From: Amphiura filiformis
Lineage: Eukaryota; Echinodermata; Ophiuroidea; Amphilepidida; Amphiuridae
Reading direction: 5' to 3'
Length of the DNA: 64,000 bases
Assembly: GCF_039555335.1 (NCBI RefSeq)
Contig: NC_092640.1
Location: 44,787,599 to 44,851,598, forward strand
The notes under the pieces are model-generated. The model was not told the DNA's origin. It was given only the letters and a program-made list of their open reading frames with translations, and did no database searches. Of this stretch, positions 1-64,000 are shown piece after piece. A program made the translations under genes and the position numbers. The stretch's first letter is position 1, and every line of letters starts with the position of its first letter.

Positions 1-1410
1 CAAATCAACCTTTATACATGTATTTAGAAATAGAAAAAATGTTATAGAAAAAATTGGAAAGATGATTTGCATCTTTTAGACAACAAAAAAACACCCTGTT
101 TTACAGGACTGATCGACCAAGATTTTGGGAATTGTTTTAGCTGGAAGCAAGTAAAAAGTGAATTGATTTTGACCTATATTTTTGGAGGAAAAAATTGCAT
201 AATATTTTGTTCAGATTTTTATCACATTTTCAAGTTTTGTGTGTTCTAGCATGTCTAGGGTCATTTAGTCTTTTCCACACACAAAAAAATCCCATAGAAC
301 AGGTTTTTTTTGTCGCCTGTACATCTCATTCTAGTTGGTGCTCTGAAGTTTGAAATAGAACTTTTCCCTTATATCCCACAATGCACCATTCTGCCAGCAA
401 TATTCTCATGTCTGCATTCAAATGTCCAACTTCAGGTGCCACATTCAAACTTGTGCATGGAAATGAGAGTATGTGACTCCCTGAAATGGGGCATGATGGG
501 AAATAAGGATAAGTTCCATTAGCTGTATGTCATTTTATTGAGTATATGAAGTACAAAGAAACACGTAGACATTGTCCACCCTTTTGAAATAGTAGGCAAG
601 ACCCTACTTCTGATATTTATCACTTCCAACCAAGTCCCTGTGAACGCCCTCCAAGAAAAAAGGGTCTACTGACTTCTGATTTGACCTTGCGACCTCCCCA
701 TAGTGTTACGAAGGTATACATCCCCCACAAAAAATGGATAATCGTGGGGTCCAATTCTAGCCATCGACGGATAATATGAACAGGATCGGTGACTGGTACT
801 TAAGTCTGCATGTTACATCTGATCCATGCCACAATAGGTGTATTCCAATCTAATGGTACTCTGTTGCGGCGCCATGAGATATTCATGATCATTTTTAGAG
901 TGAATAGTTCGTTATCTGTTCCAAAGCCAGCAAATCCTTTATTCTTGGGGCATTGTGCAGTTTTGGCAGGGTGTATAAAAAATTGCCATTGCTTTAAAAA
1001 TAATGGGTATATGAGGTAGACTAGGAAACAACTCGCATTGAACAGATGAACAATTCAGTAAAGCTTATGATGATCTCCAATATGGGGAATATTTTAAAAC
1101 AATATAGTCAGATTTGCCCAAAAAAGGGTGGGGCCCTCAATTATTCTCAAAATTCTGATTTTTAAACATATGTGACCTGTATAGTATACTATATAATAAT
1201 CTACACTCTGTATAATATACTGTACTTCTGTCCCATTCAAAAAGCACATACCACTACATATGTCTTCAAACAGAACATCAACTCAACAGTTTGAACATCT
1301 CAAAACTCCCAACTTGCCACTTTACGCTCATTTCATGGGAGCAGGTCACATATTGTAATGAGATCTGATGAACTAAAATACTCTGCAAAAAACATGCCAC
1401 ACATTCATAA
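1..1410. other. intergenic stretch without recognised gene
   Basis: Open frames here are at most about 70 codons and show no domain I recognise. No repeat structure, tRNA or splice-bounded coding segment stands out. Treated as intergenic or intronic DNA. Confidence 0.5.
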
Positions 1411-1692
1411 TGGGCTATTCCATTTAAAATCCTCACTACACCTGTGGAAGATTTTGGAAATATCTTCCACAGGGGGAGTATGAATTTCAAATGGAATGAA
1501 CACATTAGCAGCTCCATTTGAAACTCACCCTCCCTCAATGGTAGACTCGGGTTGAATCTTTCTCAGAGGGTGTCTGAAATTCAAATGGAGCTGCCTAATA
1601 TGTTCATTCCTTTTGAAATTCATACTCCATCTGTGGAAGATATTTCCAAAATCTTCCACAGGAGTAGTGTGGATTTTATATGGAATAGCCCA
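1411..1692. mobile_element. foldback MITE (TGGGCTATTCC family), copy 1
   Basis: The left arm (from TGGGCTATTCCATTTAAAAT) and the right arm (ending GGAATAGCCCA) are reverse complements over roughly 110 bp each, separated by a short centre near 1535-1565. The motif CTGTGGAAGAT, with its complement, recurs inside each arm. A diverged second copy lies at 57167-57411, so this is a dispersed family. It has no coding capacity: the open frames through it are translations of the palindrome. I could not fix a target-site duplication, so the superfamily is unknown. Confidence 0.8.
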
Positions 1693-1844
1693 ATGAAGGT
1701 GTTGGAATATAATAAACTGGGTTTTGTTTTACCTCATTAGTTTTCTCAAAATGTAAGAAATTTGAACCACTACATTTACAGGAAATCTTAATATTGTTTT
1801 AAGGTGAAAATTTCATGCCATATTGTAGATCTGATCAGCTGTAT

Positions 1845-1901
1845 GTATGTATGTTATGTTATGTTATGTTATGTTATGTTATGTTATGTTACGTTACGTT
1901 A
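1845..1901. repeat. (ATGTT)n microsatellite
   Basis: A pentanucleotide run of ATGTT, ending in the variant ACGTT units. Confidence 0.95.
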
Positions 1902-2330
1902 CAAATTTATTCTATGATATGCTAAGTGGTTAAATTTGTATTTTTAAAATTGTGTTTGGTTGTGCAAAATTGTCTGTCAGAAACCATAAGTCCGTAGTTG
2001 TTTGTTTGCTTGTGGTATCTTTTCAAATGGGTAACAGTATCAATAGGCAAATTGTTCAATTGTTCAACAAATTACTTCATGCGACGCGACTGTGCACCCA
2101 GTACACACATAATATGTACACGTAACACATTTGTGTCCATACGGGTCGTATGGGCACGGTAAATGCCGTGCTGGGATGTATACTCTGTATTACAGTGATA
2201 GCGCCCTCTGTTGGTTAAAATTCACTTTCGTACGTATTTTCAACTGTTGATACCATAGAATATGGAAACTATTATTTTTATTAGTTAAAAATCGAAGTGA
2301 GGTATGGGGTTGGCTGGGGGTGATTCCGGG

Positions 2331-2449
2331 ACGTTAAAAAAAGAACCACTAAAAAGAACCACTAAAAAAGAACCACTAAAAAAGAACCACTAAAAAAGAA
2401 CCACTAAAAAAGAACCACTAAAAAAGAACCACTAAAAAAGAACCACTAA
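2331..2449. repeat. 14-bp minisatellite (AAAAAAGAACCACT)n
   Basis: About eight consecutive units of AAAAAAGAACCACT; the first are one base shorter. It is followed by two looser copies of a segment containing ACCGCGAAATATKGATATCCAAC at about 2449 and 2505. Confidence 0.95.
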
Positions 2450-2599
2450 CCGCGAAATATGGATATCCAACTAGTTTGCCCCGCAGGGTTACAGAGAAGC
2501 ACTAACCGCGAAATATTGATATCCAACAAGCTTAAACTAAGCGAAAGAGGGCAATTATGGGGTAAAAAGTAAAAGAAAAAAGTAGAGTTAGGGTTCAGT

Positions 2600-3628
2600 T
2601 CAGTTCAGTTTTATTTCATCAAATTCATCCATTAAATAATTACAATATAAAAAAGCTTTTACAAACATCGTATAATATGGTGAAATGATGAGGATGCCAC
2701 TGAACGCAGAGCGTGTTGTTGTGGCACCCTTTACAAGAGTTAGTATTAAATAATTATGATAAAAATACAAAATTTTAGAATAATAATAAATACAATAGCA
2801 AGATATATGCCTTGTGGGTTAGGTATAAACTTATTATCACAAGAGCTATGCATTCAATTATAAATCAATGAGTAATGATGGTGAAAATAACAACCAAACC
2901 TACACAGTAGGCCTAGGTGTAAAAGGGTTGTAAAATCCCATCATAATATAAAACAGTTCAGGCATGGCATAAGTATTACGGTACAATAATAACAAAAATG
3001 TATTTAGCCCGGGTGAAAGCATAAGCACATGATTGCACGTGCACTTGCAACGAGTCTATATAATGAGCTAAGTTATAACTTACATAGCAGGTAACTATAT
3101 ATTTAATGCAATTTTTTTGTAAATTAAATCTACACCAAGATATTTAATGCAACGATAAATTAACATGGTAAATGATGTATAGTTCTGCAGAGCAAGAACA
3201 ATGAAATGCAAATTAGTGATAATCTGCATACAAGGCCAAGCGAGCTAACAAAATTTATCAAATAGCTTATTTTTAATATAACAAAATAATAATAATAATA
3301 ATAACTAAAGACTGGAACCATACAAACAGACAGACAAATGGGTCCGATTTGTTGTGGAACATATATACTGAATTAATTTTATGCAAGTAGATCCTGAAAA
3401 ATGAGAAGGAAAAAACAACAACAACAACAACAACAACAACTGCAGGTGTAGGCTAATCAGTGTTGTACATTATGTGCTGATGAGGATTTTTTTAGAGTTG
3501 GATTTGAAAGATGGTACTGAACTACAAGATTTGATAGACTGGGGAAGTGAGTTCCAATAAAGGGCTCCTTGAATACTAATTATATTATCAGCCAATTTGG
3601 TATTGGACATTTTAACGTGGAAATCATT
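2600..3628 (-). mobile_element. 5'-truncated LINE (3' end), CR1-like tail
   Basis: Read on the minus strand, the segment starts in the end of a reverse-transcriptase frame (3628 to 3470). It runs through a non-coding tail with CAA and AAT triplet runs (3412-3440, about 3285-3305) and ends near an AATAAA-like stretch around 2610. This fits a truncated non-LTR retrotransposon: 3' end kept, 5' end lost. The tail sits inside the 2101-3851 TIR unit. Clade assignment to CR1/L2/Rex1-type elements is by the C-terminal protein motif only. Confidence 0.6.
3470..3628 (-). pseudogene. reverse transcriptase C-terminal fragment
   Basis: The minus-strand frame runs without interruption to a TAA at 3472-3470 and encodes about 52 residues. 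It includes the segment GALYWNSLPQSIKSCSS followed by PSFKSNSKKIL. The pattern (a/g)xxxWNSLPxxIKxxxSxxxFKxxLKxxL is the conserved end of the ORF2 protein in CR1/Rex-like non-LTR retrotransposons, where it closes the reverse-transcriptase region. There is no start codon and no polymerase active site, so it is a dead fragment. Confidence is high for the motif and moderate for the clade. Confidence 0.8.
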
Positions 3629-3707
3629 AGGGATTAGGGTTAGGGTTTAGGTTAGGATTAGGGGTTAGGGTTTAGGGTTTAGGGTTAGGTTTAGGGTTAG
3701 GGTTATT
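3627..3707. repeat. degenerate TTAGGG interstitial telomere-like repeat
   Basis: About 12 units of TTAGGG and its variants TTTAGGG, TTAGG and TTAGGGG. It directly abuts the reverse-transcriptase fragment on the side where the LINE is truncated. Confidence 0.9.
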
Positions 3708-3859
3708 AATTAATTATGTTACAAATTTAAAATACGTACTACGTATTTTGACAACGGGGCCCACCGTGCCCATATCCATTCCAGCACGGCATTTACCGTG
3801 CCCATACGACCCGTATGGACACAATATGTTACGTGTACATATGTGTGTATGCCCCTACA

Positions 3860-4547
3860 GAAATTTTCGAATGATAACTGTGATTAGTGTCCTCTTTTCA
3901 ATGCACCTGTACAACTAAATTACATCAAATGTCTGAATGAAATTACCTGTAAACCTTCCAGTTTAGGATTATGATGATTTCATTCCATGCACCCTGTGCA
4001 ATAATTTGGTGAATACAGTATTCAATTATTTTGAATAAATTGTGAGCATTAGCCAATTAGACCACATAATTTTATATTCTAATCAAATAATAAGTAATTA
4101 TTTTTTGAGATGTTTGTTTTTTGACGTAATTTATTTAATGCAACTCGAAGCCTTATGAAGTTATGAAGTATAATACTTGACTATTTCATCAATAATTCCA
4201 ACAGTACTACATAGTAAATAGCATTACTGATTTAAGGATTATTTTTATATTCTCATATTTGTATATTGGTCAAATAAAATATTGGTGAGGGAATAAAACC
4301 TTTGATTTATGTGACTTATTCTTTGGAATAGTCTACATTGGCTCGTGATTCTATCATACTAGATTTCAGGCAGGTTGTCACCTCTGATGTCATCCCAGCA
4401 AAAACAAAACATTTTACGTTGGTATATAAACAGTTTTAATAACATTCAACAATGTTGCTGAAAAACATTCTAACATAATTCTGTATTTTTGTCTCGCCTG
4501 ATAAGGCAGGAGACTATAATTAGACCAAAGGCGGTTAGAGATAATAC
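3860..4547. other. AT-rich stretch without recognised gene
   Basis: No open frame of note. Near 4440-4480 is the motif AACATTCTAACATAAT, which also occurs around 22565, so it may be part of another old dispersed repeat. A short hairpin, GTCTCGCCTGATAAGGCAGGAGAC, lies at about 4492-4515. Confidence 0.5.
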
Positions 4548-5033
4548 GGTCCACAACTTATAAGTCCCCCCTAATACTTTTTAGAATAAGTCAAAAATAT
4601 TTTACGAAATGTGAAAATGTACAAAGATATGTATAACCCTGGTTGTTTTACACGTGTGGACCAATTTATAGCGTCACATGTCATTGCGTTCAGTCGCAAT
4701 GGTTAATTGTGTAAGAAAAGAGGCCGTTTTAAAAGTTGCACCTGAGTCCATAGAAGTCAGCTTCAACAAACACATGAATAGACCTAGCCTACTGTATTGT
4801 TTGAGAGCTGATTCCTATGGACTTAGATGCAACTTATAACACTGTTAAACGGTCTCTTTTTTTACATAATGAACCATTGTGACTGAAAGCAATGACGTGT
4901 GACGCTATAATTTGGTCCATATGTGTAAAAAAAAAAATACGGCTACCTATACCTTTTTACACGTTTGCATTTTGTCAAATATTTTTCGATTTATTTCTAA
5001 AACTATTTAGGGGGAACTTATAAGTTGTGGACC
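4548..5033. mobile_element. foldback MITE, ends GGTCCACAACTTATAAGT
   Basis: The two halves are inverted copies of about 230 bp. The ends are GGTCCACAACTTATAAGT and its complement. Inside both arms lie TATAGCGTCACAYGTCATTG and AGTCCATAG. Arms match at roughly 80 percent by eye. No coding capacity. Confidence 0.8.
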
Positions 5034-5044
5034 CTATAGAAAGG

Positions 5045-5190
5045 AGAGGAAATAGATTACGTAATGCTTTGTTCCTTTGATGCCAATTTGATTTTCCGAT
5101 AGGCTTTTCATAAAAGTGGTACCATTGTTTCGAACAAAGGGGTTCCGCCATTAAATTGGTCACTGATCCGGCATCATATTAACGCTTTAC
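5045..5190 (-). repeat. dispersed repeat shared with 54485-54640
   Basis: The reverse complement of this segment aligns with 54485-54640 along its whole length. Shared blocks include AGCGTTAATA, ATTTAATGGCGGAA, GGTACC, CAAAGGAACAA and TTACGTAATCTATTTC. Both copies have an ATG in ATTTAATGGCGGAA followed by an open frame (MAEPLC here, MAEALC in the other copy, both ending near ALRNLF). The protein middles differ in length and sequence, so a repeat is more likely than a conserved exon. Confidence 0.65.
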
Positions 5191-5207
5191 ACAACAGGCG
5201 AGTATCA

Positions 5208-6655
<1,448 letters not shown>

Positions 6656-7023
6656 CCACAATACAGTCATGTGTAAGGGCAGTCATGTGTAAAGTGGTAC
6701 CATTGTTCTCACGTATCCCAAATGTGTGCTTAAGCGGATCTGAAGTCTATAAAGGAGGCTTTAGTTGTCGATGTAATCTTCTTTATCACCCACCTGACCT
6801 GAGGCGCTTCATTTAAATAAATTGAATGCCCCTGCTGATCGATTACACATCAGAATGTATTAAGGCTGCCAGGTCCACATTTCTATAGTACTCTATAATG
6901 GTAATCGCTGCGTATACATGTAAGTATAAGTATAGGCCTATAAAGGCGTTTTTCACAAATGTCCATGCGTAGATTTCTTTTTGACATGGGGGGGGGGTGG
7001 ACTTTTTTTTAAAGTACCCGGTA
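6656..7023. other. short stretch without recognised feature
   Basis: Only a G9 run (about 6987) and a T8 run are notable. Confidence 0.4.
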
Positions 7024-8207
7024 CAGTCCCTCATTTCAAATATTTAGTTTTGGTTTCTCTTTTGTTTAGAAACTAAAAATCAAGGGATTAAAAAGTAGAG
7101 CTGATCTGGTTTGCAATCATAACACTATTATGCTGGAAGGACACAGTATAGGGTATATAACCAGAAGTATACAATAGCCTATTGTGCTAACATAATTATT
7201 ATCATGATTGATATCGGAAATCTATCCCGCGGACGACAGTTGATGCTCTCTGTCGAAGGTAGGTGGCATATTACACTCACGAGTACTAGGCCTAGAAATC
7301 ATATACATGCGCGTATATTGAAGGATGGGGCGGGGTGTGGGGATTTGTTTGTTTGTATGAAACATAAACGATGCATGGAGATGATTTGATTATGAATTAG
7401 TTTATTATCCCCGGAAGCACAACCCATACCTCTTTAAGAGGGGGCTACCCTCCCTATATAACCACCTCTTCCCTAAATTACCCCTTTCCCCCTCCTCCTC
7501 CCCTACATTCGATATCTTCATCTCGAGCTCTCCTCCCCCTTCTCTTTCACTTCCAATGCTCTCTCTCATCTGTTTCTCTCTCTCCCGGCCCATATATCCC
7601 CTTTGCCCTCCAATCACCCCACCCCACCACACACACACACACCCCACACAATCTCTTTTCCCCTCTATCTTCTACTACTGTTGCAGTAAAAATTGCTTCA
7701 GTAAAAGTCATTAGGTTATTAGAGGTCATATAATGGCCTTCCATCGATTCTGGTACATGGGATTAAGGACATGAATCGATTTTGTTTATAGCACCTATAC
7801 AATTACAATAGTGACCCCTTTTGTAATGTCGAATGCAAATATTTCGATGGTCTATATTTTTTCACAGGTGAATTAGCCTAGACTTATTCGGTTTTGTAAA
7901 CCACGTCTTTCAATGTAGATTACCATGCTCGATTTCTCTCCTCGTGAATATTGCACTGCGAAATTTAAACATTTCTTTTGTATACTTAGAGTAGGTAACT
8001 TCAAATCAAATAATTTTACGATCCACACCACTTATAAGAAACTGAAACCAAAACCGAAACTGACTGACACAAATGTTCGGTTTTAAACAAAAGGTAGAAA
8101 CAATGAGTTCGATATCTTATGACTCAAGTGGTTAGGCAGGACAATAGGAAACCACGTGACCAAAACCAAAACCAAAACTAAAACCATATATTTGAAATGA
8201 GGCACTG
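7024..8207. mobile_element. TIR element, ends CAGT(C/G)CCTCATTTCAAATAT
   Basis: The left end (CAGTCCCTCATTTCAAATAT, followed by TTAGTTTTGGTTTC) and the right end (AAAACTAAAACCATATATTTG, then AAATGAGGCACTG) are inverted repeats of about 40 bp. The CAG...CTG termini resemble hAT ends, but I see no convincing 8-bp TSD. No transposase. The interior includes a polypyrimidine tract and a second ACCAAAACCGAAAC-type run near 8045 that echoes the terminal repeat. Confidence 0.6.
7436..7660. repeat. polypyrimidine low-complexity tract with (CA)n
   Basis: Nearly all C and T on the plus strand, with a short CA run near 7630. The open frames across it on the minus strand are low-complexity shadows. Confidence 0.85.
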
Positions 8208-8389
8208 AACCTTATGGTACAAATGCGCGCGAAAATTTTAGCATAGGCCTATTGAAACTAAACTGGTGAAATAGGGGATAAAAGTCGAATAAATTCGCGC
8301 GAAGCGCTAAAAATGGCATTTTGTGGCTAAAATGGCCAAATATGAGGTTAATAGGTTAATTTCGACAGAAACCAATACACAGGCGTCAA

Positions 8390-8645
8390 TATGGGGGGGG
8401 GGTGATTATATCGACCATCCCCCCTGGCAAAATATTGTGGGATTTATCCCACCCCAGCCCCCCCCCCAACCCCCGATCTACGCCTATGTAATTTAGAGCC
8501 CTGTCACTCCATCGCTCTCCTTCTCCCTCTCTCTCTTCTCCCCCTCTTCTTTTTTTTTTTTTTGTCTTCCGCCCCTCCCCTACAATCTCGATCACCCATC
8601 CGCTTCTCCTCTTTTCACCTCTCGACCCCTCCTTCACTACCACAA
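8390..8645. repeat. poly-C / polypyrimidine tract
   Basis: Runs of C and CT-rich sequence (C9 near 8460, T15 near 8550). Low complexity; overlapping open frames are not credible genes. Confidence 0.85.
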
Positions 8646-8964
8646 TTGGACCTGGCTTTTAAAATGGATATTCGTGATATCATGGAAGAAAGAGATAAGA
8701 AGGAACCACAACGAACGCATTCACTTTGTCCACTCCCTTTACCGACATTTAGTTGACATTGTTATTCATGAGGATTTACTTTGATCAATACCAAGGGGGT
8801 GACACTAACTTCACGGTTGTTCTATTATCAACGCAAACCTATGACAAATCCCGCTGGTTTGCTAGTTAGAAAATGAGGCCAGTTATCGATCGGTTATGAA
8901 TAATTAATTTCGATCCCTTTTAGGGTTGGCAAATAACGACGCCGTTAGTTTTGCGAACTCTGCC

Positions 8965-9510
8965 TGTTCAATGCGAGTAGCAAGCTTGAAAGTGCGCCAG
9001 CTAGCAGAGCAGGGAGCAATCCGGTGATGGCGCACTAGTATTTCCCATCAGGCACCAGTGATTTGTATTTTACAGAAAGTCTAATAATTTGATAATGGAA
9101 TAACCTTTCGCAATAGTAATGTCGAAATTAGGAATTGGTGTCAATAATACGACGGTAGTGTATCACTTGAATTTGATACGATATTCAGCCAGCGATTTAG
9201 CGATAAAAAAACCTTTGACCACTGACCTGACCTGAAGCACGTGAGGCGCCATATTCGTTTGTTTTTATTTCCTCGTATGATAATAAATATCATTCAAACT
9301 ATAGTTGTCGGCCGTGAACGTAGTTTATTACTGGCCTACGAAGTTTGTTTTTAAAAACAAGTAAATAATCATCACTCACCGTTTTATTTGATCTTGTGGA
9401 TTTCCCAACACGTAATAAATTGAAACGCCACTACCGGATTGCTCTCAGGTAGTAAAGCGGGCGCACTTTCAACCTTCGAAGCATGCTACTCACTACCGGT
9501 AGTAATATTA
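8965..9510. repeat. inverted repeat pair (GAAAGTGCGCC / GAGCAATCCGGT)
   Basis: At 8970-9037 and, inverted, 9434-9510 the same order of blocks is found: GAGTAGCA, GCTT, TTGAAAGTGCGCC, then GAGCAATCCGGTRRTGGCG. The pair encloses about 400 bp without coding potential and probably marks another non-autonomous TIR element. It ends just 30 bp outside the left end of the giant element. Confidence 0.6.
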
Positions 9511-9546
9511 ATTAAGTGATGTCACTGATGTGCAGCGTTTCTGGAA

Positions 9547-9608
9547 TAGTCTCGGTACCAGCCGGTTTGTGCTCCTCCGTCCCTAAACAAACCGTCTGGC
9601 GACAGCCT
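9547..9608 (+). repeat. left 62-bp TIR of the giant element
   Basis: Identical at all 62 positions to the reverse complement of 51662-51723. Starts TAGTCTCGGTACC and ends GGCGACAGCCT. Flanked on the outside by TTTCTGGAA. Partial similarity continues inward as a CTGATTGG box 15 bp further in. Confidence 0.95.
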
Positions 9609-9857
9609 CATAGTACGTCTTTTCTGATTGGCTGAACCCTAACCCGCTCACAAACTGGGTTTACAAATAAGGAATGTGATGCGCACGCATCCCAGTACTA
9701 GTGACAGCCCAGAATACGTAACTTACAGCCTGTATGCAACATTGATAAACACTGCACCGGGGATAAACATTATATTATTTGTGTAATAAAATCGGTAGTT
9801 TTCTTCACTTTTTTCGACTCTACGTTTCTGTCAAGACAAACCAAATGCGTTAGAAAG
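9609..9857 (+). promoter_or_regulatory. promoter-like region and possible first exon (left end)
   Basis: An inverted CCAAT box (CTGATTGG, 9624-9631) lies just inside the TIR. A strong splice-donor match, GAAAG|GTGAGT, sits at 9857/9858, and an acceptor-like TTGTTTTACAG|GG occurs at 11743/11744. Together these could be the promoter, first exon and first intron of a rightward transcript. No long frame is present in the exon, so it would be 5' UTR or a non-coding RNA. This is inference from motifs only. Confidence 0.3.
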
Positions 9858-9859
9858 GT

Positions 9860-10600
9860 GAGTGTGCGGAGTAATTGGTATAGTAATTTCATGGAGTCGT
9901 TTTCTCGAGCTCACTGTTTTATACTCAACAGTGTCAGTCAGTAGAGTAGAGTCAGTAGTGAGTACGTCGAGTCAACATGATTGATTCATGACATGCATGT
10001 ATAAAATTTATTTAAAACATGATTAGTATCATTTACAGAACATGCAGAACACATGAACAGTGAGTGCAGTACGTATGATCTAGTTCGCAACGCAAACTTA
10101 AAAAACAGTCATGACAGTGCAAAACAGCCGGGCAAAACAGACGCATATCATTTATCGGCATGACGTATCAATTGCATGCTGCAGAGTTCCCTGTACTATG
10201 TAATCATGCAGCATGAATTCTGCACATTTGTTTTGCACACATCCAATATGCATGCAGGGCGCGTCGCGGCTGTAGCTGGGGGAGTATCGAGTATAATGAG
10301 GTGTGACACCCCCTAATAATTCTTAATTTGGTCGGCAAAAATTGACTGTTGCCGGCAAAACCATAGGCAAATTTAATACAAGAGTCATATAAAAATTAAA
10401 TAAAGTGTGTGGTTTTTACCAACTTGGGCTGTTATACAATATTTTTATGTAAAGTAACTAATGAAAAATAAACGATGACAAAAAAAATGTTGAGGAAAAA
10501 ATTTTATCCTCCCCCCACTCACTTTTTAGATTCTTGAGCTTTAATTGTTCTGGTTAAAAAATTAAGGTCATCAATTCACAATTTTACTAGGCAAAAAGGC
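9860..10600. other. stretch without recognised gene
   Basis: Contains a GTCAGTAGAG-like short tandem near 9930-9970 and several ATGCAT-rich palindromes near 10140-10260 (for example CATGCAG repeats). No coding signal. Confidence 0.4.
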
Positions 10601-10604
10601 GAGA

Positions 10605-11050
10605 TGGTAAGTTATCTTGAAATAATATATATTTTCTTAAGATATTAAAGTTATCTTGATATAATAAATAATCTTGATAATAAATTATCTTGAGATGATA
10701 AATTATTTTGAGATAATAAGGTAAATTATCTCAAAATAATAAATTATCTCGAGATAATAAATTATTTCAAGAAAATATTTTTATCTGGAGATCATATATT
10801 ATCTTATATAATCACCTTATCACTTATCTTCAGATAATCAATTATCTTGAGACAATCAATTATCTCGAGATAATCAATTATCCTGAGATAATCATTTATC
10901 CTGAGATAATTATCTGAAGATAAATAACTCTAAAAAATTACATATTACATATACCGTACTCTATATATTTTTGTCCAGATAAAATATCTTGAGATAATAA
11001 ATTTATATCTTAAGATAATTGATAACAAATTATCTTGAGATATGTATCAT
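10605..11050. repeat. array of palindromic TTATCTYGAGATAA units
   Basis: Roughly 20 degenerate copies of a self-complementary 14-17 bp unit, TTATCT(C/T)GAGATAAT, joined with variable spacing. Forms include AATTATCTCGAGATAATC and TTATCTTGAGATAATAA. Each unit is a small hairpin and holds two inverted AGATAA (GATA-type) boxes. The array is AT-rich and non-coding. Confidence 0.9.
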
Positions 11051-11743
11051 CAGTAATTATCTTTTTTTTTACTCATCACTCATCAATGCTTGTCATTTGT
11101 ATTTAGTTTGCAGTTGACCAAGATATCAACATTAATGGAGATTAGAGATGAATGTGGGATTTCTGTGACAATTGACCTGATACTTACAAGTACCGGTAAG
11201 CAGAAACATGCGCTAGGTCAACTCGGCTTTTTTTTTTTTTATTTAGAATAGTGCCAACAGCAAAAGGACACAGAACTGTTCGGGTCAGTCAGTCAGCCCA
11301 TAGAACAGGGGTTTCTTCCATTGCTTTACTGTATTTCAGTATCAAGTCCATTTTAATCCACAGCTCAAGCTTTCTTGCTTTAATATGGCTTTAGTTTATC
11401 TATATAACAAAATGAAGATTATTAGGATCTTGGTATAGAGACCAGTAACACTACCATGTACCAGTACATGCCATGTATATTTCAATATGCCATGACTTCT
11501 AAAAATGGGTGTGTTTCATTGTGAGTACTTCCATAGCAAAGTTAAGTGTTGGACACTGAAATAAGAAGCTTGTAATGTTCAAATCTTCTTTCATTCAGCA
11601 AATTCATCTGTTGAATATTCATGCTGGTAGATTTCATCCATGCAATAACTGTACAATGTAGACATTAATCATCCAGATGCTATTACAAGCATGAAAAAAG
11701 TTTTCATATTATGTAAAATTGTTATTATTGTCTTGTTTTACAG

Positions 11744-12920
11744 GGGTCATGCATGATGGTTTGGAAAATGGACCTTGTGATGGCTATACCATGGACATAG
11801 GAAACAATTAATTTTTGAATCAACGGAGGGAACTATTCTTGTTGGAGCTCAATGGATTATTCAACCTACGGATTTGTCACAAACTTCTCACATAACATTA
11901 TAATGCAGTTAATGGATGTAAAGTACCAGCATTCAGCAATTGAGAAAAAAATCAGTACGGTTGAATTAAGTTAATGACATGTCGAAGTCTGGCTATCTTT
12001 GTGACTAATTTGTGAAACATTGCACTGTTTCCCTGTTTGATGCTTCAAAAGAACTCCAATGATAAAGGTTAGACCTGTACAATAAATGAATTGTGAAGAA
12101 AAAACAGAACAAAAAATATTTAGGGCTCCAGAATTACACAAAAGATTGCATAAACAAGGGAATAATTGCGCCAAGATCATAACACAGGAAACCGATATGA
12201 TACAGCACCAGTGTCATACAGAAGCATCTGTATATACTGAGTGATTTGTATCCAGAAGCACACAGTAATACTGATGCCAAGCTAGTACTTTGCGTAGTCT
12301 GGTATAGAAGCACACGGGTAATTCCGTGTGCTGGACCCGTGTTGCTATGCCTATTATGCCGTTGCACTGTCCGTTGCCTAATTGATCGAGTGCACTGTTC
12401 TTTAGGATCCGATGAATTAGTTTTAAAGCAGAGCAGCTCAGAACGACTGGTCTTTTAGACAATTTAAAATTTTAAACGCGTATTTATTGCACGGTTGGCT
12501 TGACAGTGATTTGGCTTGGCTCTGGCGACCTTGCATCCCGGGGTACCTTGATCACAACAAATTTGGTTCTCATAATTATCTAGAAGCTGACACTATAGGC
12601 CTAATAAAATTTTTCGTAGACCCTATATTAGGCCTAATAGCTTTTATTTTATCCGTAGGCCTATATTAAACGACTGGTATGTGTGTATAGGTGTACCTGT
12701 ATGTAAATACCGTGTCTTTGTTTTGATACGCGAATGGACAAAAGACCGGATAACCGGATCGAATATTCCCTTTAATGAGTGGGGCTACTACGGGCAATAG
12801 CGGTGTCGGGGTGCGCATGCAGTCTCATACAGGGTCCATACGAATTATCAAGACATGCAGGACGAATTATTGCTCAATAGGTTATTATCTAGAATAACAT
12901 AGAATGGCAATTATTAGGCC
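11744..12920. other. possible exon start, then stretch without recognised gene
   Basis: After the acceptor-like site at 11743 an ATG at 11748 opens only a 20-codon frame ending TAA at about 11810. Farther on, frames of 70-80 codons overlap on both strands at 12134-12462 without any motif I recognise. Around 12595-12670 the palindrome TAGGCCTA occurs several times. I see no gene that I can support. Confidence 0.35.
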
Positions 12921-12948
12921 TATTTATCGATTTATTATTATAGACTGA

Positions 12949-12979
<31 letters not shown>

Positions 12980-13350
12980 ATTAATAAATTAATTAATTAA
13001 CATTTATTCATTTATTTTATTATCTATTTATCGATTTATTATTATAGACTGATAAATAAATAAATAAATAAATAAATGAATAAATAAATAAATAAATTAA
13101 TAAAATTAATTAATAATTAATTAATTAATTAATTAATTAATTAATTAATTAATTAATTAATTAATTAATAAATATTAACATTTATTAATTTATTTTATTA
13201 TCTATTTATTTAGGCCTATTTATCGATTTATTATTATAGACTGATAAATAAATAAATTAATAAATTAATTAATAAATTAATTAATTAATATTAATTAATT
13301 AATTAATTAATTAATTAATTAACATTTATTCATTTATTTTATTATCAATT
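12920..13350. repeat. tandem AT-rich repeat with embedded (AAAT)n/(TTAA)n
   Basis: Three imperfect copies of a 100-180 bp unit start near 12921, 13024 and 13213. Each opens TTTATCGATTTATTATTATAG, then ACTGATAAATAAA, runs into AAAT and TTAA repeats, and ends ACATTTATTCATTTATTTTATT. Unit length varies with the number of simple repeats. Confidence 0.9.
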
Positions 13351-13374
13351 TATTTTATTTAGTCACTTATATAT

Positions 13375-13830
13375 TTATTTATTTATTTATTTATTTAATA
13401 ATTGATTAATATATTGATTGATTGGTTGATTGTGTGAGTCAGAAAGAGAGCTTGTGAGTAGGGTGAAGTATCAAGTTGATTGATAAGCTGATTGGATTTA
13501 TTCATTAGATTTTGTTTTAAATATTTTGTTGACTCATCCACTCATTTATTGATTAATGTATCTATTTATTTATAAATTTTTACTTATTTATATATTTATT
13601 TATTTATCTATTTAGTTATTCGTTCATTTAGTTTAGTTTGATTTAGATCGATTAATCGATTGATTGATTGATTGATTGTTTGATTGATTGATTATGTGAG
13701 TGAATGAGAGAGATGGATAGATTCAGAAAGGGGGAGAGTATATCAAGTTGATTCGGATTAGTTGATTGGATTAATTCATTCATCGATTGCTTGATTTGTT
13801 GATCGCTAGGTAGGTTGATTGGTTAAGTAG
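13375..13830. repeat. (TTTA)n and (GATT)n low-complexity region
   Basis: Two GATT-rich blocks (about 13400-13440 and 13645-13700) are each followed by a similar GAGTSARAAAGAGAG-like segment and AAGTTGATT, which suggests an old duplication of about 250 bp. Confidence 0.75.
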
Positions 13831-14690
13831 GTGATTTAATAGCTGAGTGAGTAAATGGGGGTCATTGAGCAGTATAGGGATTGAGTAAGCAGTTCAAAGT
13901 ATAAGCCTACTTTACGTGAAGGGGTGAATGGATAAGTTCTTTCTTTCTCCTGGCTTGGGACCGTTACTGTCCACACCACCCCCATATGGAAAAGTTTTCC
14001 TATGAAAGTCTCTTTAAATAAATTATACTCCACTCCAGTGTGTGCACACTGTGTGTACAGAGGCGTTCGAGGTCAATGCACAATGCATACATTACCACAC
14101 AGCACACTAAGCAGGGCTGTACGGAAGAGGGTATGGTTTTTCCTACTGTACGACGGCATTTTGTAAACAATCAGATTCCTTTTTAGAGAGTAGAATCTGG
14201 CAAAGTATTTCTAGGAAATATCGTGTGAGCCAAGTCAATCGGACTGACTATTATCAAGTGAGGGCCGTCTGTAGCACGCTACTTTAATAACACGGGGTGC
14301 ATGTCAGTGTATTTCGCAGTAAATTGAGTGAGATTTTGGAAATACCTTGCGGTGTTTAGTGCTCCTGTACGACGAGGTCTTTCATCAGATTTCCTTGAAA
14401 ATCGAGGAAAGTAGAGTTTGATATATACATGAGACAATTAAGAGTGAGCCAAAAAATAAAAGACTTTCCCTTTATAATAATAAAAGTTGAAAGTGAAAAA
14501 AGACAATTTTCTCCCATTGCTTAACTGTGGGACCCCTTTTATTTGAGCAAAAGAGACTACTTTTCCATATGCCCCCGTTGCCTCCAGTTTCTTCATTGAA
14601 GGTAAGTTGTAGGTTGTACTGTTTGATACATGTTTTTATTTGGAAGGGGCCGCTGGGGATGACTTATGACCCCACCTTCCTTGCTCTCGA
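13831..14690. other. stretch without recognised gene
   Basis: Weak internal duplication: CCTGTACGACG / CTGTACGACGGC with a following ATCAGATTCC occurs near 14145-14190 and 14365-14400. No coding support. Confidence 0.35.
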
Positions 14691-14699
14691 CCCAGCTGC

Positions 14700-17600
14700 T
14701 TCAGCTCTGCAGTGATAATTTAGGCACGTTGCTTCCCATAAATAGTGTCATAGGGACACGGGGGCACGTGTCTCCCCCCCCCAATCGATCTGGAATTTTA
14801 AAAAATCCCATGGCGAATTTGCTGACCCCCATTAGACCCTTTGCCCCCACCCAAAAAAAAAAATCGTGGTCGGTACCCCCCCCCTACAACCATGTTAAAG
14901 TTTTAGCGCCTATTCACTTTTTGACTGGGGGATCCCTCCCCCACACAAAATTGCTCGAGCCAATCCATCTGGTTCAGTGATGATAAGAAAATGGAAGCTA
15001 GTTGTAGCCTAAAACCCGTTTAACGATCATGTAAATGTGTTAGTGCTTACTCTTATAATCACACCTTGCTTCCCATAAATTATATATGATATATAGGGGA
15101 AAGCTTTCTGACTGGGGACCCCACCCCCCCTACAATTGCTCTCAATCCATCTTGTTCGATAAAGATCACCCCCCCACACACACACACACACCCCCCAACA
15201 TCCCATCTCCCTCACAATTGCTCTCAATCCATCTTGTTCGATAATGAGCCTAAAGCACGCTATATCCATGTTAAAGTTTTAGCGTCTTCTCCCATCTCGC
15301 TTCCCATAAATTATAATGTTCACTTTTATTTCGATGGGGCATTAGGGACAATGACTTCTGACTGGGGGAACCCTCCCCCACACACAATTGCTCGAGTCAA
15401 TCCATCTGGTTCAGTGATGAAACAAAAAAGTGGAAGCTGTAGCCTAAAACCCGTTATGACCATGTAAATGTTTTAGTGCCTGCTCTGATAATCACATGTT
15501 GCTTCCCATAAATTATAGGCCTAATGTCCACTTTTACATGTTTAATTTATTTGTAAAGGGCATTAGGGGAAAAGACTTCTGACTGGGACCCCCCCCCCCG
15601 CACCTCACCCACACACACACCCCCCCACACACACAATTGCTCAATCCATCTATGGTAATACAAAACACTGCATTTTGAGCCTAAAGTACGCTATAACCAT
15701 GATAACCATGTTAAAGTTTTAGAGCCTTCTCTTATTTGGACATCTCGCTTCCCATAGATTATAGTGTTTACTTTTTTTTCGAGGGGGCTTAGGGACAATG
15801 ACTCAAAGGGGATCCCCCCCACACACACACACAATTGCTCTCAATTCATCTAGATCAGTGATGATACCAACAAAATGCAATTTGTAGCCTAAAAAAATCA
15901 TGGTCGGTACCCCCCCCTCCCCCCCCCGCCACCCGCTATAGGCCTATAAACCATGTTAAACTTATAGCGCCTTCTCCTATTTGGACATCTCGCTTCCCAT
16001 AAATTATACTATTCAATTTTGACTGGGGACCCCCCCCCCCAACAAAATTGCTCGAGTCAATCCATCTGGTTCAGTGATGATACAAAAAATGATACTAAAA
16101 CTGCATTTTGAGCCTAAAGCACGCTATAACCATGTTAAAGTTTTAGCGTCTTCTCCTATTTGAACATCTCGCTTCCCATAAATTATAGTGTTCACTTTTA
16201 TTTCGATGGGGCATTAGGGACAATGACTTCTGACTGGGGGACCCCCTCCCCCACACACAATTGCTCGAGTCAATCCATCTGGTTCAGTGATGAAACAAAA
16301 AAATGGAAGTTGTAGCCTAAAACCCGTTATGACCATGTAAATGTGTTAGTGCCCGCCTCTTATCATGCTTATAATCACATGTTGCTTCCCATAGGCCTAA
16401 TGTCCACTTTTACATGTTTAATTTATTTGTAAGGGGCATTAGGGGAAAAGAATTCTGACTGGGACCCCCCCTCACCTCACACACACACCCCCACCCCCAC
16501 CCACACACAATTGCTCTCAATCCATGGTGATACAAAACACTGCATTTTGATTTTTGAGCCTAAAGTCAAGTACGCCATAACCATGATAACCATGTTAAAG
16601 TTTTAGCGCCTTCTCTTATTTGGACATCTCGCTTCCCATAGATTATAGTGTTTACTTTTTTTTCGAGGGGGCATTAGGGACAATGACTCAGAGGGGAATG
16701 CCCCCCCACACACACACACAATTGCTCTCAATTCATCTAGATCAGTGATGACACCAAAAAATGCAATTTGTAGCCTAAAGCCCTTATGACCATGTAAATG
16801 TTTTAGCGCTTGCTCTTATTTGGACATGTTGCTTCCCATAAATTATATATTATAATGTAGCCTACCATTTTACATGTTTAATTCATTTAGAAGGGACATT
16901 AGGGGAAGTGACTTCTAACTAGGGACCCCCCCCGCACAAACACACACCCCCACACAAATTGCTCTCAATCTAGATCGATGATGATACAAAAAACTGCATT
17001 TTGAGCCTAAAGCACGCTATAACCATGTTTAAGTTTTAGCGCCTTTTCTTATTTGGACATCTCACTTCCCATAAATTATAGTATTCACTTTTATTTCGAA
17101 GGGGCATTAGGGACAATGACTTCTGACTGGGACCCCCCCCACACACACACACCCCCACCCCATCCACACAATTGCTCTCAATCCATCTGGTTCAGTGATG
17201 ATGTATGTTTGCTTTTATGAAACTTTTAGTTCATCCCTGTTTGAACACAGCTTTAGTACGTAGGGCGACCGGGCTATAAAAGATAAGAGCGCCCTCGTTA
17301 GGCCTCCTATATTTTCATCGCCAAATACGCAGTTCTATTGCATGTAAGCAAGTCACTGATAGACGTGACGGTTCTCTATAGAAGAGATTGCAGAAAAAAA
17401 GTTTTTTTTTTTTTTTTCTTGTTAAACACGCCAGTTAGGAAATTTTTTGCATTCGCAAAATTGATTTTTGAACATGCACGGGTGGGATAATGGGAATGCT
17501 GTGCAATTATTATAAGCCCTGGGGATGGTTAATTTTTGTTGGGGGAAAACATTTTTTTGGCTTCTGATTGGGGACCCCCCCCCACACACACACACCCCCA

Positions 17601-18610
17601 CCCACAATTGCTCTCAATCCATCTCGATCAGTGATGATACAAAAAATGCAATTTGTATATAGCCTAAAACCCCTTATGACCATGTAAATCTTTTAGCGCT
17701 TGCTCTTATTTGGACATATGTTGCTTCCCATAAATTGTAATGTCTGCTTTTACATGCTTAATTTATTTAGAAGGGGCATTAAGGGAAATGACTTCTAAAT
17801 GGGGACCCCCTCCCCCCACAACCCTCCCCCAACACACCTCAGTTGTTCGGTGATGATACAAAAAAAACTGCATTTTGAGCCTAAAGCACGCTATAACGAT
17901 GTTAAAGTTTTAGCGTCTTCTCCTATTTGAACATCTCGCTTCCCATAAATTATACTGTTCACTTTTATTTTGAGGGGGCATTAGGGACAATGACTAATGA
18001 CTGCGGGAAACCCCCACCACACACACACCCCCACCCACACACCCCAATTGCTTTCAATCCATCTGGTTCAGTGATGATACACAAAAATGCAATTTGTAGC
18101 CTAAAACCCATTATGACCATGTAAATCTTATAGCGCTTGCTCTTATAATCATGATAATCACATCTTGCTTCCCATAAATAATATTGTCCGCTTTTACATG
18201 TTTAATTTATTTAGAAGGGGCATTAGGGGAAATTACTTCTGAAGGGGGACCCCCCCCCCACCTGAGACACACACACACCCCGTTCGGTGATGATAGAAAA
18301 AACTGCATTTTGAGCCTAAAGCACGCTATAACCATGTTAAAGTTTTAGCACCTTTTCTTATTTGGACACCTCGCTTCCCATAAATAACAGTGTTCACTTT
18401 TATTTCGAGGGGCATTAGGGACAATGACTTATGACTGGGGACCCTTCCCCCCACACACAATTGCTCTCAATCCATCTGGTTCAGTGATGATACACAAAAA
18501 TGCAATTTGTAACCTACAACCCCTTATGACCATGTAAATGTTTGAGTGCCTGCTCTTATAAATCACATGTTGCTTCCCATAAATTATAATGTCCCTTTTA
18601 CATGTTTAAT
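14700..18610 (+). repeat. A/B alternating tandem array (~16 units of 180-340 bp)
   Basis: The anchor GCTTCCCATAAATTAT recurs at about 14729, 15069, 15299, 15500, 15748, 15991, 16172, 16383, 16630, 16830, 17068, 17722, 17938, 18169, 18374 and 18569. Two unit types largely alternate. Type A has CATCTCGCTTCCCAT, then TTCACTTTTATTTCGA and ATTAGGGACAATGACT. Type B has ATGTTGCTTCCCAT, then TTTTACATGTTTAATTTATT and ATTAGGGGAAATGACT. Every unit then has a poly-C/(CA)n tract, CAATTGCTC, CAATCCATCTGG and a GCCTAAA block. An A+B pair is a higher-order unit of about 430 bp. Frames across it are shadows. Confidence 0.93.
17190..17560. repeat. foreign segment interrupting the A/B array
   Basis: Between two array units lies DNA unlike them. 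Its last part (17427-17560) is about 80 percent identical to 18985-19115 just past the array end; both have TTTTTTGCATTCGCAAAATTG and GAACATGCACGGGTG. A T16 run lies near 17405. Confidence 0.75.
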
Positions 18611-18632
18611 AATTAAAGAAAAAGGTTTTTAA

Positions 18633-18970
18633 GAGTACTACACCCTGCTCAATTGTGTGCCTATTTTTTCATTTTTCTCAATATTATAGCGCATTGGTGA
18701 CAAGTAAGATATGTATATTATAGGGGCAAGGACTACAACTACTGCACTGGAAATTTTATTTCAACACAGACACCAGTTGTGGAGTTACAGTCAAAAATGA
18801 GGGAAAACCAATATTTGATCAATAAATCAATAACTACTTGCCTTGAGTTGCTGAATTTTCAGTGCAGTAGTTGTAGTCCTTGCCCCTATAAGATTACTTG
18901 TCACCAATGCGCTATAATTTTTGAGAAAAATGCAAAAATAGGCACAAAATTGGCCAGGGTGTAGTACCCC
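18633..18970. mobile_element. TTAA-flanked foldback MITE, copy 1
   Basis: Inserted between TTAA duplicates at 18629-18632 and 18971-18974. The ends are inverted: GAGTACTACACCCTG and CAGGGTGTAGTACCCC. Both arms carry CATTTTTCTCAA, GCGCATTGGTGACAAGT and GGGGCAAGGACTACAACTA with their complements. A TTAA duplication is the mark of piggyBac- or Kolobok-type transposition. A sister copy lies at 21458-21780. No coding capacity. Confidence 0.85.
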
Positions 18971-18984
18971 TTAAGTGATGGTCT

Positions 18985-19115
18985 TGTCAAACACTCCAGC
19001 TACGAATTTTTTGCATTCGCAAAATTGATTTTGAACATGCACGGGTGAGATAACGGAATGCTAATTATTATGAACCCTGGGAGGGTTAATTTTTTGTTGG
19101 GGGGGGCATTTTTGG
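18985..19115. repeat. second copy of the array-interrupting segment
   Basis: Direct repeat of 17427-17560 with small indels, located immediately after the TTAA MITE. Confidence 0.8.
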
Positions 19116-20099
19116 GCACACATTCATTAACGGATCACCTTTTTAATGGGGAGGGGGCAGTACAAAAACCTTGATTTAGATGCAAAATGTCATCCTCTCA
19201 TTATTCCTTTTTTGACCATTAAAGATTTGTGCAATTATAAAGGGGGGGGGGCAAAGATGTTTTGGCAGGTCGAGAGGGGAGAAAGTATTTTTGCCAGGCC
19301 AAAGGGGCAGCAATTTTTGGCACATCTTTTGAAAATACCCATCATTATTGCACAGCCCCTAAACATAATATCAATGATTTCTTATTTTGTCTGTGATTTG
19401 TAATGTTACTATTGTATGTGATTTTCTGTCTATTATTGACAAGACTCAGTGACATAGCCGAAATTTTTCTGATACCAGAATCTCAACTTTGATAGTGGGT
19501 GTCAGGAGGAAGAAAGTCAATTGGGTCATTCACATATAGTATGTAATTATGTATAGCTTCAGGCCCATAAGCAGGATTTAGTTTGGGTGTGGATGTGGTA
19601 CTTCCAAAGAGGGGATCTTTGAATTAAAAGTGCGCTTGTAAAAATTGGGACTTAAACCCCACTAAAATTATCAAACCTTTTTTTCCCAGTTTTGGACCAT
19701 TTCATTGAAAAATGTGGACTGTTGTGGATTTTTATAAAGAGAAATTGTAAAACACAGATCAGGTGATTAAGGAAACTTTCACACAGATACTGGCAACGGG
19801 ACCCGGTGCTTAAAATGAAAGACCTGTTTAGAAGTGACACTACAAACAGTAGAATGAAAGCAGATACAAGTTTGCATTATATTCGCTTCTTTATTTTGTT
19901 CTTACAAACCCACAAGGGCATACAAATATGTTGAGTATAATACTTCTTAGGCTTAAAGGAAGGTGACCTGATATATTTGGAAAATCAAATTCTTTAAAAC
20001 TTACGTATAACATAAAATGTCATCCCTTTCAAGCACTCATGCAAAAAGAAAATGTAAATGTTTTTTGTAAATGTGACTAATTCCTAATGGAATTACCGA
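19116..20099. other. stretch without recognised gene
   Basis: Contains G8-G9 runs near 19100 and 19240 in sequence resembling the G-rich repeats at 50.1 and 58.1 kb. No coding frame with a recognisable motif. Confidence 0.4.
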
Positions 20100-20946
20100 C
20101 AGGGTGTCTAAATAAAAATAGGCCCTGTGGAATGGGGTCCATAACTTTAAGTATCAGCAGTAAAATTAAAATGTTCTTAAAGATTCAAAAACCACAAAGT
20201 GCCTGCTTTAAAATTATGCAAAAAGCGTCACAATCCGTTCTCGCATCACTGAGATAATTGAGATTGTACAAATAGACTCATTTTTGGACCGTTCCAATGG
20301 GGCAATACACATTAACAATATGCATTGTAGTTTAAAATGAAAAAATAAAATGATGAATACTCCCAATGTTGTTGGATTCAACATAAATCAATCAATCAAG
20401 CAATCTCTCAAAGAATGTTGTTCACACATTTCTCTTTGGGTTAACAATATGTAAAAGTGAATCTTCTAAAAATATTGTTCACTCATTTCTCAAGCAACAG
20501 TAGGGCTGGCCTTAATATTGCAGTGGCTGAAATAAATTGTTCTAAAAATGGTTACAAAAATTAAATGGTTCAGGTGAAAGTATTGATTGTGAAATAAACA
20601 AAATTTGAAAAATAATATCAATAACCATGGAGGCATAGTTTCTGATCAGACAAGCTATCACCTACCCAAGAACACCGGAGTTTTATGTGTATTTCCTCCA
20701 TACTAAACTACAAAACAGCATATTATTGTTAACGTGTATATTGCCCATTGGAAAGGTCCAAAAATGGGTCTATTTGCAGTTTTCCAATTATCTCAGTAAC
20801 GCGTGAACGGATTTTGATAAATTGTTGCACCATTTTATAGCAGACATTTCATGGTTTTTGAATCTGTAAGAAACTTTTAATTTTACTGCTGGTAATTGAT
20901 GCTATGTCCCCAAATCCACAGGGCCTATTTTTATTGAGACACCCTG
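20100..20946. mobile_element. long-TIR element, ends CAGGGTGTCTAAATAAAAAT
   Basis: The arms 20100-20340 and about 20705-20946 are inverted copies of about 235 bp. The ends are CAGGGTGTCTAAATAAAAAT and, at the right, ATTTTTATTGAGACACCCTG. Both arms carry TTTTTGGACC, TATCTCAG and TTTTGAATCT-like blocks with complements. The CAGGGTGT terminus is shared with the mariner-like elements at 41.1 and 58.7 kb. The flanks read GA on the left and TA on the right, so a TA duplication is not intact. No transposase. Confidence 0.75.
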
Positions 20947-21028
20947 TACAGTGTGATATTGGTAGTCTACAGTGTTTTAATTAATGATAATCATCATGAT
21001 CATGTAATATATTGATTTCAAGTGAAAG

Positions 21029-21227
21029 GTCCTATTTTTCTCATAAACATATTGAAATTAGAAGTTCCAAGTCAGTGTATTTCCCAAGATATCTTCAAAA
21101 ACTGCCTAATTAGTCAAAACAATGGTATACCATAGTTTTGACTAATTCGCAGTTTTTGATGATTTCTTCGAGATACCCGATTTAGAATGCCAAATTTCAA
21201 TATGTTTATGAGAAAAATATGAGCTTT
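21029..21227. repeat. perfect-centred palindrome of about 200 bp
   Basis: The arms begin GGTCCTATTTTTCTCATAAAC and meet at 21125 in AATGGTATACCATAGTTTTG. The pair TTTTCTCATAAACATATTGA and its complement closes the structure. Probably another foldback element. Confidence 0.75.
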
Positions 21228-21457
21228 CTTCTGATACCAAAATCAGCATTTTGATGAGGTAAAGTGGGGCATGAGATTTTCAATCAGGTTACCACCTCTA
21301 ATTTCAAAATGTTTGAACCAAACTTATAATAAGTACAGGTTCTACATAAAGTTTGTACTAACAACTTATGCAAAATATGTATGTTTTATTTAAATGAAAC
21401 TTTAAATGAGGTATGATTACTTAACACTATAAAGTATGGGCAAACACATTACCTTAA

Positions 21458-21780
21458 GGTGGTACTACACCCCTAATAAATTTTGTGACTAATTTTGCAT
21501 TTTTCTCAAAAATAACTTTACACTGGTAACAAAATTATGTATATTATAGGGAAAGGAATCCAATTACTTCACTGAAATTTCAGTGATTCAATACAAGTGG
21601 TTCATTATATATGTTATTCTAGCGGTACCTCTTTTCTTATCATAAATAACGCATCGCTTGTCTCGAGTCACTGAAATTCCAGTGTAGTAACTGGATTCCT
21701 TGCCCCTAAAATATATATAACTTTTGTGTGTTATTATTTTTTGAGAAAAATGCAAAAAATAGTCACAAATTTATACCACC
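21458..21780. mobile_element. TTAA-flanked foldback MITE, copy 2
   Basis: Lies between TTAA at 21454-21457 and 21781-21784. The ends are GGTGGTACTACACCCC and TTTATACCACC. Internal arms carry CATTTTTCTCAAAAA and AAGGAATCCAATTACTTCAC-type blocks with complements. It has the same architecture as 18633-18970 but is diverged. Confidence 0.85.
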
Positions 21781-21784
21781 TTAA

Positions 21785-22805
21785 GCAACAACAAAATTGT
21801 TTCATTTACTTGTCCTCCATCCACCAACCGACCCAAAATTGGCCAAAATCAGGGTCGGCCCTTTAAAAAAATTAATTTAGTTTTACGTTTAAAATGTTCA
21901 GACTAATTTACCATCATATTCTGTTTATGTACCAATACCTGACACTACATTTTATAAACATGTAATTTATAACCAGTTAAAAGGGAATGATATAGAACTA
22001 CAGAGTATCATGATAATATTATGTGATGTGATCTGTGAAAACCCTTCACATGGCAACATTTTGCGTTTTGTACACAAAAAACATGGAAATATAGATCTCT
22101 TTTTTTTAGAACTGTTTTCATTTTGTACCTGTGATTTCAATGTCAAAGGTTATGAGCAAAGGATTGATTTAGCCTTTATTACCTTTATAAAACAAAATAG
22201 GATAATGTAACATACAAAGGCTTTTCACAAATCACATCAAATCAAAACAATCACTCTTTTTATATTTGTGCTAAATATTGAAATACACATTACCACTGCA
22301 TAAACATGTAACTTTATTTCTTAATGTAAAGTGTGCCACAGTTTGGGCATCAACGTCTAGGCCTTGTGCCTGTGCGTAGCGCCCTATAAATCTCTGTGCT
22401 TTTTTAAAAATATACAATCCAAGTAAACACAATGTTTCTACATATTCGCTTAAGGTTATATGGTTAGAAAAGGTTGCGACAATGTTCAAATGTTGTTGCC
22501 AGGTTATATAAAGGCTATAAAGCGTTTTCATATTAACATTCACAAACGTTTCGAAAACTTATTGCAAAACATTCTAACATAATGTTACTTAAATGTTGCA
22601 AACATTTTGACATTTATGATATTGTAGTATTTTTTCATACACACATTTTAAAACGTTTTCATGTCCTTTATAAAATGTGGCATGTTATTTAAAACATTTT
22701 GACCAAAACCCAAAATATAACCCCTTTAAAATAGGGTGCTTCTTTTTTTAAAGTCAAGTAATTGGTTTGTGTTATCCCTCTGTTGTCTTGAAATGTTTTG
22801 ACTTT
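21785..22805. other. stretch with possible SINE/LINE tail, no gene
   Basis: On the minus strand near 22380 the sequence AGAGATTTATAGGGCGCTACG resembles the ATTTATAxxGCGCT tail of many SINEs. A 90-codon minus-strand frame crosses it (22543-22271) without a motif I recognise. Near 22540-22620 the motif AACATTCTAACATAATGTTA repeats in variants. Confidence 0.35.
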
Positions 22806-23162
22806 AACACTAATCCCAGCAAAAGTGTAAAAAACCCTAAAATTGTTAATAAATTATTTAAAAGTGAAGGATAAGTCGATAAAATTGTCATTTGGTATTT
22901 TTGAAATGAAAAATTTGGCAAAAACAAAACAAAAACAGCAGTGTTGACTAAGTTCCATTCAAATACATGATAGCTAATTTATATACTGTCAGTATAAAAA
23001 TTACAGATTCATGTAAATGTCTTATTTTGTTTCAAATACACAGCTTTTGGCTGAACTACTAGCATGCTATGTTAGCACATCTATGACAATGACAATGGTA
23101 CCAAGATCAGAATTTTGATGATTTTTAAGATTGTCCTGATGAGCAAATCACTGAATGGGCAT
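22806..23162 (-). mobile_element. TAA-type MITE (AGGCYCATTCAGTGATT), inverted copy
   Basis: Reverse complement of the element at 25320-25652 over about 330 bp. Shared blocks include CCAGC..GTGTAAAAAAC, GAAGGATAAGT, TTTTGAAATGAAAAAT and AATCACTGAATGGGC. The end at 22806 is degraded; the end at 23160 is intact. Confidence 0.8.
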
Positions 23163-24483
23163 TTAATTTAATTAAGGGGGTACTACGCCTATTTTTTAAA
23201 TTTATGTGGTCAATTACCCCCCGATCGGGGTTAACGCTACCCCTGATCTGCTTGTGCTTGTTTGCCATTAATCGGGTGATGGGTATAGGCATACATGTAG
23301 GTCAGTCAAAGGTCAACATGGTGATCAAGTGTCCGGATTTCAACAAAAATGCATGGTCTCAAATTAGTTGTCATGTAAAATAAAGTCAAATAAGGAATAG
23401 TTCGCTTTGTTCGTTTTTTACTGCCTAAATTTATGATTTGATCAACCCTGTATAGGGCCTATTGAACATGACCTATTTTGTAATGTTTGCTATGTATCAA
23501 AACATCCTAAATGGTAAGAACCACAAACCAGTTTGGGATAATTTTTGTTGAAATCAGAGCACTTTTACATTTTGTATAGTTTGTGGCCAAAATAACTGAC
23601 CATAATTATACTGGGTTTGACCTTTCTGTTTGTAACTCTAGAATGGTATGTTGCAGACAGGTCAAACTTTTTTCCGAATCCTTCACATGAGAGGAATACT
23701 AGTACGGTTTTTAACAAAATTTTGAAATTTGACCCCTGCGTTGACCTTTGAGCGACCTCTACACTATACCAATCACCAGACTAATGGCAAACAAACACAT
23801 TATGATAGCTGTGGACCTTTGCCAACAGAAAAACATGGTGGATGAAAATCTCTAAAGAGGGGCTACAAATTGCTCCATGCTCTAACACATCCATAAATTT
23901 ATAAAAACTAATTTGTAAAAAAGCCATGTTTTTGAAACCATATATTTTGGCATTATTTGTAACATTTACACATGTCCCAACTTACACCTTAATTGAATCA
24001 GTCAAATTTGTTGTGGGCAGTGTTTGTAGGTCAATGTGAACAATTTGAACTTAAAGTCATATTACAACTTTAATTCCCTATATAAATCCATGTTAAACAG
24101 CCAAAATAGCCAGTGTGGTTTCTTTCACTTTACCTTGTTATTTCAGCATAAAATGGACAGAAGATCTTTCTGACAGGTATTATTACTATTAGCATTATTT
24201 TTAATAACAGTGTTTTGGTTCAAGAATAACAAAATTAAAATTTGACATTAATCGTACATTATGGCTTTAAGAAGCGCAAATACTTCACAGATAGTGCTGA
24301 AGAATTTGCCCTTTTTCTAGTTTTTAGGGGAAATTAAGAATAAAAAGCACATCTCTAAACCAGTTTTCTGAAAATTGCAGCCCAAAGTTATACCCAAAAG
24401 CCTGAAAATGCACCCTAAATATGCTGCACATCTACCCACCTTTCCACTAAACACACTCCCTACCAGTGTTGTAGGTCTCGATA
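23163..24483. other. stretch without recognised gene
   Basis: At 23172 a TTAA followed by GGGGGTACTACGCC looks like one isolated end of the TTAA MITE family, without a matching partner. No coding signal in the rest. Confidence 0.4.
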
Positions 24484-25124
24484 CCAGGTCTCGGTCTCAA
24501 GACCATCTCAAGACCTGGTTTTGCAGTGTCTCGGTCTCGGAACTTAAAAGTCTCGGTCTCGGACCTCAAAAGTCTCGGTCTCAAACGTTTTCTAGTTCGA
24601 GACAAGAAGAACATGAGGAAAAAGATATGATTTTCTGTTGTTGTTCATTACTTATTCCTTACCCTATGGGGGATGTGCCGCAAACATGGGTAGCATTTTT
24701 AGCCTTTTGGTATATCGATGACCCCTTTTTCTAGGCCAAATTTGGTATAAGAATGGGTCCTTTTATATAAATTTTTGCAGAAAATTTTGCCTCCACTGTA
24801 GCCAACATTTTTGAAATTTTCCCAAAATTTAAAAGGAAAATTATAAAAATTAAGACAAATTGTGTTAAATTTGGGTCCAAATTTCTTGAAAACTTGGTAC
24901 ATTGGTGAGTCCCCTTTCAAATTATCAGAGGCAAATCCTTACCCCAACCAAACTTGAGTATCCCCGGGATTAAACCAAGGTCTTGGTCTCGGAACTTAGA
25001 GGTCTCGGTCTCAGAAGGGGTGATCTTGATCTCGGAAGGTTTGGTCTCGGTCTAGGACGGGCAGGTCTTGGTCTCGGACGGGCAGGTCTTGGTCTCGGAC
25101 ATAGAGGTCTTGACTACAACACTG
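24484..25124. mobile_element. hAT-like MITE with CTCGGTCT subterminal repeats
   Basis: The ends are CAGTGTTGTAGGTCTCG and ...GACTACAACACTG. Flanking 8-mers CTCCCTAC (24476-24483) and CCCACTAC (25125-25132) agree at six of eight positions, as expected for an ageing 8-bp hAT duplication. Both ends carry clusters of AGGTCTCGGTCTCGGA-type units (24500-24600 and 24975-25110). It is a smaller relative of the 30312-35501 element, with TCTCGG in place of CCTCGG. No transposase. Confidence 0.8.
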
Positions 25125-25319
25125 CCCACTACCCCAACCCATCCCCCTGGCTTGCCACATGAGAGTGAAAGTCCATACGGACAAAGTACGCTAACTTCGT
25201 TAATTTTAACTGCTGCATCCTCCCTTTGTGAGATTGTTTCATGTTTGAACTTTGTACAATATTTTATCATATCATGTATTCTTGTTCAAAAAATACCCAA
25301 TTCCTAAAGGTGCCTGTAA

Positions 25320-25652
25320 AGGCTCATTCAGTGATTCTTTCATCGGGAGGATCATAAAAATCATCATAATTCAGGTTTTGGCACCTTTGTCAGTGTCATT
25401 AACATAGCCATGTACATAAAGACAAAAGAAGACATTTTACACAAATCTGTAATTTCTCTACTTCAGTAGAGAAATTAGCTACATGTATTTGAATGGGGCT
25501 TCCCAGCTTCAACTTTGTCAATACTGCTGTTTTCTTGTTTTTTTTGCCCAATTTTTCATTTCAAAAATTGAATTACTTATCCTTCCACATTTAGGCAAAT
25601 TATGAATAATTATAAGTTTTTTACACATACGCTGGAATCACTGAATGGGCCT
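25320..25652 (+). mobile_element. Harbinger-like MITE with TAA duplication
   Basis: Flanked by TAA at 25317-25319 and 25653-25655. The ends AGGCTCATTCAGTGATTC and GAATCACTGAATGGGCCT are inverted. Three-base TWA duplications are typical of PIF/Harbinger. A short perfect hairpin, AATTTCTCTACTTCAGTAGA, sits at about 25451. The inverted sister copy is at 22806-23162. Confidence 0.8.
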
Positions 25653-25925
25653 TAATTAAATACAAATACACATAGAAAATGTTTATTACTCTAATAGTCT
25701 ATTTGGCTTCCTTGAGAGAGAGTGATGTCAGAACATTGTTGGAGTAAAATTGACATCATGTGAACAGCGAGCACAGACGTACCACCTTTAGTGATTGCAC
25801 CTGTAAACACATATTTCTTTGAGTCACTGTACGCACGATTTAATACCACATGTATGCACACACTGATATCACTTTCTCGAAGCCAAAGGACTATTAGCTA
25901 TTGGTCATAATCATAGACTGTAGTA
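25653..25925. other. spacer without recognised feature
   Basis: No repeat or frame stands out. Confidence 0.4.
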
Positions 25926-27598
25926 GATATCTATGGGTGGCCGTGAGGGCCAAAAGGGTCTCAAAACCACACAAGGGTCTCAAAAGTACAATAAGATCTC
26001 AAAAACACACAAAGGTCTCAGAAATAAACACACAACAAGGTCTCAAAAGTATAATAAGGTCTCAAAAACACAAAAAGCTCTCAGAAACAAACACACAGTA
26101 ATGTCTCACTAGCACAATACCAACAGAGAAAGGTCTCAGAAGCAAACACACAAGAATGTCTCAATAGTATAATAATTAAGGTCTCAAATACAGAGAAAGG
26201 TCTCAAAAACAGAGAAAGGTCTCAAAAACAGAGAAAGGTCTCAAAAACAGAGAAAGGTCTCAAACACAGAGAAATTCAGAAAAAGGTCTCAAAAACACGT
26301 TATGGTCTCAAAAACACGTTATGGTCTCAAAAACATGTTATGGTCTCAAAAACACTTTATGGTCTCAAAAATATGTCAAGGTCTCAAACCAGGTATTACA
26401 TCCGACCGTTATATGTGCAGTATCGCATGCAGTACTGCACACATCAGCTTGCAGTTTAAGCATGCGAAACTACACATTCCGGCCACGCACTTCCGCATGA
26501 GGAGAGGAAGTAAGGAAGTACATATCCCAACTTGCATTTCCGCATGCGGTGATGCAGGTTAGATGTGCAGTTCCGCATGGGGAACTGCAATATTTTTGGT
26601 GCATTTCCGCATGAGGAATTGCAATATTTTTGGTGTATTTCCGCATGGTGAACTGCAATATTTTGGTGTATTTCCGCATGGGGAACTGCAATATGTTTGG
26701 TGTATTTTCGCATGGGGAACTGCAATTATTTTGGCGTATTTCCGCATGGGGATCTGCAATTTGTTTGTGGCATTGCCGCATGCAAAAAAAAGCGGAAATG
26801 CACCAAAATGTTGCAGTTCCCCATCTTGAACCGCACATCCCGATGTGCATCACCGCATGTGGAAATGCTAGTTGGGATGTGTAGTTCCGCATGCGGGTGT
26901 GCGTGACGGAATGTGCAGTTTCGCATGTGGAACTGCAAGCGGATGTGTGCAGTACTGCATGCGGTCGGTTGTAATACCTGGTTTGAGACCTTGACGTGTT
27001 TTTGAGACCATAACATGTTTTTGAGACCATAACAGGTTTTTGAGACCATAACATGTTTTTGAGACCTTTTTCTGTTTTTGAAACCTTTCTCTTTGTTAAG
27101 GAAATTTCTCTGTTTTTGAGACCTTTCTCTGTATTTGAGACCTTTCTCTGTTTTTGAGACCTTGCTCTGTTTTTGAGACCTTGCTCTGTTTTTGAGACCT
27201 TTCTCTGTTTTTGAGACCTTTCTCTGTTTTTGAGACCTTTCTCCGTTTTTGAGACCATTCTCTGTTTTTGAGACCTTTCTCTGTTTTTGAGACCTTTCTC
27301 TGTATTTGAGACCTTTCTCTGTATTTGAGACCTTTCCCTGTTTTTGAGATACTATTGAGACATTGTTGTGTGTTTGTTTCTGAGACCTTTCTGTTTTGAG
27401 ACCGTATTGGGCTGTTGCGACATTACTGTGTGTTTGTTTCTGACAGCTTTCTGTGTTTTTGAGACCTTATTATATACTTTTGAGACCTTGTTGTGTGTTT
27501 ATTTCTGAGACCTTTGTGTGTTTTTGAGACCTTATTGTACTTTTGAGACCCTTGTGTGGTTTTGAGACCCTTTTGGCCCTCACGGCCAGCCCATAGAT
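25926..27598. repeat. 1.7-kb nested palindrome made of GGTCTCAAAAAC minisatellites
   Basis: The outer ends (ATCTATGGGTGGCCGTGAGG and the inverse ending near 27598) are inverted. Each arm (about 25960-26395, 26975-27560) is a tandem array with a unit near 19 bp, (A)GGTCTCAAAAACAGAGAA and variants, inverted between arms. Within lies a second inverted pair, ACCAGGTATTACA...CGACCG / CGGTCGGTTGTAATACCTGG, enclosing a 36-bp array. The 262-codon minus-strand frame at 27258-26470 is a translation of the repeats, since both arrays translate in many frames. It may be a foldback transposon with expanded subterminal repeats; no TSD was found. Confidence 0.85.
26566..26790. repeat. 36-bp tandem array with TTCCGCATGNGGAA palindrome
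   Basis: Six units of about 36 bp, TTTCCGCATGGGGAACTGCA followed by ATATTTTTGGTGTA. Each carries the near-palindrome TTCCGCATGNGGAA; looser copies of the core continue on both sides (26480-26960). Confidence 0.9.
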
Positions 27599-28800
27599 AG
27601 GCCTTACATTGGCCAGACATTTTAAAACTTTGCAATGAGTTTTAGTAAACATTCAAACGTACAGTATTGGGGTTTGAACATGAGGTCATATTTATGAAAT
27701 TTGCTACACAAGTAACATTTGTACTCCAATTGATGCTCAAAGCAATTGTCCAGTGTTTCCCTGACAAACTTCCATTTGATAGTCTTAATTCACTGTTTTT
27801 GCCATATTTTGGCCATGGTGAGCTATAATTAGTGAGCATCTGCACATCTCAGCTTACAACAATCCATTTTCCAATCCAAAGAATTTAAAGATGGTTGCTT
27901 TTTTCTTGTATATTCGACACAACCACCTTACGTGTATCAAATGTGATGACGAATCCATCAGCCACCTTTTTCTTCTTGTCTTGCTCCAAGATCTCCTCTT
28001 TTCCGACCTATAATACACAATGATGCTCTTGCTGTCTACCTGGAATGACCTGTCTCCTCTTAGGGTATGGCGTATCTCCAATTACATCACACTTCATTCC
28101 CTCCGCTGGCCTGAAAATTGAGCATGTTAAAATATGAGAACATAAATTGAACTGCTGTTTTATAAGAGCTTAAAACAAACTAAAGCAGTAGCAACTGACA
28201 AGTAGGTGAACTTTGGATGGATCTAAGAAAGCAGTGTTGCCAAAAATTTTGCAGTGTCAAGGCGTAGCGAATTGGTTTGCCAGGCTGCAAGGAATGACTC
28301 TCAAGGAGCCCAATTTTAAAGATTCCAACATAAGTGCCCAATATCAGATATATGGACAATTCACCCGGATTTAGAACGTAAATCACCCAATTGAGCGGAA
28401 AAGCAATTCACTTAAAAACATACGGTTCATGGGAAGTTACCGACCAAACAATCAATGGTCACAAAAACCCATTGTCATTCCATTTTGGAGCTTCAGAGAC
28501 TAAAATCTTCAAAATTCGGTTGAATTGAAAGGAAAATATAGTCACATTACTGCCGCTGAACTGACTCTTGCAATGCAAAGTAGCCCAATTTTAGGCTACA
28601 TTACTTACCAGATGTTTCCAAATTTAACCAAAGTTAATGCTTTATTTAGCTAAATGGTGACAGATAATAAATGCATTCTCAATGCTTGGAAAAAAATCAT
28701 GCTTTTAACAAACACAAACATTTTTCCTAACAGTTCAATTACAATGTACCATCAACATTTGACAATACTATGATTGAGCTTGTTAAAAATTTAAATATCT
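27599..28800. other. stretch without intact gene
   Basis: Apart from the possible LINE relic listed separately at 27890-28015, no frame shows a domain, and no repeat structure stands out. Confidence 0.35.
27890..28015 (+). pseudogene. possible zinc-knuckle tail of a retroelement
   Basis: One plus-strand frame reads HLTCIKCDDESISHLFLL and then stops. C-x2-C...H with a following leucine-rich stretch resembles the C-terminal zinc-knuckle motif (CxxC-x7-8-H-x4-C) of many LINE proteins, but the last cysteine is missing and no polymerase motif is nearby. Weak call. Confidence 0.25.
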
Positions 28801-29765
28801 GGGTTTGAGACTTTCTTTTGGTCTCTCATGGTTGACTCAAATTGTCACCCATCAAGACAAACATCTTCTTTACTATACATTAGTTAGCACATGTTTGGAT
28901 CTCATTTCACTCTTTTGTTATAAAGTTTGTTTCCACGGATTCAAATATCAATTGATGTATCGATCTATATTCAGTGTGCTAATAATTCATCTCAAAGCCC
29001 CGTGCACATTAGTAAATTGGCCCGTTGTTTGTGTTATTCCTGCTGGATTGAGTAAATTTCTTTCTGCTGTTTTATTTTTTTCCGATCCACCACACAAAAA
29101 TTTCACGTCTGACATAGTCAGACCTTAAAATAGCCTAAAGCGTAAATCTCAATAAAAATGCTTCATACATGTATTAGCCACAGTGCAACCTCCATAAGAG
29201 ATGAAAAGGTGGTCTATTCTTGCCACAGATATTTGATTAATTTTTTAATTGGGAAGGGCTTTGAGACAAACTATCAAATCAAGATGGCCTAATCACTGCG
29301 TGCTGATGATGCATCTGTTGTCATTGATAGATATTGACTCCGTGGAACAGACTGAAAAGGAGGTTAGTTTCGTAAAATTCTTTTATTGTATTGCATGCAT
29401 ACTTTGAGGCTATTCAAGCTACACTGTTTTTCTTCTCTTTTTTATGAATGTGTCCCTCTTAATAAAATATATTGATTTTTATCTTGAAAACATGAATACC
29501 TAGATATTGATTGCCCTAATTAGCATGGCCATTGACTAATGACAAGCCTCGATTTTAATACATTTGTAAATACCTTGTGGGGACTTCAGTTTAGGTATAG
29601 ATGAAAGCCCAGTTACTGATTATCCATCATATAAGTTTAATTTCAACTTTAGTTTATTCATTGATACATGCAATATGGTCTTGGCCAATGGCCATGGGTG
29701 GAAAAAGGTAGTTCAAAAAAGGAGGGATATCTTGGAATGCAAAGCTGAAATTTGGGGACTCCAAG
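28801..29765. other. stretch without recognised gene
   Basis: A 107-codon plus-strand frame (28805-29128) is hydrophobic in parts but has no motif I recognise and no supporting splice or codon signal. I do not call it a gene. Confidence 0.3.
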
Positions 29766-30077
29766 CCTAAAGACCTGAAAATATAAAAGTTAAAGAGACA
29801 ATCTCACCAGGAATTCCAGAGATCGCTCAAGCTAATGATCACAGTGAATGGTTACGGGATACCACAAGCAGCAGAGCTCCTGCAGATGACAGATGCCAAT
29901 GTTGCAGTCGGTGCAGTTCTTCACCCCAAACTCATGAAACTTCTCCGGTAGAAAAAATGCTGCAAGACAACAAAGATACAGAACCTGTCAGTGGCAATGT
30001 AGAAGCAGATTTGACTACATGCATAAATGCTATACAAGACTGTGTAACTGAACATAACTTGATGAAAGCTGGCTGAT
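29766..30077 (+). pseudogene. unclassified open segment without start codon
   Basis: A frame of about 104 codons runs from after a stop near 29764 to TGA at 30075-30077. It contains a Cys/Ser-rich part (RCQCCSRCSSSPQTHETSP) and an acidic part. A second frame from 29836 also reads like protein (VNGYGIPQAAELLQMTDANV) until TAG near 29950. Two good-looking frames at once may mean a frameshifted relic. It could be an exon or a decayed transposon gene; I do not recognise the family. Confidence 0.25.
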
Positions 30078-31081
30078 GACACCAGGCAACCTGTTAACCA
30101 AGTGGGGAGTGAGTGGAATCATCAGGATGAAATGCAACTGAAATTGCAAAATGCTACTCACAATTTTGGAATTGCTACTCAAATCTGAAAGTGAGTAGCA
30201 TTTTTGCTACACAAAAAATATTCAAAATCGATCACTGATTATGACCCCTACCCTCAGATATGTGAGGAGGGCCGGATATCATCTTTTGTGCGGTTACATT
30301 AATGACTATCCCAGTGTTGTAGTCCTCGAGTACAGTCCTCGGCCTCGAGGACAGGTTTTGAAGTCCTTGGTCCTCGGACATGTAGTCCTTGGCCTCGGAC
30401 GGGTAGTCCTTGGCCTTGGCCTCGGACCCCAAAGTCCTTGGTCCTCAACAACAAGGACCTGACAAGGACAGGCAAAATCACCAAAAATGCAGGCAAATGT
30501 TTAAAGAGTGAAAGAGTACAATCTGCTGTTTAGTTATAAATTTAAACTTTTTAGAGAAACATGACAAGGATAGCTTTTTATTGTACCTGATTGAAATACA
30601 AAACAGTTTGTCAATATTTTGGTGCACTCTTAACTATCATCTTTGCTCTTTGCAAAACATGCACATGGAGGCCAAATATGTGGTTTTATATTAAAATTCC
30701 ACTCAGCCAATATGATTCCTAAAATAGGAATATCGAATAGACACAAGAGGTTCTTTAGATATTTGAAGAAACTCATTGGACGCTACTGTAGGACATGTTT
30801 CGATTACCGGGTAGGCCTAACTGTGATCAAATGAATTTTATCTATTTTAGTTATAATCTCATCAGCAACATTTTGCTGCATTTGATCTTAAGATAGATCA
30901 GTGCCCATTTTAGGCTGTGTTGTCGCACATATACATGTATACCACATAACTGTCTTTTGACATCAAAATGGTAGGTATGCGGATCAAACACATAAGTGTA
31001 TATATTGTAATCTTCACTGCTTGTCTAGATAGGGGAACAGCCCAAAAGTTGAAGTCTTATTTACTTAAAGTCCTTCCGTTA

Positions 31082-31224
31082 GGCTGAGATCACATAGAAG
31101 TACCAGATACGGTATTCGCTATACTGAAATACACTCATTCGATCACATAGTATACTCCTATGTGATATATCAGCCTAATCGAACGAGCAAATACCGTATA
31201 TTGTATGTCTATGTGATCGCAGCC
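31082..31224. mobile_element. 143-bp Harbinger-like MITE
   Basis: Flanked by TTA at 31079-31081 and 31225-31227. The ends GGCTGAGATCACATAG and CTATGTGATCGCAGCC are inverted for about 35 bp, with two further inverted CTATGTGAT copies near 31147 and 31159. Confidence 0.85.
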
Positions 31225-32371
31225 TTAGGGAGGGAGGGGGTCGAAAAGTCAGATTACGTTTGTAACAAAAGTTGTTAAAACATCGGTCAAAGTTGATCTT
31301 TTTTTAAAAGGATTTAATATAAAATTTCAGTATTTTCTGAAGTAGGCCTACGATATATTGAAATTTTACAGTGGTTGCTTCAAAATGATTTTAAATCAAT
31401 ATACATTGTAGTGTACAGTACTCGCAAACCTGCAACTTGTAAGTTAATTTTGTAAGCAGCTGATTATTTTTATTTGAAAATACAGCAAATCCTAATTATT
31501 TTTTTTCTTTTTAATAGGTACGAAGAAAATATCTTAAAATAAAATAAGAATATTTGTTTCTTCCATAAACGTGATCACTAGTATCCTAGCATTGTCGCAA
31601 ACCCATCAACCATAGCAACGGCACTGTATCCTACATGTATGAATACAGGTTGGAGTTTTCAATATTTGACACTTGCGTTAGAGGGAGGGTGGAGGGTTAG
31701 CGTTCTAGCGAAAGGGCTTTTCGTTTATAGGATTTCATCGAACTTTTGGGTTGTTCCCCAAGACTAAAAAACAAATCGATATAATGAACAAATTGGGTTT
31801 TGTTGGTTGAAACTAGGATAAAGAGTCCATTTTAGACATGTTTATTTTATAAAGTTCTATGACTTACTGTGCAGCATTATTTAAGAGCCAATCTCCCTTA
31901 TTATGTACGGATTTGCGATACAAAAAAAAATAGAATTGTCTCTAAAAAATAATTTTGGTACATATTAGCACCAGCAACTCACATGTAAAATATGAGCGTG
32001 CACAGCGCCTCGTTCAGCTTGAAAAATTCTTGAAATTTCAGCCTCTCTGAGCCTTACTTGCAAATGGTAAACTTTGGAGGTGCATAACATCGCATGCGCA
32101 TCATCATCCCAACCTGCATTTTGCATTTTTTTAAAGTACCAAATGGTTACATTACAAAAACCAAGAAAAAAAATTGGGATCTTGATGGCGCACAAAATCA
32201 GCAAATCCAATGATTTGATGAAAAGCGCCATCGTGCAAACTTCAAAGCATCATAACGGGCTGCGCCATCAAGATCCCAAGTCCGAACAAGTTTGAAATTA
32301 AAGACCTCCATGGCAAGTTTCATTTTTCAGCAAAAATTTTTTGGGATGTCGTTGGCGCACAGAGTTAACAG

Positions 32372-32384
32372 AGGTCAAAGGTCA
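32372..32384 (+). promoter_or_regulatory. DR1 nuclear-receptor-like sites in palindrome arms
   Basis: AGGTCAAAGGTCA, two AGGTCA half-sites one base apart, stands here and at 32745-32757. Inverse copies are at 34424-34436 and 34797-34809. The motif fits DR1 sites bound by HNF4/RXR/COUP-type receptors. Function is not shown. Confidence 0.4.
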
Positions 32385-33064
32385 AAATTTCCTATTTTCG
32401 CACATTTTTGCACGCCTGTATTATTGCGCGCCAACGTCACCTGACTCTCCGAATAGGATTTCATCAAAGAAGAGGTAATTCTCTGCAAGAACTGAAAAAA
32501 TTAGCTTGGGATCTCTTGATCTTCATATTTTTCTGAGTTTTTGAAAATGGACTTAGCCTCATTTTGGAGGTCAATTTGACCTCTTTTTCACACTCGCTGC
32601 ACAATGTGGGCTTTTTACTGCATCACAAAAAGATGCGCCAACAAGATCCCAATTTTATTTTTCATTGTCTAGCTTCTTTGGTGACCAGTAGACAAAAAAC
32701 AAGCAACAGCTAATTGGGATCATGTGGGCGCACTAATATAAAAGAGGTCAAAGGTCAAGCTTTGTGCCAAAGTGATGCATATTTGCCTATGTGCAGCACG
32801 AAAGTGGAACTTTGTCGCGCAACAAAAATGTGCGCCAACAAGATCCCATCTTACTTTTTGGATGATTGGATAAAGGGCTTATGTATAACTGATAACAAGT
32901 AAAAAAAAATGGGATCATGTGGGCGCACTAATTCAATAGAGGTCAAAGTTCATACTTTGTGCCAAATTGGCATTACTTTGCCTATGTGCAGCACAAAAGT
33001 AGAACTTTGACCCTCAATAAAAATGTGCGCCAACAAGATCCCATCTTACTTTTTGGATGATTGG

Positions 33065-33531
33065 CACGGTTGTTTGATGTATATAGAATTGGCTTCATTA
33101 TTAACTAAATACAAACTATAGATGGCGCTATTTATCCTAAATCATATCTCTTTATTTGCAAGGGGTAGGTGATTAATACTGCCATTAAAACAGCTGGAAT
33201 AGGTGAAACAAGCAACAAGGAAATTTTATAAACATATTTTATGAAACAATAAAAGGAATTATTTGTATTAAAAGCTTGAAAGAGTAATTTCCAGTTTCTA
33301 AATAGCGCCACCAAGTTTGTCATTAATAGATACATTTTATAGCCGGAAAAACGTTTAAAAATGCTATAAAAGTTAATAATTTTGTAACAAATGGGAAATT
33401 AAAGTTGAGAATGACTCAAAAGCATTTGTATACATTAGCATGATATCACATTAAGCTGTTTAAGCCTAAAATTTGGTTGTGCATGATGTTTTGTTTGAAA
33501 AATTAATAAATGATCCCATCAAACAACCGTG
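33065..33531. mobile_element. 467-bp MITE, CACGGTTGTTTGATG ends, TTGG duplication
   Basis: It splits a palindrome unit that elsewhere reads GGATGATTGGATAAAGGG. The flanks give TTGG at 33061-33064 and 33532-33535, so the duplication is 4 bp. The ends CACGGTTGTTTGATG / CATCAAACAACCGTG are inverted and perfect for 15 bp. CAC-type ends with a 4-bp duplication suggest the Chapaev branch of CMC elements (inference). Confidence 0.85.
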
Positions 33532-35501
33532 TTGGATAAAGGGGCTTATGTATAACTGATAACAAGTAAAAAAAAAAGTGGGATCATGTGGGCGCACTAA
33601 TTCAATAGAGGTCAAAGTTCATACTTCATACAAAATTAACCGATTTTTAGCCTAAAGTTGCCGAATTCGGCAACCTTTCACTCAAACTTTGCAAAATATG
33701 ACTAAGTATTTTGACAAAAAAATTTTTTACTCTCACCAACTACCATGATGGAATCAGCATCATCTGAAATGCACTCACACCAGTTTCTATGAGACATGTC
33801 TGTGATCCCCATTGAAAAAAAAATCGGCACAAAGTATGAACTTTGACCTCTATTGAATTAGTGCGCCCACATGATCCCACTTTTTTTTTACTTATTATTA
33901 GTTATACATAAGCCCCTTTATCCAATCATCCAAAAAGTAAGATGGGATCTTGTTGGCGCGACAAGAAGTAGGGTCAAAGTTCCACTTTTGTGCTGCACAT
34001 AGGCAAAATAATGCGAAATCGCCACAAAGTATGAGCTTTGACCTCTATTGAATTAGTGCGCCCACATGATCCCACTTTTTTTTACTTATTATTAGTTATA
34101 CATAAGCCCCTTTATCCAATCATCCAAAAAGTAAGATAGGATCTTGTTGGCCCACATTTTTATTGCGGGTCAAAGTTCCACTTTTGTGCTGCACATAGGC
34201 AAAATAATGCCAATTCGGCACAAAGTATGAACTTTGACCTCTATTGAATTAGTGCGCCCACATGATCCCACTTTTTTTTTACTTGTTATCAGTTATACAT
34301 AAGCCCCTTTATCCAATCATCCTAAAAGTAAGATGGGATCTTGTTGGCGCACATTTTTATTGCGGTCAAAGTTCCACTTTTGTGCTGCAAATAGGCAAAT
34401 ATGCATCACTTTGGCACAAAGTTTGACCTTTGACCTCTTTTATATTAGAGCGCCCACATGATCCCAATTAGCTGTTGCTTGTGTTTTATCTACTGGTCGC
34501 CAAAGGAGCTAGACGATGACTAATAAAATTGGGATCTTGTTGGCGCATCTTTTTGTGATGCAGTAAAAAGCCCACATTGTGCAGCGAGTGGGAAAAAGAG
34601 GTCAAATTGACCTCCAAAATGAGGCTAAGTCCATTTTCAAAAAATCAGAAAAATATGAAGATCAAGAGATCCCAAGCTAATTTTTTCAGTTCTTGCAGAG
34701 AATTACCTCTTCTTTGATGAAATCCTATTCGGAGAGTCAGGTGACGTTGGCGCGCAATAATACAGGCGTGCAAATATGTGCGAAAATAGGAAATTTTGAC
34801 CTTTGACCTCTGTTAACTCGGTGCGCCAACGAAATCCCAACATTTTTTTGCTGAAAAATGAAACTTGCCATGGAGGTCTTTAATTTCAAACTTGTTCGGA
34901 CTTGGGATCTTGATGGCGCAGCCCGTTATGATGCTTTGAAGTTTGCACGAGGGCGCTTTTCATCAAATCATTGGATTTGCTGATTTTGTGCGCCATCAAG
35001 ATCCCAATTTTTTTTCTTGGTTTTTGTAATGTAACCATTTGGTACTTTAAAAAAATGCAAAATGCAGGTTGGGATGATGATGGCGCACGATGTTATGCAC
35101 CTCCAAAGTTTACCATTTGCAAGTAAGGCTCAGAGAGGCTGAAATTTCAAGAATTTTTTCAAGCTGAACGAGGCGCTGTGCACGCCATATTTTACATGTG
35201 AGTTGTTGGTGCTAATATGTACCAAAATTATTTTTTAGAGACAATTCTATTTTTTTTTTTATCTCATCCCCCTTATTCATGTACATAATAAGGGAGACTG
35301 GCTCTTAAAGTGCATATAAAATTGCCTTATGTTGACCCCCCCTGATCGGGCGTGGTTTAGTATGGTTCATTATTATGAAAGTCCTTGGCCTTGGCCTCCG
35401 AGACAAAAGTCCTTGGCCTCGGAGGGTTGTCCTTGGCCTCGGACACCATGTCCTTGGCCTTGGCCTCGGACACCAAGTCCTTGGCCTCGACTACAACACT
35501 G

Positions 35502-35754
35502 GACTATCCCCACCCCCGGGTATACATTGAGGGCATCGTATACCCACTAATGTGACGTATAGACCCAAACACACATCACATACAAAACCCATCTCAATAT
35601 GTGACTTGACCTTGACCGTGGTGAAGTTTGAAAAATGGCGAAATTTTAGAGTTCATTTTTCCCCATCCCGTTAAGATGTGGGTGATAGCGGATATTTGTA
35701 ATGAGTGAAATTTGTTTACAACTTAGGGAACAAGTTATGTAATGAAAGATCAAG
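35502..35754. other. spacer after hAT-like element
   Basis: Contains the right TSD, then sequence without a recognised feature. Confidence 0.4.
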
Positions 35755-36070
35755 CACAAGAGACCTATTTTTTTTGGTGTTTTGTGAAAAAAATCCATAT
35801 CTTTAATACGAAAGGTCAAAATTTTCAATTGATCGTCGGCTTTTCATCCCACCTACATACACTTTAAGTATAAATCATCAGATTTATAAAGTTTACTTCA
35901 AATGCGGTACTGTTAAATATAAAAATATCAATTTTAATGATTTGCCATAAAATGTGTATTACATGTATGGCGAATTTCAAAAAATCAAAATTATTTGATA
36001 TCAGAAGGACATTCTTCGTATTCAGAATGCAATTCGATATGTCTGATGTGCTATAATGTCCCACAATAAA
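35755..36070 (+). repeat. half of a foldback family also at 48311-48782
   Basis: About 300 bp closely match 48540-48780: GGCTTTTCATCCCACCTACA, AAGTATAAATCATCAGATTT and ATATAAAAATATCAATTTTA. The end GTCTGATGTGCTATAATGTCCCAC equals the inverse of the left end of the 48.3-kb copy, so this copy keeps mainly one arm. Confidence 0.8.
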
Positions 36071-36329
36071 TACTGTCCAAACGTTCATACCCCTTCCTAA
36101 AAGGCCTTAAATTTAAGGTAATTTATTCTTTATTACTCATGTAAAGTGCTGTTTTTAAATCAACTTTCATTCTTTTTCATAACATTTTAAATGAAATGTG
36201 CCAAGGGTGGCTGAGGATTAGGGGGAGGAGGATTAGGGGGAGGGTTATGGAAATATTAATATTTGGTCTCATTTGAAAGGGAAAATGTTGCAGTTAGATT
36301 ATATTAAATTTATTTTATTATAACAAGAA

Positions 36330-36700
36330 CCCTAGAGAGAGCAGCGGTTGTTCTCTCGCCTTGCACCACTGAGGACTCGGGTTCAAGCCCGGCGCGCACA
36401 CAAACTAATGTGCAATTGGGTTCCCGATTCCATGCTCGCTCTGCAGGTTTTCTCCAGGATCTTCAGTTTCCTCCTGCTTTCAAAAATAGGTTATTAGTTG
36501 TTTGGTAAATATCAAAAACTCCCTTCATCCAATGGAATTTGGGGAGCTGCACAGATAATTGGGGGATCTAAGTGCAGACAGGTTTGCGATCACGGATCTG
36601 ATTGTGATGATTCACCATGGCAGGGAAATTACAAACCTCTGAGATCTGGGGAAAGGCACTAGATGTTAACATCGGAATTTGTATTTTATTTATTTTATTT
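36330..36700 (+). mobile_element. tRNA-derived SINE
   Basis: The head (about 36335-36405) has an A-box-like AGCAGCGGTTGTTCTCTCGCC and a B-box GGTTCAAGCCC. It is followed by a body with GGTTTTCTCCAGGATCTTCA and GTTTCCTCCTGCTTTC, close to a central domain found in SINEs of many animals (possibly the Nin-type conserved domain; from memory, not checked). The 3' part (36515-36620) matches the SINE piece at 47753-47880 at about 85 percent. It ends in TTTATTTATTTTATTTT. RNA polymerase III transcription is expected for such elements. Confidence 0.75.
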
Positions 36701-37140
36701 TTTAAGTACATGTAAATGCATGTCACATGACCACCCTGTTTGTCGTTATGCAAGACTCAGTAATTCAAAGTGTGAAGTTGTGCGATTTCATTGCATATCC
36801 AATTTTTTAAAACTCTTTTGAGCCATTCACCCTAGCATAGTAAGAGTATACATTTTTGGAAAGCTGCTGACTCTAGGAATCTAGAATTACATATAAATAG
36901 TATAATATATATCACAAAATAGGTCCTAATCTTTTCAAAATATCTTTTTTTTTTAATTTCCAAATTCCAAAAGGCCTAAGTTTTTGTGCACATTTCAATC
37001 ATCATGCCTAGTTATCGACATGCTTTAAAAGCATTGTATTACAAAGTACACTGTACACTGGAATTACATTGTATGAAACATTTTGTAAGGGACAAGGTAC
37101 ATGTACATGTCTGAAGTTAAAGATCACTTGTACATTTAAA
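36701..37140. other. stretch without recognised gene
   Basis: No frame or repeat stands out. Confidence 0.4.
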
Positions 37141-37147
37141 ATTGAAG

Positions 37148-37600
37148 AAATTATGTTGTGTTACCGGTACTATTTAATGACACCCTGTATATTTTATAGC
37201 AGGAATTATGTTGTGTTACTATTTATTGACACCCTGTATAATTTTGTATGGCATAATTTAACATTTTTACTGTAATCTGCACCATTCAAGTCATTCTGGA
37301 GTATATTTGGGTAGTCATTTGTTTACATGGCCAAATAATGTGTACGTTAACAGTTATCTAAATTTTTTATATAAATTTTCTACAGGTTTTTGGCACACCC
37401 TGTATATTTTAACTTTAGGCAAAACTTAAACAAACTGTATATTTTGTGAAAGCGTCATCAATATACTATTCACATCACTGTTATTGCTAAAATCATTTTA
37501 GTGAAAAATAAATAGGTAAATTACATGTACATATAGACAAGTTTTCAAGCACTTATCTTTTTGTTTCACCCTGTATATATTTTGGGCAACCCTGTATATC
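37148..37600 (+). repeat. short direct repeats around CACCCTGTATATTTT
   Basis: A block of about 50 bp (ATTATGTTGTGTTAC...CTATTTATTGACACCCTGTATA) is present twice in tandem (37148-37197, 37202-37247). The core CACCCTGTATA recurs at about 37398 and 37567, and as AACCCTGTATA at 37588. The core equals the outer end, with TA, of the mariner-like TIRs nearby. Confidence 0.7.
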
Positions 37601-37767
37601 AATTTGAAACTCAAAAGTTATTATCCCTGTATTATAAGCTATTCGCAAATATATACTTTTACTATTGTCAGATTTATGGACAAAATGATACAGCACTTTA
37701 TGCCACACCACCTCTGATTTTCAACAATTTATGACATGTAACACAAAGGTACCCCAGCTTATGACCC

Positions 37768-37907
37768 CTGGGGACAGGCGATTTGCGCGGAAAAAAATAG
37801 CAAATTGCGCGGAACTCTTTTTTCAGTGCAAATCATGTATCCCTGCCCACAGGAAAAAAAAAAGCCAATTGTGCGGAGAAAAAGTTCCGCGCAAATCGCC
37901 TGTCCCT
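37768..37907. mobile_element. 145-bp foldback MITE, GGGACAGGCGATTTGCGCGG
   Basis: The ends GGGACAGGCGATTTGCGCGG and CCGCGCAAATCGCCTGTCCC are inverted without mismatch for 22 bp. A GCTTATGAC copy stands outside each end (37757-37765 and 37909-37917), with a few extra bases on the left. It may be a 9-bp duplication. Confidence 0.75.
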
Positions 37908-37917
37908 GCTTATGACA

Positions 37918-38159
37918 CAGGACCATGTACTTTTAAAGACAATTTTGCAAGTTTATGATTTTTGCGATATCCGGTGGTCCCTAATGCCCCATACTACGTA
38001 AGATTCGTAAAATCGTCACTTGTAACTTGCATAGCTACATGCGAGTGCGTTTAGACGGACACTACAACAAGTATACATTTGAATGTAGTTACAAGCGACT
38101 TTACAAGCGATCGTCTGAACAAGCCTAATGTTTGTAGTTCTTTACAATGATCGGCTCTG
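37918..38159. other. spacer without recognised feature
   Basis: No frame or repeat stands out. Confidence 0.4.
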
Positions 38160-38459
38160 TAAGGTCATGTTCACATATGAATTATTTTCCCGGGACCCGA
38201 GTTAATCCGGGTTATACCCGGGTCCCGGTTCAAAAATCTCTGTTCACACTATAGCCACTCTCATGAAGAAAATTGACCGGGTTGATTATTTTACCTTTCT
38301 AATTCCACCTTATGTACAATTTATCTAGTTGCTTCGACCTGTTTTGGGTTAAAAACTCACAAAAATAATTGTTACTTCTTGATTCGATAATACTAGTAAT
38401 TTGTTTCCAGGGATGCAAATTGTGCGGGAGCAGGGAGCACCACTCCTAGGAAATGAGAG

Positions 38460-38640
38460 TCAAAATTGAGGAAATAATGCCATGGGAAGAAAAAAGAAAG
38501 AGGGAAAAAGGAGGGAGAGAAAAGAAAAGAAAAAGAAGAGGAAGAGGGAAAAGAGGAAAGAAAAAGAAGATGAGTGATGAGTGAGTGAAGATAATAGGGG
38601 AGGGCTGTGAGGAAGTGAAGCTACTGCATGAATGGAAGAG
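38460..38640. repeat. polypurine low-complexity tract
   Basis: G/A only over long spans (GAAAGAGGGAAAAAGGAGGG and similar). The 100-codon minus-strand frame here is a low-complexity Phe/Ser/Leu translation, not a gene. Confidence 0.85.
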
Positions 38641-39350
38641 AGGAAATCTTTAAAGACACTGGTTGTGCAAAATTGGGAGGAATTCACATTATTGTTCAAG
38701 AAATAAGTAAGAGCAAAAAAGAGGAAGGTGTTGGTGTTAGATAGAATATGGAAATGGAACATGAAGAAATTTACAATTCATCACCATAAGAGGTATTCAA
38801 TGTAATTTAACAGGAAAAAAGAAGTTGGATGAAGACAGGTGGGAACATGGCTCATATCTGAGGAAATTTAGAGAGGCAGCAATCATATCTGAGGAAATTT
38901 ACAGAGGCAGCAATGAGGATTTTATGGGAACAAAAGTCATGAAGGAATTCAGTGTATCAATATCAATACTAATGCTAACAAAGAAGAAAATATTGAGGAA
39001 ATTTATTTATTAATGCCACGGCGACCACCGAAAGCTACGCTCTGTCCCTACACGAGGGTCTTCCGATCAAGATGACTCAATGCGGGAAGGAGCCTCTGTC
39101 CGACCAAAATTAACCCAAAGCTAGTGTAAAATACCATTTTTTACTTGGCTACACGCAGCACATTGTCGCTCATAAAGCCTTTTTGAAGCTCGAAGTCAAT
39201 ATACAGTCGCTCTAAAAATACACGCTATGTTACATTATCATCTTTTGAAGTGCAGAATAAAGCTATTATATGCATGATACATGTATGATTGAGGAAATCT
39301 TGAGCCTAAAAACCTTGCTCCTGAGGAAGAAATCACAATTTGCACCCCTG

Positions 39351-40236
39351 TGTTTGCATGAAAATAACTTTCTTATCTCAGGAATAGATTGTCAGTACAG
39401 ATACCAAAATTAAACTTTCATTTTTTTTTTGTGATTTTGGAAAACTCTAGCTTACATGTAGTGCATGATTTGGTCAACCAGCTGAGAGTTGCCAGTTGAT
39501 AGGCCTATGATTTACCTGTTTATTATAATGGATCAGTCTTATTAGTCACAAAAATAATTGTTACTTCTTGATTCGATAATACCCGTACTGACTCGAGTAT
39601 AGTCCCACCCTTTTTTCACCCGACTTCCCTCAAGAATTTGGGGGTGGGCTTTTACACGGGACTTCCCTGAAATACGGAAGTTGTGCATGCCATGTCTTCT
39701 GAATTTGGAACCCAACACAGGCTTCAGTAGACTCCTAATTCTGTGTGATTCATAACTCCATAAAAGTGTAAAATAACACAATCTTGTGATATTTTAAGGT
39801 AATTTGCCAAGGGATTGTACTATTTGGAGTCTGTTTTGGTGCTGCAAATTATCAAATTCATGCCAAAAATTTGATGTTTTTAATCAATAGGCTGCCGAAT
39901 TTGGTACCAACTGATGAATCTTGGAACCCACAACCCAGATTTTTTGCCATGGGACTATTTACACGGACCTTTGGAATTTTCTGAATTTTCCCCAGAATTT
40001 AGGGGTGGGGCTTTACTCGAATATGGGACTATACTCGCGTCAGTACGGTACTAGTAATTTGTTTGCATGAAAATAACTTTCTTATCTCAGGAATAGATTG
40101 TCTGTACAGATACCAAAATTAAACTTTCATTTTTTTTTGTGATTTTGGAAAACTCTAGCTTAGTGCATGATTTGGTCAACCAGCTGAGAGTTGCCAGTTG
40201 ATAGGCCTATGATTTACCTGTTTATCATAATGGATC
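39351..40236 (+). repeat. near-identical 185-bp direct repeat pair
   Basis: 39351-39543 and 40060-40236 both run from TTTGCATGAAAATAACTTTC to AATGGATCAGTCTTATT with only a handful of differences. The unit is preceded by CTTGATTCGATAATACTAGT (also at about 38375). The second copy's spacer is split by the MITE at 39583-40048. Confidence 0.93.
39583..40048. mobile_element. 466-bp MITE, CCGTACTGACKCGAGTATAG
   Basis: It interrupts a copy of CGATAATACTAGTAATTTG, which is intact at 38385, and leaves TAC at 39580-39582 and 40049-40051. The ends CCGTACTGACTCGAGTATAG / CTATACTCGCGTCAGTACGG are inverted with one mismatch. GAATTTGGGGGTGGGCTTTA and its counterpart near 39995 extend the symmetry. Confidence 0.88.
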
Positions 40237-40639
40237 AGTCTTATTCTAATTGGTATGTACAGAAGATTTAAATTACTGTTGTCTTGTGTTCATAATTCTT
40301 ATTTGTGTGAACAGTACCGCTGTTTTCAATTATAATCCAACATGTTCATCCTTCGGGTGTGACATAGATGTTTATCGATTTTATTGCCAAAGAACTGAAT
40401 CGTTATTTTCCCAGTGCAGACAGACACAATAGAAATGGGGTGATAATGGTTGCGTTTTGCTTCTAGTAATGCGGGTCAAACAGTGAATTTCTGTTCACAC
40501 TACTCTTTCCTAGGTTGACAAAAATTGACCCGGTCGATTTTTTGAGGTTTTTTCCTGTTCACACTTATAACCAACCCGGGTCTAACCGGGTTGTACCCGG
40601 ACCCAGGGCAAAACAGGCATAGTGTGAACACGACCTAAG

Positions 40640-41060
40640 TTTCTTTAAATTCAAAATTACTTTCTGAGGTACCGGTATAGAATGCTTGGTCATCTTTTGG
40701 TTGAGATCATTTCCTGTGATTACCTGCTTGGTGCATTACTGAATACAGTTTGCACGATTTCAATCACTTCACCTGGAAAATGAGACCCATCATACTCAAC
40801 AACATGAACAAATTTTGTATCAGTCATACAAATCTCAGTATCAACTTGAAATATCACTGTGGCTGTTAGCTAGTCTCAGGATTTCCAGTATCTATATTTC
40901 TTGGGCTAGATTGGGGGGGGGGAACTAAAAATTTTGGTTGCATCATTTTGACCAGGTATTAGTAATGGGATATAGAGCATTTCTTTTAGAGAGACTGTAC
41001 AAGTTTAAGTCTTCGAAGCTTCAAAAAAGGGACTTTATTTTGGTAAAAATTTGGTATACA
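40640..41060. other. stretch without recognised gene
   Basis: No frame or repeat stands out, apart from a G8 run near 40915. Confidence 0.4.
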
Positions 41061-41062
41061 TA

Positions 41063-42192
41063 CAGGGTGTATCAAAATGATTGGTACCGAAGACCTCTCA
41101 TTATTTGCCGAATTGTTTTACTATTTTTTGTGCCAGTTTGGGGTTAATTGTTTAAATATTTGTAATTATAGTAGTTTTCTCTTCTCTAAGAATTTTAGAT
41201 CATAAAGATAGCACATTATATTCAGAAATTACATGATTCTAAAGGAAAGTAGGTGTTTTTACACTTTTCATCGTAACGCTTGATCAGTAGCGCACCATTT
41301 TCAAAGCTCTGTTTTACTGCAAATACCTTGTGAGAATGATATGTTGAAAATCATGGAAAAGTTTAATTCCTTGCCTCTTTCTTTATTCATAATATATATA
41401 AATGTTATAATCAATATTTATTGCTTGAGAGTAATATTATTGACTTGAATAATAATTTAGGTGGGGTGAAAGAAGTTTGTGTATCAACACCATCCAGGGC
41501 GGTAATTTAAATTGTATTATTGAGATTACTAAGTAGATGGTGTGGCAGAATGGCTATAGACTGTAGACAGTGTAGGTTAGTTTAGACCTGGTAAAAGTAA
41601 TTGGAATGGCTCCACGGTATTCCACACTTCAGTGTGCATTCATAGTTAAGAATCACTGGTCGACAGGAAGCTATGGAGAAGTGCAGAGAATATTTAGGAG
41701 ACAGTTTCTAAGAGCAAGGCGTATCCCATGCAAACATGCTATAACTTGCCATGCTTCCAAATTTGATACGGGCAGTAACAGAATGGACCCATCCCAGGTG
41801 TTAAGTTCATTCAAGATAGGGCTTCACCTCACCCTCCCAGAGTCGTAAGGCATGGACTTTAGGAACTATCTTTCTGAAAGCATGTGTAAAGCAATTTTAT
41901 GTTATGTAGGCCTATACTGAGTTTAGATATTGAAGAGTATGTATGCAATATATGGTTCAAGCAGTGAACATCTTGTGTTGTGTAAGTCAAACCATGATTA
42001 CGTCGATCTTCGTTTAAATGACAATAGCTCCCAGATGCATCAACCTATCGACTTCAGATTAATAGATCAATAAGTTAGCATATGCCTCTTTCTATTTATA
42101 GTACAAAAACTATATTAATTAGCAATTTTATATTTTTGATACATTTTTGAAAATGTCACATAGCCCGGTACCAATCATTTTGATACACCCTG
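41063..42192 (+). mobile_element. mariner-like element (1.13 kb), TA duplication
   Basis: The ends CAGGGTGTATCAAAATGATT and AATCATTTTGATACACCCTG are inverted; the full TIR of about 27 bp (to GGTACCG) has no mismatch. TA lies outside each end (41061-41062, 42193-42194), the Tc1/mariner target duplication. The interior keeps only a transposase DNA-binding N-terminus at 41606-41848, so the copy is deleted and non-autonomous. Confidence 0.9.
41606..41848 (+). pseudogene. transposase N-terminal HTH fragment (DUF4817-like)
   Basis: The 80-codon frame starts MAPRYSTLQCAFIVKNHW and continues through STGSYGEVQRIFRRQF, CKHAITCHASKFDTGS, then a stop. The pattern (s)xxexxxIVkxyystgsxxxvQRxFRrxF followed by (p)xxxxIxxxxxkFxxTGS matches the helix-turn-helix domain (Pfam DUF4817) at the start of many mariner-type transposases. 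Residues after about 60 lose similarity, and no DDE catalytic domain follows before the right TIR. The ATG is the natural start for this family. Truncated by internal deletion. Confidence 0.7.
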
Positions 42193-42636
42193 TACATGTA
42201 TTTACACTATTTTGGCGCATGATCAGGGTGGAACTGGCTCCTTGAACCTGTTCTCTATCTTTGCCTTCCATATTTTTACTTTCATTTTTCTGTAAGAAGG
42301 GCACCTTTATCTTTAATTTTGGGCCCCCACACATGTGTGTTTGCCTGGTTGTTTCTTTGTTTGCTTCTTTGTTCGGCTGCTCGGGAGGAAGCGAATTGAT
42401 TAATCCACTGTGCAGCTTCAACACAATAATCGATCAACTACATTATTATGTCTTCAGAATCTTGCATCCTATACCTTTGTACATAACCCAGCTGTCAGAT
42501 AAATTTGTGTATCGGTCACCTGGAGCTACAGGGTTTTTTCATATCTGTAGCCTCTTCATAGAGTGCACAGTTCATATACTTTATGTGTAAAAGTCTCTTT
42601 TGGTGTGATTTTTTGTTGTTAATGTGACAAGCCATG

Positions 42637-42950
42637 ACCAAAAATCACATTTTTGACCAAAAATCACATTTTGACAAAAAATCACATTTTTGACCAAAAA
42701 ATAAAAATTTTTGACCAAAAATCACATTTTTGACCAAAAAATTTTTGACATTTTTGACCAAAAAACACATTTTTGACCAAAAATCACATTTTTGACCAAA
42801 AAATAAAATTTTTGACCAAAAAATCACTTTCTGACCAAAAATTGCGTCAAAAATCTTTTTTGACCAAGAGTCGCATTTTTGACCAAAAATCACATTTTTG
42901 ACCAAAAATCATGTTTTTTTACTAAAAATCATGTTTTTGACCAAAAAAAG
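42637..42950. repeat. ~19-bp minisatellite TTTTTGACCAAAAATCACA
   Basis: About 16 units of TTTTTGACCAAAAATCACA and shortened variants. The minus-strand translation repeats a FGQKCDFWSKN-like motif because the unit is open in that frame; low complexity, not a gene. Confidence 0.95.
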
Positions 42951-42970
42951 ATTCTGAAGACATAATAATG

Positions 42971-43125
42971 ATAAAATTGGACGGATAATTTAAGCATGAT
43001 ACCTGAATTTATCAGTCTCGCTAGAGTTTTCAAATATCACGCTCGACTTCGTCTCGCATGATATTTGAAAACTCTAGCTCGACCGATAAATTCAGGTATC
43101 ACACTCAATCCGTCCAATTTTATAT
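42971..43125. repeat. 155-bp near-perfect hairpin
   Basis: The arms run from ATAAAATTGGACGGAT to the inverse ATCCGTCCAATTTTAT, with almost no loop (around TCGACTTCGTCTCGC). Only a few mismatches, so one strand could fold into a stem of about 72 bp. Probably a small foldback element inserted next to the minisatellite. Confidence 0.9.
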
Positions 43126-43184
43126 CATACTTAGGTATGGTGATAGGATATGGTGGCTTGATGTGCTGTATAGTTTTGTGTTAT

Positions 43185-43380
43185 TTGCATATTTATGAAT
43201 ATTAATGAGCTTATTTGCATATTTTGCCGACATTTTCATTGATCCACTCTGCAGCTTAAGTGCATAAAATAACCAATCAACTTGAAACTTGGTTTGGTGA
43301 TTGTATATTGTGACCTGATGTTTGTCATGAATGTTATTTGCATTAATGAGCCTATTTGCATATTGCATATCATTTGTATT
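43185..43380. promoter_or_regulatory. cluster of ATTTGCAT octamer-like motifs
   Basis: TATTTGCATA/TTATTTGCAT occurs four times (about 43188, 43212, 43336, 43356), with ATTAATGAGC beside it twice. The octamer matches POU-domain sites, but the duplicated context shows it is a repeated unit, so regulation is not implied. Confidence 0.35.
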
Positions 43381-43399
43381 TACAAAACATTGTTATTTA

Positions 43400-44042
43400 C
43401 ACACTTTTGAGTGAGTGCCACCTTAATTACGAACCCCGTAATTCTAGTTTGCCGGGGGAAGTCTGCCCCACCTGCTCCCCCCCAACTGGCTACACTACTG
43501 CTAGAAAGTTGTTACCATGGTTACATTTATGCATATTCATGCAGTTGGGAGATACCTCTATTACTGCCAAGTGGTATTTTGCATTACCTTTGCTGGTACA
43601 GGGGGTGGGCTATGGTAACTTCGTGCTACATCGGTAACTTGTGCTACTGGTAACTCGTGCTACAGTTTTTAAGGGGTCATTATTATGTGGTGGATAGTGT
43701 TTTGTATTTCAATTTCTTATTTTTATTCAAGGTACTACTAGTAGAAGGAAAATAATAAGTGGCATCAATTAAATTGTCAACATTTTGTAAATATATTAAA
43801 AAATGCATCTCTCGGTAACTTGTGCTACACTATATTTAGTGTTATGAAAACACAATGAAAGGAAAAAACTAGCGGGGGGTTATTTAAAATGTGATGGATA
43901 TTTCTTGAAGACCATATTTCATAGATAAAATGTATCAAATTAAAAGTGCCCCTGTTTAATAAAATAGACCCAACAGGATTTTTCAACTAAAAACTAAAAC
44001 AAAATGTTAGAAAAATGCAGAAAAAAGTTTAGAACTTGAACA
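43400..44042. other. stretch with GGTAACTYGTGCTAC repeats, no gene
   Basis: GGTAACT(T/C)GTGCTAC or a close variant occurs at about 43614, 43632, 43649 and 43814. Otherwise featureless. Confidence 0.5.
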
Positions 44043-44045
44043 TTA

Positions 44046-45409
44046 GGCCCCAAACAATCGATTTTGAGTTTCCCGTCACATAATTTTTGAAAACAAGTGA
44101 GGTAACTTTTTCATTATTCATTATTCATTATTTTCGTGACTTTCATTATATGACAAAATGCGAGTGTAAAACACGTTGTTATTTACCGCTCACTCACTCA
44201 AAGGATGTTTAACCAAAGATATAAACTTGCAAAGAGGCTGCAAGGTCAAAATTGATACCAATTCCTTTCTTTTTACTATTATTTTTCTTATTTATTTATA
44301 ATTTTGTGTGATTTAAGTACAAATTATCCAGTTGGCGTTGACATGCGATATATATCCACTGCATGACAGTACGACCACTGTCGCATATCTTAATTGATAT
44401 GTACATGACAAATCTTTAATACAAACGTCAGCAAAGTCCCATCAAATTGAAATCAAAATACTGAAACAATTGCAATTCATGAATTGGTACTTTACAGCTC
44501 CACTATCGAATCTTGCGCCAACAAAATTAAAGGAAACCCCATGCGTCGTGTTTTGTTGATGTTGAATACCGCATAGTTTTTGCAGCAATTTCATAAACAC
44601 AACGGAGTTGAAATATATAATTTTTTGCTCTTTTTGAATATTAAATTTAATTTAAAACTATATCGAATACTATTTAAAAATAAATAATTGATCAATCGGG
44701 ACAACAAATATAAAATTAACAGTATTAATATATTTCTTTAATTACCACAAACAACGATATTGTGCAAAGTCACAAACAGCACTGTAGAATAAAAAAATCA
44801 GACATTGAAAAATATTTTTGTTCGACCGCATATTTCGTGCAACAGTGTCACAATAGAGCAGAGTTGAAATATATAAATTTTGCCATTTTTGTACAGTCAA
44901 ATTAATGTAAAACGATACCAAGTACTATTTTAAAATATATGATTGATATTTATGAAAAGAAATCCAAAAATAACAGAATCAATATATTTTTTAAAATTAG
45001 CACAAACATCACTATTCATTGTGCGATTTCGCGAACAGCACTGTAGAATCATTGATCTGCATGACAGCATTAATCTGTCAGTCCAGTATATGATACGCAC
45101 GTGGAAAAGGACAGCGCCGTCAACATATTTACAAAGCGTTGCGAACCGGGCCTACAGGATCTAGGCTATCACTATCAGGCGCCAATCACCGCCAATCAAC
45201 CGGCCGCAATGAGTTTACTGCCGGTAGCGAAATCGATGTTTTGAATTTGATTTTTCCACTAAAAATGCACGGATTTCATCGGTTTTTTTTGCAAAAATGA
45301 TAAGATTTTATTTTTATTTTTCGAAAATTTGCAATAATGAATTCAAGTGCGGGCCCGAAAATGAAGTGCGGGCGGGCGACGGGAAACTCAAAATCGACTT
45401 TGCCAGGCC
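44046..45409. mobile_element. 1.36-kb Harbinger-like element (TTA duplication)
   Basis: TTA at 44043-44045 and 45410-45412. Left end GGCCCCAAACAATCGATTTT then GAGTTTCCCGTC; right end GACGGGAAACTCAAAATCGA then CTTTGCCAGGCC: inverted. Next to the right end is GCGGGCGGGCGAC. A related shorter element lies at 59913-60284. Two internal segments repeat each other: GTTGAAATATATAA...GTACTATTT (about 44607-44675 and 44860-44932), each followed by AACAGCACTGTAGAAT (about 44775 and 45032). No transposase. Confidence 0.82.
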
Positions 45410-45412
45410 TTA

Positions 45413-47365
45413 CATCTGCTTGGAATATTATGAAAGTTAAAAGAAATACAAAAAGGCAATTTTAGTTTTTTGAGTCATGTCCACTTTTGCTTGGAATTGC
45501 CCATTTATACATTTGAAAATTAGAATAATCAGGCTGTATAATGAGCCCAAACTTGATGCAATTGGACCAAGAATAGCCCTGTGAGAACAAGTTAAATTAG
45601 AAAGAGGCAAGAAAAATGTAACATCACCAGGTATTTTGGGGTCCCACCATAAGACACATGACCAGCTCCGAATTTGCACACGATAGTTACGCATTCGATG
45701 CTAGAGTTGTATGTTGCTATCGTTTTTCGGTCAGACAGCGGTGCACTTTTTTGCACGTGCACCGGAGGTTATTTATTCTGTTAATGTTGAAATTTGGATG
45801 AAAGTTATTTCGATGAGTCAACTGTATCTTTTGAGTAAGATTTGCCTATTATGGACAGTTTAAAATTGTGCTGAAGTGTAATTTTCACAACATTTTTGTT
45901 TTGATGCGATCGTCTGTCGTGATCGGCTGTGACAGTGTTTACTTAGAAAGTAACTTCCATTGCTTAGTACACGGTGTCATGCTTCAGCAAATCCGAAGTC
46001 TAGATTTTGAATGCAATGGTCTCTAGCCTAGAATGTGAAGCTATCGGCGAGCAAATTCTTGGCTAGACTTCTCGAGCAACACAATGACGTCGACCATCAC
46101 TGGCACTGCCACTGGCTATTAATTATTACCAACAAATGTGGAGCAATGAGAATGATTGATACTTGGATATAATTTTACTAAGTAGAACTTACCCTGGAAG
46201 GTGCCGCGCCATATCATCGCATCGCCATCGGCAGTGCAGCTAGTGCATGAGTGTCAGCTGGTCATCACTCAGTGTCGACAACATACATGGTACCGCGGAT
46301 ACATTTACCGGCATTGACCGGGTAAGCTTAAAAACATTTTACACATGGACATGACATGATGACAGTTCAGTCAGTTGTGACACCGAAAATCACACCACCA
46401 CACATTCAACAAATTATGCATTATACGGCAGTAAAGTAGTGAATAAATCATGAAAATAGGGTTTCTCTATTTAGGCCAAAGACAGTTCCAAATGAAACAA
46501 AACAATGTTCGTATCGAAAACTCTGTTCATGATTCGCGGAATCGCGGTTTCCCATCGGTCACTCAGACTTCATTTGCAGTCGTTTTTGTAATTTTATTCG
46601 TCATCACCGGCAACACGGTACCGGCCAGAAAAGTATACCCTACAAACCGTATGATTCTGTATACCAAGCTATAAACTATTTAGCTTTGCATCGGTACTAC
46701 CGCGTACTTGCGCACCGAAAGTGCACAGTAGGTAGTGTCGACTGTATCTTACACGGGTGGATACAGGGTCTTTGAAAGAGCTGTGCAGTCAGAAAATTTA
46801 ATTTGTGAGAACCGTAATATATAATGCCACAACAAAAATGATGTTGCTTGGTAAAGCATCTGCCACATATTTTTTGAATTTTAAAATTGACCCATCGGGT
46901 CTGGAATGACAACAATTTGAAAATTACACCTCAAAATGTAATCGTTTCCACAAGTCAAATTATGATGCATGAATAGGAACACAAATTCAATTTCCAACGG
47001 TACAGTTCTTCAGAGACGCCCTGTATACTGCAAAGCAGGTTATTTTAGCGGTATACTTTTTTTCATGATTTGAACTGTTTTGCGGTTTCTTGTATTCAAG
47101 TTTTGGTTATTACAACATATGGTTCAAAAATATTTTTGCAAGCTATAAAATTTACGCTTCTGAAATTAACAGCAAAAATAAAAACCTAGTGAAAATTTCC
47201 GCCTATGCAGTAATGGTGATAGTAATCAACAAATGCTACAGTTTTGATGAAACTGATCTCACAGCTTGATTTCAAATTGTTTATTATTAAAAGAAAATGT
47301 TGCATCACCTGGAATGACTCTGTAACTATGTAACAAAGGAAGTAGAAGTGGTCATGAGTATGACG
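45413..47365. other. stretch without recognised gene
   Basis: Frames of up to 86 codons on both strands have no motif I recognise. ATGTAACATCACCAGGTATT (about 45618) and ATGTTGCATCACCTGGAATG (about 47297) are alike, followed by CCATAAGACACATGACC / GTGGTCATGAGTATGACG, so an old repeat pair is possible. Confidence 0.35.
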
Positions 47366-47369
47366 TAGG

Positions 47370-48110
47370 GGTGGAAACTTTTGAACCTCATAAAATTTTT
47401 ATTTTTTTAATTTAAAAAAAAATAGATATATCTAGGACTTTTTTTTTATCAACTTCACCAAAAATATTTGAAATTTGGGCGAAATTCTCCCTGAAAGTCA
47501 GGCTTTTAAAAATTATTTTTGAGCAAAATTTAGCATTTTTCAACCTTTTTTTTTGGTGAACATTTCTCAAAGTTGGTCAAAATTCCATTTTTTTTCAAGG
47601 GTCCTAGATATCTATATCTAGTTTTTGAAAATTAAAAAAAATTGTTACATTTCCCCAAATAATTTGGATGAAAAAAACGTTTTGTTCAAAACTGAGCATT
47701 TTTTTCACAAATTTGACCTCACAGATGGATTTGTCAATTTTTTGCCATTCTTCACCCAATGGAATTTGGGGAGCTGCACATATAATTGGTGGAAGTGCTG
47801 ATAGGTTTGCGCTGCAAACGGCCGTAGCCTAGTTGATGCGATCTGATTGTGATGATTCACCATGGCAGCGAAATTACAGTGCTTTAAAAAAAAAAAAAAA
47901 AAAAAATTAAATTTAAAAAAAAAAAAAAAATTTAGAGGATTAAAATCCTCTAAAATAGTAAGACCTAGGAAAGAGTGCTATATAAATCCAAAATTTATTT
48001 ATTTATTATTTTATTCTAAATTTGTATACTTTTATATACCTCAGACCAACAATTTAGCAGTTATGGGGCTCAAAAGTTTCCATTATTCCAGGGTTAAGAC
48101 CAACCTTAAT
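47370..48110 (+). repeat. dispersed repeat also at 60892-61330, split by a SINE
   Basis: Shared blocks in the same order: AGATATCTAGGAC, ATCAACTTCACC, GAGCATTTTTCAACC, TCTCAAAGTTGGTCAAAATT, AACTGAGCATTTTT, AATTTGACCTC and ATTTAGCAGTTATGRGGC, then GGGTTAAGACCAACCTTAA. The copy here contains an extra 47753-48045, a SINE. Confidence 0.85.
47753..48045 (+). mobile_element. SINE 3' part inserted in a dispersed repeat
   Basis: Starts CACCCAATGGAATTTGGGGA, close to the SINE at 36520, and includes CTGATTGTGATGATTCACCA and CATGGCAGCGAAATTAC. Then follow long A runs (47886-47930), a TAGAGGATTAAAATCCTCTA hairpin and the tail GTGCTATATAAATCC(A)n TTTATTTATTATT. TATATAA with a TTTA tail is typical of animal SINEs. 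The tRNA head is missing, so it is 5'-truncated. Confidence 0.75.
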
Positions 48111-48310
48111 ACCTAGTGTTGTCCAGGTAACCAACCATTCTTGGTAAAACTATTCTTTATTAGAGTGGTAATGACATGTAAAACAATTAGAGACCAGTGT
48201 TATCAAATGTGGGGCATTACATCTACTTGATCATTCATGGTGCCCAACATTTATTAACCTTGGTCCTTTTTGGCTCGTACACATAAACTGGAATGAAAGC
48301 CATTTTTTGT

Positions 48311-48782
48311 GGGACATGAGAGCACATCAGACATAATTTTCATTTTTTTAATGATATCATAGTAATAGAAATTTTATGACAAATTAATATTTTCACATTT
48401 TTCACATTTTTTGATATATAACAGTCCTCGAAGTAAATTTTATAAATCAAATGATATATTCTTAAAGTGTATGTAGCTGGTAGAAAAGGTGTCGATCAAT
48501 TGAAAATTTTGACCTTTCATATTGAAGATATGGATTTTTCCCATAAAAGACATAATTTTTTTTTGGTGTTTTGGGAAATCCATATCTTCAATACTGAAAG
48601 GTAAAATTTCCAATTGATCGCAGGCTTTTCATCCCACCTACATACACTATAAGTATAAATCATCAGATTTATAAAGTTTACTTTGAGTACTGTTAAATAT
48701 AAAAATATCAATTTTAATCATTTGCCATATAATGTGTATTACATTGCGAATTTCAAAAAATCAAAATTATTTGATATCAAAT
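48311..48782. mobile_element. foldback element, centre near 48560
   Basis: The left arm begins GTGGGACATGAGAGCACATC. The centre is a perfect-looking hairpin: GATCAATTGAAAATTTTGACC ... inverse (48495-48620). The right arm matches 35760-36000 and is cut at about 48782 relative to that copy. Confidence 0.8.
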
Positions 48783-48784
48783 TT

Positions 48785-49190
48785 AACACTGAAGAAAATT
48801 CAAGCAAAGCAAATAATTATGTTTGTAATTTATTATTCTTTTCATTGTTCACAACAAAGTCATGATTGTTAACATCATCTGTAATGTACAATGTTTGTGT
48901 TAAAAGTTACCAAATTTTTCTTCAATAAAGTAAGCAAATCTTCAGATACTATGTAAAGAGGTTTAATAAAATGTTCCTTTTATATAGCATGATTGATGGT
49001 TCTACTTAGAGTGATTGTAGTTATACATTTCATGTAAAACTAGCTCAGTTCGCTGACCATAAGGCCATCTATTGCCACATGACTCGACTAAGTAAGTTGG
49101 GAGTGTTTCAAAATACTTGGATTTCCCTGACAATAATAGAAATAACTTGGAGCTGTAAACAGATGTAACGACAGTGGCGTGCGCAAAGGG
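48785..49190. other. stretch without recognised gene
   Basis: No repeat or credible frame. Confidence 0.4.
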
Positions 49191-49221
49191 GGACCATACC
49201 CCCACTATTGCTGAAAAGTCA

Positions 49222-49415
49222 GGAGAAATGGCCCAGTCAAGGACACATTTTGAAAAATTTGGGAATCAAGACCTATCCTCCACCACTTAAAAAAACTTGC
49301 AGATGCCACCGTAATGATAGCCAGATTGTTTTGCTGTGACTTTTATTTTTACCAATTACATACTGAAGGTGCACCAATTTTTCAAAATGTGTCCTTGACT
49401 GGGCCATTTCTACGG
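49222..49415. repeat. inverted repeat ATGGCCCAGTCAAGGACACA
   Basis: GAAATGGCCCAGTCAAGGAC at about 49226, with the following ACACATTTTGAAAAATT, returns inverted at 49376-49412. A foldback with a loop of about 110 bp. Confidence 0.8.
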
Positions 49416-49419
49416 GCAC

Positions 49420-49605
49420 AGGTAGGTACATCATTGTCAAGGTACCAGGCTGGTACACACAAAGTACCTACACAGTACCAATACTGCTACTGCACAGGAT
49501 CTACCAGCAGTGGTACTGCACTGGTCCTACACTGGTAGTACTCCCCTGGTACTGCACAGTACCAGCCAAGTACCTTTGGCGATGGTGTACCTGTGCCCGG
49601 GACCT
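49420..49605. repeat. GGTACY-rich cluster
   Basis: Fifteen or so GGTAC/GTACC units in variants such as CTGGTACTGCAC and GTACCAG within 190 bp. The unit is self-complementary, so the region can form many small stems. Confidence 0.75.
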
Positions 49606-49639
49606 GTGCAGGAATCTGGTACTGTTACTAAGCTTGTTT

Positions 49640-49984
49640 GTTTAAACGGTCGCTCTGTGTCCAGTTGAAATTGGATTACGCATCTCCTTTCTCTTGGCCC
49701 AAAGGCTGACAGTAAAATTGTTCACTTGATTATTGGAAGTGGTCTTCTCTTCATAATATTAATCCTTAAACACTTGTTGTCACAGTCCACTGCTTAGATT
49801 TAATTTCTTGATTGGAATGTATTACCGGTAATCAAAAAGTTACTTGTGGAGTGCTTGTTATCACACATGGCACTGCAGTACACCGCTAAACAGACTTGCA
49901 GAGGAATGTTTATCACAATATGCTGAATGTGGGTCCTTATATCGACAACCAGGTGACTGAGTTTCCAGGCCTTGGTCAATCTTT
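49640..49984 (-). other. possible second exon of the right-end transcript
   Basis: On the minus strand an acceptor-like TTTCTTTTAAAATTTACAG|AAAG falls at 49985/49984, downstream of the donor-like site at 51413. The segment has no long frame. Exon status is a guess from motifs. Confidence 0.15.
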
Positions 49985-50140
49985 CTGTAAATTTTAAAAG
50001 AAATAGAATAAAATATTTTATTGTTTCACATCGAACAAGTTGGTAAGGTGCAGTGATGCCTTATCGGGGGTTCCAGGGGGCAGCGCCCCCAAAAGCTCAT
50101 GGATTTTAAGGTTTTTCAAAGGGCCAGATTGGGTATTTCC

Positions 50141-50455
50141 CCGGGGGGGGCACTCAACTGAAATTTTGGTAGGGGTGTGCGGCGCGGAGCGCCAAACTTT
50201 GGGAACTAAGAACTGATTTTCAGGCAAAATAGGGGCTTGAAGAACTGAAATTAGGGCCAAATTATAGGCTGTTGAGCTAAAAATTTCTAAATTATTTCCA
50301 AATTTGAGCTTAAAGAGCTACAATTGTCAGAGTTTGAGGCTCAAAGAACTGGAGCAGATCCAAATGTGGGGCTTAAGGAACTGCGGAGAGCCTGAAAAAG
50401 GGACCCTTGAGCGCCCGCACATACCCGTACCACCTTAACATGTGAGTGCCCCCGG
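50141..50455. mobile_element. MITE with CCGGGGGCACTCA ends, 8-bp duplication
   Basis: GTATTTCC stands at 50133-50140 and 50456-50463. The ends CCGGGGGGGGCACTCA and TGAGTGCCCCCGG are inverted. Interior: TTGGTAGGGGTGTGCGGCGC at the left and GCGGGCGCTCAAGGG-type sequence (inverse) at the right. G-rich relatives are hinted at 19.1, 51.9, 55.2 and 58.1 kb. Confidence 0.8.
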
Positions 50456-50469
50456 GTATTTCCCCCTTT

Positions 50470-51410
50470 TTGTTCAAGATTTATGTGAAAAAATTATTAA
50501 AATTATCGTGCGCTACTTCGTGCGCCACTTGACTGACTCAAAGCGCCACAAGATGGCCGCACGCCACTCAGTTGAGAAGGCTTAACGATTCTGATCAGTG
50601 CTGGCCCCGATGCCAGTCACTAAGCTTCATTCACTGTGAGCTACGTTGCACTGGCATACCAATTACTGATATTAAATTAGTTAAAAGGGCATTTCATGAC
50701 AATCCATAGCCTCATGGCCCCACTTTTTCAAAAAAAAAGGTTGAGATTTTTATACCACTGGAAACCTCAGGCTACATATTATAAATGATTATGTACACTG
50801 CTCCATAGGCCACCATTGTAATTTCGCTCTGGTATACCAGAACGAAATTCAAATTGATGATATTTTGCTAAAGGAATTAATCTGCAAGAAATATTTGGTA
50901 TCGGTACATTTAATTTTTTGAGAAAAGTGAGGGATCCGGATGAGGCTGTGGATCACGGAATGACCTTTTAATTAAGTTTGTACTGTAAAAATAAAGGGAA
51001 TTTGGCCGGGGAATTTGTTACTGACTTGATTTATAGTAATACCAACAATCTACCCCGGGCTTACTACACTATTCAAACAGTGCAGCTTTGCATACATTGT
51101 ACGTATTAAACGTACGTATAGCTATTTCATCATTACGTGTCGTAACTTATTCAACTGTCTTCTTGGGCTCTGATGGAGGCTATAAAAAGCCTATAAAATG
51201 CCCACCTTAAACACCTAAATTACACTGCATAATCTAATAAATGAGTAGGAGTTAGAAGACTTCTGCTGCCAATCGGGTCCAATTCCATGTGTGTACTTGT
51301 TGTACCACTTGTCTTGGAGAGAACCGTGTCAACACCATTTCTTGAACTCGTTGACTGATTTGGCTGTTACTAGCTTACTATAGCTTACCCGGGACCATTT
51401 TTAATATACT
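50470..51410. other. stretch without recognised gene
   Basis: No credible coding frame; a small inverted pair, GCTCTGGTATACCAGAACG, at about 50827. Confidence 0.4.
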
Positions 51411-51413
51411 CAC

Positions 51414-51661
51414 TTTATTACAGCACTCAAAACTGGCATGCAGATTCAATCCATATTGTAGTTCTACTCGAATTTCCACAACTCCACAGCATACACCAAC
51501 GTTGTTTACATTCTCCGCACATGACTGAACCCGGAAGTCCCTGTTGTGAGTCGCTTCCTGGTTCCGTTACGTGACTCTGCTCAGCCAATTGAAAATGTTT
51601 TTATATCTACGCTTTTGAATATTCATTAAAATTCATTAACCAATCAGCGATTGTCAATTTC
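51414..51661 (-). promoter_or_regulatory. promoter-like region and possible first exon (right end)
   Basis: Reading inward from the right TIR (minus strand): CTGATTGG at 51647-51640, a TATA-like GATATAAAAAC near 51608-51598, another ATTGGCTGAG, and a donor match ATAAA|GTGAGTAT at 51414/51413. This mirrors the left end, though the two regions are not the same sequence beyond the CCAAT box. Confidence 0.3.
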
Positions 51662-51723
51662 AGGCTGTCGCCAGACGGTTTGTTTAGGGACGGAGGAGCA
51701 CAAACCGGCTGGTACCGAGACTA
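51662..51723 (-). repeat. right 62-bp TIR of the giant element
   Basis: Exact reverse complement of 9547-9608; followed by the 9-mer TTTCTGGAA at 51724-51732. Confidence 0.95.
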
Positions 51724-51944
51724 TTTCTGGAATAGCACTTGCATCGTGCATGTATAATTTGAATGTAGCTTGCTGTATTTAATATGTGCATGCATATTAC
51801 AGGAGTTTAGGCCCATCGAAAAAACAATTGAATAATTTAGGAGATTATCAGGGGCTGTGAATAATTATGAGTCCTGAGGCGGGTAAAATTGGGGTGAGAG
51901 GGGTGCGATTTGGACCTTAAAACGCTTTAAAAGGCTTAGGATAA

Positions 51945-52216
51945 CCAGGGGGCGGGTACTTGGATTATTTTTCGACGGAGATGTGCGGCCCGAGCTTCCG
52001 AACCCATAACCATTTCTAAGGGTCACGATTTTACCAAAAATAGGTAGGCCCCCTAACCATATCTAAGGATTGTCAGGAAAGTAAGCACCCATATCTAAGG
52101 ATTTGAGCTTGAAAATAGTAAAAGACATAGCACGGAAAATCTAAAAGGAGACCCATGTCTAAGGATTTTCGTGGAAAACCTTGTAGGCCTACGTGAGTAC
52201 CCCCCCCCCCCCCCTG
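51945..52216. mobile_element. G-rich-ended MITE (CCAGGGGG...)
   Basis: Left end CCAGGGGGCGGGTACTTGG; right end GTGAGTACCCCCCC...CCTGG. Inside, CATATCTAAGGATT recurs three times. Resembles the 50141 element in its ends. Boundaries approximate because of the C run. Confidence 0.5.
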
Positions 52217-52224
52217 GGGGAGGG

Positions 52225-52480
52225 AGAGGATAATAGTAAAGGTCCGGAAACGCTTATGATATGGACATTTTATTTTGAACAAAAATTCTTTAATCACTAT
52301 TGACGGTTTCGCCTACCATGGTCAATAATGAGTAAAATATCGGTTTAGTTTAAAAAAAAAAAAGTTTTTTAACTGTAGGCCTACATCTACAAATCTGATG
52401 TATTTAATCATTATTTGGGATCCCAATAATTTGAATGTCCAACAGGGGGGGTGGTCACAATATTTTTGGCAGGCTGGGGG
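52225..52480. other. spacer without recognised feature
   Basis: No frame or repeat stands out. Confidence 0.4.
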
Positions 52481-52490
52481 GGGGAATAGC

Positions 52491-52493
52491 GAT

Positions 52494-52540
<47 letters not shown>

Positions 52541-52850
52541 TTATAATTATTAAGGCTTGTTCAAGTAACTCACCTCTAACATTTCACGCACTCACTTGCA
52601 CCGGCTCTACATATCAATCAATCAGTTAATTAATCAATCAATTCACAAACAAAGAATATGAATAAATTATATGATATTCAATTTCGATCAATAGACAAAC
52701 AATGAATAAATGAACTGATCGACCAAGAGCCCTTTTTTTCTAAAGAGTGTGAGTGAGTGATTAAACAAAATAAATACATGCATAATTATTTACATAAATA
52801 AACAAATAAACAAATAAATAAATAAAAAAAGAAATAAATAAATAAGAAAA
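52491..52850. repeat. (TTTA)n, (AATC)n and (AAAT)n simple repeats
   Basis: TTTA run at 52491-52541, a short ATCAATCA run near 52610-52640, and AAAT/AAAC runs at 52795-52845. Confidence 0.9.
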
Positions 52851-52905
52851 ATTTGAACAAATGGTATCGTAGCATTGCATTCACAAAAACAAACATTGCT
52901 GACAG

Positions 52906-52981
52906 GAGGACTCGAACCAACAATCTTTGCATCACCAGTCTGATGCTCTACCACTGTGCTACGACGTCGCCTAGCGGTGAG
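52906..52981 (-). ncRNA. tRNA-like sequence (SINE head or tRNA pseudogene)
   Basis: On the minus strand, TAGCACAGTGGTAGAGCATC is a good A box and GGTTCGAGTCC a perfect B box, 30-odd bases apart. CATCA/TGATG could make an anticodon stem, but the loop is 6 bases. The T stem pairs poorly, and the acceptor ends (GGCGACG / TGTCAGC) do not pair. So it is not a working tRNA; it is a decayed tRNA or a SINE head. Confidence 0.55.
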
Positions 52982-53219
52982 GATCTAGTTTTTAGCCTAT
53001 ACAGTGTTCGTCTGTGACAATGCCGCCTCGTGAAATGAATTTAAAGTTATTTTGATATCATTCTTTTTTTTTCAATAGAGCCGTAACATTTTGTTTAAAG
53101 ATCTCAATTTTATTTTCTTTAGAGCAGAGACAAATATTTCCCTTTTCTACAATTTGAGCCCAAAATAAGAATGTACTTCTTTTATTACTGATTTAATGTT
53201 ACACGTCTCACAACAGATA

Positions 53220-53296
53220 TTTAGCTGGCTTAGTGGTTTTGCACTGTGCTTTTAACCGGGAGGTACCGAGATCGATTCCCACCTCTGCCTGTAATT
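53220..53296 (+). ncRNA. tRNA-like sequence, Lys-like
   Basis: TTAGCTGGCTTAGTGGTTTTGC carries an A box, GAGATCGATTCCC a B box, and CTTTTAA would put TTT at the anticodon. The anticodon stem has mismatches. Downstream TTTTTTTTCAAGCC ends the unit. Probably tRNA-derived repeat rather than a working gene. Confidence 0.45.
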
Positions 53297-53299
53297 TTT

Positions 53300-54484
53300 T
53301 TTCAAGCCTGGGAAATAATAAGTGTATTTGGCTTCACAACGCTAAATTATTCATGACTTGCCCAACCTGGTGGTGTAAAGTGCTCCCCATAACATATGAA
53401 TATTAAGCAATAACACAATGGCTAATTTAAATAAGAAAGCGTCACATGCAAATGAGGCATTGCCCTCTCCAGGAATTGCTTCATGTCAATACCCCGCGTT
53501 AAATAGGTGATTGGTATTGTATTCCATGTATTTGCATGTCTTCTGGAGCGTGTGTGAAGGATGATTTGAACTAATGACCTTCCGTGCAAGCACCCTATAG
53601 GATTTTCTCTGGTGACGTGATCATCGGTCATTGATGGCCTACATCTTTTCTTCCATTTTGCCCAATTTTTCCGAACTTTGATGATTTTTTTCTCAGAGTT
53701 GGCAATCTTTGGCACTGAAACGAGTTAGCTAGTTAAGATTATACACATATAAACTATTAAATTAAACAGGTTTTATGTACCGGACTCAACCGGAACATTG
53801 TGCATTATTTAAGAACATTTTACATCTATTTTTCATCGAAAAAGTCACCAAAATCTTACCTTATTTGCTAAAGATGAAACTCAGCAAAAAACCGGCCGAT
53901 TTTGATTACCTTTTCGATGTTTTATAGGCCATTTTCTACACAACACGATCAAGAAAACAGTTTGACTGTAGATCCCAAAACAAAGCTACTATACATGTTC
54001 AGTGCAGAGCATCAGTGAAATTCCATAATCTTACTTCTGGGTAGCGTTTGTTTGTTCGTGGATGGGTTTGTTATAAATTTTTTCCAGTAATGACTTCGCC
54101 AAGCATCGATCGCGGTAAATGGATTATACATGAAAGGAAGTACCATTGATAGCTTTTCTTTTCATGCGTCAATAGATAAGCGGATTAAAACTTGGCCGAT
54201 CGAAGTCGTTGTGGTTCCTTCTCATCTCTTTCTTCCATGCTGGCAGCAATGACACGTTGTTACGGGTAATCGATCAGCAACTCTATTGAATTTATTTAAA
54301 TGAGGCGCCTAAATTAAGATGGGTGGTAAATAATTCTATATCGACGGTAAAGTGTGCCTTTGTGTGTATGCGACAACTCGAGCACACCCTTGGGAGGTAT
54401 TATAACAAAAGGTACCTCTCACTCGTGTATACTAGGCGCTTTCACGTGACTTTCGTTTGATCACTTATTGACAGTAGCCTGCCT
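53300..54484. other. stretch without recognised gene
   Basis: A third, weaker tRNA-like segment lies on the minus strand at about 53545-53615 (TTAGTTCAAATCATCC as B box). The 97-codon minus-strand frame 53715-53422 overlaps it and is not recognisable. Confidence 0.35.
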
Positions 54485-54640
54485 ATATAGCGTTAATACG
54501 CCGTCAGGTCAGTTACCGATTTAATGGCGGAAGCCCTTTGTCCCGAACAAAAGGTACCTCTCTACTCGATGAATAGCTTGGCGGAAACTCTAATAGGCAC
54601 AAAGGAACAATATGCGTTACGTAATCTATTTCTTCTCATT
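54485..54640 (+). repeat. dispersed repeat shared with 5045-5190
   Basis: Same block order as the inverse of 5045-5190, from AGCGTTAATACGCCGTCAGG through ATTTAATGGCGGAAGCCC to TTACGTAATCTATTTCTTCT. See that entry. Confidence 0.65.
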
Positions 54641-55665
54641 TCTATATCTAACCTCCTTGAATTATGGCATTTTCCATTGTTCTTTTCCCTGCAGTGTGTG
54701 TACACATCGTAGTTCAGTACGACGGCAACTTCGTGACCTCTTTTATTCGACAGAAATTTTTTATCGGTTGGTGAGCACGATGTTACGCAACACAATGCTG
54801 AAAATTTAACCGGCAAACGCGTTTTTGCAAAATAGCTCCCGAAATGGAAGACACGGGTCATTTCTTGCTTAAATTTTTCGTACCATGACCACGGATAAGA
54901 TATCATACAATATTGTGTAAGCAAAAAAACAACGTGTAAAAGTTGAATTATATAGAAAATAAAGAAGCTTGAACCCTCGTCCACCCTGTCCCCCCGCTTG
55001 CTACGCCCCTGTGTGCCCTGTACGCAATTCTTAGTTTGTCAAGCTGCCATTCACGAAAGTGGGGTCAGTTAATTAAAGTAACCATATTGTGGTTCAGGCA
55101 TGGTTTTTAAAGAAAAACAAATTGATGACCAAAATAGAGAGTCACAAATGACCACAGATAGTGTGTTTAATTTATTCAAAAAGACTGATTTCAATAGGTA
55201 AGGTGTATCGTTGGGGGGGGTGGTCATAAAATTTTAGTGCCGGAATAGGGGGGGTCGCAATTTCATTGACGCTCACTTTTTGTAAATTTGGATCCCTCGC
55301 ATCCAAAGAAAATTCTAGCCCCTTTAGGTGGTATAATATTTAGGCCTACTTTCGTTGAGTCGTTCCACGCTTGGGTCTTGATATGGTCAGGCTCAAACAA
55401 AATGTTGAAGCCAGGCTAAAGAGCCTTGGCCTACAGAAAAATAGGAGGCGCGTGTGTTTTAGGCATCTTGCAATATATTATAGGCCTACTTCATAAAAGG
55501 CACAGAAAAACAATAGTGGCAAATAGTATGCACAATTTCCTGCTCGCTGTCGTTTTTAGACAATTTCAGTGTTTTTTAAACTATGCCACAGAATTAAGCC
55601 TATGCGGTTTCCAAATTCCAAAATGATCTGGCCTGTCATTGTGTGTCAGGTAATGGATGGGGGCA
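54641..55665. other. stretch without recognised gene
   Basis: Frames on both strands (up to 140 codons at 54984-54562) have no motif I recognise and overlap the repeat. G7 runs near 55215 and 55250 belong to a G-rich sequence. Confidence 0.35.
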
Positions 55666-55669
55666 TTTT

Positions 55670-56220
55670 AAAGGTACGCGGCCCTACATGGGTTTCAGGG
55701 GGTTGGTTTGGAGTTAAAAGGGTACATGTTGGAGTTTCCTAGATGTCATGGGGTTTAAGGGCATGTGTTGGGGTTTACAGGTACAGGTTGGGGATAACTT
55801 TAGGTTAGAGTTTTAAAGGTACATATGTTGGGGTTAGGCCTACGTATAGGTCTACAGTTTGGGGACAAGGGCCTACATGTTGGGGTTTAGGGAAGGGTAG
55901 GCCTACAGGTTGGGTTTGGGTTTAAAGGGCAGGTCTGAATGGTGGTAGTTTTTAAGGTACACGTACATGTTGGGGTTTAAGGGTAAATGTTGGGCTTTAA
56001 GGGTATGCCTACGTTTGGGGGTTAAGGGTACTTGTCGGGGTTTAAGGGTACATGCGGTTGGGCTTTAAGGGTACATGTTTGTATGTTGGGTTTCAGGGAC
56101 TGGTTGGGGTTCAAGGCAGTTCAGGTAGTTAGGCTTTAAGGTTTAAGGGTACTGTTTGGGGTTTAAGGTAATTCAGGTTGGGTTTTTAGGGTACGGATTC
56201 TAGGCCTAGGTTTAATGGCA
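55670..56220 (+). repeat. degenerate G-rich minisatellite TTGGGGTTTAAGGGTACATG
   Basis: About 25 degenerate units of 18-25 bp with core TTGGGGTTTAAGGGTACATG over 550 bp. G-runs at regular spacing could favour G-quadruplex structure on the plus strand. Confidence 0.9.
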
Positions 56221-57130
56221 TGTTGGGGATGGGCTGGGTTTTCATTTGTATCCATCAATTTTGTTTGTGGTAGTCATAGTACTTCCACTGGCCTCCAAAC
56301 ACCCATTATTGATCTGATTTATTGCTTCCTTCTTGAATGCCTGTCTTTAACCAGTTTGGATGATCACTTTCTCTTAACAATACATTCCACATTTATTTAT
56401 GAAATGTTTGTAATTTAAACCAAAATTCATGACTTTTCAAGGCAGTACAGGACACGCATTATGAAAGTACAAGGCTTACGAAACTACAATGCTGAAAGTG
56501 GTTTTGGAATAACATAATTTTGATTTAGCAAACACATAACACATTTTATGATTTAGAATTAAGTGTTTTTGAAGGTTTCATGATAGTGACCCAATAGTGA
56601 TGTCAAAAATAGACATATCACATCCAGTCTCCTCCTGAACTTTTCCATGATTTTTGTGCCTTTTTCAAAAAAATAATATGTCATGAATTTTGCGAAATAT
56701 TATTGCAACACTGGTGAATATATTTATAACCCTGATGATAGTCATGATACCTGGTAAGAGACAGAAAAACATGAAATAATTACACTGGCTAATGTTTAAT
56801 TTCTCTCTTGAACTGTTTATTATTATAGCATCATAATAGAACACTTAAAATTGAAATACTAAAAGTTACGTAATTTCTCGCTTTACATACAATAATAGCA
56901 ATCATGTGCTTGTGCAATTATTAGGACCACTCAACCATCTGTTTTTATACATGTCACAATATACATACAAATGCAATTTACTAACAATATTTTTCTTTGT
57001 TCCCATCAATCAAATTTGGTTTGGTACACAAACTCAGTAAATAGATAACTTTATTTTTCTATAAATGATATTTAATGTAACTGGTATGTTTTCAATTGAC
57101 ATAGATTTATATTTTCATTTAATTTATTAT
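56221..57130. other. stretch without recognised gene
   Basis: No repeat or coding signal. Confidence 0.4.
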
Positions 57131-57133
57131 AAA

Positions 57134-57965
57134 AAGGGACTGTGCATTCTCAGAAATGCATAATGGGCTAGTATTCCAGTTGAAATCCACAGGGGAGTAT
57201 GTTTTTCAAATGTAACTGGTCAGGGTTTATCATTTTGAAACCCATACTCCCCTCTGTATTATGGCTTTACCTATATCTTCCACAGCTGGAGTGAGTATTT
57301 CAAATGAAGTTACCCAATGGTTTATTCTATTCAAAACTCATACTCCCTCTTTGGAAGACTTTAGCTAAATCTTCCACAGGGGTGGTGTGGATTTTAAATG
57401 GAATGGCCCAAAAGTTACTAATTCAAGATAAAAGTAAACATTTTTGAAAAGGAAATTATCTAAATATAAATACAAATTTGGGGTGACAAGAACAATTTTG
57501 AAGAAAATAAGAAAAAACCTCATGATTTTGCCTAAAATTGTTTGGAACACACTATAGGAAGGAAAAATCCAAAATTTGGATTTTGTGGTTTTTTTTGTAA
57601 CCTAGACTCCAGTTTAGGAAGCGCTTAGGCCTTATTTTGAATTATTGACCAAATAAGATGAAAATTCAACAATTAAAAAATAAGACCAATATCCAAATCA
57701 TGAAAAACCGTTCCATGAATGGAGTGTCTAATTACAAAAACAAACAAACATGAAATCCAAATTTGGGTACAGTGTGTTCCAAATAATTGAAGGCAAAACA
57801 ATGTGCTTTTTTGAAGTTTCTTCAAAAAAATACTTTTTGCATAACAAAAATATATACGAGTAAACATATAAAAACATATAAAAATGTGTACTTGGATTAA
57901 ATTGTGTTTAATTTAAAGTTACAGCACTTTTAATTAATGCATTTCTGAGAATACACAGTCCCCTT
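57134..57965. mobile_element. TIR element (GGGACTGTG...ATTCTCAGAAATGC) with nested foldback
   Basis: Left AAGGGACTGTGCATTCTCAG AAATGC and right GCATTTCTGAGAATACACAG TCCCC are inverted for about 30 bp. It contains the foldback copy 57167-57411 and a second inverted pair, GTTTGGAACACACTATAGG (about 57540) / GTGTGTTCCAAATAATTGAA (about 57772). The right end reads ...CCCCTTAA; the left is TAAAA, so an old TTAA duplication is possible. Confidence 0.65.
57167..57411. mobile_element. foldback MITE (TGGGCTATTCC family), copy 2
   Basis: Diverged copy of 1411-1692. Shared blocks: AATGGGCT, ATATCTTCCACAG, CATACTCC, ATCTTCCACAGGGGTGGTGT and GGATTTTAAATGGAATGGCC. Confidence 0.75.
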
Positions 57966-58730
57966 AATATGACACTTTGAATAAAACTTACTTTTAATCA
58001 TATATGACAGATTTATCCAAGATTCTCACCCTGACTTGATGCTCATTCATTTGAAACAAAAAATGTTGGGGGGAGGGGGGCTCAAATTAAATTTTAACAG
58101 GGGTGTGCTGATGGCAATCTGAAACCCTACCCCTCTTAAGGGATTTCTTTTACCTAAAAACTGCTGATTTGACAAATTTTTTAAAATCAGGTCATATTGT
58201 AACATTTGCTGAGGAGAACAACCTCATGTTTTTCAAAACTTAACACACAATGTTCACAATACTCTCCATGCAAGGCGTGCGGGACCGACATCAGTCACAT
58301 TTGAAGGAGCGGCTCACATTGGCGGCTTATGTGCTGGTATTATACAGTGATTTTCTTTGTATTGCATCATTTGCTCAGGCCAAATTTAAAAGAGGACATA
58401 TCTGACAGTGAAAACTAACATTTTGTGGAAAAGAAGTTAAATTCTATCTCTAATGGAAATGTTATAATGTTGCAATGTGGGTAGCTGTAAGGGCTATCTA
58501 GATACACATTACTTTTAACTTTTTGCTAATTTCAATCTGCATAATTTTCAATTATGACTAATTTTTGGACAAGTCAAAATCAGCTCTAATTAATTATGCA
58601 GATTAAAATTTGCAAAACTTTTAAAGAAGTTTGCTTCTATTGTATTTGTACTTGTACTACATATGTACCAAGTCTCAGCTAGATCACAGCTCCTTACTGT
58701 TACCTAGCAAATTAAATTAATATACAGGGT
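57966..58730. other. stretch without recognised gene
   Basis: Carries GTTGGGGGGAGGGGGGCTCA followed by AGGGGTGTGCTG (58065-58110), like the interior of the 50141 MITE, and a small inverted pair around 58500-58620 (TAATTTGCATAATT-like: CTGCATAATTTTCAATTATG). Confidence 0.4.
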
Positions 58731-58734
58731 GTTC

Positions 58735-60368
58735 CAGAAAAAGATTACAAGGTGAATGAATTTTGACATAAGCTGACAAATAAGCATCCAAATCCAAAAC
58801 ATAAAAAACAGCATGTAGCCCCTCTTATTCTGCATCTTACACACTTGAATCGGTTGACTGATTGCAAAGATATGAGCGATTACATAACATACATCTCAAT
58901 TCATTTCATTAAGTTTGAAAGAAAGATCATTCAACACAATGCACACTAATGCTTATCAATTGACTTTGTGTTTTGTTTGGTGAAATTCTTTTTATTCTTC
59001 TTACACAATCTGTGTTTTGCTAAACATGTAATAAACTTTTGTTAAAATGTGAAAATACTGTGTGATATTAAAGCTTGAATCTAAAATGGTGCTTGGTACT
59101 TGTAAATATATTTTTTCGTTAATATTAATATAATTATTGCATAAAGAATTATTGTATAAAGAATTCCAGCTGACAAAAAAAGGTTTCTCACACGATAATT
59201 AATGTTTTGGAATTTTTCAAGAAATGGCTATGTAAAATGAAAATCTGTTTAAATTTGAACATAATGTTGCATGGTATCAAAAATCACACGTAAAGATGTA
59301 CAAGCACTTGATCATTGTCATTCTTGGCTCACACGTTCTTTGGAAAGTTGCAATATAACATATTGCACAACACAAAGAATTAAAGCTGGAAAGCTTGCAA
59401 AAATCAAAGTTTTCTTGGACAAAATGTTGCTTCAAATATTGCCATGAATGCAAAGTTTTAACTTAAAAATTAAAACATTAAACATAATATAGCACATTAT
59501 AAAAATTAGAAGCTCTAAGCTCATGACTTAATCATGTATTTCTTGGGTTTTTGAAAGTTTAACATATTGCGTAAAGAATTACATCTGTTAATTTTATAGC
59601 TATCCAATTTCTGCAATCCATGTTAAGTTTCTTACAATTCAGGCACTGTGTATCAAAGTAAAGGCAGATCAAATGTTATATTCACTCACGTTTTTCACTT
59701 TCAGTGCAAGCATGATTAACATAATACCATCGTATAAAATAGATCAGAGGACCGAATTGAATGAGATACACAAACTTTACGAAGGGGTGAGCAAGTGTGA
59801 CAAAAGTGCCTGTTAATCAAACTTGGAATGAGTTGTTGATGTGTGCATTGTGTGATCAATCACTCATTTCTTTGCATCCAGCCAACCGAAGCAAAATAAA
59901 ATTTGTGTATAAGGCCAATGAAAGTTAATTCCGAGTTTATCATCCCCTTTTTTTCCCAGGTTGGTGAGGTGACTTTTTCATTTTTTTTATTTCAACAGAT
60001 TTCATTATTGACCTAAAATGCGTGTTGATTTAAAGCCACACTCATACATGTTATTTATAAACATGTTTTTATATGGGTAGGGACTAGAAAAGTTAGAAAA
60101 GGGCCTCGTTTTGCTGCCAAGTTATGAATTTATGTGTTTCCAATTGCTAAAACTGGTGAAAACACTGATACTTTGAATATAATGAATTATTTTGGCATTT
60201 TTGAAAATTTGACGCGGGTGTTTTTGGTTACCAAAAAGTGACGCGGGCGGGGGACGATAAACTCGGAATCGACTTTCACTCGCCTAATGTGCACAATGAG
60301 CTACCCGCTGCTTTTAAAATATTTTGATGATATTGTCTATTTCTGGAGATGTTTTCTGGGACACCCTG
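58735..60368. mobile_element. mariner-like element (1.63 kb), TA duplication
   Basis: Left CAGGGTGTTCCAGAAAA and right TTTTCTGGGACACCCTG are inverted with one mismatch. TA lies outside both ends (58733-58734, 60369-60370). No transposase frame recognised. It hosts the MITE at 59913-60284 close to its right end. Confidence 0.75.
59913..60284. mobile_element. 372-bp Harbinger-like MITE (TAA duplication)
   Basis: TAA at 59910-59912 and 60285-60287. The ends GGCCAATGAAAGTTAATTCC / GGAATCGACTTTCACTCGCC are inverted, then GAGTTTATCATCCCC / GGGGGACGATAAACTC. Next to the right end is GCGGGCGGG as in 44046-45409. Both also share GTGAGGT(A/G)ACTTTTTCATT near the left end. Confidence 0.85.
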
Positions 60369-60606
60369 TACTGTGAGAATATAATTATAATAATTTGCAT
60401 CCCTTTCAGTGTTTGACTTTGCTAATTCCAGCCTAATTGGAGTTAGCTGAAAGTTATGAAAGTTCCATGTCTGAATTTCATTGCTGTGTTCATGAAAATT
60501 GATCAAGAAATCTTTACATTCAAACCATTTTTTTTACCCAAATTATTTTTGGCAACAACAAAAACATTCTTCAGTAAAAAATTTTATTTTTAAAAAACTA
60601 GATATA

Positions 60607-60891
60607 CGCTGGCGAAGTTACGTAATTAATCAGATTAATTTTGAATATACCGCGCTGCACTACAAGCAGGTTGCACTCATCACCTGTCATCAATCATATA
60701 GTAGATTGAATACAATACCGCTCTTTTCAAAGAGACTAATCTTACAGGTGCAAGTGATTAGCATTTCTTTGACATCTATGGTTCAATGCAGAGGTACCGC
60801 ATGAACGTAGTAGTGCAGTGCGATATAATCAAAAATTGTTTGTACCTATTGCTATGGTAGTTAATCCGATTATTACGTAACTTCGCCAGCG
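60607..60891. mobile_element. 285-bp MITE, CGCTGGCGAAGTTACGTAAT ends
   Basis: The ends CGCTGGCGAAGTTACGTAAT and ATTACGTAACTTCGCCAGCG are perfect inverted repeats. TAGATAT stands one base outside each end (60599-60605, 60893-60899). The inner symmetry continues with CTGCACTACxxxx / GTAGTGCAGTGC. Confidence 0.85.
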
Positions 60892-61330
60892 ATAGATATC
60901 TAGGACCATTTACTTTTTAAAATTTTGATCAACTTCACCCAAAAAAATTGAAAATTGAGCGAAAAATCAGGCTTTTTTTCATTTTTTTTCCCGGCAAAAT
61001 TGAGCATTTTTCAACCAGTTTTGGTAAAATTTTCTCAAAGTTGGTCAAAATTTTAAAAAATAAATAAAAAATAGGTTTCAAAAATTAATTTTGTAAAGAA
61101 TTTTTTTGGTACAATGCCCATGAAAATTTGGGTAAAATTTTGTTTTTAATTTTCTCCATAACTGAGCATTTTTGCCCAAATTTGACCTCGCATATGAATT
61201 CATCAAGTTTTGTCATTTTAAATATGTAAAAATTATGTATACTAGTACTTTAATATACTTTAGACCAAAAATTTAGCAGTTATGAGGCCCTTAATTCCCT
61301 GAGGGTTAAGACCAACCTTAAGAATTAATT
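60892..61330 (+). repeat. dispersed repeat, uninterrupted copy
   Basis: Matches 47370-48110 in block order but lacks the SINE; the insertion point corresponds to about 61225. Confidence 0.85.
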
Positions 61331-62300
61331 TTTTTACTGTTATGTGACTATATGGTAATACCAGTTATATTCACCAGATAGCCAGCTCACATAAAAATCA
61401 TCACTTCAAATCACAGATGTTCCAATATCTGTGTTCAAATACAATGTTAACAGCTCTCCTAGCAATCATGCTAGAAAATGATTTGACCACTTGCCTAGCA
61501 TCATACTAGAGAGTGAGTAACCACTCCCCTTTAAAATCTAGACGACAAAGCCTGTCACAAGGATCCATGATTGGCCCTGTTACATATGATATATGTCATT
61601 CACCATAATATTATACAGTTGTCAATCAAGAAATCTCTATATGTTACAGTGTGACATTCAGTTATACAGATATTTTAATGTATCTTATCCAATCTCCATG
61701 AAAACAGCCTCATCTAGCATCACTGAATAAAACACTGGATGACCATAAAATCTCTGGAAGCTAAATGATGAGGAGATAGAGTTTTCTATTGGCGCATCAA
61801 ATTATCATACACATAGCTTATCTCCTGCTATGCTAACAGTTGACGATGATTCCATCAATCCAGCTCTGCAATCCAGTATGCAACCTCTGTGTTATATTTG
61901 ATACACAGATGACAGTGGCTGCACATATCATATACATTGTATCCCGTAATCTATTATAAATAAGTAACTACATAAAATATCAATTGGTTTCAAGGACCAT
62001 GGCATCTACTATCTGGTGGTTTGTGCCTTGATCTTGTCCCAAATGGACTATAGCAATGGATTGTTATTAAGTTCCAATAATGACATCCAAAGACTTCAGC
62101 GCAGTTCTTATTTGCTGCATTCTTGATTCTCTATACTCTCTTGTTCTTTGTGTTGTTGCCTGTTAAAAGGCTGCTTTAATCTGCAAACTATTGAAGGAAT
62201 CCTTACTCCTTAGACAGTGCTAGTGCCTGCAGAAAAGTTATTAATGAGAATAACATGAATATTAATAATAATTAACACAACATTTTCAGACCTTCCTTTT
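61331..62300. other. stretch without recognised gene
   Basis: Only small inverted pairs such as CCTAGCAATCATGCTAG near 61457 are visible. Confidence 0.4.
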
Positions 62301-62307
62301 ATTTAAG

Positions 62308-62438
62308 AAATAAAGTTTAATGCATTATCCTTTACACCCAAAATAATGTGTCCTCACCCATTATTTAAACGTTTTTTACTGCCAAGGACACATTATTTGC
62401 GTGTAAAGGAAAATGCTGCACCCTTTATTTCTATTCTA
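62308..62438. repeat. foldback of about 130 bp
   Basis: AAATAAAG(T)...GCATTATCCTTTACACCCAA and AATAATGTGTCCT on the left pair with AGGACACATTATTTGCGTGT, AAAGGAAAATGCTGCACCCT and TTATTTC on the right. Confidence 0.8.
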
Positions 62439-62439
62439 T

Positions 62440-63505
62440 TATCAGAAAATAGTGCAATTTAAAGAGAAAATATCATTTTTTGGCACAAATATTTTAAGTT
62501 GTTTACTTCAAGGTGGAGCTCGTACGCGTAAGTGACAGAGCGTATCGCGGAAATATTGCACAGCGTAATGTTGTGCGTGAGAGTGCGTTATGGCGCTTGA
62601 CCCATTATTGCAGAATAATGGGCTCTCATGTGACGTGTTTTAACAAATCACAGTGCGCGATTTTGAATAATGGGTTGTAAGAGTAATAGAATTATAAATT
62701 AAGTCACAGAATTTTTAAAAATTATATACGGTAGATATTTAAGGTGGCAAACTTAACTATGGTGTTGTGCACAGAATTGCTTTAAAATAATCGTACAGGA
62801 TGTGATTTTTCAAAACAGCTTTTTTGACTTATGCAAATTCACAAAATAACATTTAAACACTTTTCTTTGCTGATTTAAGTTTTAAATGAACATAATGGAT
62901 TTGACATAGCTAGCTATTGTATCTGCAAAGTGTAGTATTTGAGTTAGCTATCTGAAAATACAAATAAAGACAAAATGCCACCTAAAATGGTCAACATGTC
63001 TTTCATAAGGCGAGTTAGAAGGTAGCATGAACTAGCAGCATTTGAATTCGAATATTGAGACAAGTAAAGATGACACACATGAGGAATGGTATTGGTTTTA
63101 TAAAGGAAATCCCAATGATTGATATAAGTGGTGTCATTTCCACCCCATTTGCATGATGTTTTTGGGAGGGTTAAAATGGCAAAACTATTGCTTAGATATA
63201 TTAAAAAACAAATCAAGAAATATCAAGAAATAATTGTAAATTTTCATTTATGAAACTTGGAAATCTAAGCTAAACTTATTTAACATTCGGCCGAAAATTC
63301 TGCCCAAAACACATAGTGTAAACCTTAACTCACCTCTAGGAAGATCAATTGCAAAATATCAGATGCCCTGACACCCAAACTCGCAGCCAATGGCTTCACA
63401 TGTTCATTTACTTCATGAAGTTTGCACCATTCTTTAAAATATAAAACACAAAAAACATAAATGTTACATGTGGGTAAAATATAGAAGATTAAAATTGTGC
63501 TTTAC
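62440..63505. other. stretch without recognised gene
   Basis: AATAATGGG recurs around 62600-62670. The 90-codon minus-strand frame 63216-62944 has no motif I recognise. Confidence 0.35.
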
Positions 63506-63509
63506 AAGA

Positions 63510-64000
63510 TACCCATGAATACCGCAACTTTGTCACAGGTGGGATAGAATAGTAAAGATGATTTGATTTAAACAATACAACATTCCCTTGTATACCACAA
63601 CTTTGTCACGGGTGGGAAGGGACACATAAATCATAATTTTAATTGTGCTATTCACCATTCCCTTGTATACCACAACTTTGTCACAGGAGGGACAGGACAC
63701 TACAAATAATTTACATTATAGCACAATAGATAGTGTCCTGTTCCACCCATGATAATGTTGTAGTATACATGGGAGTGTTGTATAGCTGAATGGAAATCAT
63801 CTATAGTACTCTGTTCCACCCATGATAAAGTTGTAGTATACATGGGAGTGTTGTATAACGCAATGGAAATCATCTATAGTACTCTGTTCCACCCATGATA
63901 AAGTTGTAGTATACATGGGAGTGTTGTATAGCTAAATGGAAATCATCTTTGTGCTCTGTTCCACCCATGATAAAGTTGTAGTATACATGGGAGTGTTGTA
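63510..64000. repeat. inverted pair of 73-bp tandem arrays, cut by the window end
   Basis: Left array: three units with CCTTGTATACCACAACTTTG, anchored at 63522, 63595 and 63670. Right array: four units in the opposite orientation with TTCCACCCATGATAAAGTTG, anchored at 63741, 63814, 63887 and 63959. Period 73 bp in both. The axis is near 63705. The right units are nearly identical; the left ones are more diverged. The array continues beyond 64000. Confidence 0.93.

Follow-up and report, generated by a model that had tools for sequence, protein, structure and literature searches.

Mutator-like elements (MULEs) duplicate 8-11 bp of their target and carry terminal inverted repeats (TIRs) of 14-500 bp (PMC6446971), and the arthropod MULEs surveyed in PMC13359780 reach up to ~10 kb. 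Pack-MULEs, as described in passages of PMC6431247, hold pieces of host genes and move with a transposase provided in trans; in one 2004 study they did not exceed 7 kb. A 9-bp duplication is also found in Rehavkus, with TIRs of 26-400 bp (PMC6446971), and in Merlin, which shows duplications of 8 or 9 bp and TIRs of 24-462 bp (PMC8101967); piggyBac and Kolobok duplicate TTAA (PMC9587614). Concerning size, transposition efficiency is said to fall over 6 kb of cargo, although 100-200 kb have been moved with artificial constructs (PMC6431247). In maize, an Ac macrotransposon of 28 kb, with terminal sequences of Ac (5' and 3') as its borders, left a modified 8-bp duplication behind on excision, and one of 10.3 kb was reinserted (PMC9910405), while up to 100 kb, mostly nested retrotransposons, has been mobilised by an Ac/Ds macrotransposon (PMC3260210). 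Among animals, the Ising TE of Drosophila consists of Foldback DNA transposons and the DNA lying between them, hundreds of kilobases of which they can mobilise (PMC6431247), the TIR-bounded Polinton/Maverick elements measure 15-25 kb and up to 40 kb (PMC6431247), and Teratorn, also TIR-bounded, reaches 180 kb (PMC10175614).

The locus described here lies in a window of 64 kb (the whole stretch of DNA that was analysed) and comprises 42,177 bp between two flanking duplications (Table 1). Its ends are reverse complements at each of 62 bases, the first mismatch being at base 63 inward, and the 9-mer adjoins both outer ends in the same orientation, which bears out the perfect TIRs and the exact duplication that the earlier note had reported. 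In BLAST the arms measure 64 bp (9545-9608), since the duplication by coincidence starts with TT and ends with AA. The TAG following the right duplication equals the first three bases of the left end, and the direct repeat may be written as 12 bp, TTTCTGGAATAG; the 9-bp reading keeps both ends symmetrical. Each TIR contains a hairpin, the left one, which was tested, having a self-inverted score that none of 2000 shuffles matched and a DNA fold z of -2.68, with 1 of 200 shuffles equally stable. Longer, diverged TIRs were sought beyond base 62 and dropped, since ten tests gave z values of -0.63 to 1.83 and no support for homology, as it should be where nothing but the ends stems from a transposon. 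CCAAT-like motifs were seen by eye close inside both ends.

Table 1. Features of the 42-kb unit and its borders (positions in the window).
Feature	Position	Strand	Basis or description
Left target-site duplication, TTTCTGGAA	9538..9546	+	Sequence match, 9-bp direct repeat
Left terminal inverted repeat, 62 bp, starts TAGTCTCGGTACC	9547..9608	+	62/62 with right end
Hairpin in left TIR	9558..9599	+	Arms 9558-9570 / 9587-9599, 12/13 paired, 16-base loop
Interior, 42 kb, taken as cargo	9609..51661		Numerous tandem and inverted repeats; no protein domain above cut-off, Rfam RNA or tRNA
Possible splice donor GTGAGT, inward-facing, 311 bp from outer left end	9858..9863	+	Consensus match only
435-bp tandem array, two units 11.2% diverged	17583..18610	+	Interior
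Probable nested hAT-like element	30312..35501		Inverted ends starting CAGTGTTGTAGTC, 8-bp duplication GACTATCC
Tandem duplication, 21.4% diverged	44568..45049	+	Interior
Possible splice donor GTGAGT, inward-facing, 310 bp from outer right end	51408..51413	-	Consensus match only
Right terminal inverted repeat, 62 bp	51662..51723	-	62/62 with left end
Hairpin in right TIR, mirror of left	51671..51712	-	Identical to left-end sequence, which was the one tested
Right target-site duplication, TTTCTGGAA	51724..51732	+	Sequence match, 9-bp direct repeat

Concerning how unusual this arrangement is, all inverted pairs of the window with exact arms of at least 14 bp and spanning at least 500 bp were listed, and direct repeats of 4-12 bp were sought at the pair ends and within 3 bp inward of them. 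Among the 483 pairs obtained, 473 show no such repeat, 8 a repeat of 4 bp, one a repeat of 8 bp and one, the 9547/51723 pair, a repeat of 9 bp, the 42-kb unit being the sole pair with an adjoining 9-bp direct repeat. A BLAST-based search reproduced this result, its runner-up being a 7-bp repeat within a 19-bp tandem array. When both strands are counted, the 9-mer is present three times in the window (the third at 58732-58740, minus strand), against a shuffle mean of 1.2 and with 16 of 100 shuffles reaching 3, hence it is not the 9-mer itself that is rare but its placement. Two random 9-mers of the window are identical with a probability of 2.3e-5 (7.5e-6 from base composition), so that chance identity is commoner than the 1 in 262,000 per alignment offset previously given. 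Taking 483 pairs and 4 boundary positions for each, ~0.01-0.05 chance 9-bp matches are expected (the pairs being overlapping and non-independent), compared with the one observed, and chance was dropped as the source of the repeat. The same figures weigh against the view that the two ends are independent fragments, with flanking 9-mers that match by chance or through target preference. The third occurrence of the 9-mer is in favour of such fragments, and the shared TTTCTGGAATAG could hint at target preference, but even under target preference each fragment would still be left without its partner end, and we consider this explanation very improbable.

No further copy of the 62-bp end stands above shuffled ends in the window; the best other local match has a score of 14, which is reached by 18 of 40 shuffled ends, and a hidden second copy was dropped on this count. 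The possibility that the 62-bp hairpin stands alone as a mini-element and has a duplication of its own was also discarded, as none of the flanks judged by eye fits both sites, and so were the rejoined flanks (TGCAGCGTTTCTGGAATAGCACTTGC) as part of a window repeat, no match spanning the junction. Outside the window, a 15-mer of the end retrieved 34 stretches from viral contigs, three of them sharing with the end the longest match, 17 bases, which is taken as chance; longer end pieces gave 0 matches in prokaryotic and viral contig collections, a count that is near-uninformative on the host genome. Among the literature matches listed for the letters of the end, the titles are all on unrelated subjects, and among those listed for an element of this kind, none reports one by its title or the start of its abstract. 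Misjoins can occur at short repeats such as these ends, and an assembly artefact would either join unrelated copies of the end or place a foreign block inside a short element. Matching outer 9-bp repeats are not easily obtained by a misjoin, however, which would require two joins within one short element. Flanks and interior also share a common composition: their 4-mer difference is equalled or exceeded in 79% of 128 circular shifts, being no larger than for arbitrary splits of the window, and a foreign composition of the interior was dropped. We regard an artefact as quite improbable.

To examine the interior, a six-frame Pfam scan covering all of it except 298 bases (42603-42900) was run, as the earlier note had proposed, and no MULE or other transposase domain, nor any other domain, was found above cut-off. 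Of the 24 frame queries, 3 gave 5 family matches, all far below the cut-offs, and 10 single open reading frames (ORFs) likewise gave nothing above cut-off, with one additional family match in that set; the flank scan covered 53425-55100 in a single minus frame. With the same X-at-stop procedure, a control virus contig yielded nine families, five of them above cut-offs, in one of two frames, a control made of unbroken genes and not short exons, and short conserved exons may escape the interior scan. Rfam and tRNA scans of the DNA, the latter in the bacterial setting, returned nothing. The most protein-like ORF outside repeats, 29771-30073, was dropped as a coding gene, having no relative in a protein search or in the PDB.

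These results bear on whether the unit could be a giant transposon that is autonomous, having inward promoters with first exons at either end, long introns between short exons and a transposase too diverged or fragmented for Pfam. The possible splice donors, inward-facing and at near-equal distances of +311 and +310, and the CCAAT-like motifs would fit such an element, and promoters are described in MULE TIRs (PMC6446971). Against this, neither the frame queries nor the ORFs contain a domain above cut-off under a procedure that worked on the virus contig, the best ORF has no relative, the end regions are non-homologous and the donor coincidence was spotted post hoc. An autonomous element is, in our view, improbable.

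It should be noted that the interior is rich in repeats, inverted repeats and arrays. If the ends were as old as the tandem pair 44568-45049, the probability of 0 differences in 62 TIR sites would be 3e-7, and 6e-4 for 17583-18610. For the remaining pairs the corresponding P values are 0.51 (39351-39543/40060-40245, 1.1% diverged), 0.15 (31880-33064/34116-35309, 3.0%), 0.13 (the 31-bp pair at 38852, 1/31 differences), 0.022 (the dispersed pair 35755-36003/48542-48779, 6.0%) and 0.013 (33821/34212, 6.8%). The identity of the ends against the diverged tandems was counted for ends younger than the interior, a dating that is weak in part because of the less diverged pairs and because a diverged tandem pair can also arrive inside a transposon. 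The earlier suggestion of older repeats as cargo is supported by two tandem pairs diverged 11% and 21% and by the flank-like composition of the interior, the younger repeats being neutral. Some 5.2 kb of the interior probably represents a hAT-like element nested within it. It corresponds to the 30311/35502 case, the sole 8-bp one among the 483 pairs, and is called so for its inverted ends and 8-bp duplication, following the rule that an 8-bp duplication together with CAG... ends denotes a hAT-like element; Pfam frame scans found no transposase domain in it.

The same repeats are what would be expected if a short element (a MITE or small transposon) had inserted with a 9-bp duplication and the 42 kb had been gained inside later, by nesting, tandem duplication or one large insertion. 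Besides the general abundance of repeats and arrays, several are young (1-3% diverged), and the probable 5.2-kb nested element has its own 8-bp duplication. The 1.1%, 3.0% and 1/31 pairs are compatible with later growth, and those at 6.0% and 6.8% speak against it only mildly. A slow gain of 42 kb, however, needs a long residence, whereas the ends show 0/62 and the duplications 0/9 differences against 11% and 21% for the tandems, and there is no end homology past base 62 that would represent the remains of a short element. Later growth is considered unlikely.

Overall, we favour, with moderate confidence, the interpretation of 9547-51723 as one recently moved cut-and-paste unit with resident, repeat-rich DNA as cargo. 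Two isolated, inverted copies of a transposon end would have come to bracket ~42 kb of ordinary resident DNA, most of the interior being already there, with its repeats, before the move. A DDE transposase made elsewhere would then pair both ends in trans, and the whole stretch between them would be cut out and moved in a single event. Reinsertion into the 9-mer by 9-bp staggered cuts, followed by gap repair, would yield the flanking duplication. We propose that the origin of the unit may be macrotransposon-like or pack-type. As in the Ac/Ds macrotransposons, two separated ends would move the intervening DNA as a unit, and the outermost ends are inverted and flanked by one target duplication. 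Classical macrotransposons, however, consist of two whole, recognisable elements with inner ends, and none was found in the window, nor any other copy of the end, which speaks against this origin, although single-ended or fractured copies may be present. Furthermore, Ac/Ds are plant hAT elements with 8-bp duplications and ends from known elements, whereas the unit shows 9 bp and its ends have only a candidate family. The Ising TE offers an animal case of ends mobilising large bracketed DNA. The arms of Foldback elements are long and contain internal repeats, unlike the 62-bp ends with a single hairpin found here.

Regarding the superfamily, one TIR-bounded insertion with a 9-bp duplication best explains the sequence, as the earlier note had it for a 42-kb transposon, but its superfamily does not follow. 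Judged by duplication length and end length alone, Mutator-like elements (MULE or Rehavkus) would be the leading candidate, an assignment that is not established. The 9-bp duplication, as had been argued, and the TIR length agree with MULEs, but no MULE domain was found in the interior, which a non-autonomous element need not carry, and 9 bp is also seen in Merlin and Rehavkus. For Rehavkus, both lengths lie within range, whereas its minisatellite before the 3' TIR and its PHD-finger transposase are not observed: 47939-52492 contains no tandem array, the array nearest the left end, if the unit is read in reverse, is at 10608-10910, and no PHD finger or transposase above cut-off appears in the interior frame scans. 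Merlin agrees in duplication length, but the ends start with TAG instead of the conserved terminal 5'-GG, and its DDE_Tnp_IS1595 domain was not found in the interior. Polinton/Maverick elements make 6-bp duplications and Teratorn uses TTAA. Both differ from the unit by their virus-like gene sets, none of which was found in the interior; with a 9-bp duplication and no polymerase B, integrase or capsid domain above cut-off, it does not fit the former. piggyBac and Kolobok are also set apart by their TTAA, the duplication being the 9-mer of Table 1.

A final point concerns what such a unit means. To judge from passages of PMC13359780 and PMC6431247, few natural units of ~42 kb exist in animals, virus-like elements apart; the unit is of a rare size, resulting from a known kind of event. 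We further consider, as a rather unlikely extension, that an animal family of gene-free 62-bp hairpin ends routinely carries tens of kilobases of host DNA, the 42-kb block being one of several. If true, the cut-and-paste moves of such a family would reshuffle the genome in gene-sized pieces. If the recent move of 42 kb is itself true, bare 62-bp ends and a trans-acting transposase would suffice to mobilise blocks of the size of a gene together with its regulatory DNA.

The 62-bp ends of the 42-kb unit, a candidate transposon, are exact reverse complements of each other, and the 9-bp TTTCTGGAA adjoins the outer side of both. Inward, the match between the ends stops at base 63, and outward it extends 2 bases into the duplication, only because the latter begins with TT and ends with AA. 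The window was scanned for inverted pairs (exact arms of at least 14 bp, span of at least 500 bp), and direct repeats of at least 4 bp were sought at the pair ends or up to 3 bp inside. No such repeat accompanies 473 of the 483 pairs obtained; eight show 4 bp, one 8 bp and one 9 bp, the last being the ends of the 42-kb unit. Two random 9-mers from the window are identical with P 2.3e-5, and about 0.01-0.05 9-bp matches are expected by chance, taking 483 non-independent pairs at 4 boundary positions each. The perfect TIRs and exact target duplication claimed in the earlier note are confirmed, and both junctions most likely arose by insertion with target duplication. TAG, the 3 bases past the right duplication, also opens the left end, so that TTTCTGGAATAG is common to both sides over 12 bp; a 9-bp duplication is preferred, since both ends are then symmetrical.

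Recovery of the 8-bp case provides a check on the method, as the scan thereby also finds a probable second element. Inverted ends beginning CAGTGTTGTAGTC with an 8-bp duplication fit the hAT pattern, and 30312-35501 is probably an ordinary hAT-like element nested in the interior (the DNA between the TIRs), in which no transposase domain was found. The foldback-like structure inside it showed no target duplication of its own. In the second foldback-like structure the long open frames consist of the 19-bp repeat, and the 516-bp stretch enclosed by the direct repeat has inverted ends by eye and may be an insertion between the repeat copies.

Features of the window; P is the chance of 0/62 end differences if the ends are equally old as the repeat and evolving freely
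Feature	Position	Characteristics	Divergence	P
62-bp ends	9547-9608 / 51662-51723			
9-bp duplication	9538-9546 / 51724-51732			
Probable nested hAT-like element	30312-35501	5.2 kb; inverted ends beginning CAGTGTTGTAGTC, abutting 8-bp GACTATCC on both sides		
Foldback-like structure inside it	31880-35309	1.2-kb arms (31880-33064 / 34116-35309), 95.7% identical by BLAST, both starting TTTAAGAGCC; 196-bp tandem array	3.0% substitutions (global alignment)	0.15
Second foldback-like structure	25928-27599	Both arms contain 19-bp tandem repeats (GGTCTCAAAAACA...)		
Near-identical direct repeat around 516 bp	39351-40245	39351-39543 / 40060-40245; 2/186 aligned sites substituted, 7 gap columns	1.1%	0.51
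Tandem duplication	44568-44790 / 44825-45049		21.4%	3e-7
435-bp array	from 17583		11.2%	6e-4
Repeat	33821 / 34212		6.8%	0.013
Dispersed pair	35755-36003 / 48542-48779		6.0%	0.022
Pair	38852		1/31 bases	0.13
Open frame	29771-30073	101 codons		
Inverted arms immediately outside left end	8966-9500	Two arms of ~75-95 bp (AGTGCGCC...GCAATCCGG), by eye		
Interstitial TTAGGG array	3627-3705	12.5 copies, 82% matches		
75-bp array	63503-63700	Neighbour of 73-bp array		
73-bp tandem array	63738-64000	94% matches; continues past right edge of window		

Each 62-bp end contains a hairpin with arms CCAGCCGGTTTGT and ACAAACCGTCTGG (12 of 13 positions paired, loop of 16 bases), whose self-inverted score was reached by none of 2000 shuffles; when the sequence is folded as DNA, its z is -2.68 and 1 of 200 shuffles is equally stable. 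These arms could plausibly be inverted binding sites inside the transposon end. Past base 62 the two ends show no likeness in global and local alignments reaching 58 to 938 bp inward (z -0.63 to 1.83 against shuffles), and no further copy of the end was seen elsewhere in the window. An inward-facing GTGAGT sits near each end (9858, plus strand, 311 bp from the outer left end; 51413, minus strand, 310 bp from the outer right end). Each is separated from its end by CCAAT-like motifs, although the ends are otherwise non-homologous. As consensus matches spotted post hoc, the two GTGAGT sites are possible splice donors.

In length, both the 62-bp ends and the 9-bp duplication agree with the ranges of MULEs and Rehavkus (PMC6446971) and also with those of Merlin (PMC8101967). 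The terminal GG of Merlin is absent from the ends, and the minisatellite and PHD finger of Rehavkus were not found in the unit. The Mutator-like assignment fits the MULE range but is not established; no transposase is present to decide, and the superfamily is left open.

The interior holds tandem arrays and inverted repeats as well as short open frames. No Pfam family exceeded its cut-off in 24 six-frame queries (X at stops) covering 9501-42602 and 42901-51802; 3 of them gave five weak below-cut-off matches to unrelated families, and one further weak match came from ten open frames searched individually. The X-at-stop procedure was also applied to two frames of a control virus contig: one yielded nine families, five of them above cut-off, and the second yielded nothing. 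No tRNA or Rfam match was found in the interior. Of its open frames not made of simple repeats, the one with the most protein-like composition (29771-30073) has no relatives in the PDB, nor in a protein collection compared at similar lengths only, where a frame that is one exon of a larger protein might go unmatched. Among 128 circular shifts of the window, 79% give a 4-mer difference at least as large as that between interior and flanks, which thus does not stand out from arbitrary splits. With no Pfam family above its cut-off and a flank-like composition, the interior therefore looks like ordinary resident DNA and not a gene-bearing element. In the window, GGCCTA and its overlapping variants are ~5x over-represented (36, 40 and 35 against 6.9 expected), as is seen in echinoderm and hemichordate sequence, and the arms outside the left end seem to be an older short inverted-repeat element.

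Concerning age, the two ends are identical at all 62 sites. The two old tandem pairs, the tandem duplication and the 435-bp array, argue for an old block that moved recently and support the earlier idea of older repeats carried as cargo; the younger repeats are neutral. The argument fails if conversion or constraint kept the ends identical, or if an old-looking tandem pair arrived with a later transposon.

The junction pattern is most likely that of an inserted unit and, although this is not proven, the 42,177 bp would somewhat more probably than otherwise constitute the single giant cut-and-paste unit first proposed. It would work like a macrotransposon, which however comprises two whole elements with inner ends; as no other end copy in the window and no inner ends were found, it is not a textbook case. 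In maize, a 28-kb unit with Ac termini was excised and a 10.3-kb unit reinserted, as described in PMC9910405, and PMC3260210 describes another macrotransposon that moved up to 100 kb, mostly nested retrotransposons; for Drosophila, PMC6431247 describes Foldback-bounded Ising elements that move hundreds of kilobases. On the best reading of the Amphiura filiformis unit, bare 62-bp ends would bracket resident DNA as cargo, and a transposase acting in trans would move all 42,177 bp as one unit; such ends could be remnants of element copies that were fractured or truncated, or the product of a pack-type capture (a step we infer).
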